Origin: Stutzerimonas stutzeri | Lineage (GTDB): Bacteria; Pseudomonadota; Gammaproteobacteria; Pseudomonadales; Pseudomonadaceae | Length of the DNA stretch: 64,000 nt | Reading direction: 5' to 3' | Assembly: GCF_019090095.1 (NCBI RefSeq) | Contig: NZ_JAGQFP010000001.1 | Span: 682,001-746,000 of the forward strand | Part shown: piece by piece, positions 1-64,000 of the stretch | How the letters are laid out: every line of letters starts with the position of its first letter | How positions within the stretch are numbered: position 1 is the stretch's first letter | Made by a program: the position numbers and the translations under genes | Notes under the pieces: generated by a model | Databases searched by the model: none | Told to the model about the DNA's origin: nothing | The model's input: only the letters and a program-made list of their open reading frames with translations

Positions 1-75
1 CGGTCGCAGGCAGAGCCGGTTCCTACAGAAGCGGTAGCGACCCGCGGCTAAACGACGAGGCTCGGTGAATGAACC

Positions 76-1119
76 TTAGACTGGCAAATGATGCGCTTCA
101 TCGCCGCGAAGAATCAGCCCGCGGTACTGGCCCGGGTTGGTCCCGGTCCATTTGCGGAAGGCCTTGTAGAAGGAGCTGACGTCGGCGAAGCCGAGCCGTT
201 CGGCGATGTCGGCATAGCTGACGCTGGCGTCCGCCAGCCAGAGCGTGGCCATTTCCTGGCGAATCTGGTCCTTGATCGCCTGGTAGGGCTGCCCGGCCTC
301 GGCGAGTCGTCGGCGCAGGGTCGATGGGGATACGCACAGCGATTGCGCCATTCGTTCGCTGGTCGGCCACTGTTCCGCTGGCAGCTCGCGCAGCTGCTTC
401 TTGATGTGGCTGGGCAGGCTGGTCGGGTCGCGGTATCTCACGAGGATGTTGGCCGGCGCCTGGGCCAGGAAGCCGTGCAGCTCCTGCTCGCTTCGCCGTA
501 CCGGCAGATCGAGCACTTCAGCCGCGAAGATGATCCGCGTACTCGGACGGGCAAAGCGCAGGTTGCGCGAGAACATCACTCGATAGTCGTCGGTATAGCT
601 CGGCGCTTCGCAGCGCAGCTCGACGGCCAGCAGCGGTATGCGTCGGCCGATCAGCCAGCAGGCCAGGCCGTGCAGCAACATCCAGAACGTGAAGTAACCA
701 AAGGCACGCAGCGGCGTTGCGTTGGCTTTCTCCACAAGCGCTACCTCCGCCAGGCTCTCGCTGCGTTTCAGCTCGCCGCGAAAGCCCTCGAAGGTCAGCC
801 CGAAGAAATCCAGCGCCACCCGCAACGCGCTGTCCAGCGTCGGCTGGGCCATGGCGGCGCGGCAGACGAAGGCGAAACTGCCTGCCCGCATGCGCCGCGG
901 GTCCATGCCGAAGAATTCGTCATCGAAATGCCGCGCCAGGCGCCGCCACAGTTTGCTGTACTCGGCGACGTCGACCCGGCCGTCAGGATCGGAAAGGTCA
1001 ACCGGGGCCAAGCCCAGCTGGCGCATGAGCTGTTCCGGGGGCAGCGTTGGCGAGATTAAGGCCAGCAGCGCCTGCTCGACCAGCTGGACGGAAATCGTGC
1101 CCTTGCCGTCGCGGTTCAT
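76..1119 (-). CDS. AraC-family transcriptional regulator
   Basis: A 347-residue regulator. The N-terminal two thirds resemble the arabinose-binding-like domain of the OruR/ArgR-type AraC group. The last ~100 residues are a two-helix-turn-helix AraC domain, seen in SERMAQSLCVSPSTLRRRL and the second helix region DIAERLGFADVSSFYKAFRKW. Its start overlaps the stop of the upstream LysR gene by 4 bases (ATGA), so the two regulators are probably cotranslated. The pair is divergent from an enoyl-CoA hydratase, which is the obvious candidate target. The effector is unknown. Family assignment is secure; specificity is not. Confidence 0.9.
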   Translation of the reverse strand: MNRDGKGTISVQLVEQALLALISPTLPPEQLMRQLGLAPVDLSDPDGRVDVAEYSKLWRRLARHFDDEFFGMDPRRMRAGSFAFVCRAAMAQPTLDSALRVALDFFGLTFEGFRGELKRSESLAEVALVEKANATPLRAFGYFTFWMLLHGLACWLIGRRIPLLAVELRCEAPSYTDDYRVMFSRNLRFARPSTRIIFAAEVLDLPVRRSEQELHGFLAQAPANILVRYRDPTSLPSHIKKQLRELPAEQWPTSERMAQSLCVSPSTLRRRLAEAGQPYQAIKDQIRQEMATLWLADASVSYADIAERLGFADVSSFYKAFRKWTGTNPGQYRGLILRGDEAHHLPV

Positions 1120-2006
1120 GCGCGCCCCATCATCACGTCATGGGTATTGGCGGCCACGTCACGCAGGAAGTCCCAGCACACCCGCATCCGCGCCAGATCC
1201 TTGTTTTCCACGGGCATCAGCATCCAGAAGGTGCGGGTGAACTCTATCTCGTCGACCAGCACTTCTTTCAGCAAGGGCTCCTTGTGTGCCGAGAAGGCGG
1301 GCAGGATCGCCAGCCCGGCGCCGGCTGCGACCGCCTCCTGCTGGGCCATGATGCTGGTGCTGCGCAGCGAATGCTGGCGCGGACGAACGATTTCATCGAG
1401 GAAGTACAGCTCCTTGCTGTAGAGCAGATCCTCGATGTAGCTGACGAACACATGGCCAGCGAGATCCTCACGGCTGCGGATGGGCGGATGCGCCGCCAGG
1501 TAAGCTTCCGACGCGTAGAGCCGCAACACGTAGTCGGTCAGCTTGGTGATGACGTACGGCCCACGTTCGGGGCGTTCCAGCGTGATGACGATATCGGCTT
1601 CGTGCCGGGCCAGACGCACCGAACGCGGCACGGCCAGCAGATCCACGCCGAGGTGCGGATAGTCGCGGGTCAGGTTGGCCAACTGGCCGGCCAGCATCAG
1701 CGTGCCGTAACCCTCGGTGGCACCGATGCGCACCTGACCGGACAGCTTATCGGCCGTCAGGCTCGGCTGTTCGATGGAAGCGATGGCGCTTTCCATGGCC
1801 TCGGCCTGGGCGAGCAATTCGCGCCCGGCCTCGGAGAGCCGATAACCCGCCTTCGCGCGGATGAACAGTTGCCGGTCCAGGGCCTTCTCCAACGCTTGCA
1901 CGCGGCGCGCCACCGTGGTGTGGTCGACCGCCAACCGGCGCGCGGCGATGGTCAGCTTGCCGGCACGCGCAAGTTCGAGAAAGAAACGCAGATTGTCCCA
2001 GTCCAC
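1116..2006 (-). CDS. LysR-family transcriptional regulator
   Basis: A 296-residue LysR protein. The N-terminal winged helix-turn-helix is plain (MDWDNLRFFLELARAGKLT, then RRLAVDHTTVARRVQALE), followed by a substrate-binding domain from about residue 90. The helix resembles LysR members related to GcvA/AmpR-like groups, but the ligand cannot be read from sequence. It is read leftward, divergent from the enoyl-CoA hydratase starting at 2180, with a 173-base gap that holds a CACAG-N5-CTGTG dyad. It overlaps the downstream AraC gene by 4 bases, an uncommon pairing of two regulator families in one transcript. Confidence 0.9.
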   Translation of the reverse strand: MDWDNLRFFLELARAGKLTIAARRLAVDHTTVARRVQALEKALDRQLFIRAKAGYRLSEAGRELLAQAEAMESAIASIEQPSLTADKLSGQVRIGATEGYGTLMLAGQLANLTRDYPHLGVDLLAVPRSVRLARHEADIVITLERPERGPYVITKLTDYVLRLYASEAYLAAHPPIRSREDLAGHVFVSYIEDLLYSKELYFLDEIVRPRQHSLRSTSIMAQQEAVAAGAGLAILPAFSAHKEPLLKEVLVDEIEFTRTFWMLMPVENKDLARMRVCWDFLRDVAANTHDVMMGRA

Positions 2007-2061
2007 TGCAGGCTCCAGATCCTTCGGTTGAGCAGGCCTCGGCAGGCCTGTTGTGCAAAAA

Positions 2062-2076
2062 CACAGAATACCTGTG
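2062..2076. promoter_or_regulatory. CACAG-N5-CTGTG dyad, possible LysR operator
   Basis: A perfect interrupted palindrome with 5-base arms sits between the divergent LysR gene and the enoyl-CoA hydratase. LysR regulators typically bind such dyads near their own promoters. Assignment to the neighbouring LysR is inference from position only. Confidence 0.35.
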
Positions 2077-2179
2077 CATTTCGCACCATGGGTTTACTAT
2101 TTTTCCGCTGCTAGGCTCGTCCATCGAACCGGTATCGCCTCACGGCATCCGCATTTTTCCAAGAACAAAGGAACCGAGA

Positions 2180-2956
2180 ATGAGCCAGAAGATCCAGCTC
2201 GACATGCGTGGCCATACTGCCCTGCTGACCATCGCCAATCCGCCCGCCAATACCTGGGATCGCGAATCGCTCGCCGACCTGGAACGGATGATCGGAGAGC
2301 TCAACGAAAACCCTGAAGTCTATGCGCTGGTCATCACCGGCCAGGGCGAGAAGTTCTTCTCCGCTGGCGCCGACCTCAAGCAGTTCGCTGATGGCAACAA
2401 GGCATCGGCCAGTGAAGTCGCCGCCCTCTTCGGCCGCGCCTTTGATGCGCTGACGCGCTTCCGCGGCGTGTCCATCGCCGCGATCAACGGCTACGCCATG
2501 GGTGGCGGCCTCGAGTGCGCGCTGGCCTGCGACATCCGCATCGCCGAAGAGCAGGCGCAGATGGCGCTGCCCGAAGCCAGCGTCGGCCTGTTGCCGTGCG
2601 CTGGCGGCACGCAGAATCTGCCGTGGCTGGTGGGCGAAGGCTGGGCCAAGCGGATGATTCTCTGCGGCGAGCGTATCGATGCGCAGCGTGCCGAGAAGAT
2701 TGGCCTGGTCGAAGAAGTCGTCCCTCGCGGCCAGGCGCTGGAGGCAGCGCTCAAACTGGCCGAAGGCGCCAGCAAGCAAAGCCCCTCCTCCGTCAGCCGC
2801 TGCAAGCGCCTGGTGATGAATGCGCGCAACGATACCCATGTCGATGGCTGGGCGGCAGAGCGAGAACTGTTCGCCGAGCTGTTCGATACGCAGGACCAGA
2901 AGGAAGGTGTCAATGCCTTCCTGGAAAAGCGCAGCCCGAGCTGGAAAAACGCCTGA
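2180..2956 (+). CDS. Enoyl-CoA hydratase/isomerase family protein
   Basis: A 258-residue crotonase-fold protein, the usual family length. The oxyanion-hole segment (FFSAGADLKQF), the GGGLECALACDIRIA stretch and PEASVGLLPCAGGTQ carry the two glutamates used for hydration of 2-enoyl-CoA. The open frame extends upstream to 2051, but the ATG at 2180, preceded by AAAGGAACCGAGA, fits the conserved start better. It stands alone, divergent from the LysR/AraC pair and convergent with the ABC importer. It probably acts in beta-oxidation of short or branched acyl-CoAs; the exact substrate is open. Confidence 0.9.
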   Translation: MSQKIQLDMRGHTALLTIANPPANTWDRESLADLERMIGELNENPEVYALVITGQGEKFFSAGADLKQFADGNKASASEVAALFGRAFDALTRFRGVSIAAINGYAMGGGLECALACDIRIAEEQAQMALPEASVGLLPCAGGTQNLPWLVGEGWAKRMILCGERIDAQRAEKIGLVEEVVPRGQALEAALKLAEGASKQSPSSVSRCKRLVMNARNDTHVDGWAAERELFAELFDTQDQKEGVNAFLEKRSPSWKNA

Positions 2957-2964
2957 GTGACAAG

Positions 2965-2984
2965 GCCCTGCGTGAACGCAGGGC
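2965..2984. terminator. Perfect 9-bp hairpin after the hydratase gene
   Basis: Arms GCCCTGCGT and ACGCAGGGC flank a 2-base loop just after the stop codon at 2956. There is no T-run, so it may be a weak terminator or an RNA-stabilising stem. A repeat-like segment follows at about 3000-3027 (CTTCGCCCCGGGGTCGGGGC), similar to one near 19790. Confidence 0.4.
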
Positions 2985-3212
2985 TAGCTCGCCACTAGAC
3001 AGCTTCGCCCCGGGGTCGGGGCTCCTACCATCAGTCCGCCTGCTCCTTGTCGGGGCACCCAGACTGAACCGTTTTTGTGAAAGGCGCACCGCCCGCGCAA
3101 TGAAGCAGACCGCACTCTTCGGCCCTGCAGCTTTGCGCAGGGGCAACTCGCCTCGCCCACTAATGGCGAGCAAGAGAGCCCGGCCACTTCCGCCTCAACC
3201 GCCCGCCGCGTT

Positions 3213-4229
3213 CTACTTGAAATTGCGTTTGATCAGCCGTTCGATCCAGCCCACGATCCCCGAGCGGAACAGCAGCACGCAGAGCACGAAGATCACCCCG
3301 AGAATCACATGCACCCACTCCCCCAACGGACCGTTGGACAGTGAGCTCTGCAGCGTGACCACGACCGTCGCTCCCACCACCGGGCCCAGAATGGTGCCAA
3401 CGCCGCCGAGCAAGGTCATCAGAATGACCTCGCCGGACATGTGCCAATGGGCGTCGGTCAGCGACGCGAGCTGGAACACTACGGTCTTGGTTGCACCCGC
3501 CAGACCGGTCAGCGCCGCCGAGATGACGAAGGCCAGCAGCTTATGTGCATCGACGTTGTAGCCGAGCGAGATCGCCCGCGGCTCGTTCTCACGGATCGCC
3601 TTGAGGACCTGCCCGTAGGGCGAGTGGATGGTGCGCTGGATGATCACGAAGCCGAGCACGAACACTGTCAGCACGAAGTAGTACAGGGACAGGTTGTTCT
3701 GCATGTCGAACAGCCCCAGCAAGTGTCCGCGCGGTACGCCCTGCAGGCCGTTCTCCCCGCCGGTGAATGGCGCCTGGACGAAGACGAAGAAGACCATCTG
3801 CGCCAGCGCCAGGGTAATCATGGCGAAATAGATGCCTTGCCGCCGGATCGCCAGCAAGCCGAAGACCGCCCCCAGCACCGTTGAGGCCAACGTCCCGGCG
3901 AGTATTCCGAGTTCGGTACTCAGCCCGCTGTAGGTGCTCAACATATAACCCGTGATATAGCCGCCACAGGCGAAAAACGCCGCATGGCCGAACGACAGCA
4001 GGCCGGCATAACCCAGCAGCAGGTTGAACGCGCAGGCGAACAGGGCGAAGCACAGCAGCTTCATCAGGAACACCGGATAGACCATCATCGGTGCCACCAG
4101 CGCCACGCCGAGTAGCGCCAGGTAGAACAGATGCTGACGGCGCCGTGCTGCCTGCCGCCGTTCCCGCTCGGCATTGGCCCGTACGCTCATGGGAGACGCT
4201 GAAACGCTTTGTGGGGTCGTCATCTTCAC
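3213..4229 (-). CDS. Branched-chain-type ABC importer permease (LivM-like)
   Basis: A 338-residue inner-membrane permease of the hydrophobic amino acid transporter (HAAT) family. About 30 N-terminal residues rich in Arg precede the first membrane segment. Family marks include GYAGLLSFGHAAFFACGGYITG and the cytoplasmic coupling stretch RENEPRAISLGYN. It is the last gene of a leftward operon livG-livF-binding protein-livH-livM and overlaps livH by 4 bases. With the LiuR-like site upstream of the operon and the liu genes nearby, the substrate may be a branched-chain acid or another carboxylic acid rather than leucine itself. The family call is firm. Confidence 0.93.
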   Translation of the reverse strand: MKMTTPQSVSASPMSVRANAERERRQAARRRQHLFYLALLGVALVAPMMVYPVFLMKLLCFALFACAFNLLLGYAGLLSFGHAAFFACGGYITGYMLSTYSGLSTELGILAGTLASTVLGAVFGLLAIRRQGIYFAMITLALAQMVFFVFVQAPFTGGENGLQGVPRGHLLGLFDMQNNLSLYYFVLTVFVLGFVIIQRTIHSPYGQVLKAIRENEPRAISLGYNVDAHKLLAFVISAALTGLAGATKTVVFQLASLTDAHWHMSGEVILMTLLGGVGTILGPVVGATVVVTLQSSLSNGPLGEWVHVILGVIFVLCVLLFRSGIVGWIERLIKRNFK

Positions 4230-5113
4230 GCCTCCTTACCGAACAGGCCAGCCGGACGAACCAGCAGGACCAATACCATGATCAGAAAAATCACCGTGTT
4301 GGCCGCCTCGGGGTAGAAGACCTTGGTCAGGCCTTCGATCAAGCCCATGGCGAGCCCTGTGACGATCGCCCCCATGATCGAACCCATGCCGCCGATCACC
4401 ACCACGGCGAACACCACGATCAGCAGGTTCGACCCCATGCCCGGCGTCACCGCGTAGATCGGCGCTGCGAGCACGCCGGCGAACGCCGCCAAGGCAACCC
4501 CGTAGCCGTACGTCAAGGTAATCAGCAACGGCACGTTGATGCCGAAGGCCTGCATCAGCTTGGGGTTTTCCGTGCCGGCGCGCAGGTAGGAACCCAGCCG
4601 CGTGCGCTCGATCATGTACCAGGTGACCAGGCACACCGAAAGCGCGGCGACGATCACCCAACCGCGATAGGTCGGCAGGAACATGAAGCCCAGGTTGTGG
4701 CCGCCCTTGAGCAGCTCGGGCATCGGATAGGAGGAGCCGGAGACGCCGAACAGCTTGACGAAACTGCCCTCGACGATCAGTGCCAGGCCGAAAGTCAACA
4801 ACAGCCCGTACAGGTGATCCTCACCGGCAATGCGGCGCAACAAGCCGCGCTCGATGCCGATGCCGAGCAACCCGACCAGCAAGGGTGACAGCAGCAACGC
4901 CGCCCAGTAGTTGATGCCCAGGTAATTGAGCCCGAGGTACGCGGCGAAGGCGCCGAGCATGTACTGCGCGCCATGAGCGAAGTTGATGATCCGCAGCAAG
5001 CCGAAAATGATCGCCAGCCCCAGGCTCAACAACGCGTAGAAAGAGCCGTTGATCAGCCCGAGCAGCAACTGTCCGAGCAATACGCTCAGGGGAACGCCGA
5101 AAACGAGAGTCAT
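4226..5113 (-). CDS. Branched-chain-type ABC importer permease (LivH-like)
   Basis: A 295-residue permease with about eight hydrophobic segments. It has the LivH marks GLINGSFYALLSLGLAIIFGLLRIINFAHG near the N-terminus (shown here as a stretch around residues 19-48) and the coupling segment GTENPKLMQAFGIN. It pairs with the LivM-like subunit to form the transmembrane channel. Genes overlap (ATGA at 4226-4229), which favours balanced synthesis. The upstream gene for the periplasmic binding protein ends 69 bases before its start. Confidence 0.93.
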   Translation of the reverse strand: MTLVFGVPLSVLLGQLLLGLINGSFYALLSLGLAIIFGLLRIINFAHGAQYMLGAFAAYLGLNYLGINYWAALLLSPLLVGLLGIGIERGLLRRIAGEDHLYGLLLTFGLALIVEGSFVKLFGVSGSSYPMPELLKGGHNLGFMFLPTYRGWVIVAALSVCLVTWYMIERTRLGSYLRAGTENPKLMQAFGINVPLLITLTYGYGVALAAFAGVLAAPIYAVTPGMGSNLLIVVFAVVVIGGMGSIMGAIVTGLAMGLIEGLTKVFYPEAANTVIFLIMVLVLLVRPAGLFGKEA

Positions 5114-5182
5114 GATTCACTACCCAGAAAAGTCCGTGACGCCCCGGCCGGCGTTGGCCGGGGATGGCTCGGTGCAGATCGA

Positions 5183-6397
5183 TCAGTTCTGGGTGACCAG
5201 CTTGCACTGGCTCTCGGCAAGCGGACGGAACGCCTCATCGCCTGGGATGGTGCGGATGACCTTGTACAGGTCCCATTCACCCTTGGACTCTTCCGGCTTC
5301 TTGACCTGCACGAGGTACATGTCATGCACCATGCGGCCGTCTTCGCGGATCTTGCCGTTCTTGGCGAACATGTCGTTGACCGGCGTCTTGGCCATTTCTG
5401 CTCGGACGGTCTGTGTGTCGTCGCTGCCAGTCGCCTTTACCGCGTTCAGGTAATGCGTGGTCGCCGAATAGATACCGGCATGCACCATGGTCGGCATGCT
5501 GCCAACCCGCGCTTCGTAACGTTTCGCCCAGGCGCGGGCTTCGTCGTTCATGTCCCAGTACCAGCCCGTGGTAAGCATCAAGCCCTGGGTCACGTTCAGG
5601 CCCATGGCATGGATATCGTTCAGGAACACCACCATGCCCGCCAACCGTTGCCCGGACTGGGTCACGCCGAATTCACTGGCGGTCTTCAACGAGTTCACCG
5701 TGTCGGCGCCGGCGTTGGCCAGGGCAACGACGTCAGCACCGGAACCTTGCGCCTGCAGGATGTAGGACGAGAAGTCGCTGCTCGGGAACGGATGACGCAC
5801 GGTACCCACGACACTGCCCCCCTCGGCCTCGACCACCTTCTTGATGTCGGCTTCCATCGCGTGGCCGAAGGCGTAGTCGGCGGTGAGGATGAACCAGCTC
5901 TTGCCGCCGTCCTTGAGCACGGCATTGGCCGTACCGTTGGCCAGGGCGAAGGTATCGTAGGTCCAGTGGATGTGGTTGGGCGAGCAGAACTCGTTGGTGA
6001 TGCTCGACGCCGCCGCGCCGGAGATCAGCGCCAGCTTGCCACCCTGCTCCACCACCTTGGCCGCGGCCAGCACCACGGAGCTGGCGACCAGGCCGGTCAC
6101 CATGTCGACGTTGCGCTCGTCGATCCACTGGCGGACGGTGTTGGCGCCCACATCAGGCTTGTTCAGGTCGTCGGCATTGAAGGTCACGATCTTCTTGCCG
6201 TCGACGCTGCCGCCGAAGTCCTCGATGGCCATTTTCAACGCTTCGAGGCCGCCGGGGCCGGACAGGTCGCGGTAGGTGCCGGACATGTCGGCGAGGTAAC
6301 CGATGCGAATTTCATCGTTGCTGATCTCGGCCTGTGCGGCACCGGCGATCATGCTGGAGACGAGAGCGGCGGCTGCGGTTTTCTTGATGATGTTCAT
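5183..6397 (-). CDS. ABC transporter periplasmic substrate-binding protein
   Basis: A 404-residue binding protein of the type-1 periplasmic fold (Peripla_BP_6). A signal peptide is clear: MNIIKK, a hydrophobic core, then AGAAQA before EISNDEIRIGYLADMSG. ATG at 6397 is chosen; a GTG two codons earlier is also in frame. It lies between the ATPase and permease genes, so it delivers the importer's ligand. The ~400-residue length and motifs such as GPGGLEALKMAIEDFGG resemble HAAT binding proteins for organic or aromatic acids as much as those for amino acids, so I do not name a ligand. Confidence 0.9.
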   Translation of the reverse strand: MNIIKKTAAAALVSSMIAGAAQAEISNDEIRIGYLADMSGTYRDLSGPGGLEALKMAIEDFGGSVDGKKIVTFNADDLNKPDVGANTVRQWIDERNVDMVTGLVASSVVLAAAKVVEQGGKLALISGAAASSITNEFCSPNHIHWTYDTFALANGTANAVLKDGGKSWFILTADYAFGHAMEADIKKVVEAEGGSVVGTVRHPFPSSDFSSYILQAQGSGADVVALANAGADTVNSLKTASEFGVTQSGQRLAGMVVFLNDIHAMGLNVTQGLMLTTGWYWDMNDEARAWAKRYEARVGSMPTMVHAGIYSATTHYLNAVKATGSDDTQTVRAEMAKTPVNDMFAKNGKIREDGRMVHDMYLVQVKKPEESKGEWDLYKVIRTIPGDEAFRPLAESQCKLVTQN

Positions 6398-6484
6398 AGT
6401 CACCCACTGTGATTGTTTTTGTTGTGGCTCTGATTGATGTGCGCACCGGTTGGTACGGCGAACCGGCAGGTCCTTCTGACGGGG

Positions 6485-7201
6485 TCAGACCCCGAGACAG
6501 CTATTCAAAAACTCCTTTTTCGAATCCAGTTCGGCAGCGCTGATTTCCTCGATGATCTGCCCGTGTTCCATCACGTAATGACGGTCGGCCAGGGGCGCGG
6601 CGAAGCGAAAGTTCTGCTCCACGAGGACGATGGTCAGGCCGCGCTTCTTCAGCTTGATCAGCACCTCGCCCAGCTTCTGCACGATCACTGGCGCCAGGCC
6701 CTCGGTGATCTCATCGAGCAGCAGCAGGTTGGCGCCGGTGCGAAGGATCCGCGCCATGGCGAGCATCTGCTGCTCACCACCGGAGAGTCGCGTGCCCTGG
6801 CTGAAACGGCGCTCGTAGAGGTTGGGGAACATGTCGTAGAGCTCGTCCAGACCCATACCGCCGCTGCGCACGGTGGGCGGCAGCAGCAGGTTTTCCTCGA
6901 CATTTAGGCTGGAGAAGATGCCGCGCTCTTCGGGGCAGTAACCCACCCCGAGCCGAGGGATCTGGTGCGCCGGAATACCCATGGTCTCGTTGCCGTTGAC
7001 CACGATGGAGCCGGTGCGGCGGCCGACCATGTTCATAATCGCGCGCAACGTGGTGCTGCGCCCCGAACCGTTGCGGCCGAGCAGCGTCACCAGTTCGCCG
7101 CGCCCGACGACCATGTCGACGCCGTGAAGAATGTGCGATTCGCCATAGAAGGCATGCAGGTCATCGACCCGCAATTGGTCGCGATCGGCCATGGGCGTCA
7201 T
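6485..7201 (-). CDS. ABC importer ATPase (LivF-like) with altered Walker A
   Basis: A 238-residue nucleotide-binding subunit. The ABC signature LSGGEQQMLAMARIL and Walker B LLLLDEITEG are intact. The Walker A is GRNGSGRST: the usual lysine is arginine (residue 48), read directly from the codon CGC. The Walker lysine contacts the ATP phosphates and its loss usually cripples an ABC ATPase. This may be a tolerated subfamily variant, or it may make one of the two ATP sites degenerate, with the LivG-like partner doing the hydrolysis. The start overlaps the livG stop by 4 bases. Confidence 0.92.
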   Translation of the reverse strand: MTPMADRDQLRVDDLHAFYGESHILHGVDMVVGRGELVTLLGRNGSGRSTTLRAIMNMVGRRTGSIVVNGNETMGIPAHQIPRLGVGYCPEERGIFSSLNVEENLLLPPTVRSGGMGLDELYDMFPNLYERRFSQGTRLSGGEQQMLAMARILRTGANLLLLDEITEGLAPVIVQKLGEVLIKLKKRGLTIVLVEQNFRFAAPLADRHYVMEHGQIIEEISAAELDSKKEFLNSCLGV

Positions 7202-7971
7202 GCGTGAGCCTCCTCTGCGTTGGCTTCGCTGCCCATGTAGGCCTCGCGCACCTCGGGGTTGGCCGAGACGCTGTCATAGTCGCCTTCGGCCAGAATCGCG
7301 CCGCGTGCCAGCACGGTGATGCGGTCGCAAAGCCGGCTGACCACGCTGAGGTTGTGCTCGACCATCAGCACCGTGCGGTTTTCCGCCGCGCGACGGACCA
7401 GCGCCACGACCATGTCGACGTCTTCGCCACCCATGCCCTGGGTCGGCTCGTCGAGCAGCAGCACCACCGGATCCAGCGCCAGGGTGGTCGCCAGCTCCAG
7501 CGCGCGCTTGCGGCCGTAGGGCAGCTCGATGGCCAATGTCTGGGCGAAGGATTCCAGGTCAACCTCGGCCAGCAGTTGCATGACGCGCTCATCCAGCGTG
7601 CGCAGGGTGCGTTCGGATTTCCAGAAGTGATAGGAATTGCCGAGCTTCTGCTGCAGCGCGACGCGCACGTTCTCCATCACGCTCATATGGCCGAACACGG
7701 CAGAGATCTGAAACGAGCGGACCAGACCGAGACGTGCAATCTCGTTGGCCTTGAGCGCGGTGATCGACTTGCCGCGGTAGAGGATGTCGCCGCGGGTCGG
7801 TGTAAGGAACTTGGTGAGGAGGTTGAAGACGGTGGTCTTGCCGGCCCCGTTGGGGCCGATCAATGCATGGATGTGACCCTTTCGAACGCGAAGATCAACG
7901 GAATCCACCGCGGTGAAGCCGCGAAATTCCTTGGTCAGACCGCGCGTTTCCAGCACGAACTCTGGTTCCAT
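7198..7971 (-). CDS. ABC importer ATPase (LivG-like)
   Basis: A 257-residue nucleotide-binding subunit with a normal Walker A (GPNGAGKTTVFNLL), Walker B (VVLLLDEPTQGM) and switch histidine region (VLMVEHNLSVV). It is the first gene of the importer operon. Upstream lies a 180-base leader with a LiuR-like palindrome at 8030-8045 and, beyond it, the terminator of the porin gene, so the operon starts from its own promoter. It pairs with the LivF-like subunit, whose Walker lysine is missing. Confidence 0.93.
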   Translation of the reverse strand: MEPEFVLETRGLTKEFRGFTAVDSVDLRVRKGHIHALIGPNGAGKTTVFNLLTKFLTPTRGDILYRGKSITALKANEIARLGLVRSFQISAVFGHMSVMENVRVALQQKLGNSYHFWKSERTLRTLDERVMQLLAEVDLESFAQTLAIELPYGRKRALELATTLALDPVVLLLDEPTQGMGGEDVDMVVALVRRAAENRTVLMVEHNLSVVSRLCDRITVLARGAILAEGDYDSVSANPEVREAYMGSEANAEEAHA

Positions 7972-8029
7972 GAGGTGCCCTCTAGCCTTTGATTATTGTT
8001 GTAGGTACGGCGCTGGTCGCTGGATGACC

Positions 8030-8045
8030 TTTACGTAAACGATAA
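8030..8045. promoter_or_regulatory. LiuR-like palindrome upstream of the ABC importer
   Basis: TTTACGTAAACGATAA is an imperfect dyad that matches 13 of 16 positions of TTTACGTTAACGTAAA, the idealised form of the palindrome in the liuA promoter region. It lies 59 bases upstream of the livG start. Binding by the MerR-type LiuR encoded at 21338 is inferred. Confidence 0.5.
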
Positions 8046-8152
8046 CAATCGATTGCAACGCGAGGCAAGCGTCGTTTTCAAACGTCCGATTGAGCTCGAT
8101 AGCAGGCACGGCGCGGGCTCGAACGGCCTCTCAACGCACGTGAAACATATTG

Positions 8153-8179
8153 AAAAAAACCGGGCCACAGGGCCCGGTA
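8153..8179 (-). terminator. Intrinsic terminator of the first porin gene
   Basis: On the minus strand a stem of ACCGGGCC and GGCCCGGT around a 4-base loop is followed by a run of seven T. The same structure follows the second porin at 51437-51461. Confidence 0.9.
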
Positions 8180-8216
8180 AAGGATCAACGAGGAGAGCGT
8201 GGGTACGGCGTCTGTC

Positions 8217-9482
8217 TTACCAGAGCGCCAGGGTGTAGCTGAGGATCAGGCGGGTTTCGTTGAGGTCGCTGCCGAAGCTGCTGCGCACCGTGGCGTTGCG
8301 CACCTTCATGCCGAAGTTCTTCAGCGGTCCGTTCTGGACCACGTAGGCGATGTCGGTGTCGCGCTCCCACTCTTTACCTTCGCCACCACCGGCCAGGTTG
8401 ACGTTGTCACCGGACACGTAGCGGGTCATCAGGGTCAGCCCGGGGATGCCTACGGCTGCGAAATCGTAGTCGTAGCGAACCTGCCATGACTTCTCATCTT
8501 CGTTACCGAAGTCATTGATCTGCAACAGGTTGATCAGCATGTTGTCGCCACCGCTGATATACGCGAAGCCGGTGTCGCCGCTCATCTTCTGGTAGCCGCC
8601 GGTAAAGCCGTGGCCACCGATCTTGTAGGTGAACAGCGCGCCGAAGGCGTTGTTGTCGACGTTGCTGCCACCGTCGTCGGTGGAGCGCACATAGCGCAGG
8701 TCGGTCTTGAAACTCTGGTTGTCACCCAGCGGCAGCACGTGCACCAGTTGCGTGTTGTGCTGCTTGTAGATGCCGTCCAGGCCACCGTAGTAGTAGCTGG
8801 CCGTCAGCTCGGGGCTGAACTGGTATTTGCCGCCGGCGAACAGGAATTCATCGCTGGTCTTGGTGCTGCCAAGCACGATGTTGCGCGCACCGCCAGTGAA
8901 TACGGTCATCTCTTCGCTGTCCGAGGAGTCCCGGTAGCTGATGTCGGTGAGCTTACCGGCGTCGAGCGTCAGGCCTTCGACCTCCTTGCTCTGCAACCAG
9001 GCACCCCGGTAGGTGTTCGGCAGCAGGCGGCTGTCGTTGCGCATCACCACCGGCAGGATCGGTTGCAGGGTGCCGATATGCAGCGTGGTGTTGGATACCT
9101 TGGCCTTGGCTGTCAGGCCGGCCGAGCCGTAGTCGTCCTGGGCCCGCTTGGTTTCCAGGTCGCGCTGCAGGATGCCGGTGCCGGAACGGTCCGGGCTGGA
9201 GTCGAGCTTGACGCCCAGCAGACCGACCGCATCGAGGCCGAAACCGACCGGGCCGTCGGTGTAGCCCGACTCGATCTTCATGATGAAGCCCTGGGCCCAT
9301 TCATCGGCCTTGGACTGGCTCGCACCGCTCTCGCGGAAGTCACGGTTCATATAGAAGTTGCGTAGCTCGACGCTGGCCTTGCTGTCGTCGAGGAACGCGG
9401 CGGAAACCATCGAGGAAGTGCCCAGGGCGGACGCCGCCAGGCTGCTGAGAATGAAGTAACGGCTCAGGGGTTTCAGTTGCAT
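8217..9482 (-). CDS. OprD-family outer-membrane porin, copy 1
   Basis: A 421-residue substrate-specific porin. The start MQLKPLSRYF leads a signal peptide ending near MVSAAF; the mature part begins FLDDSKASVELRNFYMNRDF, typical of the OprD family, and ends in an aromatic residue after LSYTLALW, the outer-membrane insertion signal. Its mature sequence differs from the porin at 50139 by only three residues that I could find, while the signal peptides are unrelated. It is the last gene of a leftward group with an acyl-CoA synthetase and an AhpD-like protein and ends at a strong terminator. It likely admits an organic acid used by the neighbouring pathway. Confidence 0.92.
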   Translation of the reverse strand: MQLKPLSRYFILSSLAASALGTSSMVSAAFLDDSKASVELRNFYMNRDFRESGASQSKADEWAQGFIMKIESGYTDGPVGFGLDAVGLLGVKLDSSPDRSGTGILQRDLETKRAQDDYGSAGLTAKAKVSNTTLHIGTLQPILPVVMRNDSRLLPNTYRGAWLQSKEVEGLTLDAGKLTDISYRDSSDSEEMTVFTGGARNIVLGSTKTSDEFLFAGGKYQFSPELTASYYYGGLDGIYKQHNTQLVHVLPLGDNQSFKTDLRYVRSTDDGGSNVDNNAFGALFTYKIGGHGFTGGYQKMSGDTGFAYISGGDNMLINLLQINDFGNEDEKSWQVRYDYDFAAVGIPGLTLMTRYVSGDNVNLAGGGEGKEWERDTDIAYVVQNGPLKNFGMKVRNATVRSSFGSDLNETRLILSYTLALW

Positions 9483-9585
9483 AGGTATCTCTCTTGTTAT
9501 TGTCTTGGTTGATGCAGCTGTGAACCCGACCTGCTCCTGCCGGGCTCATATCTACCGCGTCACGCGATAAATTCGTGGCTGCCGC

Positions 9586-10179
9586 TTAGCTCGCGGCAGA
9601 TCTGGGCACACGACCCAGCAAATAAAACTCGTCGTTGGGCGGCGTCCGCGCCATCGACACCAGGCGGTTGGACAAACCGAACAGCGCAGCAATCGCGCCG
9701 ATGTCCCAGATATCGCCGAGCGTGAAGCCCAGCTTCTCCAGCCGCGCCTGCCAGGCGTCGTCGAGCACACCACGCTGGGCGGCCAGGTGCAGGGCAAAGT
9801 CGAGCATGCCCTGCTGCCGCTCGCTGATCGGCGCGGTGCGGTAGTTGACGGCAATCTGATCGGCAATCAGCGGATCCTTGGCCAGGATGCGCAGGATCGC
9901 GCCATGCGCCACGACGCAGTACAGGCAGCCATGATCGGCACTTACCGCCACCACGATCATCTCTTTCTCGGCCTTGCTCAGGCTGTCGGACTCACGTTCC
10001 ATCAAAGCATCGTGGTAGGCAAAAAACGCGCGAAATTCATCAGGCCTATGGGCCAACATCAAAAAAACGTTAGGGACAAAACCCGCTTTCTCCTGCACCG
10101 CGAGGATGCGCTCGCGAACATCCGCAGGCAGTGAGGAAAGGTCTTTGACGAGCGGAAAACGACTGATCGGTTGGGCCAT
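9586..10179 (-). CDS. AhpD/carboxymuconolactone-decarboxylase-like protein
   Basis: A 197-residue protein of the peroxidase-related AhpD-like group. The redox motif is visible as CLYCVVAHGAILR (CxxC followed by His three residues later), preceded by SLSKAEKEMIVVAVSADHG. Such proteins act as thiol peroxidases or peroxide-handling partners; the true physiological role here is unknown. ATG at 10179 is chosen over an in-frame start at 10236 because the conserved sequence begins MAQPISRFP. It lies 69 bases after the acyl-CoA synthetase and 103 bases before the porin, probably in one transcript. Confidence 0.85.
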   Translation of the reverse strand: MAQPISRFPLVKDLSSLPADVRERILAVQEKAGFVPNVFLMLAHRPDEFRAFFAYHDALMERESDSLSKAEKEMIVVAVSADHGCLYCVVAHGAILRILAKDPLIADQIAVNYRTAPISERQQGMLDFALHLAAQRGVLDDAWQARLEKLGFTLGDIWDIGAIAALFGLSNRLVSMARTPPNDEFYLLGRVPRSAAS

Positions 10180-10248
10180 GTAGCGCTCCGTATCGTTGCT
10201 GATCGGCAAATGGAGCGGCCGGCTCGTGGCCGGCACGCCACTGCTTGG

Positions 10249-11925
10249 TTACTCGGCCAGGCCCAGTTCAGCGACGCTGACTTCGCGCATCTTGAACTTC
10301 TGCACCTTGCCGCTGATGGTCATGGGGAATTCGTCGACGAACTTGATGTGGCGCGGCGTCTTGAAGTGCGCGATGCGCCCCTTGCAGAACCCGCGCAGCT
10401 CTTCCTCGCTGGCCTCGTGGCCGGGGTGCAGCTTGACCCAGGCGACGATCTCCTCGCCGTAGGTCTTGTCCGGCACGCCGATCACCTGCACATCCGCCAC
10501 CGCCGGGTGGGTGAAAAGAAATTCCTCGATTTCGCGCGGATAAACGTTCTCGCCGCCGCGAATGATCATGTCCTTGTTGCGCCCGACGATCTTGATGTAG
10601 CCCTCGTCATCCATGATCGCGAGGTCGCCGGTGTGCATCCAGCGCGCCCCGTCGATCGCGCTTGCGGTCGCTTCCGGGTTATTCCAGTAGCCGAGCATCA
10701 CGCTGTAGCCGCGGGTGCAAAGCTCGCCAATCTGCCCGCGCGGCACGATGCGGTTGTGCTCGTCGACCACCTTGCTTTCCAGATGCGGCTGAGTACGTCC
10801 GACGCTGGTGACGCGCCGTTCGAGGTCATCGTCCGGACCGGTCTGGGTGGAGACCGGGCTGGTTTCGGTCATGCCATAGGCGATCTGCATCTCGGCCAGG
10901 TGCATGTCATCGATGACCCGCTTCATCACCTCGATCGGGCAGGTGGAGCCGGCCATGATGCCGGTGCGCAGATGGCTCAGGTCCAGCGACTGGCGCTCCG
11001 GATGATCGAGCATGGCGATGAACATGGTCGGCACGCCGTACATGCCGGTGGCCTTTTCTTCGGCGGCGGCCTGCAGCGCGGCGAGCGGCTCGAAGGCGGC
11101 GCTCGGATAGATCATGGTGGTGCCGTGGGTGACGCAGCCCAGGTTGCCCATGACCATGCCGAAGCAGTGATACAGCGGCACCGGGATGACCAGGCGGTCG
11201 TGTTCGGTGAGTTTCAGGCTCTCACCGACCATGTAACCGTTGTTGAGAATGTTGTAGTGACTGAGGGTGGCGCCCTTGGGGAAGCCGGTGGTGCCGGAGG
11301 TGTACTGGATGTTGATCGGGTCGTCGAACTGCAGCTGCTCGCTGCACTGGCGCAGCTGTTCCGGACCGACCTGCTCGGCCATGTCCATCAGCCCCTTCCA
11401 CAACAACATGCCGTCGACCGGCTTGTCGCACAAGCTGATGACGCCGCGCAGCTCCGGCAGCATGTGGCTGCGCAGCGCGCCGACCGCCGAGCGTTCCAGC
11501 TCTGGCAGCAGCTCATGGAGCATGGCGTGGTAATCGGACGTCTTGAACGTATCGGCGCAGATCAGCCAGCGGCAGCCGGATTGCTTGAGCGCGTATTCGA
11601 GTTCATTGAGGCGGTAGGCCGGATTGATGTTGACCAGCACCACGCCGATCTTGGCGGTCGCGAACTGGGTAATGCACCACTGTGCATTGTTCGGCGACCA
11701 GATGCCCACCCGCTCGCCTGGCTGCAGGCCCAGCGCAAGCAACCCGCGCGCGCAGCGCTCGACTTCATCGGCCAACTGCGCCCAGGTGTAGCGCAGATTC
11801 TGATGCCGCACGACCAGGGCCTCACGCTCGGCGAACCGCTCGACCGCCCGGTCGAACGCCGCGCCAATGGTCATCGCCAACAGGGGTTTGCTCTGCGGGC
11901 CGCAGGTATAACTCGGAAGACTCAT
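10249..11925 (-). CDS. AMP-forming acyl-CoA synthetase
   Basis: A 558-residue member of the ANL superfamily. The P-loop [16 protein letters not shown], the A5 motif YGMTETSP, the hinge [20 protein letters not shown] and the C-terminal catalytic lysine motif [12 protein letters not shown] are all present. It activates a carboxylic acid as its CoA thioester, using ATP. The long open frame reaches 12453, but the conserved start MSLPSYTCG is at 11925. It is divergent from liuA with a perfect LiuR-like palindrome between, so isovalerate or another short branched or medium-chain acid is a sensible substrate guess. Confidence 0.92.
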
Positions 11926-12008
11926 GCTGAAATTCCTCAGTCTTATGTTTGTTATGAGGCCTTGCCATCCGGGCGTATCGATGAGTTGACAGTCGTTCCG
12001 GACTGGGA

Positions 12009-12022
12009 TTACGTTAACGTAA
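12009..12022. promoter_or_regulatory. Perfect palindrome TTACGTTAACGTAA, likely LiuR operator
   Basis: A 14-base perfect palindrome in the 243-base gap between the divergent acyl-CoA synthetase and liuA. A TTGACA hexamer lies 17 bases before it at 11986. MerR-family regulators bind such dyads within long promoter spacers. A related site precedes the ABC importer at 8030. Confidence 0.65.
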
Positions 12023-12168
12023 AGGTTACAGCGTGACAACCCACCGCACCCGCCATCGGAAATCACAGTCGGGACGCGGTATCCAACAGGCTGCAGGACA
12101 CGCCGATTCAACGTTTCACGGCGACCGTCAGTCGAACCAGAACAACGACAAAATCGAACAGGTGGCAC

Positions 12169-13332
12169 ATGAACTATTCCGGCCTTAACTTCGCCCTCGG
12201 TGAAACCGTCGACATGCTCCGCGACCAGGTGCGCGGTTTCGTGGCCGATGAACTGGCGCCCCGCGCCGAAGCCATCGACCGTGACAACCTCTTCCCGAGC
12301 GACATGTGGCGCAAGTTCGGCGACATGGGCCTGCTCGGTATCACCATAGACGAGGAATACGGCGGCGCCGGGATGGGCTATCTGGCACACGTCGTCGCGC
12401 TCGAGGAAATCAGCCGCGGCTCGGCCTCGGTGGGTCTGTCCTACGGCGCGCATTCGAACCTATGCGTCAACCAGATCAACCGCAACGGCACGCCCGAGCA
12501 GAAGGCGAAATACCTGCCCAAGCTGGTGTCCGGGGAGCACGTCGGCGCGCTGGCGATGAGCGAGCCCAATGCCGGCTCCGACGTCGTCTCGATGAAGCTG
12601 CGTGCCGACAAGCGAGGCGACCGCTACGTGCTCAACGGCAGCAAGACCTGGATCACCAACGGGCCGGACGCCAACACCTACGTGATCTATGCCAAGACCG
12701 ACCTGGACAAGGGCCCGCACGGCATCACCGCCTTCATCGTCGAGCGCGACTGGAAGGGCTTCTCCCGCGGTAACAAGTTCGACAAGCTCGGCATGCGCGG
12801 CTCCAACACCTGCGAACTGTTCTTCGATGACGTCGAGGTGCCGGAAGAGAACGTGCTGGGCGTCGAGAACGGCGGCGTCAAGGTGCTGATGAGCGGCCTG
12901 GACTATGAACGCGTGGTACTGGCTGGCGGGCCGGTCGGCATCATGCAAGCCTGCCTCGATGTAGTCGTGCCCTACATCCACGACCGCAAGCAGTTCGGCC
13001 AGAGCATCGGCGAGTTTCAGTTCATCCAGGGCAAGGTGGCCGACATGTACACCCAGCTCAACGCCAGTCGCGCCTACCTCTATACCGTGGCGCAGGCCTG
13101 CGATCGCGGCGAAACCACCCGCAAGGACGCCGCCGGGGTGATTCTCTACACCGCCGAAGCGGCCACGCAGATGGCGCTGCAGGCGATCCAGATTCTCGGT
13201 GGCAACGGCTACATCAACGAATTCCCCACCGGCCGGCTGCTGCGTGACGCCAAGCTCTACGAGATCGGCGCCGGCACCAGCGAGATCCGCCGCATGCTGA
13301 TCGGGCGCGAGCTGTTCAACGAAAGCAAATAA
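12169..13332 (+). CDS. liuA: Isovaleryl-CoA dehydrogenase
   Basis: A 387-residue flavoprotein of the acyl-CoA dehydrogenase family, the usual length for isovaleryl-CoA dehydrogenases. It oxidises isovaleryl-CoA to 3-methylcrotonyl-CoA, passing electrons to ETF. Visible family marks are [18 protein letters not shown] and [12 protein letters not shown] (FAD/substrate binding), the base-region [17 protein letters not shown] with its glutamate, and the C-terminal [32 protein letters not shown] region. It opens the leucine/isovalerate operon liuABCDE. The LiuR-like palindrome about 150 bases upstream suggests induction by pathway intermediates. Confidence 0.95.
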
Positions 13333-13363
13333 GACAAAGCAGCTGAGGTAGAACGAGATATCG

Positions 13364-13425
13364 GTAGGGTGGGCTTCAGCCCACCGTCGGCGGAGTGCAG
13401 TGTGGTGGGCTGAAGCCCACCCTAC
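13364..13425. repeat. Paired inverted GTAGGGTGGGCT repeat between liuA and liuB
   Basis: Two 22-base palindromic units (13364-13385 and 13404-13425) face each other 18 bases apart and could form one long hairpin in the liuA-liuB message. The same element recurs near 18700, 21750-21867 and three times in tandem at 28288-28701. Confidence 0.85.
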
Positions 13426-13477
13426 GAAAGCCGCCTCGTTCCTCGTTCAGCCTCCAGCGCATTTTCGAGGGCTTCAC

Positions 13478-15085
13478 ATGGCCATCCTGAACACCCAGAT
13501 CAACACCCGCTCGCCCGAGTTCGCCGCCAATCGCGACGCGATGCTCGAGCAGGTGGAAAACCTGCGCACGCTGCTCGGCAAGGTCAGCGAAGGCGGCGGC
13601 GAAAAGGCCCAGCAGCGCCATGTCGCGCGCGGCAAGCTGCTCGTGCGTGACCGCATCAACGCCCTCCTCGACCCCGGTTCGGCCTTCCTCGAGGTCGCGC
13701 CGCTGGCCGCTCACGAGGTCTATGGCGAGGACGTCGCCGCTGCCGGTGTGGTCGCCGGCATCGGTCGGGTCGAAGGCGTCGAGTGCATGATCATCGCCAA
13801 CGACGCTACGGTAAAAGGCGGCAGCTACTACCCGTTGACGGTCAAAAAACACCTGCGCGCCCAAGCCATTGCTCAGCAGAACCGCTTGCCGTGCATCTAC
13901 CTGGTCGATTCCGGTGGCGCCAACCTGCCGCGCCAGGACGAGGTCTTCCCGGACCGCGAACACTTCGGCCGCATCTTCTTCAACCAGGCCAACATGAGCG
14001 CCATGGGTATTCCGCAGCTGGCTGTGGTCATGGGCTCCTGCACCGCCGGTGGCGCCTATGTGCCGGCGATGGCGGACGAAACCATCATGGTGCGTAATCA
14101 GGCGACCATCTTCCTCGCCGGCCCGCCGCTGGTGAAAGCCGCGACCGGCGAAGTGGTGACAGCCGAGGATCTAGGCGGCGCCGATGTGCACTGCAAGATC
14201 TCCGGCGTGGCCGACCACTACGCCGAGAACGATGAACATGCACTGGCCATTGCCCGTCGCTGCGTCGCCAACCTCAACTGGAAAAAACTCGGCCAGCTGG
14301 AAGCTCACCCGCCGCGCGCGCCGCTGTATGCAGGTGATGAGCTCTACGGCGTAATCCCGGCGCAATCCAAGCAGCCCTATGACGTGCGTGAAGTGATCGC
14401 GCGGCTGGTCGATGGCAGCGAGTTCGATGAATTCAAAGCGCTGTTCGGCACTACCCTGGTCTGCGGCTTCGCCCACCTGCACGGCTATCCGATCGCGATC
14501 CTGGCGAACAACGGCATTCTGTTCGCCGAAGCCGCGCAGAAAGGCGCGCACTTCATCGAGCTGGCCTGCCAGCGCGGCATTCCGCTGCTGTTCCTGCAAA
14601 ACATCACCGGCTTCATGGTCGGGCAAAAATACGAGACCGGCGGCATCGCCAAGCATGGCGCCAAGCTCGTCACCGCCGTCGCCTGCGCCCAGGTGCCGAA
14701 GTTCACCGTGGTCATCGGCGGTAGCTTCGGCGCAGGCAACTACGGCATGTGCGGCCGCGCCTATGACCCGCGTTTCCTGTGGATGTGGCCCAACGCGCGG
14801 ATTGGCGTGATGGGTGGCGAGCAGGCAGCCGGCGTGCTGGTCCAGGTCAAGCGCGAACAGGCCGAGCGCAGCGGGCAGCAGTTTTCCGATCAGGACGAGC
14901 AACAGCTCAAGCAACCCATCCTCGAGCAGTACGAACGCCAGGGTCATCCCTACTATTCCAGCGCACGGCTGTGGGATGACGGTGTGATTGATCCGGCGCA
15001 GACGCGTGATGTCCTCGGCCTGGCACTGTCGGCGAGTCTCAACGCACCGATCGAACCGACCCGCTTTGGCGTATTCCGGATGTGA
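13478..15085 (+). CDS. liuB: 3-methylcrotonyl-CoA carboxylase, carboxyltransferase subunit
   Basis: A 535-residue carboxyltransferase (beta) subunit. With LiuD it carboxylates 3-methylcrotonyl-CoA to 3-methylglutaconyl-CoA. Acyl-CoA carboxylase marks are the N-terminal acyl-binding stretch [20 protein letters not shown], the [15 protein letters not shown] loop, and the C-terminal carboxybiotin-binding half with [21 protein letters not shown] and [19 protein letters not shown]. The conserved start MAILNTQIN at 13478 is preferred over the frame start at 13400, which lies in the upstream repeat. It follows liuA by 145 bases and precedes liuC by 37. Confidence 0.95.
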
Positions 15086-15122
15086 GCAACGCTCGCCTCC
15101 CCCGTGACCGAGGATTGCCGTC

Positions 15123-15920
15123 ATGACCGATTTCACCACCGTACAACTCGAACGAGACCCGCGCGGCTTCGCCACGCTCTGGCTCGATCGCCCGGAAAAA
15201 AACAACGCCTTCAACGCCGAGATGATCCGCGAGCTGGTGCTGGCCATCGACCAGGTACAGGCCGACAAGGACCTGCGCTTCCTGCTCTTGCGCGGCCGGG
15301 GCAAGCACTTCTGCGCCGGTGCCGACCTGGCCTGGATGCAGCAATCGGCGCAGCTGGATTTCAACGCCAACCTCGCGGACGCGCGCGAACTGGCCGAACT
15401 CATGTACAGCCTCTACCACCTCAAGCTGCCCACCCTGGCGGTCGTGCAAGGCGCAGCCTTCGGCGGTGCAGTCGGGCTGGTCGCCTGTTGCGACATGGCC
15501 ATCGGTGCCCAGGATGCGGTGTTCTCGCTCTCGGAAGTTCGTATCGGCTTGGCGCCCGCGGTGATCAGTCCTTTCGTGGTCAAGGCCATCGGCGAGCGCG
15601 CCACACGGCGCTACGCCATCACTGGCGAACGCTTCAGCGGCGAACGCGCCCGCGAGCTGGGCCTGCTTTCGGAAACCTATGCCGCCGCCGAACTGGACGA
15701 CGCCCTGCACGGCTGGCTCGATAACCTGATGCTCAACAGCCCGCAGGCCATGCGTGCCAGCAAGGATTTGCTGCGCGAAGCCAGCAGCGCCTCGGTGAGC
15801 CCTGCACTGCGTCGCTACACGGAAAACGCCATCGCCCGAATCCGCGTCAGCCCGGAAGGCCAGGAAGGGCTCAATGCCTTTTTGGAAAAGCGCAAACCGG
15901 CCTGGCTGGGGGACGCTTGA
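15123..15920 (+). CDS. liuC: 3-methylglutaconyl-CoA hydratase
   Basis: A 265-residue crotonase-family protein that hydrates 3-methylglutaconyl-CoA to HMG-CoA. The oxyanion-hole sequence FCAGADLAWMQQSA and the glutamate-bearing FSLSEVRIGLAPAVISPFV are clear, and AFGGAVGLVACCDMAIG forms the CoA-binding loop. Position between liuB and liuD makes the assignment strong. The 3' end (FLEKRKPAWLGDA and stop) is copied imperfectly about 207 bases downstream, within a repeat-rich gap before liuD. Confidence 0.93.
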   Translation: MTDFTTVQLERDPRGFATLWLDRPEKNNAFNAEMIRELVLAIDQVQADKDLRFLLLRGRGKHFCAGADLAWMQQSAQLDFNANLADARELAELMYSLYHLKLPTLAVVQGAAFGGAVGLVACCDMAIGAQDAVFSLSEVRIGLAPAVISPFVVKAIGERATRRYAITGERFSGERARELGLLSETYAAAELDDALHGWLDNLMLNSPQAMRASKDLLREASSASVSPALRRYTENAIARIRVSPEGQEGLNAFLEKRKPAWLGDA

Positions 15921-16652
15921 TGGCCGGGTTCGCCTGGAACACCGCCCCCTCACCCCAGCCCTCTCCCCAGCAGGGCGAGGGGGTTTGGCCGTGCGGGAGC
16001 TGGAGCGAGATGGCGGCTTGCAGCGATGCTTGGGCAATGCCGTTAGATCGAACAAGCCGTCGTGTGTGTCTACTGACTGAAACCCTTCCAAGGAAAGCGC
16101 AGGCCGGCGTGGCTGGGAAGCGCTTGATGACCGGGCTTGCCTGGAACACCGCCCCCTCACCCCAGCGGGGCGAGGGGGTTTGGCCGTGCGGGAGCTGGAG
16201 CGTGATGGCGGCTTGCGGCGATGTGCGCGCCATTCAGTTGCAGCGAAAAAGCCAAAGCGCACCATGCAGCGAGGTCCACGACGCTCGGCCTGCTGCGTCA
16301 ACCCGGCAGGCCGCTGACAACCAAACCACACCATTCCTTCGCCTCACTCCGTCGTCCCCTCGCCCCTCTGGGGAGAGGGCTAGGGTGAGGGGAAACGGCC
16401 TCCGGACTGCGCAGGAGCCACAACAATGATCACACATCGCATGGCCGCCAACCGCGGCGAAATCGCCTGCCGCGTGATGCGAACCGCCAAGGCTATGGGC
16501 TTGACCACCGTTGCGGTATCTCATCTGGCCAGGCGCGCAGCCCGCTACCAAACCACACCATCCCTTCGCCTCACTCCGCCATCCCCTCGCCCCTCTGGGG
16601 AGAGGGCTAGGGTGAGGGGAAACCCACTCAAGGGCACGCAGGAGCCACAACA
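15921..16652. repeat. liuC-liuD gap built from duplicated gene ends and palindromes
   Basis: This 732-base gap holds two tandem duplications. The liuC tail plus downstream DNA starting at 15887 is repeated at 16094 (period 207). DNA starting at 16319, including a ribosome site and the first ~30 codons of liuD, is repeated at 16546 (period 227). Four GC-rich palindromic elements of one family are present: 15946-15983 and 16152-16178 in one orientation (CCCCTCACCCCAGC), and 16356-16392 and 16583-16619 in the other (CCCTCTGGGGAGAGGGC). Together they could fold into large hairpins in the operon message. Confidence 0.88.
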
Positions 16653-16656
16653 ATGA
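16426..16656 (+). pseudogene. Partial copy of the liuD 5' end
   Basis: A 76-codon frame begins with the same ribosome-site context as liuD (CAGGAGCCACAACAATGAT) and encodes ANRGEIACRVMRTAKAMG, identical to the LiuD N-terminus, up to about residue 31. It then runs into repeat DNA. Its TGA overlaps the true liuD ATG at 16653 (ATGA), so if translated it would be coupled to liuD. It looks like a duplication by-product; any leader-peptide role is speculation. Confidence 0.75.
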
Positions 16657-18569
16657 TTACCACCCTCCTGGTCGCCAACCGCGGTGAGATTGCCTGCCGC
16701 GTGATGCGCACCGCCAAGGCCATGGGCCTGACCACCGTTGCCATACACAGCGCCATCGACCGTGACGCGCGCCATGCCCGCGAGGCGGACATTCGCATCG
16801 ATCTCGGCGGCGCCAAGCCGGCCGACAGTTATCTGGTGATCGACAAGCTGATTGCCGCCGCCAAGGCCAGCGGTGCGCAGGCGATTCATCCGGGCTATGG
16901 CTTCCTCTCCGAGAACGCCGACTTCGCTCGCGCGATCGAGGATGCCGGCCTGATCTTCCTCGGGCCGCCCGCCTCGGCCATCGACGCCATGGGCAGCAAG
17001 TCCGCCGCCAAGGCCCTGATGGAGAAAGCCGGCGTGCCGCTGGTGCCGGGCTATCACGGCGAAGCGCAGGACGTGGAAACCTTCCGCCTCGCCGCGGAAA
17101 AGATCGGCTACCCAGTGCTGCTCAAGGCCACCGCCGGTGGTGGCGGCAAGGGCATGAAAGTGGTCGAGCGCGAGGCCGACCTCGCCGAAGCGCTGCAATC
17201 GGCCCAGCGCGAAGCGCAGTCGTCGTTCGGCGACTCGCGCATGCTGGTCGAGAAATACGTACTCAAGCCGCGTCATGTGGAGATTCAGGTGTTCGCCGAC
17301 CAGCACGGCAACTGCCTGTATCTCAACGAGCGCGACTGTTCGATCCAGCGCCGGCACCAGAAAGTGGTCGAGGAAGCGCCAGCGCCGGGCCTCACACCAG
17401 CGCTGCGCCGCGCCATGGGCGAAGCGGCAGTGAAGGCGGCGCAGGCCATCGGTTATGTCGGTGCCGGCACGGTCGAGTTCCTGCTCGATGCACGCGGCGA
17501 GTTCTTCTTCATGGAAATGAATACCCGGCTGCAGGTCGAGCATCCGGTTACCGAAGCCATCACCGGCCTGGATCTGGTCGCCTGGCAGATTCGCGTCGCC
17601 CGCGGCGAGCCGCTGCCGATCACGCAGGATCAGGTGCCGCTCAGCGGTCACGCCATCGAAGTGCGGCTGTATGCCGAGGATCCGGACAACGACTTCCTCC
17701 CAGCCACCGGCACGCTGGATCTCTACCGTGAGTCCAGCGCCGGGCCTGGCCGCCGTGTCGACAGCGGCGTGGCCGAAGGCGACCAGATCTCACCGTTCTA
17801 CGACCCGATGCTCGGCAAGCTGATCGCTTGGGGCGAGAACCGCGAGGAAGCGCGCCTGCGGCTGCTGGCGATGCTGGAGGAAACCGGCGTCGGCGGCGTG
17901 CGCACCAACCTGGCGTTCCTGCGCCGCGTCATCGGTCATCCCGCCTTCGCCGCGGCCGAGCTCGACACCGGTTTCATCCCTCGACACGAAGCCGAGCTGA
18001 TGCGTAAGCCAGGCGCGCTGGACGATGCGTTCTGGCAACTGGCCGGCGAGCTCTACGTGCAGACCGAGCCTGCCAAGGTCCGCAACGACGACATTCACTC
18101 GCCCTGGGCGAGACGCGATGGCCTGCGGTTCGGGATGCCGGCGCGGATCGGCATTCACCTGCAGTGCAACGGTGAGAACCGGCTCGTACGCATCGATACG
18201 GCGGGCGCATCCCAACCCGCCGCGGGCGAGGCGATGCGCAGGCCGAAGGCGACCCGGCAGGGCGGCACCCTGCATCTGGAGTGGAACGGCGAATTGCAGG
18301 CCGTGACGGCGTTCGACCCCATCGCTGAAGTCGAGGCCAGCCACCAGCACCACGGCGGCATGACCGCGCCCATGAACGGCAGCATCGTTCGTGTGCTGGT
18401 CGAGACCGGGCAGCAGGTCGAAGCCGGTGCCACACTGGTGGTGCTGGAAGCGATGAAGATGGAGCACAGCATTCGTGCGCAGCAGGCCGGGGTGGTCAAA
18501 AGCCTGTTCTGCGCCGAAGGTGAAATGGTCAACGAAGGCGCGGTACTGCTGGAAATGGAAGAGGCGTAG
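16653..18569 (+). CDS. liuD: 3-methylcrotonyl-CoA carboxylase, biotin-carrying subunit
   Basis: A 638-residue alpha subunit. Residues about 1-450 are a biotin carboxylase (ANRGEIACRVMRTA, the ATP-grasp glycine loop KATAGGGGKGMK, and the EMNTRLQVEHPVTE active-site stretch). The C-terminal ~80 residues are a biotinyl domain with the attachment motif EAMKMEH; the biotinylated lysine is residue 602. It carboxylates biotin with bicarbonate and ATP for LiuB. Its ATG sits after AGGAGCCACAACA. The first 31 codons and ribosome site also occur as a partial copy 227 bases upstream. Confidence 0.95.
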   Translation: MITTLLVANRGEIACRVMRTAKAMGLTTVAIHSAIDRDARHAREADIRIDLGGAKPADSYLVIDKLIAAAKASGAQAIHPGYGFLSENADFARAIEDAGLIFLGPPASAIDAMGSKSAAKALMEKAGVPLVPGYHGEAQDVETFRLAAEKIGYPVLLKATAGGGGKGMKVVEREADLAEALQSAQREAQSSFGDSRMLVEKYVLKPRHVEIQVFADQHGNCLYLNERDCSIQRRHQKVVEEAPAPGLTPALRRAMGEAAVKAAQAIGYVGAGTVEFLLDARGEFFFMEMNTRLQVEHPVTEAITGLDLVAWQIRVARGEPLPITQDQVPLSGHAIEVRLYAEDPDNDFLPATGTLDLYRESSAGPGRRVDSGVAEGDQISPFYDPMLGKLIAWGENREEARLRLLAMLEETGVGGVRTNLAFLRRVIGHPAFAAAELDTGFIPRHEAELMRKPGALDDAFWQLAGELYVQTEPAKVRNDDIHSPWARRDGLRFGMPARIGIHLQCNGENRLVRIDTAGASQPAAGEAMRRPKATRQGGTLHLEWNGELQAVTAFDPIAEVEASHQHHGGMTAPMNGSIVRVLVETGQQVEAGATLVVLEAMKMEHSIRAQQAGVVKSLFCAEGEMVNEGAVLLEMEEA

Positions 18570-18819
18570 CGGATGCACAAAGGCGGACAAGGCTTCGCCG
18601 TTGTCCACCCTACGCAGGAACGCAAGGCCGCAGGATGGAAACGCCGCAGGTTTTGCGCCGGTAGCCGGACGCCTCGGCTGACACACAGCGACATCGGTGG
18701 GCGCACCCCACCCTACGGTGAACACATGCAGGTTTCGTAGGGTGGGCGTGAGCCCACCGACAGCGGCACAATTCAACGACACGGGTGAAGCACGCCAAGC
18801 GTCACCCCCTGGAGGACAT
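18570..18819. repeat. liuD-liuE gap with paired GTAGGGTGGGC repeats
   Basis: Two units of the dispersed element, 18696-18716 and 18737-18758, face each other and can pair. The rest of the gap has no gene that I can support. The hairpin may change mRNA stability between liuD and liuE. Confidence 0.8.
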
Positions 18820-19719
18820 ATGAGTCTGCCCAAACAGGTCCGGCTGGTCGAAGTCGGCCCGCGCGACGGTCTGCAGAATGAAAAGCAGCCAATCAGCGTG
18901 GCGGACAAGGTGCGCCTGGTCGATGACCTCACCGCGGCCGGCCTGCGCTACATCGAGGTCGGCAGCTTCGTCTCGCCTAAGTGGGTATCGCAGATGGCTG
19001 GATCGGCCGACGTCTTCGCGCAGATCCGCCAGAAAGCGGGCGTCACGTACGCCGCGCTGACGCCGAATCTGAAAGGTCTGGAAGCGGCGATCGAAGCCGG
19101 TGTCAGCGAGGTCGCGGTGTTCGGCGCCGCCTCCGAGGCCTTCTCGCAGAAGAACATCAACTGCTCCATCGAGGAAAGCCTGGCACGCTTCGCGCCGCTC
19201 ATGGCCAGCGCCCGGGAGAACGGCATCCAGGTACGCGGCTACGTCTCCTGTGTGCTGGGTTGCCCCTATGAAGGCGAGGTCGACCCCAAACGGGTGGCGC
19301 ATGTCGCCCACGAACTGTTCGCCATGGGCTGCTATGAAGTATCGCTGGGCGACACCATCGGCACCGGGACACCCGGCAAGACCCGCCAATTGATCGAAGC
19401 GGTCAGCCGCGAGGTGCCGCGTGACAAGCTCGCCGGGCATTTCCACGACACCTACGGCCAGGCGCTGGCCAATATCTACGCCAGCCTGCAAGAGGGCCTC
19501 TGCACCTTCGACAGCTCCGTCGCCGGGCTCGGCGGTTGCCCGTATGCCAAGGGCGCCAGTGGCAACGTCGCCAGTGAAGACGTGCTCTACATGCTCGGCG
19601 GTCTGGGAATCGAGACCGGCGTTGACCTGAACCGGCTGATCGCCGCCGGGCAACGCATCAGCGATGTACTGGGCCGCCCCAACGGCTCACGCGTCGCACG
19701 GGCCCGCAGCGCCGGCTGA
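18820..19719 (+). CDS. liuE: Hydroxymethylglutaryl-CoA lyase
   Basis: A 299-residue HMG-CoA lyase, TIM-barrel family. It cleaves HMG-CoA into acetyl-CoA and acetoacetate, the last step of the leucine branch. Seen are VRLVEVGPRDGLQNE at the N-terminus (metal and substrate Arg-Asp), the family signature SVAGLGGCPYAKGASGN with the catalytic cysteine, and HFHDTYGQ metal histidines. ATG at 18820 follows TGGAGGACAT. Acetoacetate is then activated by the CoA-transferase encoded just downstream. Confidence 0.95.
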   Translation: MSLPKQVRLVEVGPRDGLQNEKQPISVADKVRLVDDLTAAGLRYIEVGSFVSPKWVSQMAGSADVFAQIRQKAGVTYAALTPNLKGLEAAIEAGVSEVAVFGAASEAFSQKNINCSIEESLARFAPLMASARENGIQVRGYVSCVLGCPYEGEVDPKRVAHVAHELFAMGCYEVSLGDTIGTGTPGKTRQLIEAVSREVPRDKLAGHFHDTYGQALANIYASLQEGLCTFDSSVAGLGGCPYAKGASGNVASEDVLYMLGGLGIETGVDLNRLIAAGQRISDVLGRPNGSRVARARSAG

Positions 19720-19732
19720 AACCGCGCTTTGT

Positions 19733-19815
19733 TGTAGGAGGCGCGCCCTCGCGGCGATGCGGACCGCAGGTCCGCCTGAAGCGCAAAGCTTCGGCCCGAG
19801 GTCGGGCCTCCCACG
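19733..19815. repeat. Palindromic repeat between liuE and the CoA-transferase
   Basis: A segment starting GTAGGAGGCGCGCCC and ending with the inverted GGGCCTCCCAC, including CTTCGGCCCGAGGTCGGGCC, resembles REP-type elements of pseudomonads. A related sequence follows the hydratase gene near 3000-3027. Confidence 0.6.
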
Positions 19816-19871
19816 TAAAGCGGCACCTGTAACGTTCAGCGCCACAGGTCAGAACAACCAGAGAGGCACTT

Positions 19872-20567
19872 ATGAACAAGATCTACCCCAACGCGCAGCA
19901 GGCGCTCGACGGTCTGGTCGAGGACGGCATGACCCTCGCGGTCGGCGGCTTCGGCCTGTGCGGCATCCCCGAAGCGCTGATCGCGGCCTTGCGCGACACC
20001 GGCAAGAAAGACCTCACGGTGATCAGCAACAATGCGGGCGTCGATGGTTTCGGCCTCGGCCTGCTGCTCGAATCGCGCCAGGTGCGCAAGATGATTTCCT
20101 CCTACGTCGGCGAGAACAAGGAGTTCGAGCGTCAGTACCTGGCGGGCGAGCTGGAACTGGAATTCACCCCACAAGGCACCCTGGCCGAAAAACTGCGTGC
20201 GGCCGGTTGCGGTATTCCCGCGTTCTTCACGCGCACGGGCTACGGCACCTTGATTGCCGAGGGCAAGGAGACCCGCCAGTTCAAGGGCGAGTGGTACGTC
20301 ATGGAAGAGTCGCTGCAAGCCGACGTGTCGCTGGTCAAGGCCTTCAAGGCGGACAAGGCCGGCAACCTGGTCTTCAACAAGACGGCGCGCAACTTCAACC
20401 CGCTCGCCGCCATGGCTGGCAAGGTGTGCGTGGTGGAGGTCGATCATCTGGTGGAGACCGGTGAACTGGACCCCGACCAGATTCACCTGCCGGGTATCTA
20501 CGTGCAGCGCATCATCCACAACCCGAACGCCGAGAAGCGCATCGAAAAACGTACGGTGAGGAGTTGA
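19872..20567 (+). CDS. 3-oxoacid CoA-transferase subunit A
   Basis: A 231-residue class I CoA-transferase alpha subunit (ScoA/AtoD type). The CoA-binding loop [13 protein letters not shown] and [15 protein letters not shown] are characteristic. With the beta subunit it moves CoA from succinyl-CoA or acetyl-CoA to acetoacetate. Location after liuE suits disposal of acetoacetate from leucine. A second, closely related pair is at 61867-63253, and a more distant type (PcaIJ) at 53747-55398. Its stop lies 2 bases before the ATG of subunit B. Confidence 0.92.
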
Positions 20568-20569
20568 TC

Positions 20570-21196
20570 ATGGCCTGGACACGTGAACAGATGGCACAGC
20601 GCGCCGCGAAGGAGCTGCAGGACGGCTTCTACGTCAATCTGGGCATCGGCCTGCCGACGCTCGTCGCCAACTACATTCCCGAAGGCATGGACGTCTGGCT
20701 ACAGAGCGAGAACGGCCTGCTGGGCATCGGCCCCTTCCCCACCGAGGACGAGATCGACCCGGACCTGATCAACGCCGGCAAGCAAACCGTGACGGCCCTG
20801 CCCGGCAGCGCCTTCTTCGACAACGCCATGAGCTTCGGCATGATCCGCGGCGGCCATATCAACCTGGCGATTCTCGGCGCCATGCAGGTCTCGGAGAAAG
20901 GCGACCTGGCGAACTGGATGATCCCCGGCAAGATGGTCAAGGGCATGGGCGGCGCGATGGACCTGGTGGCGGGCGTCAAGCGCGTCGTGGTGCTGATGGA
21001 GCACACCGCGAAAGGTGCGCACAAGATCGTCAAGCAGTGCGATCTCCCACTGACCGGCGTCGGCGTGGTGGACCGCATCATTACCGACCTGGGCGTGCTC
21101 GATGTAACCGATCAAGGTTTGACATTGGTCGAGCTGGCGGACGGGGTCAGCTTCGAGCAGATCCAGGAAGCGACAGGCTGCGTGATTCGGCGCTGA
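20570..21196 (+). CDS. 3-oxoacid CoA-transferase subunit B
   Basis: A 208-residue beta subunit. The catalytic glutamate is in the SENG motif (residue 47, [14 protein letters not shown]). [26 protein letters not shown] is the conserved core. A TTG at 20564 is in frame and overlaps the subunit A stop, but the ATG at 20570, placed after GTGAGGAG, is the better start. It forms the heterodimeric enzyme with the preceding gene; acetoacetate is the likely acceptor because liuE is upstream. Confidence 0.92.
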
Positions 21197-21337
21197 TGCC
21201 ACCGGCGCTGGCCAGAAGCCACTGGGCATCGGGCCAGCGCAGCGTGTAGCCTTGACGCTAAACAAATACCGCAACCGTGACGACGTGCGACCGACGCCTC
21301 GCGAGCCGCGGGTGGACAGGCAAGACTGGATACTTTC

Positions 21338-21733
21338 ATGGCAAAGCAGACCTACAGCATTTCCGATTTGGCCAACGAGCTCGATATCACCACCCGCGCG
21401 ATTCGCTTCTACGAAGAACAGGGCATGCTATCGCCGACCCGCCGCGGCCAGGAGCGCATCTACAGCCCCAAGGACCGCGTTGCCCTGAAGCTGATCCTGC
21501 GTGGCAAGCGCATCGGTTTTTCCCTCGCCGAATGTAAAACCTTGATCGAGCTCTACGATCCCAAGGCCGGCAACCAGAAGCAGCTGAACATCATGCTCGG
21601 CATGATCGCCGAGCGCCGACAGCAGCTCGAACAGCAATTGCTCGATATCCAGCAGATGCAGCTGGAGCTGGACACCGCCGAGGAACGTTGTCTGACCGCA
21701 TTGAAAGCGACCGTGAACAAGGCAGCCAGCTGA
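21338..21733 (+). CDS. liuR: MerR-family regulator of the liu cluster
   Basis: A 131-residue MerR-type regulator. The N-terminal winged helix (YSISDLANELDITTRAIRF, then YEEQGMLSPTRRG) and the dimerising helix (ERRQQLEQQLLDIQQMQLELDTAEE) are clear. There is no metal-binding cysteine cluster, as expected for LiuR, which responds to leucine-pathway intermediates in other proteobacteria. LiuR is often encoded upstream of liuA; here it is last in the cluster. ATG at 21338 is preferred to the longer frame from 21252. Palindromes at 12009 and 8030 are its likely operators. Confidence 0.85.
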   Translation: MAKQTYSISDLANELDITTRAIRFYEEQGMLSPTRRGQERIYSPKDRVALKLILRGKRIGFSLAECKTLIELYDPKAGNQKQLNIMLGMIAERRQQLEQQLLDIQQMQLELDTAEERCLTALKATVNKAAS

Positions 21734-21744
21734 GGCTGGCAAAC

Positions 21745-21867
21745 CCAGGTTTCAGCCCACCCTAGCGGTGGGCGAATGCGCAACGCCGCCACCCGCCGTG
21801 CCTTGCGCCACCCGCCAGAGCCCAAGCCCGACCCGCAGCCGATGGGCGGGCTTTAGCCCACCTACAG
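21745..21867. repeat. GTAGGGTGGGCT-type repeats after liuR
   Basis: Units TTCAGCCCACCCTA near 21751 and GCGGGCTTTAGCCCACCTAC near 21847 belong to the dispersed palindromic element. They fill the gap between liuR and the convergent peptidase gene. Confidence 0.65.
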
Positions 21868-21911
21868 TCTGTAATCCGTATAGTGCCGCCACTGCGAAGC
21901 GGACCGCCCGA

Positions 21912-22985
21912 TCAGCGCGCATTGTTCTCCAGCAGATACGCCACCAGCGTGCGGGTGCAGGCCTGCATCGCATCGTTGGTGATCAGTTCGTAGCCATGGG
22001 TGTTTTCGGTCGGCATGGCCAGGCATCCGGCCCGCGGCGAGGAGCCGGAGCCGAGCACCGCGCTGGCATCGGAGGCGAATCCCGGCATCAGCGCCGGTTG
22101 CGGTGTATAGCCACAGCGAACGGCGGCCGCCAGCAGATCGTCGGAAATCGACTTGGTGTACAACCCCTTCTCGTCGCCGGTGAGGATGATCGGATCGGCG
22201 CACAGCCGGGTCCCGTATTCCTCGGCTATGGGACCTACTTCCAGGGCGATGCAGACGGAGCCCGGCAGGGTTCTCGCGGCATACTGAGCGCCGGAGTTGG
22301 TTTCTTCTTCGTTGGTTGTCAGGACGAAATAGACGTCTTGCTCGAGATCCTGCTTGTGCTGAGCGAGCTGTTCGGCTGCCCGCAGCGCAGCAACCACCGG
22401 CGCCCGATCGTCGAGAAAGTGCGCAGCGATGGCATCGTTCACCCGGAACGGCCGCCGCCAGTGTTGGCTCAGCACCACGCGCGTGCCAGGCCGAACCCCC
22501 TTCTGCGCCAGTTCAGCCTGGGTTCGGCGGGTGATCACGTGAACGTCGGCCCACTGCACGTCGCCACTGAGAATATGCCTCGACTGGGCCGACTCAGAGG
22601 TGCCATGCATCGTTCCAAACGACAGCACCCCGGGCAGGGTATCCGTCTCGCCCATCACATCGACCGGGCACATGCCGAAGTTGACGGGAAAGGCGCCACC
22701 CAATGCGACGACATGCAGGCGACCGTCCTCGCCGATACGCTTTACCACCATGGCGATTTCATCCTGGTGCGCCATGACCCGAATGGCACGCGATTGGGCG
22801 GTTTCGCGTGCGATACCGGTGGCGCGAATTACCCCCACCAGGTTGTTGGCGGTGTCCAGCCACACCTCATCGCAGCTTGCCTCCAGCTCGCCGCGACACA
22901 CCGCTCGTACCTCTTCTTCCTGACCACCCGGGGCACGGGCGAGCAACAGTGATTCGAGCAATGAAAAATCTGCCTCGATCGACAT
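21912..22985 (-). CDS. M42-family metallopeptidase
   Basis: A 357-residue M42 aminopeptidase-like protein. Metal ligands and catalytic residues are recognisable: VMAHQDEIAM (His and Asp), FLDDRAPV (bridging Asp), TNEEET (Glu pair), GFASDAS and ENTHGYE near the end. Most M42 enzymes form cytoplasmic tetrahedral peptidases cutting small peptides; some act on unusual dipeptides. It is divergent from the TRAP operon with a 402-base gap. No osmoprotectant-dipeptide synthesis genes are adjacent, so the substrate is open. Confidence 0.85.
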   Translation of the reverse strand: MSIEADFSLLESLLLARAPGGQEEEVRAVCRGELEASCDEVWLDTANNLVGVIRATGIARETAQSRAIRVMAHQDEIAMVVKRIGEDGRLHVVALGGAFPVNFGMCPVDVMGETDTLPGVLSFGTMHGTSESAQSRHILSGDVQWADVHVITRRTQAELAQKGVRPGTRVVLSQHWRRPFRVNDAIAAHFLDDRAPVVAALRAAEQLAQHKQDLEQDVYFVLTTNEEETNSGAQYAARTLPGSVCIALEVGPIAEEYGTRLCADPIILTGDEKGLYTKSISDDLLAAAVRCGYTPQPALMPGFASDASAVLGSGSSPRAGCLAMPTENTHGYELITNDAMQACTRTLVAYLLENNAR

Positions 22986-23133
22986 GCATCCTCCTGTTCG
23001 GCGTCGTGTTCCCTTGATGGGACAGCAGCAGTAACGGAGCGTGCCACCACGGGCGAGCCGGCTCGCTTGGCGTTCGACAGCATCGACTGCGACCCGGCGA
23101 CAAGCTGACGCAGTGTCTCAATAAAAAGACATG

Positions 23134-23194
23134 ACTCCAGAATCCTGGACATGCAGCCCCGATCCCTTTTGTTATGTCCAGATTTCTGGATGAA
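23134..23194. promoter_or_regulatory. Paired activator sites (ATGTCC-N8-GGACAT type) upstream of TRAP operon
   Basis: Site 1, 23134-23153, is GACTCC-AGAATCCT-GGACAT; site 2, 23175-23194, is ATGTCC-AGATTTCT-GGATGA. Each has an inner palindrome TCCAG-N4-CTGGA or TCCAGA-N2-TCTGGA. They are 41 bases apart and end 62 bases before the -24 element, a normal place for enhancer-binding protein sites. Three other promoters in the window have the same arrangement. Confidence 0.65.
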
Positions 23195-23254
23195 GGCGCT
23201 TACAGCTTTCGTTTGAACCGCTCTAGAATCGGGCTTTCATAAGCTTGCCAAACC

Positions 23255-23271
23255 CCGGCACAAAACCTGCT
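23255..23271 (+). promoter_or_regulatory. Sigma-54 promoter of the TRAP operon
   Basis: CCGGCACAAAACCTGCT has GG and GC separated by exactly 10 bases (23257-23258 and 23269-23270) and fits YTGGCACGRNNNTTGCW. Transcription would start near 23282, about 105 bases before the ATG. Confidence 0.7.
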
Positions 23272-23387
23272 AAGCAATAGCGGCAACGCTCAGAACCCTG
23301 TCGGAACGAGCACGCTGCGGCAGGCTCATTCCGCGTCCCGGCTAGATGACCGGGCTGCATACCAAAACAACAAAAAAGGAATCTGTA

Positions 23388-24473
23388 ATGTCGATTACCA
23401 AGAAGCTCACCCGCCTCGCCTGCGCCATCGGCGCCACCACCCTGCTCAGCGCGACGCTGGTAAGCGCCAATGCCACCGCCGCCGAGAAGGTCCGCTGGCA
23501 GGTCCCGCTGGCGTTCCCCTCGCATCTGGTCGGTTTGACCACCCCGATCAAGCACCTGTCCGAGTCGCTCAAGGCCATCTCCGGTGGCGACATCCAGCTG
23601 CGCTACTACGAGCCCGGCGAACTGGTACCGCCGTTCGAGATCATGGATGCGGTGAGCAACGGCAAGTACCCGGCCGGCTATACCTGGATCGGCTATGACC
23701 AGGGCACCATTCCAGCCCTGCCGCTGTATTCGGGCGCACCTTTCAACATGGAACCGCCGGCATACCTGGCCTGGTACTACGAAGGCGACGGCAAGAAGTT
23801 GCTCGAGGAAATCTACGCCGAGCGCAACATTCATCCGATGCTGTGCAGCATCATCGGCCCGGAAGGCGCCGGCTGGTTCGCCAAACCGGTGGAGAAGCTG
23901 GAAGACTTCGACGGCCTGCGCATCCGCTTCGCCGGCATCGGCGGCAAGGTCCTGGAAAAACTCGGCGCCTCGGTCACCATGATTCCGGGCGGCGAGATCT
24001 ACCAGGCGCTCGAGCGCAAGACCATCGATGCCACCGAGTTCTCGCAGCCGGCGATCGACAAGATGCTGGGCCTGGACCAGATCATCAAAAACTACATCAT
24101 GCCGGGCTGGCACCAGACACTGACCACCTCGCACCTGCTGGTCAACAAGGGCGTGTGGGACAAGCTGGAGCCGCAAAGCCGCGCGCTGATCGAGATGGGT
24201 TGCGAATCGGCCACGCTCAAAGGTTTTGCCGAAAGCGAGTGGGCCCAGCCGACTGCCCTGCGCGACTACGAGAAGCAGGGCGTGAAGGCCCAGGTATTGC
24301 CGGAGCCGGTATTGCGCGAACTGGAGCGTGTGACCAACGAAGTGCTGGACGAGATCGCCGCGAAGGACGAGATGTTCAACCGCGTCCTGACCAGCCAGCG
24401 CGACTTCATGAAGCATCATTCCATCTGGCACAGCAAAGGCTACCTGCCGCGCGACTTCTACAAGTACGACTGA
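23388..24473 (+). CDS. TRAP transporter substrate-binding protein (DctP family)
   Basis: A 361-residue periplasmic binding protein. A signal peptide ends near ANATAA before EKVRWQVPLAFPSHL. The conserved DctP features are the FDGLRIRFAG stretch, whose arginine clamps the carboxylate of the ligand, and the helix region GGEIYQALERKTIDATEFSQPA. It captures an organic acid for the DctQ-DctM permease. ATG at 23388 follows AAAAAGGAATCTGTA. The sigma-54 promoter and shared operators with the hydroxybutyrate dehydrogenase gene suggest a hydroxyacid ligand, which is inference. Confidence 0.92.
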   Translation: MSITKKLTRLACAIGATTLLSATLVSANATAAEKVRWQVPLAFPSHLVGLTTPIKHLSESLKAISGGDIQLRYYEPGELVPPFEIMDAVSNGKYPAGYTWIGYDQGTIPALPLYSGAPFNMEPPAYLAWYYEGDGKKLLEEIYAERNIHPMLCSIIGPEGAGWFAKPVEKLEDFDGLRIRFAGIGGKVLEKLGASVTMIPGGEIYQALERKTIDATEFSQPAIDKMLGLDQIIKNYIMPGWHQTLTTSHLLVNKGVWDKLEPQSRALIEMGCESATLKGFAESEWAQPTALRDYEKQGVKAQVLPEPVLRELERVTNEVLDEIAAKDEMFNRVLTSQRDFMKHHSIWHSKGYLPRDFYKYD

Positions 24474-24660
24474 TCGAAGCGTCAGGCCTGATGCCCCAAG
24501 GCGGGGCTCTTCCAAGGCTCGACTGAGCGGACAGGATGCGCAGCGCTAGCGGTTTCGCTGCGCGCCCCTCCGCCCAAACGAGCCCGACCCGCCTGCCGGG
24601 CCTCGGACCGCACGACCAGGTCGTACCTGTATTCCTCAATTTCGGATCTCCGAGGTGGCC

Positions 24661-25275
24661 GTGTCCGCTCATCCCGTTTCCCCTAACGACGCAGTACCCG
24701 CCGCCCAGGCGGATGCCCTGCCCCACAACCGACTGTCCTACTGGCTGGACCGGGCGCTGGTTGCGATCGGCGAAGCCAGCGCCTGGATCTGGCTGCTGGT
24801 ACTGGCCGTGGTGCTGACCAACGTGTTCAGCCGCTTCGTGCTATCGCGCGGTTCCATCGCGCTGGAGGAGCTGTCCTGGCACCTGTTCGGCGCCGCCCTG
24901 ATGCTTGCCCTGGCCTATGGGGTCGTGCGCGACGATCACGTACGCGTCGACGTGCTGCGAGAGAAATTCAGCTTGCGCAGCCAGGCGATCATCGAACTGC
25001 TGGCCATCGCATTCCTGGCCTTGCCGGTCGTGGTGATGATGGTCGAGGCGCTGGTGCCCTTCGCCTACCAGGCCTTCCTCTACAACGAGCGCTCCCAGGC
25101 GCCCAGCGGCCTGCCGCATCGCTTCATCTTCAAGAGCGTACTGCCGCTCGGCCTGACGCTGTTGGCGATCGCCCTGCTGTCACGGGCCAGCCGTTGCAGC
25201 ACGCTGCTGTTCAATTTCCCTCGGGTCTTCACGGCCCCGACGCATGCCCGCGACCGCGGCCATTCGCAGCCCTGA
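24661..25275 (+). CDS. TRAP transporter small permease (DctQ family)
   Basis: A 204-residue four-helix membrane protein. The DctQ core is visible: LVVLTNVFSRFVLSRGS, then LEELSWHLFGAALMLALAYGVVRDDHVRVDVL. It bridges the binding protein and DctM. The start is uncertain: GTG at 24661 lies 6 bases after CCGAGG, while an earlier GTG at 24655 is too close to any ribosome site. The 187-base gap after dctP contains an inverted repeat (CCCAAGGCGGGGC region) that could lower expression of the permease relative to the binding protein. Confidence 0.88.
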   Translation: MSAHPVSPNDAVPAAQADALPHNRLSYWLDRALVAIGEASAWIWLLVLAVVLTNVFSRFVLSRGSIALEELSWHLFGAALMLALAYGVVRDDHVRVDVLREKFSLRSQAIIELLAIAFLALPVVVMMVEALVPFAYQAFLYNERSQAPSGLPHRFIFKSVLPLGLTLLAIALLSRASRCSTLLFNFPRVFTAPTHARDRGHSQP

Positions 25276-25291
25276 TGGAGTAGCCGTAATC

Positions 25292-26659
25292 ATGGGTCTG
25301 GAACAAATTCTCGTCATCAGCATGTTCGCCACCTTCATGGGCCTGTTGCTGCTTGGCTTCCCGGTGGCCTGGTCCCTGGCCGGCATCGGCCTGCTGTTCG
25401 CCGTATTCGGCCATGTACTGGTCGAATATTTCGACGCCGATCTCTGGTTCACCTGGGACGGCACCATCGGCGTGCTCGATGCGCGCATCTACGGCATTGT
25501 CGCCAACGAATTGATGGTCGCCCTGCCCCTGTTCATCTTCATGGGCATCATGCTCGACCGCTCCGGCATCGCCGAGCGGCTGATGCACAGCCTGGTACGC
25601 GTGCTCGGTCCGCTGCGCGGCGGCTACGCGGTGACTGTGGTGCTGGTCGGCATCCTGCTCGCCGCGTCCACCGGGATCGTCGGCGCGTCGGTGGCGCTGC
25701 TCGGCATGCTCTCCGTTGGCCCCATGCTGCAGGCCAAGTACAACAAGAGCCTGGCCGTCGGTACCGCCTGCTCGGTAGGCACCCTGGGCATCCTGATTCC
25801 ACCCAGCATCATGCTGGTCCTGATGGCCGACCGCCTGGGCACGTCCGAAGCCTCGGTGGGCAAGCTGTTCATGGGTGCGTTGATTCCCGGCATGATGCTG
25901 GCGCTGATGTACATCCTCTACATCGTCATCGTGTCCTGGCTGAAGAAGGACTTCGCCCCCGCGCCAGCCAACCGCTCGAAGCTCGACGGGCGCGCGCTGC
26001 TCGATGTGTTCTGGGCTGTGGTGCCGCCGTTCGTCCTGATCCTCGCGGTGCTGGGCTCGATCTTCTTCGGTATCGCCACCACCACCGAGGCGTCGGCGGT
26101 GGGTGCCGTCGGCGCGGTGATCATGGCGGCCTGCAGCCGCAAGCTGAACCTCGCGGTGCTCAAGGAAGCGCTCTACCAGACCAGCCGCACCTCGGCGTTC
26201 ATCTTCGGCATCTTCATCGGCGCCACGGTGTTCGCCGCGGTGTTGCGCGGCCTGGGCGGCGACGACGTGATACGCGCGGCATTGACCGGGCTGCCCTTCG
26301 GCCAGACCGGCGTCCTGCTGACGGTGCTGTTCATCACGTTTCTGCTGGGGTTCTTCCTGGATTGGGTGGAGATCACCCTGATCATCCTGCCGCTGGTGGC
26401 GCCGGTGCTGTTCTCCATGGGCGTCGATCCGCTGTGGTTCGCGATCCTCTTCGCGCTCTGCCTGCAGACCTCGTTCCTGACGCCGCCCGTGGGCTTCGCG
26501 CTGTTCTACATCAAGGGTGTCTGCCCGCCTGAGGTGAGCACGCGCGATGTCTACCTGGGCGTGCTGCCGTACATCCTGATTCAACTGCTGGGGCTGGCGC
26601 TGGTGTTCTTCTTCGCGCCACTGGCCACCTGGCTGCCCAACGAGGTGTACGCGCAGTAA
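25292..26659 (+). CDS. TRAP transporter large permease (DctM family)
   Basis: A 455-residue integral membrane protein with about 12 hydrophobic segments, the ion-coupled transport channel. Family stretches include ALPLFIFMGIMLDRSGIAERL, AASTGIVGASVALLGML, GTLGILIPPSIMLVL and QTSFLTPPVGFALFY. ATG at 25292 (MGLEQILVIS) lies after GATGGAGTAGCCGTAAT; the frame start at 25244 lies within dctQ and is unlikely. It ends the TRAP operon; the sigma-54 activator gene follows 107 bases later in the same direction. Confidence 0.92.
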   Translation: MGLEQILVISMFATFMGLLLLGFPVAWSLAGIGLLFAVFGHVLVEYFDADLWFTWDGTIGVLDARIYGIVANELMVALPLFIFMGIMLDRSGIAERLMHSLVRVLGPLRGGYAVTVVLVGILLAASTGIVGASVALLGMLSVGPMLQAKYNKSLAVGTACSVGTLGILIPPSIMLVLMADRLGTSEASVGKLFMGALIPGMMLALMYILYIVIVSWLKKDFAPAPANRSKLDGRALLDVFWAVVPPFVLILAVLGSIFFGIATTTEASAVGAVGAVIMAACSRKLNLAVLKEALYQTSRTSAFIFGIFIGATVFAAVLRGLGGDDVIRAALTGLPFGQTGVLLTVLFITFLLGFFLDWVEITLIILPLVAPVLFSMGVDPLWFAILFALCLQTSFLTPPVGFALFYIKGVCPPEVSTRDVYLGVLPYILIQLLGLALVFFFAPLATWLPNEVYAQ

Positions 26660-26766
26660 CAAGCGCCTCGCGTAGGCGTCTTAGCCCGGCTGGCATGCCG
26701 GCTGCCTTGCCCCGAGCAGCCGGCGCCTCCCATAATCGGGCGATCCCATCAGGATTGAGCTTTTCC

Positions 26767-28257
26767 ATGGCAATTGCACGCAACGACCTTGACCATGACG
26801 GCCTGGTGATCGGCGTCTCCCCCGAGCGCTTTCGCGCCGTGGCGATGCCGTTATTGTTCGACCACCTCAACGCGCAGTGCGAAGGCACCATCGCGGTCAA
26901 CCGCCAAGCGCGCATCGTCTGGATCAACGACAAGTACGCCGAGAAGATCGGCATCAGCGATCCGCGCGGCGTGCTCGGCAAGGAAGTCGAGGAGGTATTG
27001 CCGGCCAGCCGTCTGCGCGAGGTCGTCGACAGCGGTCTGCCGAGCATGCTCGACCTGATGGCCTTCGGCGATGAACACTTCGTGGTGACGCGCATTCCGC
27101 TGCGCGACGAAGACGGCACCCTGGTCGGCGCACTGGGTTTCGTGCTGTTCGACCGCGCGCAGCACCTCAAGCCGCTGATGTCCAAGTTCAACATCCTGCA
27201 GACCCAGCTGGTCGCGACCCAGAACGAACTGGCCAAGGCCCGCCGGGCGCGCTACACCATTGCCGGGTTCATCGGCAGCAGCCCGGCCGCCAGCGAAGTG
27301 AAGCGCCAGGCACGACGCGCCGCGCAGCTGGACGCCACGGTGCTGATCCGCGGCGAAACCGGCACCGGCAAGGAGTTGTTGGCCCAGGGCATTCATAACC
27401 TGTCGCCGCGTGCCAATGGCCCCTTCGTGGCAGTCAACGTAGCGGCGATCCCGGAAACCCTGGTCGAAGCCGAACTCTTCGGTACCGCGCCCGGTGCCTT
27501 CACCGGCGCCGACCGCAAGGCGCGCATCGGCAAGTTCGAAGTGGCCAACGGCGGCACCTTGTTTCTCGACGAGATCGGCGACCTGCCGTTGGCGCTGCAG
27601 GCCAAACTCCTGCGCGTGCTGCAGGAGCAAGAAATCGAGCCGCTGGGCTCCAACCAGGTCAAACCACTCAACGTGCGGGTGATTGCGGCCACGCACATCG
27701 ATCTGGAAGCCAAGGTCGCCGCAGGCGAATTCCGCGACGACCTTTACTACCGCCTCAACGTGCTGGCCTTGAAGGTCCCGCCACTGCGCGAGCGCGCCGC
27801 CGATATACCCGCCGTGATCGAACACCTGCTCGACGACATCGCCAACCGCTCCGGCCAGCCGCCGATGGAACTGGCGCCAAGCGCGATTGCTTTACTGTGC
27901 AGCCAGCCGTGGCGGGGCAACGTTCGCGAACTGGGCAATCTGCTCGAACGAGCCCAGCTAAGCGCTGACGGAACGCCGCTGGAGGCGCGCTATTTCACGC
28001 CGTTGTTGGGCACGCAGAGCGTCGCCCCACCACAGGCCGCTCTTTCGCCGACCGAGCCAAGCTTTGTGGAGCCGATGGCAGAAGCCAACGCACCCTTGCA
28101 GCGCCTGGCCGAAAGCGTGGCCCAGGCCGAGCGCCGCGCCCTGCAGACCGCCCTGCTCGCCTGCAAAGGCAACCGTCGTCGGGCGGCAACCGAGCTGGGC
28201 ATCTCGCGCGCCAGCTTGTATTCGAAGCTGCAATTGCACGGACTGAGCGAGCGGTAG
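26767..28257 (+). CDS. Sigma-54-dependent activator, PAS-AAA+-Fis
   Basis: A 496-residue enhancer-binding protein. Residues about 30-135 are a PAS domain ([21 protein letters not shown]), followed by a short coiled coil ([19 protein letters not shown]). The AAA+ domain has Walker A GETGTGKE (196-203), the sigma-54 contact loop GAFTGA (243-248) and [10 protein letters not shown]. The C-terminus is a Fis-type helix-turn-helix ([19 protein letters not shown]). It lies between the TRAP operon and the hydroxybutyrate dehydrogenase, both with sigma-54 promoters. In P. aeruginosa the activator HbcR controls bdhA similarly, so this may be its counterpart. Confidence 0.9.
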
Positions 28258-28287
28258 CGCCAGCGACCCGCACGTAACCATCAACCT

Positions 28288-28701
28288 GTAGGGTGGGCTT
28301 TAGCCCACCGCGTGGCACCTGGTTTCTCACAACCTACCCAGTCTGTTGCTGCCACCGGAACCACTGGTGGGCTGAAGCCCACCCTACAAACCGGAGCGAG
28401 ACCGCCCCCATACCGACCCGCACCCGTAGGGTGGGCTTTAGCCCACCACGTGGCACCTGGTTTCTCACAACCCACCCAGCCTGTTGCTGCCACCGGAACC
28501 ACTGGTGGGCTGAAGCCCACCCTACAAACCGGTGCGAGACCGCCGCCATACCAACCCGCACCCGTAGGGTGGGCTTTAGCCCACCGCGTGGCACCTGGTT
28601 TCTCACAACCTACCCAGTCTGTTGCTGCCACCGGAACCTCTGGTGGGCTGAAGCCCACCCTACAAACCGGCGCGAGACCGCCGCCATACCAACCCGCACC
28701 C
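28288..28701. repeat. Three 138-bp tandem repeats with inverted ends
   Basis: Units start at 28288, 28426 and 28564, exactly 138 bases apart and nearly identical. Each begins with GTAGGGTGGGCTTTAGCCCA and ends with the inverted copy (GGTGGGCTGAAGCCCA and CCCTAC), about 60 bases apart, so each can form a long-armed hairpin. They fill the 484-base gap (28258-28741) between the convergent activator and dehydrogenase genes, where no other gene is seen. They are not CRISPR: there are no variable spacers. Confidence 0.95.
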
Positions 28702-28741
28702 TACAACTCAGGGCGAGGCCGCTGACGTCAGGCGACGGCTC

Positions 28742-29512
28742 TTATTGCGCCAACCAGCCACCATCGACATTCCACGCAACGCCACGCACCTGGCGCGCCG
28801 CATCGCTGCACAGGAACACCGTCAATTCACCCAGCTGCTCGGGCGTAACGAAGTCCAGCGAAGGCTGCTTTTCCATCAGCAACTCACGGGTCGCGCGGAG
28901 CGGATCACCGTGGGCCTGCGCCTTGCTGTCGATCTGCTGTTGAACCAGCGGCGTCAGCACCCAGCCGGGACAGAGTGCGTTGCAGGTGACGCCCGTGGTC
29001 GCGGTTTCCAGCGCGACGGTCTTGGTCAGGCCCACCAGGCCATGCTTGGCCGCCACATAGGCGGCCTTTTGCGCCGAGGCCACCAAACCATGGACCGAGG
29101 CGACATTGATGATTCGCCCCCAGTTGCGCTCACGCATCCCAGGCAGGGCCAAACGCATGGTGTGAAAAGCCGAGGACAGATTGATCGCGATGATGCTGTC
29201 CCAGCGCTCGACGGGAAAGGATTCGACCGGGGCGACGTGCTGGATCCCGGCGTTGTTGACCAGTACGTCCACCGCGCCGAATTCGCGCTCGGTCTGGGCG
29301 ACCAGGTCAGCGATCTGGTCCACATCGGACACATCCGCCGGGTGATGCGCTACCCGCGAGCCATACGCCGAGACGCACTTGAGCGCGGCGTCGACGTCAC
29401 CGAAGCCGTTGAGCATCACGTTGGCACCCGCCTCGGCCAGCTTGCACGCGATCCCAAGGCCGATACCGCTGGTCGAGCCGGTGACCAGCGCAGTCCTGCC
29501 TTTCAACATCAT
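28742..29512 (-). CDS. bdhA: 3-hydroxybutyrate dehydrogenase
   Basis: A 256-residue classical short-chain dehydrogenase. It carries the NAD motif TGSTSGIG (residues 11-18), NNAG, and the catalytic set Ser139, Tyr152 and Lys156 (AAYVAAKHG). ALCPGWVLTPLVQQQI and the C-terminal VRGVAWNVDGGW are typical of (R)-3-hydroxybutyrate dehydrogenases, which make acetoacetate. ATG at 29512, 6 bases after GGAG, is chosen over a TTG at 29524. A sigma-54 promoter lies ~240 bases upstream with a pair of activator sites beyond it. A small frame ends overlapping its start. Confidence 0.88.
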   Translation of the reverse strand: MMLKGRTALVTGSTSGIGLGIACKLAEAGANVMLNGFGDVDAALKCVSAYGSRVAHHPADVSDVDQIADLVAQTEREFGAVDVLVNNAGIQHVAPVESFPVERWDSIIAINLSSAFHTMRLALPGMRERNWGRIINVASVHGLVASAQKAAYVAAKHGLVGLTKTVALETATTGVTCNALCPGWVLTPLVQQQIDSKAQAHGDPLRATRELLMEKQPSLDFVTPEQLGELTVFLCSDAARQVRGVAWNVDGGWLAQ

Positions 29513-29676
29513 GTCGAGCTCCAATGGCTTGGTGGAGAGGCCAGCAGCGCGGAGCGATCCGCGCCTGGCTGTCCTTCAGCATAGCGGCTGTCGCAACGGA
29601 CGCCGCGCGGAACCAAGGCCAGCGGTAGATAGCGGCTGGGGCAGCGCCCACGAAGGGATAGGGGTAAGGCGGTCAT
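29509..29676 (-). CDS. Possible 55-codon leader frame upstream of bdhA
   Basis: A short frame begins MTALPLSLRGRCPSR and its ATG is preceded by ACAAGGAATATCCC, a good ribosome site. Its TGA lies inside the ATGATG of bdhA, so translation could be coupled. The product has no recognised family, and codon content is arginine-rich as in random high-GC frames. It could be the remnant of a deleted first gene, a leader peptide, or noise. It lies downstream of the predicted transcription start near 29750. Confidence 0.3.
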   Translation of the reverse strand: MTALPLSLRGRCPSRYLPLALVPRGVRCDSRYAEGQPGADRSALLASPPSHWSST

Positions 29677-29760
29677 GGGATATTCCTTGTTGTTCTGGTC
29701 GTGCCCGGCGCGGGCATCGCGTCCCGGCGCAAGGGATGGCGAGCGAGACCACCGGATACC

Positions 29761-29777
29761 AGCGAAAGCCGTGCCAG
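29761..29777 (-). promoter_or_regulatory. Sigma-54 promoter of bdhA
   Basis: Read on the minus strand, CTGGCACGGCTTTCGCT matches the -24/-12 consensus almost fully, with GG (29775-29774) and GC (29763-29762) 10 bases apart. It differs by one base from the promoter of the second porin (50068-50084). Confidence 0.75.
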
Positions 29778-29862
29778 AGTGCAGAGTCGCCGGAAAAAAC
29801 AGGCGCAACCGCGCGATGCCTGGTCAACGGCCGTGTCGAGCCGCGCGCAAGACCCGCCCTAC

Positions 29863-29933
29863 ATGTCCGCCAGGCTGGACATGCTCAGCAAAGTAAACAT
29901 GGCGTTACGCAGCCTGTCCCGCTGGCTGGACAG
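29863..29933. promoter_or_regulatory. Paired activator sites upstream of bdhA
   Basis: Site 1, 29863-29882, is the perfect dyad ATGTCC-GCCAGGCT-GGACAT. Site 2, 29914-29933, is CTGTCC-CGCTGGCT-GGACAG, also perfect. They are 51 bases apart and begin 88 bases upstream of the -24 GG. Binding by the activator encoded at 26767 is inferred. The rest of the 29934-30088 gap before the GST gene shows nothing else I can name. Confidence 0.7.
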
Positions 29934-30088
29934 CCCGCCGAGCGGCGGTATTGCGTCACGACTGAAAATCCCGTCGCGCGGCCATCCCGCGCGGCTTTGT
30001 TCACCCGCTATCACCGGTTGGCTATGCTCAATGCCACCCAACCGGTTCGCCGGCCAACGCAGCCCCGTCCTCTGGAGACGACCCGCCC

Positions 30089-30697
30089 ATGCAACTGATC
30101 TATGCCCCCGCCTCGCCCTTCGCCCGCAAAGTCCGGGTACTCGCCATCGAAAACGGGCTGATGGACCGGCTCGAGCCTGTCGAGACCTCAGTCATGCCCG
30201 TGGCCCTCAACGAGCGAGTCAACGCCGCCAACCCGCTCGGCAAGATCCCGGTACTGATGCTGGACGACGGCCAAGCGCTGTATGACAGCCGGGTGATATG
30301 CGAATACCTCGACAGCCTGCACGACGGCGTACGGCTGTTTCCCACCGACGCGCCCAGGCGCTGGTCTACCTTGCGCCTGGCGGCGCTGGCCGACGGGCTA
30401 ATGGATGCGGCCGTGCTGGCGCGCTACGAGAAGGCAATGCGCCCGGCCGAACGCCAGTGGGACGAATGGCTCGACGGCCAGCTCGGCAAGGTGCGCCGCG
30501 CCCTGCGTGCGCTGGAAGACAGCGCCGCGCCGTTGCAAGGCCCGCTGGACATCGCGCAGATCGGTGTCGCCTGTGCGCTGGGCTATCTGGACTTTCGCTT
30601 TGCCGAACTCTACTGGCGCAACGAATTCCCGGCGCTGACCGCCTTCCAGGAGCGGTTTTCGGCCCGCGACTCCATGCGCCAGACCGAACCCGCATAA
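30089..30697 (+). CDS. Glutathione S-transferase family protein
   Basis: A 202-residue GST-fold protein. The N-terminal thioredoxin-like domain starts MQLIYAPASPFARKVRVLAIE, where Ser or the following residues would contact glutathione; NPLGKIPVLMLDDG and LYDSRVICEYLD are the conserved cis-proline and Ser-containing loops. The C-terminal half is helical. It resembles the YibF/small bacterial GST group. Substrate is unknown. It is divergent from bdhA and convergent with phosphoglucomutase; a 9-bp stem GGCGCTGCG/CGCAGCGCC at 30720-30747 lies between the convergent genes. Confidence 0.87.
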   Translation: MQLIYAPASPFARKVRVLAIENGLMDRLEPVETSVMPVALNERVNAANPLGKIPVLMLDDGQALYDSRVICEYLDSLHDGVRLFPTDAPRRWSTLRLAALADGLMDAAVLARYEKAMRPAERQWDEWLDGQLGKVRRALRALEDSAAPLQGPLDIAQIGVACALGYLDFRFAELYWRNEFPALTAFQERFSARDSMRQTEPA

Positions 30698-30719
30698 CGC
30701 GCGGGCTCGCTCGCGAGGC

Positions 30720-30747
30720 GGCGCTGCGTCTCCACTGGCGCAGCGCC
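30720..30747. terminator. Hairpin between convergent GST and pgm genes
   Basis: Perfect 9-base arms GGCGCTGCG and CGCAGCGCC flank a 10-base loop. There is no clear T-run, so termination strength is uncertain; either strand could use it. Confidence 0.4.
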
Positions 30748-30832
30748 TTACCCAGGCTCGCGGAGTTTCACCTGCCGGGCCGCCCAGCGATATCGCGGGC
30801 GGGCTCGCTCCCGGGGGCCGATGGTTCGTTCG

Positions 30833-32497
30833 TCAGCCGTTCAGCACGCCGTCGACCAGCGCCTTCGCTTCTTCCTGAATGCGCTTGAGGTGCGCCTCGC
30901 CTTCGAAGCTTTCGGCGTAGATCTTGTAGACATCCTCGGTACCGGAGGGCCGCGCGGCGAACCAGCCGTTATCGGTCACGACTTTGAGCCCGCCGATGGC
31001 AGCACCGTTGCCCGGCGCCTCGGTAAGGATCTGGGTGATCGGCTGGCCGGCCAGTTCCCCGGCCGTAACCTGAGACGCCGATAGCTTGCCCAACTTGGCC
31101 TTCTGTTCCCGGTTGGCCGGTGCATCGATGCGCTGATAGACCGGCGCGCCGAAGCGCTCGGTCAGCGTCTGGTAACGCTCGCCCGGGTCCTTGCCCGTCA
31201 CGGCAGTGATTTCCGCCGCCAGCAGCCCGAGGATCAGGCCGTCCTTGTCAGTGGACCAGGCCCCGCCCTGCTTGCGCAGGAACGACGCGCCAGCAGATTC
31301 CTCGCCGCCGAAGCCCAGGCTGCCGTCCATCAAACCGTCGACGAACCACTTGAAGCCCACGGGCACCTCGACCACCTTGCGATCGATACCCTTGGCCACA
31401 CGATCGATCATCGAAGACGAGACCAACGTCTTGCCGATACCCGCGCCAGGGTTCCACTCGGGGCGATGCGTGAACAGGTATTCGATGGCCACGGCCAGGT
31501 AATGGTTGGGGTTGAGCAGCCCCACCGAGCGCGCCACGATGCCATGGCGGTCATGGTCGGTGTCGCAGGCAAAGGACACGTCGAAGCGGTCCTTGTTCTC
31601 GATCAGCCCGGCCATGGCGTGCGGCGAGCTGCAGTCCATGCGGATCTTGCCGTCCCAGTCCAGACGCATGAAGCGGAAGGTCGGGTCGACTCGGGTCGAG
31701 AGCACCTCGAGCGGCAATCCGTAGCGCTCGGCGATGCGCGTCCAGTAGTGCACACCGGCGCCGCCCAGCGGGTCGACGCCGAACTTCAGGCCGGAGTTGC
31801 GAATCGCTTCGAGGTCGATCACCTGATCCAGCCCGCCCACGTAGCTGTCGATGAAATCGAAGCGCTGGGTGGTCGGTGCCTTGAGTGCGCGGGCGTAATC
31901 CATCCGCTCGACGCCCTTGAGCCCGGCGGCCAGTAGCGCATTGGCGCGTTCCTGGATCCACTTGGTCACATTGGTATCGGCTGGGCCGCCGTTGGTGGGG
32001 TTGTACTTGAAACCGCCGTCTGCGGGCGGGTTGTGCGACGGCGTGATGACGATGCCATCGGCCAGACCGCTGCTGCGACCTGCGTTGTATTCGAGAATGG
32101 CGTTGGAGATCGCCGGGGTCGGCGTGTAGCCCGGCTCGCCATTGGTTTCGGGGCAACCCGCGTCAATGCGCGTCTCGATGCCGTTGGCCGCCAGCACTTC
32201 CAGGGCCGAGACGAAGGCCGGCTCGGACAGCGCATGGGTATCCATGCCGACGAACAACGGACCGGTGATGCCCTGCTCGCGGCGGTAGTCGCAGATCGCC
32301 TGGGTGGTGGCCAGGATGTGCCATTCGTTGAAGCTGGTCTTCAGGGACGAGCCGCGGTGGCCGGATGTACCGAACGCCACTTGCTGCGCCGGATCGGATG
32401 GATCGGGCCGCTCGCTGTAATAGCGCGAAATCAGCCGCGGGATGTTGGTCAGGGTGTGTTCGTCCGGGAGGCGTCCTGCATGGGGATCGAGACTCAT
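30833..32497 (-). CDS. pgm: Phosphoglucomutase (alpha-D-glucose specific)
   Basis: A 554-residue enzyme interconverting glucose 1-phosphate and glucose 6-phosphate. The N-terminal [17 protein letters not shown], the phosphoserine loop [13 protein letters not shown], the metal loop [13 protein letters not shown], the sugar loop [12 protein letters not shown] and the phosphate loop [14 protein letters not shown] are all intact, in the E. coli Pgm order. ATG at 32497 after TTTAAGGAACGACAG is used; the frame runs further upstream to 32602. It is a housekeeping gene with no link to its neighbours that I can see. Confidence 0.95.
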
Positions 32498-32810
32498 CTG
32501 TCGTTCCTTAAAGGGTGAAAACGAGGGTTCCGGCATAACCGTGATCGCCGGCAAACGCCGAAGCGGTATGGTCAGCGCCGCGCGTCTAGGCGCTATGACC
32601 ACTCACCCTTGGGCTTTGGTTCCCGTGCGTGACGAATAACAGGGCACAGCGGCGGCGCATCATAGAGGCCGCGCCCCGGCGCAGCAAAGCGTCAGCTTGG
32701 CACGCGCACCGAACGCACTGCTGCCTCGCGCTGGCCGACAGGCGGGTTCATGGCCGCGCGCACCGCTGCGTAGGCCCGCTGGCGCAATCCGAATGGCGCC
32801 AGCGGTGGTC
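32498..32810. other. Gap between pgm and alpha/beta hydrolase
   Basis: About 313 bases with no supported gene, RNA or repeat. It must hold the pgm promoter, but I cannot pick a convincing -35/-10 pair. Confidence 0.5.
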
Positions 32811-33596
32811 TCAGCAACGCACGGCCTGGAGGAAGGTGACAACCGCGTCGATGACGGCGTCGGGCTGCTCACGGTGCGGGAGGTGACGGCAGCCCTCGAA
32901 CAGGACCATCTGCGCGGGGCCTGCAGCCTGTTCGACGATACGTTGCGGGTGCGCGACGGTGCCGTACTCGTCGTCCTGGCCGTGAAGGACCAGCAATGGG
33001 CAAGCGACAACCGGGGCACTGTCAGCCAGCGTCCAATCCGCATGGGCCTCCGACAGCCAGGTGTCGATCCAGGCCGAGAGCACCCATTCGGCCTTGTCGC
33101 CATGGTATCGGCGCAGCCGGTCCAGCTGCCCCGGCTCGGCGAACGCAGCCTGGGCTTGGCGAATGCCCTGCAGGGTCCGGTCTTCCACGAAGGCCTGGGT
33201 GGACTCGGTGATCAACGCCTGGCAACGGTCTGGAAACTGCGAGGCTACGCAGGCTGCCATGGCGCCGCCCACGCTGTGGCCGAAGACAATGAAGCGCTCG
33301 ACGTCCAAGCCCTGCCCGACCAGCGGGAAGTAGCGTGCGGCTTCTTCCTCGATAAAACGCGTCGACCAACCACCCGGATGTTCGGCAGACCGGCCGAAGC
33401 CCAGGCGATCGTAGGCGATGACGTCGCGTGCGCTGGCTGTCGCAAGCCGCTCGGGAAAATCGCGCCACAGCTCGACGCTGCCGAGCGAGTCGTGCAGCAG
33501 GACGATCGGGACCCGCCCGGTGTTCACCCGCCAGCGGCGCGTGAACACCTCACCGTATGGGGTGGATAGATAGCGATCTTCGGTTTCGATGGTCAC
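32811..33596 (-). CDS. Alpha/beta hydrolase
   Basis: A 261-residue alpha/beta-fold hydrolase without a signal peptide. The oxyanion stretch VLLHDSLGSVELWRDFPERL, the nucleophile elbow FGHSVGGAMAA (Ser in GHSVGG), an Asp in LHGQDDEYG and His in GCRHLPHRE give a plausible catalytic triad. It is similar to esterases and to C-C bond hydrolases, so no substrate is proposed. It lies 129 bases downstream of the acyl-CoA synthetase gene in the same direction and may share its transcript. Confidence 0.85.
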   Translation of the reverse strand: MTIETEDRYLSTPYGEVFTRRWRVNTGRVPIVLLHDSLGSVELWRDFPERLATASARDVIAYDRLGFGRSAEHPGGWSTRFIEEEAARYFPLVGQGLDVERFIVFGHSVGGAMAACVASQFPDRCQALITESTQAFVEDRTLQGIRQAQAAFAEPGQLDRLRRYHGDKAEWVLSAWIDTWLSEAHADWTLADSAPVVACPLLVLHGQDDEYGTVAHPQRIVEQAAGPAQMVLFEGCRHLPHREQPDAVIDAVVTFLQAVRC

Positions 33597-33725
33597 CGGT
33601 TGGTTCCTTGATTCAATGGCTCACACCGCTCGCAGCGGGGCACCCAGGACGCGCCTGCCGATGGCCCACGGCGGCCGGTGATCGGCGATGCGCGGGCGAC
33701 ATCAGCCGGCCTTTGCCACGATCCA

Positions 33726-35357
33726 TCAACTGGGCACTGCGGCCGATGGCTGAGCAGCCTTCTCCCGGTCGCGCAACAGGAAGCGCTGGATCTTGCCGCT
33801 CGGCGTCTTGGGCAGCTCGGTGACGAACTCGATTTCACGCGGATAGGCATGTGCGGACAGGCGTTGGCGAACATGCTGCTGCAGCTGCTCGGCCAGCTCC
33901 GTGTCAGCCGGATGATTGGCATGCAGCACCACGAATGCCTTCACCAGCTCGGTGCGCTCCGGATCGGGCTTGCCGATGACGGCCGCCTCGATCACCGCAG
34001 GGTGTTCGACCAAGGCGCTCTCGACATCGAAGGGACCGACGCGGTAGCCGGAGGTGGTGATCACATCGTCGGCGCGGCCGACGAAACTGATGCTCGCATC
34101 GGCATTCATCTCCACGGTGTCACCGCTCAGGTAGTAGCCACCCACGAACGCCTTGGTTTTGGTGCCCACGTAGCCGTTGAACCAGAGCAGCGGCGAACGC
34201 GTGCGGTCCAGCGCCAGCATGCCGGGTATGCCGGGTTCCAGCTCGCGCTGCTGATCGTCCAGCACCACGACTCGATGCCCCGGCATGGCATAGCCTGCCG
34301 TGCCGATACTCACGCTGTGGTTCAGCGCATGGTGGTTGCACAGCACCATGCCCAGCTCGGTCTGGCCATAGTGGTCGTGGATGGTGCAGCCCAGGCCGCT
34401 CTTGAACCAGCGGATCACCTCCGGCGTGAGGGGCTCTCCCGCGCTGCTGACGACACGCAGCCGCCCCTTGAGCTGGCCTTCGACCTCGTCTCGGGCGGCA
34501 AGCAGCAGGCGGAAAGCCGTCGGCGAACCCGCCATGTTGGTGATGCCGTACTCGCTGATCACGCGACAGGTGCTGTCGACCGTGAAGCCGCCTTCGTAGA
34601 ACAGGGTGCTATGGCCCATCGCCAAGGGCCCGGTGACCGCGTAATACAAGCCATACGCCCAGCCCGGATCGGCGATGTTCCAGAAGTGATCGTCCGGCCG
34701 AAGGTCGACCGCATCGCGCATGTAGGTGACGAAGGCCACGATGGCCTTGAGCGGTACATGCAGCTGCTTCGCCGGGCCGGTGGTGCCGGAGGTGAACATG
34801 GCCAGGAAAGGCGCCTCGCCGTCGAGCAGGACCGGCTCGAAATCGGCGGACTGGCGATTGACCTGCGTCCAGAAATCATCGGTCGTCGCACCCACCACGA
34901 GCCGCCGCGGCGCGGCCTCGACGGCATCCAGCTTGCTGTCGTTCGCCATATCGGTCACGACCAGTTTCGCGCCGGATTCCTTGATCCGGTGCTCGACGGC
35001 TTTCGGCCCGAAGGCGGTGAACAGCGGCTGGTATATCGCACCCACGCGCCAGGTACCGAGGATGGTGATGAGCAGCTCGGGAGTACGGGGCAGCAGACCG
35101 GCGACGGTGTCGCCCGGCTTGATGCCCTGGCTGGCGAGCAGATTGGCAAAGCGCGCTGCGGCTGCCTGAAGCTGCGCGAAGGTCCAGTCGGCCCGCTGCC
35201 CGTCGCGACCTTCCCAGTGCAGCGCGACCTTGTCCGAGGCAACATGTCGGTCGCAGCATTCGATGCAGGCGTTCATCGCGGACAGGTCGCCCGACAGGAT
35301 TTCAGACACCGTCTGGTCGTAGTCGAACTCGCTGGCCGCAGTGACGTAATCGCGCAT
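33726..35357 (-). CDS. AMP-forming acyl-CoA synthetase (acetyl/propionyl type)
   Basis: A 543-residue ANL-superfamily ligase, closer to acetyl-CoA-synthetase-like short-chain enzymes than to FadD. The P-loop MFTSGTTGPAKQLHVP, the central DPGWAYGLYYAV, DHYGQTELGM and the C-terminal lysine motif PKTPSGKIQRFLLRD are intact. FVGRADDVITTSGYRVGPFDVES is the hinge. Substrate is probably a short carboxylic acid. It may be cotranscribed with the downstream alpha/beta hydrolase, which could release that acid from an ester. Confidence 0.9.
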   Translation of the reverse strand: MRDYVTAASEFDYDQTVSEILSGDLSAMNACIECCDRHVASDKVALHWEGRDGQRADWTFAQLQAAAARFANLLASQGIKPGDTVAGLLPRTPELLITILGTWRVGAIYQPLFTAFGPKAVEHRIKESGAKLVVTDMANDSKLDAVEAAPRRLVVGATTDDFWTQVNRQSADFEPVLLDGEAPFLAMFTSGTTGPAKQLHVPLKAIVAFVTYMRDAVDLRPDDHFWNIADPGWAYGLYYAVTGPLAMGHSTLFYEGGFTVDSTCRVISEYGITNMAGSPTAFRLLLAARDEVEGQLKGRLRVVSSAGEPLTPEVIRWFKSGLGCTIHDHYGQTELGMVLCNHHALNHSVSIGTAGYAMPGHRVVVLDDQQRELEPGIPGMLALDRTRSPLLWFNGYVGTKTKAFVGGYYLSGDTVEMNADASISFVGRADDVITTSGYRVGPFDVESALVEHPAVIEAAVIGKPDPERTELVKAFVVLHANHPADTELAEQLQQHVRQRLSAHAYPREIEFVTELPKTPSGKIQRFLLRDREKAAQPSAAVPS

Positions 35358-35577
35358 GGCTGGCTCCTGGATTTATTGTTATGGGGTGCCCTGGATAGTG
35401 GCGTCGTGTGTCGCCAGCAACAATGGCAAAAGCCATCAAACTGGGTGAATGTTTTGGACAAACGGGAGCGGTGGTAGGCGGCCGCGCCGCGCTACGTCAG
35501 CCCCCGGAACCTTGGGCCGAATCGACGCGGCGCGGCGTTCCGTTCCCCCGCATCGGCAAAGCCCGATGCGGGACGAA

Positions 35578-35982
35578 TCAGGCCATGGCACCCTCTGGCA
35601 GCTTCGCGATCACCTTGATCTCGAATTGGAAGCCGTACAGCCAGGTAACGCCAACGGCAGTCAGCGTGGGATGTGGTGCCTGTCCCCAATACTCGGGGAC
35701 GACCTTCCAGACGGTTTCGAAGGTCGCCTGCGGATCGACCATGAACACGCTGACGTCCACCACATCGTCGAAGGTGCAATCTGCGGCCCGCAGGATCGCA
35801 TTCAGGTTGTCGAAGGCGCGCCGCACCTGCGCCTCGAGGTCGGGCTCAGGCGAACCGTCCTCGCGGCTGCCGACCTGCCCGGAGACGAACAGGAACCCGT
35901 TGGAACGTATCGCCGGCGAATAGCGATTGCGCTCATAGAGCGCCTGGCGCCCAGGTGGAAAAACAACGTTGCGTTGGCTCAT
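35578..35982 (-). CDS. RidA/YjgF-family protein
   Basis: A 134-residue RidA-superfamily protein. NGFLFVSGQVGSREDG, AFDNLNAILRAADCTFDDVVDVSVFM and the C-terminal TAVGVTWLYGFQFEIKVIA follow the family pattern, though the arginine of canonical RidA (in IPR or similar) is not seen, so it may not deaminate enamines. ATG at 35982 follows AGAGGAGTGATTCG; the frame extending to 36240 is spurious. It is divergent from a LysR gene, likely its regulator. Confidence 0.85.
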   Translation of the reverse strand: MSQRNVVFPPGRQALYERNRYSPAIRSNGFLFVSGQVGSREDGSPEPDLEAQVRRAFDNLNAILRAADCTFDDVVDVSVFMVDPQATFETVWKVVPEYWGQAPHPTLTAVGVTWLYGFQFEIKVIAKLPEGAMA

Positions 35983-36123
35983 CGAATCACTCCTCTTCTT
36001 CCAAGTCTCGCCAACCGGCGAATGACGATGAGCCGAATCTAGGCGCGTCGACCTTGGCGATAAACTGGCGCGTCCACCCATCACTGTTTGTAAAATCCAA
36101 ACAATCGAGATCGGAGAGCCGCG

Positions 36124-37062
36124 ATGGATCGTTTTGATGCGATGAGGGCCTTCGCCCGGGTGGTCGAGACCGGCAGCTTCACCAAGGCAGCCGAGACGTT
36201 GCACATGAGCAAGACCACGGTGACGCAACTGGTGCAGCAACTCGAGGCGCGGTTGCGCGTCAGGTTGCTCAACCGCACGACGCGCAAGGTCGGGATCACC
36301 GCCGACGGCACCGCCTATTACGAGCGCGTGCTCCGCCTGCTGGCGGATCTGGATGACGCCGAGACCAGTCTATCCAGCGCCGCCGCGCTTCCCCGGGGGC
36401 GCTTGCGGGTGGATGTACCGAGCCCGTTCGCCCGGCTCATCCTGATGCCAGCGCTACCCGCCTTCCATGCGCGCTACCCCGATATCCAGCTCGACATGGG
36501 CGTGAGCGATCGCACGGTCGACCTGATCGGCGAGAACGTGGATTGCGTCGTACGCGGCGGCGAGCTGACCGACCTGTCGTTGATGGCCCGGCATGTCGGC
36601 GACCTGCGGCTAGGGGTGTACGCGGCGCCGAGCTACCTGGCCCGCGCGGGCACCCCTGCTCATCCACAACAACTGCAAGATACCCATCACCGGATCGTCG
36701 GCTTTCTATGGGAGCGCACCGGCAAGACGGTCCCCTACGCCATGCATCGCGGTGAAGAGTCCCTCAAGGTCCTGGGCCGCTATGTGCTGTCGGTGGATGA
36801 CGGTAATGCCTACCTCGCAGCGGGACTGGCCGGAATGGGCATTCTCTGGCTGCCGGACTACATGGCCCGCGCCCACCTGGAGCGCGGCGAGTTGCGGCCG
36901 CTGTTCGAATCCTGGCAGCTCGACCCCATGCCGATGTACATCGCGTACCCACCGAACCGGCATGTCAGTGCCAAGCTGCGTGTGTTCATTGACTGGATCG
37001 TCGAACTGATGGCGCAACATGCGCCCGTGATGCCGCACCCGGCGCCTACGGCCAAGCGGTAG
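36124..37062 (+). CDS. LysR-family transcriptional regulator
   Basis: A 312-residue LysR protein of the CrgA-like group (MDRFDAMRAFARVVETGSFTKAAETLHMSK). The effector domain begins near residue 90 (GRLRVDVPSPFARLILMPAL) and DVDCVVRGGEL-type residues appear in the form ENVDCVVRGGELTDLSLMARH. It is divergent from the RidA gene across 141 bases that include an AT-rich TTTGTAAAATCCAAAC stretch, a candidate promoter-operator. Effector unknown. Confidence 0.92.
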   Translation: MDRFDAMRAFARVVETGSFTKAAETLHMSKTTVTQLVQQLEARLRVRLLNRTTRKVGITADGTAYYERVLRLLADLDDAETSLSSAAALPRGRLRVDVPSPFARLILMPALPAFHARYPDIQLDMGVSDRTVDLIGENVDCVVRGGELTDLSLMARHVGDLRLGVYAAPSYLARAGTPAHPQQLQDTHHRIVGFLWERTGKTVPYAMHRGEESLKVLGRYVLSVDDGNAYLAAGLAGMGILWLPDYMARAHLERGELRPLFESWQLDPMPMYIAYPPNRHVSAKLRVFIDWIVELMAQHAPVMPHPAPTAKR

Positions 37063-37089
37063 CCGAAGCGACGGGCCAGTTCGTTCACG

Positions 37090-37689
37090 TCACGGCAACA
37101 GCGAGGCCAGCGCGGACAACAACAGCAGCACGGCCAGGCCTCGATTGAGCGCCACCCGGTGCGCACGGGGCGCCAGGAACGCCGCCGCACCTCGCCCCAG
37201 CACCGCCCAGGCCGCCAGACACGGCAACGAAACGCAAAAGAACACCAGCGACAGCTGCGCCACGTCATGCCAGCGATCGGCACCCGGACGGGCGAACACG
37301 CTGATCACCGCCACGGCCATCATCCAGGCCTTGGGATTGATGACCTGCAACCCCGCCGACGCCAGAAAGCCGAAACGCGGACCGGGCGCTTGTGCCGACC
37401 GGTGCTCGGGTTCCTCGGCCGAATAGATCTGCCAGGCCAGGTAGCTGAGCCAGAGGATACCGCCGGCCTTCATCAGCACCTGCAGCCCGCTGTGCGTCGT
37501 CAAGGCATCGCCCACCCCTAGCCCCACCGTCAGGACCACCAGCGCAGCACCGATGCAGCCGCCTAGCACGATCGGCAAGGCACCCAACAACCCGAAGCGC
37601 ACGCTGTGGCTGAGTACCAGCACGTTGGTTGGCCCGGGCGTTATGGAGGCCACGAAGGCGAACAGGGCAAAGGGCAACAGTTCGATCAT
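37090..37689 (-). CDS. LysE-family exporter
   Basis: A 199-residue inner-membrane protein with about six hydrophobic segments. The N-terminal PGPTNVLVLSHSVRFG is the LysE/RhtB signature. Such proteins export amino acids or their derivatives. It is read leftward and lies downstream of an AraC regulator gene (37793-38653) in the same direction. AraC-type regulators are common partners of LysE genes, which makes local control likely. Confidence 0.9.
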   Translation of the reverse strand: MIELLPFALFAFVASITPGPTNVLVLSHSVRFGLLGALPIVLGGCIGAALVVLTVGLGVGDALTTHSGLQVLMKAGGILWLSYLAWQIYSAEEPEHRSAQAPGPRFGFLASAGLQVINPKAWMMAVAVISVFARPGADRWHDVAQLSLVFFCVSLPCLAAWAVLGRGAAAFLAPRAHRVALNRGLAVLLLLSALASLLP

Positions 37690-37792
37690 GTCAGGCGCTC
37701 TCGTGCCGTTGAAGGGCGCCGCAGCGTATCGAGATTGGCATCATGGATCGGGCTCCTGAGTCGCTTGAGAAGCCAGTGTGCGGATCGCCTGA

Positions 37793-38653
37793 TCAGGCGT
37801 CTGGAAGATTCGAGCAGCGCGTGCGGTAGTGTGCCGGCGTCAGCCCATACGCACGCCGAAACCAACGGCCCAGATGACTTTGATCGGCAAAGCCGAGAAT
37901 GGAGGCGACCTCGGCGGGCGCTTGCCCGCGGGCCAGCAGGTAGCGCGCCTTGGCCAGGCGCAGCTGGATGAGATAGGCATGCGGCGCGAGCCCGAACGCC
38001 GCCTTGAATGCACGGGACAAGCGAAAGCGACTGACGCCGGTCAGCGTGGCGAGCTCATCCAGCCCAATATCCTGGTCGAAGTGCGCATGCAGATAGTCGC
38101 GGGCCCGTATGGCCACGCGCGGCAGGCGCGGATCGTCCTCGCGCTGCTGCCGCCAGCGGAGGTGATCGCTCAGGTTGAGCAGCAGCGTATCCAGCGCGGT
38201 CTCGCGCACGATGCGCAGGTCGCGCTGCTCCAGCGCTTGAAACGCGCCGGCAACCGCGGCCAGCAGCTGCGGGCGCTGCGTAAGCGTGTTAGCGAACCCC
38301 GGCTCACCGCGCACCAGCGGCGTATCGTCCAGCGTGCGCAGCTCCCGCTCGAACCAGGCGGGCTCCAGATACAGCATCGAATAGGTGAAACCACCCTGGG
38401 CAGGCGCATCACCGTCGTGGATCTCGCCGGGCTCAAGAAGAAATATCCGCCCGGGCGTGCTCTGGTGCAGCACACCCCTGCAGCTGAACTGTTGGACGCC
38501 CTGCTCGGTGAAGCCGATCAGATAGCTGTCGTGCCAGTGTGGGTCGTACGCGTGTCCCTCGAAGTGGGCACGGATGGTCTCGATGCCGGTATCGGCATCC
38601 TGGCGGAGGGAAATCCAGCTGCGATCATCGGTGTGCATCGAGCGCTCGGGCAT
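37793..38653 (-). CDS. AraC-family regulator with cupin domain
   Basis: A 286-residue regulator. The N-terminal cupin includes HAYDPHWHDSYLIGFTEQGVQ, the fold that senses small ligands; the C-terminal AraC domain includes GLDELATLTGVSRFRLSRAF and a second helix EVASILGFADQSHLGRWFR. A second in-frame ATG at 38638 is possible. It lies upstream of the LysE exporter gene with the same polarity, so it probably controls that exporter. Its promoter faces the stop of a LysR gene 81 bases away. Confidence 0.9.
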   Translation of the reverse strand: MPERSMHTDDRSWISLRQDADTGIETIRAHFEGHAYDPHWHDSYLIGFTEQGVQQFSCRGVLHQSTPGRIFLLEPGEIHDGDAPAQGGFTYSMLYLEPAWFERELRTLDDTPLVRGEPGFANTLTQRPQLLAAVAGAFQALEQRDLRIVRETALDTLLLNLSDHLRWRQQREDDPRLPRVAIRARDYLHAHFDQDIGLDELATLTGVSRFRLSRAFKAAFGLAPHAYLIQLRLAKARYLLARGQAPAEVASILGFADQSHLGRWFRRAYGLTPAHYRTRCSNLPDA

Positions 38654-38734
38654 GCGGTATCAAGGTGCGAGACGGTGATCCTAGTACGCCGTCCGCGGGC
38701 TGTCTGGAACATTCGTGCAGGTATCCGCGCCCTG

Positions 38735-39604
38735 CTATTCGCCCAGCTCATCGCTCAGACAGCGCCGGAACAGCTGCTGCAGCGGCAGTTGCTGCGCACT
38801 GTGTCGGCTGACGAGCATCAACTCGCGATGGAACGTCGCCTCACCGAGCGACAGCACCCGCACCGTCGGTTCGCGCTCGAGCCACAGCCCGGCTCGGGGC
38901 ACCAGCGCCACGCCGAGGCCGCTTTCGACCATCTTGACGATGGCATCCAGCTCGTCCAGTTCCAGGCCGGGGCGTGTCTCCAGACGGTGCTTGCGCAGGA
39001 AATCGCTGACCTGCCGGCCGCCGAACGAACCGCGGTCATAACGCACCAGCGGCTGTTCGGCGAGCAACCGGAACGGGTCGTCACCGTCGACCTCGCGGGG
39101 CGTGATCAACACGAACGGCTCCAGCCGGACCCGCTCGGTATGCAGCTCCTTGGGCAGCGCGAAGGGTGGGCGAATCATCACGGCGAGATCGATCTCGCCC
39201 GCATCGACCTGAGACAGCAGGTTCAACGAAACCCCCGGCACCAGCTTTGGCGTGACGCCAGGAGCCTCACGGCGCAAACGCAGCAGCACCGGCGGCAGCA
39301 AACCGGTTTGCACGGTAGCGATGGCACCGATGCGCAGTTCGCCACTGAACTCCGCTAGCGACTCCGGCTGCCCCATCAGCGCGAAGGTTTCGAGGATCTG
39401 CTCGGCGAGCGGCACGGCGCGTAACCCTGCGGCATTCAGATGGGCCGAGCGCCCCGTCCGATCGAACAGGCGCAGGCCCAGGGCCTCCTCCAGATTCCTG
39501 ATCTGGGCGCTTACCGCCGATTGCGTCAGTCCGATCTGGTTACCGGCCCCGGCAAAGCTGCCGCAGCGGGCAATGGCCAGAAAGGTTTTGATCTCTCGAA
39601 TCAT
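38735..39604 (-). CDS. LysR-family transcriptional regulator
   Basis: A 289-residue LysR protein. [21 protein letters not shown] and [20 protein letters not shown] form the DNA-binding head. ATG at 39604 starts the conserved part; an upstream in-frame start at 39646 adds an unlikely extension. It is divergent from a small VOC-family gene with 121 bases between, and probably controls it. Confidence 0.92.
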
Positions 39605-39725
39605 GCTTGGTGCTCGTCTGATCGATTTTTTTGAGGCTCGGAACAAAACATATCCGCTGTCGTACGGTGCGGCAACTCGGCCAGAATGGCTGCTTCCGCG
39701 CCACTCAAAAAAAGAAGGAAGCCCG

Positions 39726-40151
39726 ATGAGCCTTTCCCCTTTCCACCTTGCGATTCCCGTTTACGACCTGCCGGCCGCCCGCCATTTCTATGGGCAGGTA
39801 TTCGGGCTTGCCGAAGGACGCTCGTCCGAACATTGGGTCGATTTCGACTTCTACGGTCACCAGCTGGTGATTCATGAGCACCCCAAGACCCAGTCGCAGG
39901 CCGCCGCGCACACCAACGCGGTGGATGGCCACGATGTCCCGGTCCCTCACTTCGGTATCATCCTGAGCTGGCCGGAATGGGAGGCCTTGGCCGAACGCCT
40001 GCGGTCGCTGGGGACCGAGTTCGTCATCGAGCCCTATGTGCGCTTCAAGGGTCAGGTCGGCGAACAGGCCACCATGTTCCTCTTCGACCCCTGCGGCAAC
40101 GCGCTGGAGTTCAAGGCGTTCAAGGACATGGGCCAGCTGTTCGCCAAATGA
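39726..40151 (+). CDS. VOC-family (glyoxalase/dioxygenase fold) protein
   Basis: A 141-residue vicinal-oxygen-chelate protein. [23 protein letters not shown] gives the first metal histidine; a central HQLVIHEH and the C-terminal [15 protein letters not shown] complete the usual ligand pattern (His-His-Glu). ATG at 39726 follows AAGAAGGAAGCCCG; the longer frame to 39252 overlaps the LysR gene antisense. It may act on a toxic small molecule or in aromatic ring cleavage; the sequence alone does not decide. Divergent LysR likely regulates it. Confidence 0.87.
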
Positions 40152-40282
40152 CCACGCCGTTCGCAAGACGATTGACCTGACGCGGCGACGCGAACCTGTG
40201 CACCTGCCTGCGCGAGCCGGGTGCCGCGCTCGGGCTCGCCCGATTATGCTGACCTGACCTGTGCCCTGACCGAGACGATCCG

Positions 40283-41197
40283 ATGGAGTCCCGTAAACCG
40301 CTCGACGCCATGGCCGTCGGCCTGATGCTCATGCTCTGCCTGATCTGGAGTAGCCAGCAGATTGTCTTGAAAGCGACCGCGGCGGATTTGTCGCCGGTGT
40401 TGCAGATCGCCCTGCGCTCCGGTATCGGCGCCCTGCTGGTCGCGGCGCTGATGCTCTGGCGCCGCGAGCGGCTCACCGTGGCCCAAGGGATGTGGAAGCC
40501 GGGGTGCCTGGCCGGCATCTGTTTTGCGCTGGAGTTCTTGCTGGTTGGCGAAGCCGTGCGGCACACCTCGGCTGGCCATGTCGTGGTGTTCGTTTACACC
40601 GCGCCGGTATTTGCCGCCCTCGGCCTGCACTGGAAGTTGCCGAACGAACGCCTGGCCCCGCTGCAGTGGTTCGGGATAGCGCTGGCATTCGCGGGCATCG
40701 CGGTGGCCTTTCTACGCGGTGCCAATACCGATGACGGTCTATCCAGCGTGCTGTGGGGCGATTTTCTCGCCCTGCTTGCCGGCGCTGCGTGGGGCTCGAC
40801 CACGGTCCTGATCCGAGCCACGCGGTTGTCCGCTCTGCCCGCCACCCAGACGCTGTTGTACCAACTGGCAATGGGCTTCGTCCTGCTGCTGCCGATCGCC
40901 CTGCTGATCGGCCACACCACCTTCAATCCGACGCCGTTGGTCTGGCTGAGCCTGGGCTTCCAGTCGGTGGTTGTCTCGTTCGCCAGCTTCCTGCTCTGGT
41001 TCGCCCTGCTGCGTCGTTACCTGGCCTCGCGTCTGGGCGTGTTGTCCTTTCTCACGCCGTTGCTGGCGGTCGCGCTCGGGGCCTGGTTGCTGGCCGAGCC
41101 CGTGGAGCCGGGCTTCATCCTGGGCGCCATCCTGGCACTGAGCGGTATCGTGCTGGTCAGTGGCCACGGCTGGCTTATCTCGATCATGAGGCGCTAA
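40283..41197 (+). CDS. EamA/DMT-family transporter
   Basis: A 304-residue membrane protein with about ten hydrophobic segments in two EamA repeats. LMLCLIWSSQQIVLKATAADLSP is the usual first-repeat start, and the second repeat begins near WGDFLALLAGAAWGSTTVLIRAT. Family members export amino acids, drugs or metabolites. It has no partner gene of clear function. It is convergent with the small cyclotransferase-like gene 21 bases away. Confidence 0.92.
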   Translation: MESRKPLDAMAVGLMLMLCLIWSSQQIVLKATAADLSPVLQIALRSGIGALLVAALMLWRRERLTVAQGMWKPGCLAGICFALEFLLVGEAVRHTSAGHVVVFVYTAPVFAALGLHWKLPNERLAPLQWFGIALAFAGIAVAFLRGANTDDGLSSVLWGDFLALLAGAAWGSTTVLIRATRLSALPATQTLLYQLAMGFVLLLPIALLIGHTTFNPTPLVWLSLGFQSVVVSFASFLLWFALLRRYLASRLGVLSFLTPLLAVALGAWLLAEPVEPGFILGAILALSGIVLVSGHGWLISIMRR

Positions 41198-41218
41198 CCG
41201 CCTACGACGACTGCACGA

Positions 41219-41545
41219 TCATTTTCTGAGCGCATAGACATACGCCTCGACCGTTTCGCCGCTGGCAAGCCGCACGGCGGTCAGCGTGCGCAGATAGGCA
41301 TCGCCTTCGAACGCATCAAGCGCGGGCCAACGTGCAGCGAGCTGCGCCGAGCTGAAGACCAGGCCTTCGATCCTGTCGCCCTGCGCGTCCAGATCGAGCC
41401 CGGGAAAGCCCATCGCGGCGCCCCATCCCTCTGCGCGCAGCGTTCCCCTCACGCTGGCCGGCTCCCAGTGGCCGGGCACGTCGGCGAGGATGTGTGCGTT
41501 AGGCCGTCCTGGCGCCAGTGATCCATAAACGAACAATCTGTCCAT
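41219..41545 (-). CDS. Gamma-glutamylcyclotransferase-fold protein
   Basis: A 108-residue protein of the AIG2/GGCT fold. The start MDRLFVYGSLAPGRPNAH has the substrate-binding YGSL motif, and FSSAQLAARWPALDAFEGDAYLR contains the glutamate that acts as catalytic base in the family. Likely acts on gamma-glutamyl amines or peptides. ATG at 41545 follows GAGGTTGAAG. It lies downstream of the AraC gene in the same direction with 69 bases between. Confidence 0.85.
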   Translation of the reverse strand: MDRLFVYGSLAPGRPNAHILADVPGHWEPASVRGTLRAEGWGAAMGFPGLDLDAQGDRIEGLVFSSAQLAARWPALDAFEGDAYLRTLTAVRLASGETVEAYVYALRK

Positions 41546-41614
41546 CTTCAACCTCGTCTCGGTGGCGGGCATTCCCCGCCTGCAATAGGCACGCAGTCCA
41601 TCGACCGTGGTGTA

Positions 41615-42439
41615 TCACGCCGTCAGTGCAGCCTGCCATTCGCGGGGGCTGGCCCCGGTCTTGCGGCGGAAAGCACGTGCCAGCGCCGATGGGCTTTCGT
41701 AGCCGACCTCATCGGCGATAAGCGCGATCGGGCGACCTTCGCGCAAGCGCTTCTGCGCCAGGCTGATTCGCCAGCTGGTGAGGTAGTCGGCTGGCGTCTG
41801 CCCCACTACCGCGCGGAAGCTGGCGGCAAAGCTGGCCCGCGACATGTTGGACTCGGCTGCCAGCTCGGCCACCGACCAGGCGCGCTCGGGTTCGGCATGC
41901 ATGAGGGTGATAGCGCGCGCCAGCCGCAGGTCCGCCAGCCCGGCCATCATGCCGGAGCTCATCGTCTGGCTGGCCATCAGGTGGCGCAGCATCTGCACCA
42001 TCAGCAGTTCGAACAGGCGGCCCATGACCGCCTCGCGGCCGCAATGGCTGGCGAATGCCTCATCGAAGAGCCAGGTCAGCGCGCCATCGAGGATCGGCGC
42101 TTGAGCGACCGGCAGCAACAGTACATCGGGCAACGCGGCGGCCAGCGGGTTGTCGACGCCGCCGTCGAAACGCAGCGTTGCGCAAACCATCCGTGCGCCC
42201 TCCGCTTCATCGGCAAGCATCCGATGCCGATAGGGCCGCGGAAACACCATCACCGTCGGCTCGGTCAGCCGGACCTCACTGTTGTCCGCCAGGCGCAAGG
42301 TCATGCTGCCCTGCTGCAGCACGTGGATATAGCCGACCCGGTCGGCGGTTTCGAACGCCGCGACGCCGCAAAGCGCGCCGCTGTGATACAGGCCCGCATG
42401 CATGCCGAAGTGGCACAGCAGGCTGGATAGACGATCCAT
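41615..42439 (-). CDS. AraC-family regulator (cupin_6 type)
   Basis: A 274-residue regulator opening MDRLSSLLCHFGMHAGLYHSGALCG, typical of the AraC group with a cupin_6 sensor. The DNA-binding end has SVAELAAESNMSRASFAASF and ALIADEVGYESPSALARAFRRKTG. Such proteins commonly control a neighbouring oxidoreductase or hydrolase. It is divergent from an exported alpha/beta hydrolase (42627) with 187 bases between, the likely target. Confidence 0.92.
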   Translation of the reverse strand: MDRLSSLLCHFGMHAGLYHSGALCGVAAFETADRVGYIHVLQQGSMTLRLADNSEVRLTEPTVMVFPRPYRHRMLADEAEGARMVCATLRFDGGVDNPLAAALPDVLLLPVAQAPILDGALTWLFDEAFASHCGREAVMGRLFELLMVQMLRHLMASQTMSSGMMAGLADLRLARAITLMHAEPERAWSVAELAAESNMSRASFAASFRAVVGQTPADYLTSWRISLAQKRLREGRPIALIADEVGYESPSALARAFRRKTGASPREWQAALTA

Positions 42440-42626
42440 GGCATACCCCAGTTAGACGATCAGTTGCATATTCTCGACGATTTGGATCCTGAACGATACA
42501 GCGGCTGCGCATTATGTCCCTGCACCTGACGCACGACGCACCGATGTCCTGAGCCGATCGCGACACCGCCCCGCCCGTGCCGTCAGCGCCCACCTCAGTC
42601 CCACTCACGAAAGGTAGAACAACGTC

Positions 42627-43424
42627 ATGACCACCGCATCCAAAACCCGCAACGCCATCGCCGCCGCCCTGCTCGCCGTATCCGCGCTGGGCAGCGCAGC
42701 GACTTTCGCGGCCGACAAGCCGACCGTCATCCTGGTCCACGGCGCCTTTGCCGAATCGGCGAGCTGGAACGGTGTCGCCTCACGTCTGATCGACCAGGGC
42801 TATCCGGTGGTCGCCGCTGCCAACCCGCTGCGCGGCGTAGCGAATGATGCCGCCTACGTCTCCAATCTCATCGAGCACACCGCCGGCCCCATCGTGCTGG
42901 TTGGCCACTCCTACGGCGGTAGCGTCATCACCAATGCGGTCAAGGGCAGCAGCAAGGTCAAGGCGCTGGTCTACGTGGCCGCCTTTGCACCTGCGGTCGG
43001 CGAGAGCGCCGCGACGCTGGCCAGTCAGTTTCCCGGCAGTACGCTCGGCCCGACCCTGGCCGAACCCGTGCAACTCGGCGACGGCAACCAGGACCTGTAC
43101 ATCCAGCAGGACAAGTTCGCCGAGCAGTTCGCCGCCGACGTTCCAGCGGCCGAAGCGGCGCTCATGGCCGCAACCCAACGCCCGGTCACGGCGGCCGCGC
43201 TGAACGAAAACAGCCAGCAGAGTGCCTGGGACTACGTGCCGTCCTGGTTCGTCTACGGCACCGCCGATAAGAACATCCCGGAAGCGGCGCTGAAGTTCAT
43301 GGCCGACCGTGCGGGTTCGCGCAAGACGCTGACCATCCCAGGCGCCTCGCACGTGGTGATGACCTCGCACCCTGACGAAGTCGCCGCGCTGATCACCGAA
43401 GCCGCCGAGGCTACGGCCAAATAA
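42627..43424 (+). CDS. Exported alpha/beta hydrolase
   Basis: A 265-residue hydrolase with a signal peptide (cleavage near SAATFAADKP), so periplasmic. The nucleophile elbow is VGHSYGGSVIT; the acid is likely Asp in FVYGTADKNIP and the base His in GASHVVMTSHP. Similar proteins have esterase or cofactor-free dioxygenase-like folds; no substrate is assigned. ATG follows GAAAGGTAGAACAACGTC. A 10-bp stem GCCGGTCGAC/GTCGACCGGC at 43442-43473 follows the stop. Confidence 0.88.
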   Translation: MTTASKTRNAIAAALLAVSALGSAATFAADKPTVILVHGAFAESASWNGVASRLIDQGYPVVAAANPLRGVANDAAYVSNLIEHTAGPIVLVGHSYGGSVITNAVKGSSKVKALVYVAAFAPAVGESAATLASQFPGSTLGPTLAEPVQLGDGNQDLYIQQDKFAEQFAADVPAAEAALMAATQRPVTAAALNENSQQSAWDYVPSWFVYGTADKNIPEAALKFMADRAGSRKTLTIPGASHVVMTSHPDEVAALITEAAEATAK

Positions 43425-43441
43425 CGCGAAGCAACGCATGC

Positions 43442-43473
43442 GCCGGTCGACGAGCTTGGGCTTGTCGACCGGC
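43442..43473 (+). terminator. Hairpin after the exported hydrolase gene
   Basis: Perfect 10-base arms GCCGGTCGAC and GTCGACCGGC with a 12-base loop, 18 bases after the stop codon. No clean T-run follows, so it is a probable but not certain terminator. Confidence 0.5.
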
Positions 43474-43527
43474 CTTGTCGTGTCTACCGGCTGGCAAAGG
43501 TACATGGCCGCCACGGCCCGACCGGTC

Positions 43528-44421
43528 TCACAGCGAACCCAGAATGTGCTCGCGTAGCCATTGATGTGCCGGGTCGCGGTGACAGCGTTCATGCCACAGC
43601 ATCGCCATTTCGTAGCCCGGCACCTCCACTGGCGGCTCGACCACCCGAAGCGCAGCATTGTCCCGCACCAGGCGCCACGGCAGCATGGCGACCAGGTCAG
43701 TGCCTATCAGGGCGGCGATTACGAACAGGAAATGGGGCACGGACAGTGCCACGCGACGTGACAAGCCGGCGGCTGCCAGCACGCTGTCGGTGACGCCACT
43801 GAAGCCACCGCCACGCGGCGATACCACGACATGCGCAAGCTCGCAGAACTGCGCGATGCTCGGTCGCCGCGTCAAAGCCGGATGCCCGGCGCGTCCAGCC
43901 AGCACGTAACGTTCGGCGAACAGTACGCGGCGATGCAGGCCCAGCGGTGCGTCATCGCTGGTATGGAAGGCCAGGTCGATGTCGCCCTGCTCCGCCTGTT
44001 TGGCAATCCGCGTCGGTGCCATCTCGACGACCGCCAGCCGGGCGCCCGGCGCCTGCTGGCGAAGCCCCACGAGAGCCGGCAGTACGATGGTCGATTCGGC
44101 GTAATCCGTCGCTGCGACACGCCAGGTCGGTGCAGCCCCGGAAGGGTCGAACGGTGCCGACGGCGAGACCACCTGGCGCAACGCCTCGAGCACCTGACGC
44201 AACGGCTCGCGCAGCTCCTGCGCTTTCGCTGTAGGCCGCATGCCGCGTGGTCCTGGGAGCAGCAGCGGATCGGCAAAGAACTCGCGTAGCTTGGCCAGGT
44301 GCACGCTCACCGATGGCTGGGCCAGATTCAGACGCTGCGCCGCACGGGTCACGTTCTGCTCATCCAGCAGCACATCGAGCGTCAGTAACAAATTGAGATC
44401 GAGCTTACGGAGATTACTCAT
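43528..44421 (-). CDS. LysR-family transcriptional regulator
   Basis: A 297-residue LysR protein in the NodD/NahR-like group: MSNLRKLDLNLLLTLDVLLDEQNVTRAAQ starts at 44421 (residues 1-29 region), with an in-frame alternative at 44436. The effector domain shows the usual ATDYAESTIVLPAL start. It is divergent from a quinone-reductase-like gene with 86 bases between and probably controls it. This LysR-NQO arrangement is common in proteobacteria, where electrophiles or quinones induce the reductase. Confidence 0.92.
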   Translation of the reverse strand: MSNLRKLDLNLLLTLDVLLDEQNVTRAAQRLNLAQPSVSVHLAKLREFFADPLLLPGPRGMRPTAKAQELREPLRQVLEALRQVVSPSAPFDPSGAAPTWRVAATDYAESTIVLPALVGLRQQAPGARLAVVEMAPTRIAKQAEQGDIDLAFHTSDDAPLGLHRRVLFAERYVLAGRAGHPALTRRPSIAQFCELAHVVVSPRGGGFSGVTDSVLAAAGLSRRVALSVPHFLFVIAALIGTDLVAMLPWRLVRDNAALRVVEPPVEVPGYEMAMLWHERCHRDPAHQWLREHILGSL

Positions 44422-44507
44422 GGCAATACCTGGCATTTCAAGTATTCATTTTTAACATAGCTCAGGGCGCTTCATGCTCTCCCTACCAACTCAAGGGAGC
44501 TCAGCTC

Positions 44508-45290
44508 ATGAAGATTCTGATCGTCTATGCCCATCCGGAACCCCGCTCGTTGAACGGTGCCCTGAAGAACTTCTCGGTCCAGCGACTCGAAGCCGCGGGC
44601 CACCAGGTGCAGGTGTCGGACCTCTACGCCATGCAATGGAAGCCCTCGGTCGATGCCGAAGACAACTTGGACCACCTGCCAGGCGCGCGCTTCGAACCCT
44701 CGCTCAGCTCCAAGCAGGCATTCGAAAACGCAAAGCAGTCCGCCGACATCGCCGGTGAACAGGAGAAACTGCGCTGGGCCGACGCGGTGATTCTGCAATT
44801 TCCGCTGTGGTGGTTTTCCATGCCCGCCATTCTGAAAGGCTGGATCGATCGGGTGTACGCGTACGGCTTCGCCTATGGTGTCGGCGAGCACTCCGATACG
44901 CACTGGGGCGACCGCTACGGTGAAGGCACCCTCGCCGGCAAGCGCGCCATGCTGGTGGTGACCGCAGGTGGCTGGGAATCGCATTACGGCCCGCGCGGGG
45001 TCAACGGGCCGATCGACGACCTGCTGTTCCCAATCCAGCACGGCATCCTGTTTTACCCGGGCTTCGATGTCCTACCGCCATTCGTGGTCTATCGAACCAG
45101 CCGGATGGACGAGGATCGCTACGCGACGGTGTGCCATCGCCTGGGCGAGCGTCTCGACACGCTATTCAACACTGCACCGATCGCCTTCCGCCCGCAGAAT
45201 GCGGGGGCCTACGACATCCCGTCGCTCACCCTGCGTGAGCAATTCGCGCCCGGTGAATCAGGCTTCAAGGTGCATGTCGCTCGTTCGTAG
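44508..45290 (+). CDS. NAD(P)H:quinone oxidoreductase-like flavoprotein
   Basis: A 260-residue flavodoxin-fold protein of the NQO1/MdaB group. KILIVYAHPEPRSLNGALKNF binds FMN/FAD phosphate, FPLWWFSMPAILKGWIDRV is the signature active-site loop, and VTAGGWESHYGPRG follows the family. It reduces quinones or related electrophiles by two electrons, using NAD(P)H. Divergent LysR is the likely regulator. A stem TGCCGGGCAAG/CTTGCCTGGCA at 45309-45334 follows the stop. Confidence 0.9.
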   Translation: MKILIVYAHPEPRSLNGALKNFSVQRLEAAGHQVQVSDLYAMQWKPSVDAEDNLDHLPGARFEPSLSSKQAFENAKQSADIAGEQEKLRWADAVILQFPLWWFSMPAILKGWIDRVYAYGFAYGVGEHSDTHWGDRYGEGTLAGKRAMLVVTAGGWESHYGPRGVNGPIDDLLFPIQHGILFYPGFDVLPPFVVYRTSRMDEDRYATVCHRLGERLDTLFNTAPIAFRPQNAGAYDIPSLTLREQFAPGESGFKVHVARS

Positions 45291-45308
45291 ACGCTCAGGG
45301 CCGCGCAC

Positions 45309-45334
45309 TGCCGGGCAAGCCCGCTTGCCTGGCA
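45309..45334 (+). terminator. Hairpin after the quinone reductase gene
   Basis: Arms TGCCGGGCAAG and CTTGCCTGGCA (one mismatch) with a 4-base loop, 18 bases after the stop. No T-run is seen, so strength is uncertain. Confidence 0.45.
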
Positions 45335-45552
45335 GGCTCCCGTCTAGAGCACCTCGTTGTCGGTCGGCAACGCGAAAACCGATGGGAACGGGCTAAACAA
45401 AAGCCGCCCTCTACCGATAACCCGGTATGCCAGGCGAGACGCACCTTTCGGTGAGTCGCGCAAGGAATCTGCCAGCCGGTTCTTCTTCTCCGCCTCGTAC
45501 GTCGCAGCGGGTGCCGAAACCGGTATCGCCCATCCCAGAACGGAGCTGCACC

Positions 45553-45969
45553 GTGCAACTGATCGATAACCGAGCGCTGATCAACGACGCCCTGCGCCAA
45601 TCCGCCGAGCTAACCGGCGGGCGTTTCGATCATCGCTACTGGTTGAGCAAGGTGACGGACGTGAAACTGCTGATCATCTCCAAGCCGGAGGTGCTCTTCG
45701 ACCTGTCGGTCAAGGTCTACATCCCATTGCCAGCCGGGCAGAAAACGCCGCTCACCTATGGCGACGGCTGGTTCAACTGGCACTTCCTCGGCAGCAAGAG
45801 CGCCGTAGTCACCATCGCTCGAGAAATCCTCACCATCGCCCTGCGCAACCGCAGGTCCAACTCGGCAGTGCTGCAGGCCTGGCTTACCGAGCTGGTGTCG
45901 TTCAAGCACAGCGAGCACACCATCGCCGTGCTCGAGCCGGAGCCGCAGCAGGACCTCGCCGGCCGTTAG
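45553..45969 (+). CDS. Hypothetical protein
   Basis: I do not recognise this 138-residue protein. It would start at a GTG (QLIDNRALINDALRQSAEL follows) after CGGAGCTGCACC; an ATG-started frame from 45427 is longer but its first 40 residues look like shadow sequence. It has no signal peptide or membrane segment, and holds mixed hydrophobic/charged segments such as RFDHRYWLSKVTDVKLLI and a Trp-rich GDGWFNWHFLG. Its last 4 bases overlap the end of the convergent antiporter gene. Soluble cytoplasmic protein of unknown role. Confidence 0.6.
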   Translation: MQLIDNRALINDALRQSAELTGGRFDHRYWLSKVTDVKLLIISKPEVLFDLSVKVYIPLPAGQKTPLTYGDGWFNWHFLGSKSAVVTIAREILTIALRNRRSNSAVLQAWLTELVSFKHSEHTIAVLEPEPQQDLAGR

Positions 45970-47606
45970 GCCGGCTCGCCGGCGCCAAGGGCCGCTTCTT
46001 CGTAGTCCAGTTCCTGCAGCAGCGTCTGCAACATCTGCTCGTCGATCACATAGCGTTTGCGCATCCGGTACAGCTCCTTGCGCTGCACCGCGATAGCCTG
46101 CAGCCGAATATCGCGTTCCAGGGCCATCGTCTGGCGGGCCTGGTTGGTGCGCTCGTGGTGGTCCATCAGCGCCTCGATGTCCTTGCGGTAGGACTCGGTA
46201 ACCCGCGCGGTCACCTCGCTGCGCAGCAGCATCTGGTCCGGATCTTCCACCGGGTTGGCCTGCTTCCAGTTTTCCAGCCAGCTGACAGCTGCCTGCGCGG
46301 CGGTCCGACGGGCTTTCTTCAACTCTTCCCGATGCTGCTCTATGTCGTTGTTGGGCAGCTTCTTCAGAAAATAGGGGATGCCCAGGGCGCCGACCAGCAA
46401 CGACAGGATGATCACCGCGGCGGCGAGGAAGATCATCAGGTCGCGGCCCGGGAATGGGGTATCGCCAATCATCAGCGGTATCGACAGCACACCGGCCAGG
46501 GTGATGGCCCCGCGCACGCCCGCCACCGCGCTCAGCGCGGAAAACAGCGGTAGCGGCTTGGGTTGCACCGTCTTGCCGAGCAGACGGAGTACCCGCGCCT
46601 CGCTCCAGTGATAAGCGAAAACGAACAGGAAGCGAATCACCAGCAGCAGCGCCATGATCGCCAGCGCACTGAACACCAGCATCGGCATGCTGTAGGTTTC
46701 GTGGCCTGCCGCCGCCCAGACGCGCTCGACGATGCGCGGGAACTGCAGCCCGAGCAGCAGGAACACCAGACCATTGAAGCTGAAATCGAGCATCTCCCAG
46801 ATGCTGCGATTGAGGATGCGCGTGCTGGTCTTGACCGGCAACATGTCGATCCGGCTCTGGATCATGCCCGCGGCCACCGCCGACAGGATGCCGGACATCC
46901 CGGCATGCTCGGCCAGGAAAAACGCCGCGAAAGGCAGCAGCAGAATCATCACGACGTAGGTCGACGGATCGAACAGGTTGCGCGCCGTCATCCATTGCTT
47001 GGCCTTGCCGACCGCCCAGCTCAGGCCGGCGCCAATGGCCAGTCCGCCGAGGGCGATGACGAAGAATTCGCCGGTCACGCTGGCCATCGAGAAGGTGCCG
47101 GTAATCGCTGCCGCCAACGCGAACTTGAAGGACACCAGGCCGGTGGCGTCATTCATCATCGCCTCGCCTTCCAGCTGATGCGCCATGTGCCGCGGCAACC
47201 GGCCCTGGGCGATGGCGATCACCGCCAGAGCGTCGGTAGGCGACAGGATCGCGGCCAGGGCGAAGCTTGCCCCGAGCGGAATCGCGGGCAGCAACCAGTG
47301 GATGAAATAGCCGACCACAACGAGGATCACCAGCACCAGCAGCAGCGACATGGCGCTCATCTCGGCGCCGTGCTCGGTGAATTCGCGCTTGGGGATCTTC
47401 CAGCCGTCGTAGAACAGCAACGGCGGGATGAACAGCAACATGAAGATCTCAGGTCGCAGCTCGACGCCCATGCCGAACGGCGGAAGCGCCAGCACACTGC
47501 CCATGATGATCTGCAAAATGGGTAACGGGAGAGGTACGACGTTGGCCAGAACACGGCTTGCTCCCACTGCGAGTAACAGCAGGAAGATCAGGTAAAGCGT
47601 TTCCAT
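45966..47606 (-). CDS. Na+/H+ antiporter, CPA1 (NhaP/YjcE) family
   Basis: A 546-residue protein. About 12 membrane segments occupy residues 1-420, and a charged cytoplasmic tail follows (RTAAQAAVSWLENWKQ, then two helical stretches). The ion-binding region SPTDALAVIAIAQGRLPRHM and EGEAMMNDATGLVSFKFAL (ND motif) is intact, so exchange of Na+ or K+ for protons is likely. METLYLIFLLLLAVGASR at 47606 is the conserved start; the longer frame to 47729 adds a non-conserved tail. Convergent overlap with the preceding hypothetical gene. Confidence 0.92.
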   Translation of the reverse strand: METLYLIFLLLLAVGASRVLANVVPLPLPILQIIMGSVLALPPFGMGVELRPEIFMLLFIPPLLFYDGWKIPKREFTEHGAEMSAMSLLLVLVILVVVGYFIHWLLPAIPLGASFALAAILSPTDALAVIAIAQGRLPRHMAHQLEGEAMMNDATGLVSFKFALAAAITGTFSMASVTGEFFVIALGGLAIGAGLSWAVGKAKQWMTARNLFDPSTYVVMILLLPFAAFFLAEHAGMSGILSAVAAGMIQSRIDMLPVKTSTRILNRSIWEMLDFSFNGLVFLLLGLQFPRIVERVWAAAGHETYSMPMLVFSALAIMALLLVIRFLFVFAYHWSEARVLRLLGKTVQPKPLPLFSALSAVAGVRGAITLAGVLSIPLMIGDTPFPGRDLMIFLAAAVIILSLLVGALGIPYFLKKLPNNDIEQHREELKKARRTAAQAAVSWLENWKQANPVEDPDQMLLRSEVTARVTESYRKDIEALMDHHERTNQARQTMALERDIRLQAIAVQRKELYRMRKRYVIDEQMLQTLLQELDYEEAALGAGEPA

Positions 47607-47828
47607 GAGGCGGAGGGCTCTTGCTAGATGTAAAGACGGCGCATAGGACCGAAACGCGTGTGACAAAAGTATAGTCAGGCGTTTGGGTATAGCCGGCTCG
47701 TTCGTCAGATCCGTTGGAACTAACGCCACGAGGCCGATTGTCGTTGCATGTAGCGTCAGACGTAGCGCGTCCAGCTACCGTCACGCGCTGGCGCTGGTTT
47801 TCTGTCGCTTATCGCCGCCGTTTATCGG

Positions 47829-47900
47829 ATGTCCATCCGTGCGGACAGTCTGTCCAGGCGGGCAGGCATTTCGGCTTCTCCTGTCAAGTTGCCCGGACAC
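47829..47900. promoter_or_regulatory. Activator sites upstream of the tannase-family gene
   Basis: Site 1, 47829-47848, is ATGTCC-ATCCGTGC-GGACAG. Site 2, 47881-47900, is CTGTCA-AGTTGCCC-GGACAC. They are 52 bases apart, as in the bdhA promoter (51). A weaker match CTGTCC-N8-AGGCAT lies between at 47850-47869. The proximal site ends 109 bases before the -24 GG. Confidence 0.6.
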
Positions 47901-48007
47901 CGTCCTGCCCAGTCAGGTTGCTCCGCCACACGGCCCGGAGTGTCTGCCATGCGGTGTTACCGGGGTAGCGCGACCGCTCATCCGGCGTTCGGCTGCCGCC
48001 GGGGTGG

Positions 48008-48024
48008 CTGGCATGGGTTTGGCT
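48008..48024 (+). promoter_or_regulatory. Sigma-54 promoter of the tannase-family gene
   Basis: CTGGCATGGGTTTGGCT has GG (48010-48011) and GC (48022-48023) 10 bases apart and matches the consensus at most positions. Transcription would begin near 48035, about 93 bases before the ATG. Confidence 0.65.
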
Positions 48025-48127
48025 GTGGGCCTTCTGGCATCAAGCCCGGCGCTGGGGTTCCCTGCCCGGGTGCGCTCGCCTCGCGGTGTTGGCCGCAGGC
48101 AGAACAACAACAAGAAGGAAGCCCTCC

Positions 48128-49846
48128 ATGAATGCACCTCGCATTGCCCGCGCCAAAGGCTCACGGCTGCTGCTGGCCGCCCCGGTCCTGCTTACGGCTG
48201 GCCTGGTCGAACCCGTTTTCGCCGCCGGTTGCAACGAACTGTCCAGCATCCAAGTGCCAGCGTCCGCTATTGCCTTGCCGAGTACCGGCGCGCGCGTGAC
48301 CTCGGCCACGCCGGTGCCGGCCGGAGGCACTCCACCGCAGGCCTTCGGCCCCTATTGCGACGTGACCGCGGAGATTACCCCGGTCGATCCGAGCGCACCG
48401 ACGATCAAAATGCGCCTGGTATTGCCCGAACGCTGGAACAGCAAAGCGATGATGTACGGCGGCGGTGGCTACAACGGCACCGTGCCCAATGTGGCCGGCA
48501 ACGTTCCGGCAGGCCCGGTCGACCAGCCCACGCCATTGGGCCGCGGCTACGCGGTATTCGCCAGCGACTCGGGCCATGTCGCCAATCCGCTCAGCCCCGG
48601 TGATTTCGCCTGGAACGAGGAGGCGCTCGCCAACTACGCGCACGATGCGCTGAAGAAAACCCGTGACACGGCGATCTACCTGATCCAACAGCGCTACGGC
48701 CAAGCGCCGTCGCGCAGCTACTTTGCCGGCGGCTCGACCGGCGGGCGCGAAGCCCTCGCGGTGGTGCAACAGTGGCCGACGGATTTCCAGGGTGCGATCG
48801 CCCTCTATCCGGCCTGGAACGCGGCAGCCCTGGACCTGCAGTTCGGCCGCATCACCCGCGCGCTGGCCGCACCCGGCGCCTTCCCCAGCCTCGAAAAACG
48901 CGCGGCGTTGCTGGAGGCCGCGATGCAGGCCTGCGATGGGCTCGATGGTGTCCGCGATCGGGTGATCAGCAACCAGGCAGCCTGCAATGCGTGGTTCGAT
49001 CCGGCGAAAGCCAAGCTCGATGGCCGTCCGCTGCGCTGCCCGGCAGGTGCCGATACCGGCGATTCCTGCCTGTCGGACGCACAGATCCACGCCTTGAAGG
49101 TGTTCGATACGCCGATCCGGTTCAGCCAGCCGCTGGCCAGTGGAGAACGCGGTTATCCGGGCTTCAACACCTGGGGCACCGATCTGGGCCGACCCGGCGA
49201 GGGGTTGCAGCTGATCGTCAACCGGCTGGGCCTCAACACCTTGCAGCCCGACTATCCGATGCCCGTACACGGTACCGGTTTCGCCGAGGGTGCCCCCTAC
49301 CACTCAGGCTTCTGGGATGAGTGGGTGCGTCACTTCGTGACGCGCAACCTTGCGTTCAACTCGTTGACACTGGACCCGACCAACCTGGGCCCCTGGCAGG
49401 CGCGGGTCGATGCGCTGTCGCTGCGCCAGGACGTCAATCAGACGGATCTTTCGGCATTCGTGGCCAACGGCGGCAAACTGCTGGTCGCCCACGGCACCTC
49501 GGATCAGCTGGTGAGTACCCGTTCCAGTGCCGATTACTATCGGCGAGTGCAGCACGACATGGGCAAAGGGCAGACTCGGCAGTTCATGCGCTACTACGAG
49601 ATTCCCGGCTACGCACATGCCGCCAGTACCGTCTTCAATGCCGCCTGGGATTCGTTGACGGCCCTGGAAAATTGGGTCGAGCGCGGCATTGCGCCCAAGC
49701 GGCAAACGGTTACCGACACCGTCGCGGTACCCGGCCGTACCCGGCCGCTCTGCGAGTACCCGGCCTGGCCGAAATACAAGGGCCGCGGCGATGTGAACGC
49801 GGCGGCCAGTTTCGTCTGCGTGAAGAGCCAGAAAGGCCGGCACTAG
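48128..49846 (+). CDS. Exported tannase/feruloyl-esterase-family hydrolase
   Basis: A 572-residue esterase of the tannase family (PF07519 type), with a signal peptide ending near VEPVFAAG. The proposed triad is Ser203 (FAGGSTGGREAL), Asp459 (AHGTSDQLVS) and His497 (GYAHAAST). The family normally has Cys just before the Ser and just after the His, forming a disulfide (CS-D-HC motif, also in MHETase). Here they are Gly202 and Ala498, so both are absent. Product is periplasmic or secreted. Preceded by a sigma-54 promoter and followed by a porin gene with the same type of promoter. Substrate unknown; an aromatic or hydroxyacid ester. Confidence 0.85.
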   Translation: MNAPRIARAKGSRLLLAAPVLLTAGLVEPVFAAGCNELSSIQVPASAIALPSTGARVTSATPVPAGGTPPQAFGPYCDVTAEITPVDPSAPTIKMRLVLPERWNSKAMMYGGGGYNGTVPNVAGNVPAGPVDQPTPLGRGYAVFASDSGHVANPLSPGDFAWNEEALANYAHDALKKTRDTAIYLIQQRYGQAPSRSYFAGGSTGGREALAVVQQWPTDFQGAIALYPAWNAAALDLQFGRITRALAAPGAFPSLEKRAALLEAAMQACDGLDGVRDRVISNQAACNAWFDPAKAKLDGRPLRCPAGADTGDSCLSDAQIHALKVFDTPIRFSQPLASGERGYPGFNTWGTDLGRPGEGLQLIVNRLGLNTLQPDYPMPVHGTGFAEGAPYHSGFWDEWVRHFVTRNLAFNSLTLDPTNLGPWQARVDALSLRQDVNQTDLSAFVANGGKLLVAHGTSDQLVSTRSSADYYRRVQHDMGKGQTRQFMRYYEIPGYAHAASTVFNAAWDSLTALENWVERGIAPKRQTVTDTVAVPGRTRPLCEYPAWPKYKGRGDVNAAASFVCVKSQKGRH

Positions 49847-49908
49847 CACCGCCTCGTCGCCGCTTCACGGTCATCATCAGATGGCGCGGCGGCGGAAGCG
49901 GCAACTTA

Positions 49909-49970
49909 GGGTCCAGCAGGCTGGACAGTCTCCAGCCTGCCTGACCGAACATGTCCGGCCAGGCAGACAA
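49909..49970. promoter_or_regulatory. Paired activator sites upstream of the second porin
   Basis: Site 1, 49909-49928, is GGGTCC-AGCAGGCT-GGACAG. Site 2, 49951-49970, is ATGTCC-GGCCAGGC-AGACAA. Spacing is 42 bases, as in the TRAP promoter (41). The proximal site ends 99 bases before the -24 GG. Confidence 0.62.
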
Positions 49971-50067
49971 CCCTCCCCTCCACATACGCCGTAAGCGTCC
50001 TACGCTCGCTGCGGCGCAAGCTCTAGCTCGCAGTCTCCCGCCAACCAAAGTCGATGCACCGTCCCGC

Positions 50068-50084
50068 CTGGCACGGCATTCGCT
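50068..50084 (+). promoter_or_regulatory. Sigma-54 promoter of the second porin
   Basis: CTGGCACGGCATTCGCT is a near-consensus -24/-12 promoter, with GG (50070-50071) and GC (50082-50083) spaced by 10. It differs from the bdhA promoter by one base. Confidence 0.78.
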
Positions 50085-50138
50085 AAATGCTGTTGGGAAC
50101 CTGGCAACACCCCTCCAATAACAACAAAAGGAAGCATT

Positions 50139-51398
50139 ATGAAAGACCACCGCAACTTCGTCCGCAGCCTGCTCGGCATCAGTATCGCGTTGAGCATCGC
50201 CGGTCCGGCCAGCGCCGCGTTTCTCGACGACAGCAAGGCCAGCGTCGAGCTACGCAACTTCTATATGAACCGTGACTTCCGCGAGAGCGGCGCGAGCCAG
50301 TCCAAGGCCGATGAATGGGCCCAGGGCTTCATCATGAAGATCGAGTCGGGCTACACCGACGGCCCGGTCGGTTTCGGCCTCGATGCGGTCGGCCTACTGG
50401 GCGTCAAACTCGACTCCAGCCCGGACCGTTCTGGCACCGGCATCCTGCAGCGCGACCTGGAAACCAAGCGGGCCCAGGACGACTACGGCTCGGCCGGCCT
50501 GACAGCCAAGGCCAAGGTATCCAACACCACGCTGCATATCGGCACCCTGCAACCGATCCTGCCGGTGGTGATGCGCAACGACAGCCGCCTGCTGCCGAAC
50601 ACCTACCGGGGTGCCTGGTTGCAGAGCAAGGAGGTCGAAGGCCTGACGCTCGATGCCGGTAAGCTCACCGACATCAGCTACCGGGACTCCTCGGACAGCG
50701 AAGAGATGACCGTCTTCACTGGCGGTGCGCGCAACATCGTGCTCGGCAGCACCAAGACCAGCGATGAATTCCTGTTCGCTGGCGGCAAGTACCAGTTCAG
50801 CCCCGAGCTGACGGCCAGCTACTACTACGGTGGCCTGGACGGCATCTACAAGCAGCACAACACGCAACTGGTGCACGTGCTGCCGCTGGGTGACAACCAG
50901 AGCTTCAAGACCGACCTGCGCTATGTGCGCTCCACCGACGACGGTGGCAGCAACGTCGACAACAACGCCTTCGGCGCGCTGTTCACTTACAAGATCGGTG
51001 GCCACGGCTTCACCGGCGGCTACCAGAAGATGAGCGGCGACACCGGCTTCGCGTATGTCAGCGGTGGCGACAACATGCTGATAAACCTGTTGCAGATCAA
51101 TGACTTCGGTAACGAAGATGAGAAGTCATGGCAGGTTCGCTACGACTATGATTTCGCAGCGGCAGGCATCCCTGGGCTGACCCTGATGACCCGCTACGTG
51201 TCTGGTGACAGCGTCAACCTGGCCGGCGGGGGCGAAGGTAAAGAGTGGGAGCGCGACACCGACATCGCCTACGTGGTCCAGAACGGACCGCTGAAGAACT
51301 TCGGCATGAAGGTGCGCAACGCCACGGTGCGCAGCAGCTTCGGCAGCGACCTCAACGAAACCCGCCTGATCCTCAGCTACACCTTGGCGCTCTGGTAA
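50139..51398 (+). CDS. OprD-family outer-membrane porin, copy 2
   Basis: A 419-residue porin. Its signal peptide (MKDHRNFVRSLLGISIALS, cleaved near GPASAAF) shares nothing with that of the copy at 8217-9482, yet from AAFLDDSKASVE to the final Trp the two proteins match except for three residues by eye (GFAYVSG versus GFAYISG, DFAAAGIPG versus DFAAVGIPG, SGDSVNL versus SGDNVNL). Identity extends in DNA through the terminator. It has its own sigma-54 promoter and follows the tannase-family esterase, so it probably admits the product of that esterase or a related carboxylate. Confidence 0.92.
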   Translation: MKDHRNFVRSLLGISIALSIAGPASAAFLDDSKASVELRNFYMNRDFRESGASQSKADEWAQGFIMKIESGYTDGPVGFGLDAVGLLGVKLDSSPDRSGTGILQRDLETKRAQDDYGSAGLTAKAKVSNTTLHIGTLQPILPVVMRNDSRLLPNTYRGAWLQSKEVEGLTLDAGKLTDISYRDSSDSEEMTVFTGGARNIVLGSTKTSDEFLFAGGKYQFSPELTASYYYGGLDGIYKQHNTQLVHVLPLGDNQSFKTDLRYVRSTDDGGSNVDNNAFGALFTYKIGGHGFTGGYQKMSGDTGFAYVSGGDNMLINLLQINDFGNEDEKSWQVRYDYDFAAAGIPGLTLMTRYVSGDSVNLAGGGEGKEWERDTDIAYVVQNGPLKNFGMKVRNATVRSSFGSDLNETRLILSYTLALW

Positions 51399-51436
51399 CA
51401 GAGCGCCGTACCCACGCTCTCCTCGTTGATCTTTTT

Positions 51437-51461
51437 ACCGGGCCCTGTGGCCCGGTTTTTT
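51437..51461 (+). terminator. Intrinsic terminator of the second porin gene
   Basis: ACCGGGCC and GGCCCGGT arms around CTGT-type loop followed by TTTTTT. It matches the terminator after the first porin (8153-8179), marking the far edge of the duplicated block. The convergent pcaD gene ends 20 bases further. Confidence 0.9.
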
Positions 51462-51481
51462 ATCGAATCGGTACGGTCACG

Positions 51482-52270
51482 TTATCCGCGAAGGAACCCT
51501 AGTACCGGTCGGGTAAAGGCTTCACCCGCCTCGACATTGGACAGATGCGCGGTGTCGAGCTCGATCAGTTGCGCCCCGGCGACTCGCGCCTCGATGAAGC
51601 GGCCATGCTCAGCCGTTGTGACCGGGTCTTGGCTGCCACAGACGATCAATGTCGGCACCTTGATTTCGCCTAACTGCTCCCGATAGTCGGCATCGCGCAC
51701 CGCCGCGCAATTGGCGGCATATCCAGCAGGCGACGTGCTGGCGACCATCTGGGTGATCCGATCAACCACGACAGGTTGCTGCGCGGCGAATCCGGGCGTG
51801 AACCAGCGAGCGACAGAAGCATCACGCATGTCACGCATGGCCTGCTCACCACCTTGCAGCACGCTGTCGATACGCTCGTTCCACACTTCATCGGTGCCGA
51901 TCTTCGCGCCGGTGTTGCAGATCACCAGCCGCGTCAGTCGTTCGCCGGCGTTGATGCCGAGCCACTGGCCGATCAGCCCGCCCATGGACAGGCCGCAGAA
52001 GGCGAAACGGTCGATCCCCAGGGCGTCCACCAGGTCCAGCACATCACGGCCGAGCTGCTCGATGCTGTATGGCCCCGGCGTAACGGTTGAGCCGCCGTGC
52101 CCACGGGTGTCGTAGCGCAATACGCGAAAGCGTTCGCTGAAGGTCGGCACCTGCGCATCCCACATTTCGAGCGTGGTCCCAAGCGAGTTGGACAGCACCA
52201 GAACCGGCGCGTCGACCGGGCCATCGAGACGGTAATTCAGTTCGCCATCGGCGAGTTTTACGCTGGGCAT
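51482..52270 (-). CDS. pcaD: 3-oxoadipate enol-lactonase
   Basis: A 262-residue alpha/beta hydrolase that opens 3-oxoadipate enol-lactone to 3-oxoadipate. The start MPSVKLADGELNYRLDG, the oxyanion VLSNSLGTTLEMWDAQ, the nucleophile elbow FCGLSMGGLIGQWLG and the acid/base pairs in CGSQDPVTT and DTAHLSNVE follow PcaD. ATG at 52270 follows CCAGGAGGTTCCG. It is read in the same direction as pcaF, pcaJ and pcaI but after a 274-base repeat-bearing gap. No pcaB or pcaC is in the window. Confidence 0.9.
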   Translation of the reverse strand: MPSVKLADGELNYRLDGPVDAPVLVLSNSLGTTLEMWDAQVPTFSERFRVLRYDTRGHGGSTVTPGPYSIEQLGRDVLDLVDALGIDRFAFCGLSMGGLIGQWLGINAGERLTRLVICNTGAKIGTDEVWNERIDSVLQGGEQAMRDMRDASVARWFTPGFAAQQPVVVDRITQMVASTSPAGYAANCAAVRDADYREQLGEIKVPTLIVCGSQDPVTTAEHGRFIEARVAGAQLIELDTAHLSNVEAGEAFTRPVLGFLRG

Positions 52271-52544
52271 CGGAACCTCCTGGGTATAAATCGAATGACG
52301 GGTGCGGGTGGACTGATCAACAGGTGGGCTAAAGCGGAGCGCAGCCCGGCCCAATCTCCTGAGTGGCCTGACAGCCCGGCTTCTCTGAAACGCTCGCGGT
52401 CAAGACCGCTCCCACACACGAGCGCGCATAGCCTTAAGCGCACTCACCCACCCGTGGGAGCGGTCTTGACCGCGAAAGGCGGCGGGTGGGTTTTAGCCCA
52501 CCAGCCCATGGCAGCGTTCTGCCTCAACCCACCAAGGCTAGACG
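52271..52544. repeat. pcaD-pcaF gap with inverted REP pair
   Basis: Units 52394-52415 (TCGCGGTCAAGACCGCTCCC then AC) and 52454-52475 (GTGGGAGCGGTCTTGACCGC then GA) are exact inverted copies about 38 bases apart. Partial GTAGGGTGGGCT-type units flank them near 52323 and 52488. The pair could form a long hairpin and separate pcaD from pcaF expression. Confidence 0.85.
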
Positions 52545-53746
<1,202 letters not shown>

Positions 53747-53750
<4 letters not shown>

Positions 53751-54541
53751 TCGTCACCTCCAGCTTGTCCGTGGGCGGCGGCGGTGCGGGCCTCGAGGGC
53801 GCGCAGGGCCTCCAGTTCTGTCTCGGTGGGCGGCTCGGTTTCGCCCAGATCATCGGCGAAACGGATGGCCCAACCGGTATTCTCGATCACCTGCTCGCGG
53901 GTCACGCCCGGGTGCAGCGACGTCACCACGAACTCGTTGGACCCGGCTTCGGGCTCCATGATGCACAGGTCGGTGATGATTCCCACCGGCCCGGCGCCCG
54001 GCAACCCAAGCCGTTTGCGGTGGTCATGACCTTCGCCGAAACCAACCGAGGTGATGAACGCCAGCTTGTCGACGAAGGTGCGGTGCGACTGCTTGAGGAT
54101 GATCAGCACCTTGTTCGCCGACCCGGCAATTTCCGGCGCCCCGCCCGCCCCAGGCAAGCGAACTTTCGGTTGGTGATAGTCGCCGATCACCGTGGTGTTG
54201 ATGTTGCCGTACTTGTCCACCTGCGCCGCACCGAGAAAGCCGACGTCGATACGCCCGCCCTGCAGCCAGTAGCGGAAAATCTCAGCCGTCGGCACCACCG
54301 TGTCAGCGGTTTCAGCCAGCTCGCCGTCACCGATGGACAGCGGCAGTACCGAAGGCTTCGCGCCGATGGGCCCTGACTCGTAGATCAGCACCACATCCGG
54401 GACATGGGTCAGGCGCGCCAGGTTAGCGGCCTTGGATGGCAGGCCGATGCCGACGAAGCAGACGCAGCCATCGCCCAGACGGCGGGAAGCGGCGACGGTC
54501 ATCATTTCACTGGTGCTGTAGTCCTGGGCATGAGCGCTCAT
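53747..54541 (-). CDS. pcaJ: 3-oxoadipate CoA-transferase subunit B (CatJ/PcaJ type)
   Basis: A 264-residue subunit of the longer glutaconate-CoA-transferase-like type, as in CatJ of P. knackmussii, rather than the ~210-residue P. putida PcaJ. The catalytic glutamate is residue 55 in [13 protein letters not shown]. It transfers CoA from succinyl-CoA to 3-oxoadipate. The start codon shares one base with the pcaI stop (TGATG) and its end overlaps pcaF. The frame continues upstream to 55123, but that part is out of frame within pcaI and spurious. Confidence 0.9.
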
Positions 54542-55398
54542 CACTTGGCCTCCTGCTGCGCGGCCCACTTGGCCTGGAATGCTGAGAAATTTGCGGTCCC
54601 GCGGATGAAGTCGTCGACCCAGGCAGTAAAGCGGTCGCGATCGCGGGCAATCGGGTCCCATTGCTGGTAGAACCGGTTGTCGCGCTCGTAGTAGCCGTGG
54701 GCGTACGAGGGATGTGCCCCTCCCGGTACCAGACACACGGCGCTCAGCGCCCAGGTCGGCAACACGCAGGCGTTCATCGGCGCTTGCAGGTCGTCGACGA
54801 CTTCTTCGACGGTGACGATGCAACGCTTGGCGGCCAACGCCGCTTCCTTCTGCACCCCGAGGATGCCGGCGATCAGTACATTGCCCTTGCGGTCGGCCTT
54901 CTGCGCATGAATCACCGTCACATCGGGCCGCACACTGGGGACTGCGGCCAGGGTCTCGCCAGTGAAGGGGCATTGGATGAACTTGATCATCGGGTTGACC
55001 TTCGGCAGGTCGGAACCGAGGTAGGCCCGCAACACCGCGAACGGCAAACCGGAGGCCCCGGCCACGTAAGCATTGGCCAGGTCGGCGTGGCTGTGTTCCT
55101 GGACTTCCAATGGATGCGGCCATTGTTTCTCCACCGCGTCGCGCAGGCGATGCAGCGAGCCGACACCCGGATTACCGCCCCAGGAGAACACCAGCTTCTT
55201 CGCGCAACCGGCACCGATCATCAGGTCGTAGACCAGGTCCGGGGTCATCCGCACCAGCGTCAGGTCTTTCTTGTCCTGGCGGATGAGTTCGTGGGCGGCG
55301 GCGGTGGGAATCAGATGGGTGAAACCTTCAAGGGCGACGGTGTCGCCGTTGCTGACGAAGCGATCGATTGCCTCATTCAGGGGTAGGAGCTCGGCCAT
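54541..55398 (-). CDS. pcaI: 3-oxoadipate CoA-transferase subunit A (CatI/PcaI type)
   Basis: A 285-residue alpha subunit of the longer type. The start MAELLPLNEAIDRFVSNGD and CoA-binding GFTHLIPTAAAHELIRQ are followed by VFSWGGNPGVGSLHRLRDA. It pairs with PcaJ. It is the first gene of the pcaIJF transcript; two PcaR-like boxes lie upstream at 55481-55513. It is only remotely similar to the two acetoacetate-type CoA-transferase alpha subunits in the window. Confidence 0.9.
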   Translation of the reverse strand: MAELLPLNEAIDRFVSNGDTVALEGFTHLIPTAAAHELIRQDKKDLTLVRMTPDLVYDLMIGAGCAKKLVFSWGGNPGVGSLHRLRDAVEKQWPHPLEVQEHSHADLANAYVAGASGLPFAVLRAYLGSDLPKVNPMIKFIQCPFTGETLAAVPSVRPDVTVIHAQKADRKGNVLIAGILGVQKEAALAAKRCIVTVEEVVDDLQAPMNACVLPTWALSAVCLVPGGAHPSYAHGYYERDNRFYQQWDPIARDRDRFTAWVDDFIRGTANFSAFQAKWAAQQEAK

Positions 55399-55480
55399 GG
55401 GTCATGTCTCGTGTTGATGTCCTGATCACGAACGAATCCGCGGGTGGACAAACACTAAACATCGAACCGGGACAGAACAA

Positions 55481-55513
55481 TCCGATAATCGGATCACCGT
55501 TCGATTATCGAAC
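55481..55513. promoter_or_regulatory. PcaR-like boxes upstream of pcaI
   Basis: GTTCGATTATCGAAC (55499-55513) is a perfect dyad; TCCGATAATCGGA (55481-55493) is a second. The known P. putida PcaR site is GTTCGATAATCGCAC. Spacing of about one to two turns and closeness to the start suggest PcaR activation of pcaIJF. Confidence 0.75.
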
Positions 55514-55572
55514 ACAACATTATCAATCAGCCAAACGCGCCCTTGGTCCAGCACGCGTTGAACCGGAGCGGA

Positions 55573-56415
55573 TCAATGGAACAAGCGGGTGCTCAGCTCC
55601 TTGCTCGCCTCCAGCAAGACCGGCAGGAAACGCGTCTCCAATTCGTGTTTGGACACCCGGCTGGCGTGGGTACCGACATTCAACGCCGCCAGCACTTGCC
55701 CGGCCGAATCCTTCAGCGGCACGGCCAGCGAACGCAGGCCGACTTCGAGCTCCTGATCGATGATGACCCACCCCTGCTGACGGATTTCCTCGATGGATGC
55801 TCGGATGGCCTCCGGCGTGTGCAGCGTGCGGCTGGTCTTGATCTGCAGATTCGCGTTTTCCAGGTAATCGCCCAACGCCGCGTCGTCCAATGCCGCCAGC
55901 AGGATCCGGCCCATGGACGTGCAATACGCCGGCAACCGGCTGCCGACGCTGAGGTCGACGGAAATCAAGCGCTGCGGCGTGGCCGAACGCGCCACGTAGA
56001 GCACCTCTTCACCCTCGAGTGTCGCCATGGAACAGGCTTCGTGGAGCTGATCGCTGAGGCGATCGAGGATCGGCTGCGCGGTCACCGCCAGCGGCGTCGA
56101 CGACAGGTAGGCGTGGCCGAGCGTCAGCACCTTGGGCAGCAGCGAGTAGGTGCGACCGTCCGTGGTGGCATAGCCGAGCTTGATCAGCGTGTGCAGGCAA
56201 CGGCGCACCGCGGCCCGGGGGATTTCCGTCCGGTGGCTGATCTGGGCGATGGTCAGGTGGCGCTTGCGCTCCTGAAATGCATGGATCACCGCCAACCCGC
56301 GTGCCAACGAGGTCATGAAGTTCGGGTCGCCGGTCAGCGCTTCGATTCGCTTGGCCGGCGACGCGATGATGGCCGGCGCCAAAGGGGCACTACGGGGGCG
56401 GGATTCGTCGTTCAT
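55573..56415 (-). CDS. pcaR: IclR-family activator of the pca genes
   Basis: A 280-residue IclR protein, about the usual PcaR length. The N-terminal winged helix is RHLTIAQISHRTEIPRAAV, followed by RRCLHTLIKLGYA; the effector domain begins near ARSATPQRLISVDLSVGSRLP. PcaR responds to 3-oxoadipate. It is encoded just upstream of pcaI in the same orientation. Boxes of the same type occur before its own start (56443-56476), suggesting autoregulation. Confidence 0.9.
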   Translation of the reverse strand: MNDESRPRSAPLAPAIIASPAKRIEALTGDPNFMTSLARGLAVIHAFQERKRHLTIAQISHRTEIPRAAVRRCLHTLIKLGYATTDGRTYSLLPKVLTLGHAYLSSTPLAVTAQPILDRLSDQLHEACSMATLEGEEVLYVARSATPQRLISVDLSVGSRLPAYCTSMGRILLAALDDAALGDYLENANLQIKTSRTLHTPEAIRASIEEIRQQGWVIIDQELEVGLRSLAVPLKDSAGQVLAALNVGTHASRVSKHELETRFLPVLLEASKELSTRLFH

Positions 56416-56442
56416 GGGCTGGCAGCCTGATCGGTGAGCGGT

Positions 56443-56476
56443 GTTCGATTATCGTCCCGCTGGCCGATAATCGCAA
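56443..56476. promoter_or_regulatory. PcaR-like boxes upstream of pcaR
   Basis: GTTCGATTATCGTCC (56443-56457) and CCGATAATCGCAA (56464-56476) share the GATTATC/GATAATC core seen upstream of pcaI. Autoregulation by PcaR is inferred. Confidence 0.65.
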
Positions 56477-56656
56477 AAGCCGCTCTACGTTGGCGATTGG
56501 CCGCAACGGCGCGGCTGGCAGCAGCTGTCCGTCTCGGTAAGGCACGGGCTGGCGGGCCGGCGTACGGGCGCTGAACAGCGCTAGAAATGGTAAGGCGCGC
56601 ATTCTTGACCATAAGGCGTACGGCGAGCTGCCGGGCGCCAGTCGCTGGGCCGATCG

Positions 56657-58588
56657 TCAGGCGCGGTTCATCACGCTGGCGATGCTCTGGGCCAGCGTTG
56701 CCTGGTTGAATGGTTTGCCAAGCCGAGGGAGCTCGCCGGCCGGCCCGCTCAGCTTGTCGGCATAGCCGGTGGCGAGCAGTACCGGCAAGGTCGGATAGCG
56801 CTGCTGGATAATCTCCGCCAGCTGGGCGCCAGTCATGTGGGGCATGGCCTGATCGGTCAGCACCAGTTGGACCCGGTGCTCCGCCAGAACGTCCAGCGCC
56901 TGCGCCGCTGAGCTCGCCTCGATCACCTCGCAACCCAGGTCCTCGAGCATCGCGGCGATGGTCATCAGCACCAGCGGATCGTCATCGACCACCAGAACCT
57001 TGAGAGCGACCGGCGTCTGCGCGTCAGATGCGCAGAGCTGTACCGGTTCAACCGGAACGGTAGGCTGATCCGCAATCGGCAGCCATAGCTCGGCGGTGGT
57101 GCCCTGCCCCTTCGTGCTCCTGAGCACCAATCGGCCGCCGCACTGCGCAGCAAGGCCATGAATCATCGAGAGCCCCAGCCCGGTGCCCTTGCCGACATCC
57201 TTGGTGGTGAAAAACGGCTCCATCGCCTGCTTGAGCGTCGGTTCGTCCATGCCTTCGCCCTCGTCTATCAGGGCCAGGCGCAGGTAATCGCCAGGCTCCA
57301 GCGGCCCCTCCTTCACGTCGAGCCGGTGTTCCCGGGCAGAAACGATCACGGTACCGCCGTCCGGCATCGCATCCCGGGCATTGACCGCCAGGTTGAGCAG
57401 CGCCATCTCGATCTGGTTGGCGTCCGCCAGTACCGGCTTGAGCGCAAGCGGGAAGCGGGTTTCGATCTGGATACGAGGCCCGAGCGACTGGCGCAGCAAA
57501 TCGCCCATCCCATGCACAAGAGCTGGCACATCGACCACTTCGAGATGAAGCTCCTGGCGCCGCGCGAATGCCAGCATGCGCTGGGACAGGGAGATACCGC
57601 GCCGCGCGCCGTGGATAGCGTTGTCCAGCAACGGGACGAGGGACGGGTCGCCCGCTACCCGTCGACGGGCGACTTCCAGCGCGCCCGTTACCGCCATGAG
57701 CAGGTTGTTGAAGTCGTGGGCTATACCACCGGTCAGCCGGCCGAGCGACTCCATCTTCTGCGACTGGAACAGCGCCTCTCGTGTTTTTTCCAATTCACGC
57801 TGTGCCTCGACGCTTTCGGTGATATCGCGCGTTACCTTGGCGAAGCCGATCAGCGTTCCCGTCTCGCTGCGGATAGGGTCCACCACCACGTTGGCCCAGA
57901 AACGCGAGCCGTCCTTGCGCACACGCCACCCCTGGCTTTCGAAGCGCCCCTCGCGCAGCGCCCTGTCGAGACCACGCTGGGGCACGCCGTCTCGCCGGTC
58001 CTCGTCGGTGAAGAAAATCGAATAGTGGCGCCCAGTGATTTCGTCAGGCAGATAACCCTTGATGCGCTGTGCGCCCATGTTCCAACTGGTCACCAAGCCG
58101 CTCGGGTCGAGCATGTAGATGGCGTAATCGGTGACGCCCTGAACCAGCAAACGAAACTGCTGTTCGCTCTTTTGCAGCGACTCCTCGGCCAGCTTGCGCT
58201 CGGTCAGGTCTCGGGTGATCTTGGCGAAGCCGAGCAAACTACCGTCCGCTGCCCAGATCGGATCGACCACCACGTGACACCAGAACCGCGAGCCGTCCTT
58301 GCGTACGCGCCAGCCTTCCCCTTCGAAGCGCCCTTCGGCGACGGCGGTGTCCAGGGTTTTCTGCGGCATGCCCGCTGCACGGTCTTCCTCGGTATAGAAG
58401 CGGGAGAAGTGCTGGCCCAGGATCTCGGTTTCGGCATAGCCCTTGAAACGCCTGGCTCCGGCATTCCAGCTGGCGATACGGCCATCGGCGTCAAGCATGT
58501 AGATCGCGTAATCGGTGATTGAATCGATCAGCAGACGGTAACGATCTTGCTCGTGCATCGGTGCATTCGTGGATGCGGCCTCTTGCAT
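56657..58588 (-). CDS. Hybrid sensor histidine kinase, PAS-PAS-HisKA-HATPase-REC
   Basis: A 643-residue soluble kinase with no membrane segment. Two PAS domains (about residues 15-135 and 142-258) are strongly alike: both have TDYAIYMLD and GWRVRKDGSRFW followed by VVVDPI, so they arose by duplication. Next come the H-box GRLTGGIAHDFNNLL, the N-box VNARDAMPDGG and ATP lid GTGLGLSMIHG, then a C-terminal receiver (VLVVDDDPLVL, LVLTDQAMPHMTG). MQEAAST at 58588 is chosen; MHEQD ten codons later is possible. The signal is unknown. The downstream gap to pcaR holds nothing else. Confidence 0.9.
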   Translation of the reverse strand: MQEAASTNAPMHEQDRYRLLIDSITDYAIYMLDADGRIASWNAGARRFKGYAETEILGQHFSRFYTEEDRAAGMPQKTLDTAVAEGRFEGEGWRVRKDGSRFWCHVVVDPIWAADGSLLGFAKITRDLTERKLAEESLQKSEQQFRLLVQGVTDYAIYMLDPSGLVTSWNMGAQRIKGYLPDEITGRHYSIFFTDEDRRDGVPQRGLDRALREGRFESQGWRVRKDGSRFWANVVVDPIRSETGTLIGFAKVTRDITESVEAQRELEKTREALFQSQKMESLGRLTGGIAHDFNNLLMAVTGALEVARRRVAGDPSLVPLLDNAIHGARRGISLSQRMLAFARRQELHLEVVDVPALVHGMGDLLRQSLGPRIQIETRFPLALKPVLADANQIEMALLNLAVNARDAMPDGGTVIVSAREHRLDVKEGPLEPGDYLRLALIDEGEGMDEPTLKQAMEPFFTTKDVGKGTGLGLSMIHGLAAQCGGRLVLRSTKGQGTTAELWLPIADQPTVPVEPVQLCASDAQTPVALKVLVVDDDPLVLMTIAAMLEDLGCEVIEASSAAQALDVLAEHRVQLVLTDQAMPHMTGAQLAEIIQQRYPTLPVLLATGYADKLSGPAGELPRLGKPFNQATLAQSIASVMNRA

Positions 58589-58848
58589 GAAAATGTCCAA
58601 CCGAGTGATTTGCTCGGGATTATGGACCAGCAAGGCGCAGAAAATAAAACACGACGCGCGTCGGGCGTCACAGACCGAGTGATCGAGCGTAACGTGCGGC
58701 TCGCAGCCAGCCCTCCCTGGGTCGGTTTCGTCCGAGCAAGGCCGGGCGGACGCCCCCCCCGCATCGCGACAGAACGGTGGCGTCAGGGCCCGCCCCGGTC
58801 GCCACCGTTCTGGTTCCCGCAGCAATGGGATATCGAGGTGGATGGGCG

Positions 58849-60474
58849 TTACACCGCGAAGCGGGTCACCAGCGTCCGCAGTCCAACGGCAAGCTGGGCA
58901 AGCTCCTGGCTGGCAGCGCTGGTTTGATTCGCGCCTGCCGACGTCTGCATGGACAGATCGCGGATGTTGACCAGGTTGCGGTCGACTTCGCGCGCGACCT
59001 GCGCCTGTTCTTCGGAAGCACTGGCGACCAGCAGGTTGCGCTCGCTGATGGTCGCGATGGCCGCCGCGATCTGGTTCAGCGCTTCACCGGCCGCCTCGGC
59101 AACGGTCAGGGTGGAGCGGGCCTGATCATTGCTGCGCTGCATGGCCTGCACCGCGCGGTCGGTGCCTTGCTGGATGCCGCCGATCATTTCCTCGATTTCC
59201 TGGGTCGATTGCTGAGTACGATGCGCCAGGGCACGCACCTCGTCGGCCACCACGGCGAAGCCACGCCCGGCATCGCCAGCACGCGCGGCCTCGATTGCCG
59301 CGTTGAGCGCCAGCAGGTTGGTCTGCTCGGCGATCGCCCGAATCACGTCGAGCACCTTGCTGATGTCACGAACCTTGTCCGCGAGCTCCCCAACCTGGCC
59401 TGCCGTCAGGGTCACGCCCTCGGCCAGGTCGTTGATCGACTGGACCGTGCGAGCCACTTGCTGCTGGCCTTCACGTCCCGAGCGTTCCGACTGCTTGGAG
59501 GCTTCTGCCGTCGTGACGGCATTGCGGGCCACCTCGTCGACCGCCGCGGTCATCTGGTTGACGGCGGTCGCGGCCTGTTCGATCTCGCCGTTCTGCTGCG
59601 CCAGGCCTCGGCTCGAATCCTCGGTCACCACGTTGAGCTCTTCGGCTGCCGAGGCAAGCTGGTTCGACGAATCGGAAATGCTCTGAATGGTGTTACGCAG
59701 GCTCGCCTGCATGGCCTTCATCGACTCGAGCAGGCGCGCCGGTTCATCTTTGCCCTGCACGTCGATGGTTTTGGTGAGATCGCCCGCCGCGACAACCTCG
59801 GTGACCCGCACCGCTTCGGCCAGCGGTATGACGATACTGCGAATCAGCAGCCAGGCCAGAAGAACACTGATGAGCAAGGCGACGGCGATGGCCACCATCA
59901 CTGCCAAGCGCGCACTGTCGTAGGTATCATTTGCGCTCTGCGTGGCGCCTTTTGCGCCAGCATTGTTGAAATCACCCAAGGCGATCAGCGTTTTCATCAA
60001 CACATCGGCGTTGGCCAACAGGGTCACGTTGAGGTAGCTGCGCGCGTCCTCAAGGCGGCCCTGGTCCACGTAGCCAAGCACGGTTTGCTGATCGTTCTGA
60101 TAGACCGAGTAGGCACGCTTGAAGGCGTCAAACAATGACCGTTCCTCGGCACCGGTGAGGTAGCGCTCGTACTCCACGGTCATCGTCTCGACCTGGCTTT
60201 TCAACTCTTTGATGCTGGCCATGTTCTTGGCCAGTGCGGCCTCATCGGTGAGCACCAGTGTACGAAGCGTGAAGATCCGTTGACGTAAAATCGCCTGGTT
60301 CACGTCCTTGAGGACCGAAAGCGATGGCATCCAGTTGTCGCTGAGCTCATCGGCGGCGCTGTCCATGCGGGCCATCTGAATCAGCGAAAACGCGCCGATG
60401 CATACCAGTAGGATCGCGACCAGGCCGAAGGCGAGGGTCGCTCGAATAGCGATGCCGATATTGCGTAGAGACAT
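58849..60474 (-). CDS. Methyl-accepting chemotaxis protein
   Basis: A 541-residue chemoreceptor. One membrane segment near residues 10-30, a four-helix-bundle periplasmic domain of about 150 residues, and a second membrane segment near 190-212 are followed by a HAMP region ([12 protein letters not shown]) and a long signalling domain with the hairpin tip around [17 protein letters not shown] and [13 protein letters not shown]. It controls CheA through the coupling protein. Ligand unknown; it sits near aromatic and hydroxyacid genes but not in an operon with them. Confidence 0.93.
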
Positions 60475-60827
60475 GAGTCATCGTCCTTAAGATGAAGCCA
60501 GATTGCGCACGCTAGGCTGGGGGCCGCAGTGCTGACTACGGCCGACAAGACAGCATGCCGGATACAGCCTGCGTATCGGCGCCCTCTGCAATTCTTTAGC
60601 CGCCGCTCAACAGAAACTGACCCAAATCAAGAAAACGCAGGCGGCGTCAGCCGAACGCTGACGGACGGTCGCAGCGCATGGCATTGCGCCATTGGCGTGG
60701 CGTCGATGCGGGACGGTGGCGCTGAGGCTGACAGGCGCTGACGGACTTGGGCGGAGCACCCACCACACACTGGCGCCGCCAATCATTCCACCTGTGTATG
60801 CGTGCCGCTGGCCTCGACCTGCCGCCC
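60475..60827. other. Gap between chemoreceptor and LysR genes
   Basis: About 353 bases. I see no gene, RNA or clear repeat. It must hold the chemoreceptor promoter, but no FliA-type motif was confirmed. Confidence 0.5.
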
Positions 60828-61727
60828 CTACGCTCTACCGACCGGATAACCGGTGGCCCCGCGCAAAGTGTCCGCGATGGCTTGGGCCGCCACCGAGAGT
60901 TCATGGCCGGGTTTGGTCAGGATGCCCACCGGCTTTTCGATCACCGGATCGCCCAGCGCCACACAGCGGGCGCCCAGTTCGAGCATTTGCTCGCGGCACA
61001 ACGCCGGAACCGCGCTGACGCCCAGGCCGCTGGCGACCATGCGGCCCACCGTGGCCAGCTGATGGCTTTCGAACTGCACCGGCAGCTGACGACCGCGCGG
61101 GCGCAGATGGTCCTCGAGCATGACGCGCACGGTCGAGGGGCGCTGCAGGGTAATGAAGGGATGCTCGAGCAAGGCGCTCCAGCTGACTTCGGCCTGGCTG
61201 GCCAGGGTCGAACCGGCCGGCACCACGGCCACGAAACGATCGAGATACAGCGGTGTGAAACTCAACGGCATGCTGGGTTCCGGCTCGAAGGCGATGCCGA
61301 TTTCCACCTGCCGGTCACGAACCATCTCCATGACCTGCTCATTGATGACGTCGTGCACGGTGACGCTAATCGAGGGGTAGCGGTCGCGAAAGGTGCGCAG
61401 CACCCCCGGTAGCAGATTGCCCGCGAAGGACGGCATCGAGGCCAGCGCCACCCGGCCCTGTTGCAAGGTGAAGCGTTGGCGCAATTCGTCCTCGGCGTTG
61501 TCCCAATCGGCCAGCAACCGGCGCGCCAGCGGCAACAATGCCTCGCCTTCAGGCGTCAGGCTGACAGCCCGAGTCGTACGGCTGAACAGGCGGCCACCCA
61601 AGCCGTCTTCCAACGCCTTGATGGTCAGGCTCAGCGCCGATTGCGACAGGTGCAGCCGTTCGCAGGCCTGGGCAAAGCTCAGCGTCTGTGCCACCGCAAG
61701 AAAGGCGCGAAGTTGTTTGACAGTCAT
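60828..61727 (-). CDS. LysR-family regulator of the second CoA-transferase operon
   Basis: A 299-residue LysR protein ([43 protein letters not shown]). The effector domain has the usual hinge near residue 90. It is divergent from the CoA-transferase/thiolase operon with 139 bases of AT-rich DNA between (TTTGTTTTGTTTTATCAATC), so it is probably the regulator of that operon. Confidence 0.92.
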
Positions 61728-61866
61728 TGGCGTAGTCCGCGGGCGAGAAACGTTGTGGTGCTTTGTTTTGTTTTATCAATCAATAGCGCTTAAAAATCAA
61801 CTTAACAAATCCACGCCGCACAGGAACACTCGGGTCACTGGTCTCAAACAACAAGAAGGAAGGCTT

Positions 61867-62565
61867 ATGGCTGGTTTCGACAAGCGCGTGAACTCCTACG
61901 CCGAAGCGCTCGACGGGCTGGAAAACGGCATGACCGTCCTGGCGGGCGGCTTCGGCCTGTGCGGCATTCCCGAGAACCTGATCGCCGAGATCAAGCGCAA
62001 GGGCACCCGCGACCTCACCGTGGTTTCCAACAACTGCGGCGTCGACGGCTTTGGCCTCGGCGTGCTACTGGAAGATCGTCAGATCCGCAAGATGATTGCC
62101 TCCTACGTGGGTGAAAACGCCCTGTTCGAAAAGCAGTTGCTCGAAGGTGAACTGGAAGTCGAACTGACGCCTCAGGGCACGCTGGCCGAGAAGATGCGCG
62201 CTGGCGGTGCCGGCATTCCGGCCTTCTATACGGCGACCGGCTACGGCACGCCCATCGCCGAGGGCAAGGACGTACGCGAATTCAACGGCCGACCGCATAT
62301 CCTCGAGCACGCCATTACTGGCGACTTCGCCATCGTCAAGGGCTGGAAGGCCGACCGCTATGGCAACGTGATCTACCGTCACACGGCGCAGAACTTCAAT
62401 CCGCTGGCCGCCGCGGCCGCGAAGATCACCGTGGTCGAAGTCGAGGAGATCGTCGAGCCCGGCGAGATCGACCCCACCCAGATCCACACGCCCGGCATCT
62501 ACGTCGACCGCATCATCTGCGGGACCTTCGAGAAGCGCATCGAGAAGCGCACCGTCCGCAGCTAA
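61867..62565 (+). CDS. atoD: 3-oxoacid CoA-transferase subunit A, second copy
   Basis: A 232-residue alpha subunit closely similar to the one at 19872 ([28 protein letters not shown]). The longer frame from 61393 overlaps the LysR gene antisense; ATG at 61867 follows ACAACAAGAAGGAAGGCTT. It starts an operon with subunit B and a thiolase, the order expected for acetoacetate or short-chain fatty acid use. The divergent LysR, rather than LiuR, probably controls it. Symbol is by analogy with E. coli atoDA. Confidence 0.9.
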
Positions 62566-62593
62566 TCAGAAGAACAACAAAGAGGAACAGACG

Positions 62594-63253
62594 ATGGCAC
62601 TTTCCCGCGAACAAATGGCCCAGCGCGTCGCCCATGAGCTGCAGGACGGCTACTACGTGAACCTCGGCATCGGCATCCCGACGCTGGTCGCCAACTACGT
62701 GCCCGAGGGCATGGAAGTGATGCTGCAGTCGGAGAACGGGCTGCTCGGCATGGGGCCCTTCCCCACCGAAGAAGAGCTCGACGCCGACATGATCAATGCC
62801 GGCAAGCAGACCGTGACCGCGCGTGTCGGCGCGTCCATTTTCAATTCGGCCGAATCCTTCGCGATGATCCGCGGCGGCCATATCGATCTCACCGTACTCG
62901 GGGCGTTCGAGGTCGACGTGCAGGGCAACATCGCCTCCTGGATGATCCCCGGCAAGCTGGTCAAGGGCATGGGCGGCGCGATGGACCTGGTCGCCGGCGC
63001 CGAAAACATCATCGTGCTGATGACGCACGCCTCGAAGGATGGCGAGTCCAAATTGCTGTCCAAGTGCACGCTGCCGCTGACCGGGGCCGGCTGCATCAAG
63101 CGCGTACTGACCGATCTGGCCTATCTGGAAATTGAGAATGGCGCCTTCGTGCTCAAGGAGCGCGCGCCGGGTGTGAGCGTCGAGGAAATCGTCGCCAAGA
63201 CGGCCGGTGAGCTGGTAATCCCGGATCACGTACCGGAAATGCAGTTCGCCTGA
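62594..63253 (+). CDS. atoA: 3-oxoacid CoA-transferase subunit B, second copy
   Basis: A 219-residue beta subunit with the catalytic glutamate at position 47 ([14 protein letters not shown]). It is about 11 residues longer than the liu-linked copy at its C-terminus ([14 protein letters not shown]). ATG follows AACAAAGAGGAACAGACG. Pairs with the preceding gene to activate acetoacetate for the thiolase encoded next. A hairpin at 63268-63305 lies between it and the thiolase gene. Confidence 0.9.
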
Positions 63254-63267
63254 TCGCGTTGTTCGAG

Positions 63268-63305
63268 AGCCTCGTGATGCGCGTTGCGCATGCGGGGCTT
63301 TTTCC
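63268..63305 (+). terminator. Terminator-like hairpin before the thiolase gene
   Basis: AGCCTCGTGATGCGC and GCGCATGCGGGGCT pair with a short GTT loop and some mismatches, followed by TTTTT. Its position inside the operon suggests partial termination, reducing thiolase expression relative to the transferase. Confidence 0.65.
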
Positions 63306-63327
63306 CGTTTCGGATTGGAGAATTTTC

Positions 63328-64000
63328 ATGCAAGACGTCGTCATCGTTGCCGCCACCCGCACCGCCATCGGCGCCTTTCAGGGCAGCCTGGCCAACATTG
63401 CCGCGCCGGACCTGGGCGCTGCAGTGATCAAACGCCTGCTCGAGCAGACCGGGCTGAATCCTGCCGACGTGGACGAAGTCATCCTGGGTCAGGTGCTGAC
63501 CGCCGGCTCCGGGCAGAACCCTGCGCGCCAGGCCTCGATCAAGGCCGGCCTGCCGCACGCGGTGCCGTCATTCACACTGAACAAAGTCTGCGGTTCGGGT
63601 CTCAAGGCGCTGCACCTCGCCACCCAGGCCATCCGTTGCGGCGATGCCGAGGTGATCATCGCCGGTGGCCAGGAGAACATGAGCCTGGCGCCCTACGTGC
63701 TGCCCAAGGCGCGCACCGGGCTGCGTATGGGCCATGCCGAACTGGTCGATTCGATGATCAGCGACGGCCTCTGGGACGCGTTCAACGACTTCCATATGGG
63801 CATCACCGCCGAAAATCTGGTCGACAAGTATCAGATCAGCCGCGAAGCCCAGGACGCCTTCGCCGCGTCGTCGCAGCAGAAGGCCGTGGCGGCCATCGAG
63901 GCTGGGCGCTTCAGGGACGAGATCACCCCCATCGAGATACCGCAACGCAAGGGTGAGCCGCTGCGCTTCGATACCGACGAACAGCCACGCGCCGGCACCA
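63328..64000 (+). CDS. atoB: Acetyl-CoA acetyltransferase, cut by window end
   Basis: The first ~224 residues of a thiolase; the 3' end is beyond the window. It starts [20 protein letters not shown] after TTGGAGAATTTTC. The acylated cysteine is residue 88 ([19 protein letters not shown]). [20 protein letters not shown] follows the AtoB/PhaA pattern rather than PcaF. With the CoA-transferase it would split acetoacetyl-CoA to two acetyl-CoA. The reading frame is open to the last base. Confidence 0.9.

Follow-up and report, generated by a model that had tools for sequence, protein, structure and literature searches.

A sigma-54 activator related to HbcR and its predicted regulon for 3-hydroxybutyrate uptake and catabolism in Stutzerimonas stutzeri

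Introduction

3-Hydroxybutyrate is the monomer from which a naturally occurring plastic is made. The closest described regulator, HbcR (PA2005), is presented in the papers that cite the original work as an RpoN-dependent regulator of bdhA and of (R)-3-hydroxybutyrate use in Pseudomonas (Harris/Lundgren et al. 2015, as cited in PMC13390443, PMC8694187 and PMC10482368); the main text of PMC8041468 names neither PA2005 nor HbcR. In titles and abstract openings, where the query for HbcR also returned unrelated uses of HBcr, we found no paper on a regulon of the kind presented here and no description of an outside-in polyester route as one regulon. The window analysed is a stretch of 64,000 nucleotides of Stutzerimonas stutzeri. 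Its initial annotation named no function and did not see the relation to HbcR.

The activator and its relation to HbcR

The window holds one sigma-54 activator gene only, as had been annotated:

26767..28257, plus strand: sigma-54 activator of subfamily A, with PAS, AAA+ with GAFTGA, and Fis-type HTH (PF00158 233 bits, PF02954 (HTH_8), PF08448 (PAS_4))

The translation contains GAFTGA and its start agrees with the orthologs (MAIA...). With PF00158 and PF02954 above cut-off, the protein has the AAA+ and DNA-binding domains of a sigma-54 enhancer-binding protein. It shares with HbcR the PAS-AAA+-Fis architecture, the sigma-54 promoters, paired palindromes of equal length and bdhA as a target, the last by sites and promoter only. 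In the tree, however, the window activator was placed outside the clade of HbcR-like proteins whose genes adjoin the bdhA genes of P. fluorescens and P. putida, a clade which we take to be HbcR from synteny. The named HbcR-like loci and rows of the tree were taken from a contig profile scan, in which the matches listed were mostly distant relatives. Identity to the HbcR-like group is about 50%, the recognition helix differs, and HbcR-like loci carry the operator TGTCTC-N6-GAGACA, while TGTCCA-N6-TGGACA is found at subfamily A. The predicted targets of the window activator are also wider, including a TRAP transporter, a porin and an esterase. Several genomes carry both activators. Among four such genomes examined, only in G127 does a B-type site lie no more than 700 bases from the clade-B gene; none was seen within that distance at up to two mismatches in G133, G198 and G044. 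By clade, operator and recognition helix, orthology with HbcR was rejected, and on sequence comparison the window activator is a member of a sister subfamily.

Sigma-54 promoters and operator sites

Scanning of the window recovered the four annotated sigma-54 promoters at the positions given before, each downstream of a pair of candidate operators. All eight paired sites were present, the earlier coordinates being one lower where the leading A of ATGTCC was counted, and the pair spacings of 41, 51, 52 and 42 bases were correct. Two more sites, at 23114 and 47851, had been overlooked.

23256..23271, plus: sigma-54 promoter of dctPQM, CGGCACAAAACCTGCT, starting at 23256 (promoter and architecture scans; in relatives kept as AGGCACAGAACCTGCT-like)
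29761..29776, minus: sigma-54 promoter of bdhA, TGGCACGGCTTTCGCT, starting at 29776 (promoter scan, bdhA ortholog comparison, architecture scan)
48009..48024, plus: sigma-54 promoter of the esterase gene, TGGCATGGGTTTGGCT, starting at 48009 (promoter and architecture scans)
50069..50084, plus: sigma-54 promoter of oprD, TGGCACGGCATTCGCT, starting at 50069 (promoter and architecture scans)

Candidate operators, no strand assigned (mismatches to TGTCC-N8-GGACA; rank on the matrix described below; match to the genome operator model at E<=10):
23114..23131: dctPQM, extra distal, 20 bases before 23134; rank 12; a third site here recurs in relatives
23134..23151: dctPQM, distal; 2 mismatches; rank 9; match
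23175..23192: dctPQM, proximal; 2 mismatches; rank 6; match
29864..29881: bdhA, proximal; exact palindrome; rank 1; match
29915..29932: bdhA, distal; exact palindrome; rank 4; match
47830..47847: esterase gene, distal; exact palindrome; rank 2; match
47851..47868: esterase gene, extra, 21 bases after 47830; rank 11
47882..47899: esterase gene, proximal; 1 mismatch; rank 10; outside the matches
49910..49927: oprD, distal; 1 mismatch; rank 3; match
49952..49969: oprD, proximal; 1 mismatch; rank 5; outside the matches

From the coordinates, the proximal site lies 63 (dctPQM), 87 (bdhA), 109 (esterase) and 99 (oprD) bases from the -24 element, the last two values being given by the architecture scan as well. 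Each target has the -24/-12 promoter downstream of paired sites that is expected in the regulon of a sigma-54 enhancer-binding protein. Site spacings cluster at 20-21, 31-32, 41-42 and 50-52 bases, with a coherence of 0.85 at a period of 10.25.

Taken singly, the elements are weak. There are 34 GG-N10-GC sites scoring at least 9 in the window, on a scale set by us, and 43 palindromes with up to two mismatches against 29.2 (sd 4.9) expected. The operator matrix was built from 104 distinct sites of relatives, with the window excluded; the training sites were picked using the annotated motif and spacings, and thresholds were our own. On this matrix the eight annotated sites rank 1, 2, 3, 4, 5, 6, 9 and 10 in the window, and they make up eight of the ten positions scoring at least 12, where 0.72 were expected. 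The architecture rule asked for two sites 38-64 bases apart and a sigma-54 element 40-140 bases further on. This combination occurred at the four promoters only and was absent from all 30 windows simulated, in line with the initial view that so fixed a layout is unlikely by chance.

The genome as a whole contains ten exact palindromes, of which three are at these promoters, and the other seven have neither a partner site nor a positioned promoter. The genome operator model gave eight places at E<=10, six in these promoters (six of the eight annotated sites reach that level) and two as lone sites elsewhere; weak members of the regulon may be missed, since 150 of 1143 candidates were scored. The paired layout is not scattered through the genome, and a wider regulon was rejected, as palindrome scan and model, at this scope, added lone sites only. 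A second oprD gene in the window (8220-9464, minus strand) was considered as a further target and has no sites and no promoter.

Conservation in relatives

Conservation of the sites was seen before the orthologs of bdhA, dctP and the esterase gene. At least two sites at score 9 were found upstream of 21 of 21 close bdhA orthologs and of 20 of 21 dctP genes, counts that hold partly by construction because the training loci overlap some of the loci counted (L157-L182). The same was found at 29 of 30 esterase loci, and at score 8 all 30 have at least two sites, each locus with a sigma-54 element; esterase and oprD loci were mostly outside the training set. Under the strict 38-64 spacing rule 14 of the 30 esterase loci pass, the remainder being spaced 20 or 31 bases. 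As an internal control, unlinked oprD paralogs had a site in 0 of 13 cases. One of nine distant bdhA loci had two sites (G210, where no activator was found), and the activator locus lacks bdhA in L173-L176, L179 and L181.

Presence of the sites follows that of the activator. The operator at subfamily-A loci reads TGTCCAG-N4-CTGGACA, and in other genera, where the neighbour genes differ, sites follow the activator gene at a distance of up to 700 bases at all 14 loci tested and are present at ten of ten GntP promoters. Within the genus, 43 of 56 genomes have both activator and esterase and nine have neither (hand tally). Two genomes of the genus have the esterase without a subfamily-A activator, and no sites before the esterase gene; these may represent one event, because the two look closely related.

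Predicted targets

The following genes are well supported by sequence as predicted targets, and the activator gene itself is probably co-transcribed with the TRAP transporter genes.

23388..24473, plus: dctP, TRAP solute-binding protein (PF03480; nearest solved structure 7ug8, a ketoacid-binding protein)
24655..25275, plus: dctQ, TRAP small permease (PF04290)
25244..26659, plus: dctM, TRAP large permease (PF06808; TIGR00786 above cut-off)
28742..29512, minus: bdhA, 3-hydroxybutyrate dehydrogenase (NF009093 and TIGR01963 above cut-off; nearest solved structure 2q2q)
48128..49846, plus: secreted-looking, MHETase-like member of the tannase/feruloyl esterase family (PF07519 370 bits; MHETase 8ekg, E 3.6e-52; signal peptide read by eye from the sequence)
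50139..51398, plus: OprD-family porin (PF03573 507 bits)

Enzymes of the MHETase/tannase family typically have a Cys pair beside Ser and His, in the motif CS-D-HC. The window esterase belongs to PF07519 by a profile score above cut-off and a Ser-Asp-His triad, and like the MHETases of that family (8ekg, 6qz2 and others) it retains Ser, Asp and His in an alignment to 8ekg over residues 70-565. It differs from them in the two Cys, which are replaced by Gly and Ala (GCS to GGS, HC to HA).

A further comparison is with extracellular PHB depolymerase systems (TIGR01840 / NF050058): close depolymerase orthologs in six genomes of the family carry the same subfamily-A operators. In three of the six the GC of the -12 element reads CC, and G155, another or one of these, is missing from the activator matches listed; eleven more distant depolymerase genes have no site pair. 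The genome of the window differs, in that a search with TIGR01840 found no depolymerase above cut-off (best 29.8 bits against 107.85), the gene by which extracellular PHB utilisation would be recognised.

Discussion

We consider it likely that the subfamily-A activator drives four sigma-54 promoters for a 3-hydroxybutyrate route. That one activator serves all four promoters, as first proposed, is well supported by conservation, co-occurrence and restriction to the four promoters, and binding is predicted from these. The regulon most likely serves to take up and break down 3-hydroxybutyrate that stems from polymers or esters, with this acid as putative substrate and inducer.

A chance assembly of weak motifs would fit the near-random frequency of the single elements, but the absence of the combination from the simulated windows and its conservation across the genus already contradict it, and its probability is practically negligible. 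Hardly more credible is that the activator is simply HbcR and the regulon the published one for 3-hydroxybutyrate; the identity to the HbcR-like group and the common bdhA enzyme speak for this, against separate clades, another recognition helix and operator, and genomes holding both proteins. The sites could also be read by another regulator, the window activator being a mere neighbour. The genome has 23 PF00158 matches, of which 18 are strong, leaving 17 strong candidates besides the window activator, and the assignment of the sites to the window activator is deduced from sequence patterns. We tie the sites to it on three grounds: they follow subfamily A into other genera, the esterase gene lacks them in the two genomes that have it without this activator, and a different operator is found at loci of the nearest paralog. 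A different reader is very unlikely.

That the regulon is real and its substrate an aromatic or other ester not containing 3-hydroxybutyrate is unlikely, though less so. The esterase and porin would then feed the adjoining pca pathway, and bdhA would serve another product. The esterase family acts on aromatic esters, MHETases and feruloyl esterases are the closest among solved structures, and pcaD- and pcaF-like genes adjoin oprD both in the window and in L172. Yet bdhA, and PHB depolymerase genes in relatives, bear the same sites, the matrix scan found no high-scoring operator at the pca genes of the window, and L173-L175 have esterase and oprD beside the activator with no pcaD match in the locus.

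Under the preferred reading, a 3-hydroxybutyrate regulon, the activator would bind as dimers to two or three operator copies ahead of each of dctPQM, bdhA, the esterase gene and oprD and open the promoters of these units, whose expression would depend on sigma-54 and on the activator. With spacings of two to five helical turns the dimers would share one face of the DNA, and the AAA+ ring may reach the promoter from there by looping. The signal sensed by the PAS domain would be a small hydroxy-acid, with 3-hydroxybutyrate or a compound close to it as the most likely candidate. Outside the cytoplasm the esterase, joined in some species by a PHB depolymerase, would cleave polymer, oligomer or ester; the acid would enter through OprD and the TRAP transporter, and BdhA would oxidise it to acetoacetate. 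If read through from dctPQM, the activator gene may amplify its own expression.

More tentatively, and with doubt prevailing, a duplication may have given two activators of 3-hydroxybutyrate type, whose operators diverged by two bases per half-site (TGTCCA and TGTCTC), so that the two need not cross-talk. Depending on the species, the bdhA gene would either stand under one code or lie next to the other regulator. Subfamily A would have become the switch of an outside-in polyester route of depolymerase, MHETase-like oligomer hydrolase, porin, TRAP transporter and dehydrogenase.

If true, the finding would identify, for a group of Pseudomonadaceae, a regulator, the DNA code it reads and a route by which 3-hydroxybutyrate is probably taken up. 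It would connect some of the PHB depolymerase genes with a single sigma-54 activator and offer promoters for sensors of bioplastic breakdown. It would also be a natural example of two paralogous activators whose operators have separated, and of a shared target enzyme, BdhA, whose regulator differs between species.

Promoter architecture in the window

Four units were considered as targets of the sigma-54 activator encoded in the window (contig positions 682001-746000; source genome, 4.94 Mb). They are listed here together with the activator gene:

23388-26659, dctP-dctQ-dctM
26767-28257, sigma-54 activator gene
28742-29512, minus strand, bdhA
48128-49846, PF07519 esterase gene, about 20 kb beyond the activator and bdhA group
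50139-51398, OprD porin gene, in the esterase region and about 20 kb beyond bdhA

All four sigma-54 elements and eight paired sites claimed in the initial annotation were recovered. Single elements were unremarkable, with 34 sigma-54-like sites of score ≥9 in the window, and 43 palindromes with up to two mismatches against 29 expected. Within the window, the combination of two sites and a positioned sigma-54 element was confined to the four promoters, and it did not arise in any of 30 simulated windows, which agrees with the earlier claim that so fixed a grammar is unlikely by chance. The symmetric matrix was trained on 104 distinct 24-mers from relatives' promoters with the window excluded; these training sites were selected using the motif and spacings of the initial annotation, and score thresholds were our own choice. 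Its consensus was TGTCCAG-N4-CTGGACA (A-type), and 66 of the 104 sites gave the same. The eight claimed sites ranked 1-6, 9 and 10 in the window, followed by additional sites at 47851 and 23114 (ranks 11 and 12), while rank 7 (43096) lay outside the four promoters. So did the rank 8 palindrome inside dctQ (24734-24751), which is present at this position in many loci of the genus and may be an internal operator or simply conserved coding sequence.

Genome-wide there were ten exact palindromes, three of them at these promoters; the other seven had neither a second site nor a suitably placed sigma-54 element in their vicinity. An operator sequence model, with 150 of 1143 candidates scored in the first pass, gave at least eight distinct places at E≤10. 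Six fell in these promoters, where sites 47882 and 49952 missed the threshold, and the remaining two were single, apparently inside reading frames, and lacked partner or promoter. Among the palindromes and candidates scored, the combination of pair and promoter was not spread over the genome, and the sites elsewhere were lone ones.

The stretch between the activator gene and bdhA (28284-28701) holds a direct repeat of about 142 bases in three copies, with a period of 138 and 95-96% identity, and with GGGTGGGCTTTAGCCCACC-type inverted repeats. Immediately 5' of the dctP promoter are two CoA-transferase subunit genes, presumably of the acetoacetate type, and a MerR-family regulator gene (19872-21733). 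The CoA-transferase is a likely consumer of the BdhA product, and its genes lack the operators. Adjoining oprD, both here and in locus L172, are genes named pcaD- and pcaF-like by resemblance (51482-53750), with no high-scoring operators of their own.

Conservation of the sites in relatives

Sixty activator loci were fetched from the family. Forty belong to the same subfamily as the window's protein (subfamily A, 71-97% identical), and the other 20 form a second group (48-52%). Conservation upstream of orthologous genes, proposed earlier as a test, was found for three targets: at least two sites (score ≥9, within 500 bases upstream) preceded 21/21 near-group bdhA genes (82-100% identical; 20 on the same contig as the activator, G247 being fragmented), 20/21 dctP genes and 29/30 esterase genes, the bdhA and dctP counts overlapping the matrix training loci. 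The single dctP miss is probably L174, with sites further upstream. Lowering the score to 8 gave at least two sites plus a sigma-54 element at every one of the 30 esterase loci. The strict 38-64 spacing was kept by 14 of them, the remainder being spaced near 20 or 31. Neighbouring sites were generally 20-21, 31-32, 41-42 or 50-52 bases apart, with a phase coherence of 0.85 at period 10.25 (N=118, to which close relatives contributed many). Nine of the 32 bdhA genes in the more distant group (77-78%) were covered. None of the nine carried a site pair with a promoter in the expected position behind it, although G210 had two sites.

OprD served as an internal control. The architecture was present in 16/30 loci, of which 15 adjoin the esterase gene and one is divergent from bdhA, and 0/13 unlinked oprD paralogs had a site. 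The L345 oprD, located behind esterase and CoA-transferase genes, had no site of its own. A second OprD gene in the window (8220-9464, minus strand) is 96% identical to the one at 50139-51398 but has no operators and no sigma-54 element in front of it; it appears to be a recent duplicate or converted copy under different control.

Linkage of sites and activator

Of 18 other-genus loci fetched, 14 were scanned and four treated separately; A-type sites were found within 700 bases 3' of the activator in 14/14, with differing neighbour genes. GntP-permease promoters there carried two or three sites in 10/10 cases and a sigma-54 element in 9/10, one just inside the predicted start. In L183-L196 the genes behind the activator and operators encode a GntP permease and, with it, a FadX-like CoA-transferase in place of bdhA and esterase, and the substrate may therefore differ in those genera. 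In L172 (G015) a CtpM-like chemoreceptor gene (7652-9295; sCache, MCP) adjoins the activator, possibly for chemotaxis toward the same substrate.

Activator and esterase were both present in 43 and both absent in nine of 56 genus genomes, with two exceptions of each kind (Fisher p 4e-7, kinship of genomes uncorrected; counted by hand, fragments in G192, G223 and G247 taken as present). Two genomes with the esterase and no subfamily-A activator, G207 and G143, had no operators and no sigma-54 element upstream of the esterase gene. Their upstream sequences look alike, so the absence may be one event; it is nevertheless the best natural test available in this analysis. We consider it very probable that the activator acts on all four units.

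Relation to HbcR

Three papers describe HbcR (PA2005) as an RpoN-dependent regulator of bdhA and of (R)-3-hydroxybutyrate (3HB) use (PMC13390443, PMC8694187, PMC10482368). In a tree of 91 activators (quick method, SH-aLRT only), the window's protein fell in a clade of 41 (clade A, support 100), while a separate clade of 25 (clade B, support 99) contained P. fluorescens and P. putida proteins encoded beside bdhA. Clade B we take to be HbcR, by synteny; G207 has an activator of this clade. The named P. fluorescens and P. putida entries grouped with genomes of the same family, which is therefore taken to be Pseudomonadaceae. The recognition helices also differ, being SRASLYSKL in 26/41 of clade A, with related forms in the others, and GRST(L/F)Y in 24/25 of clade B (two read by eye), with SRSTLY in one.

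The operators differ likewise. At up to two mismatches, the 25 clade-B loci held 38 TGTCTC-N6-GAGACA (B-type) sites in 21 loci and two A-type sites, where shuffles gave 0.4; L207, L208, L212 and L215 had no B-type site. The 14 other-genus clade-A loci held 32 A-type sites and one B-type. Taken with the clades, this places bdhA under the A-type code in some species and beside the clade-B regulator in others. Both activators occur together in several genomes, e.g., G133, G198, G044 and G127, of which G127 alone showed both codes. In L197, from G235, whose activator is of clade B only, a perfect B-type palindrome is immediately preceded by an A-type one carrying a single mismatch (17-53 bases 3' of the activator match), perhaps a leftover of operator change.

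Predicted function

BdhA is a 3-hydroxybutyrate dehydrogenase according to curated models, and the solved structure closest to DctP is a ketoacid-binding TRAP protein. That closest to the esterase is MHETase; the catalytic triad is kept, whereas both Cys flanking the catalytic Ser and His are missing, in contrast to the MHETase used in the alignment. Near the activator, L178 encodes a PHB depolymerase of predicted secreted type (NF050058) preceded by its own sites, and L182 a homolog likewise. Seventeen TIGR01840 genes were found in 12/248 family genomes. Six of six close depolymerase orthologs (sharing 62-100% identity with the L178 depolymerase) had at least two A-type sites, and 0/11 others (25-55%) had a pair. 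A good sigma-54 element followed in G225, G138 and G231, the G231 gene lying about 666 kb from the activator; in G109, G155 and G020 the -12 GC is replaced by CC. G155 had no activator among the matches listed, its depolymerase gene being 4.5 kb from a contig end.

Judged by gene content, depolymerase, esterase, porin, transporter and dehydrogenase would fit together as a coherent outside-in pathway for polymers or esters of 3HB. Three points weigh against this route: the lack of such a depolymerase above cut-off in the window's genome, the pca genes beside oprD, and activator loci without bdhA (L173-L176, L179, L181). On balance 3HB is probably the end metabolite of the regulon, and a role of the esterase as oligomer hydrolase is proposed tentatively.

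The mechanism is of the textbook sigma-54 type and the nearest regulator is already known. In the literature searched, subfamily A, its operator and the separation from the HbcR-type operator appear to be new, as does the predicted tie of this subfamily to depolymerase and esterase genes.
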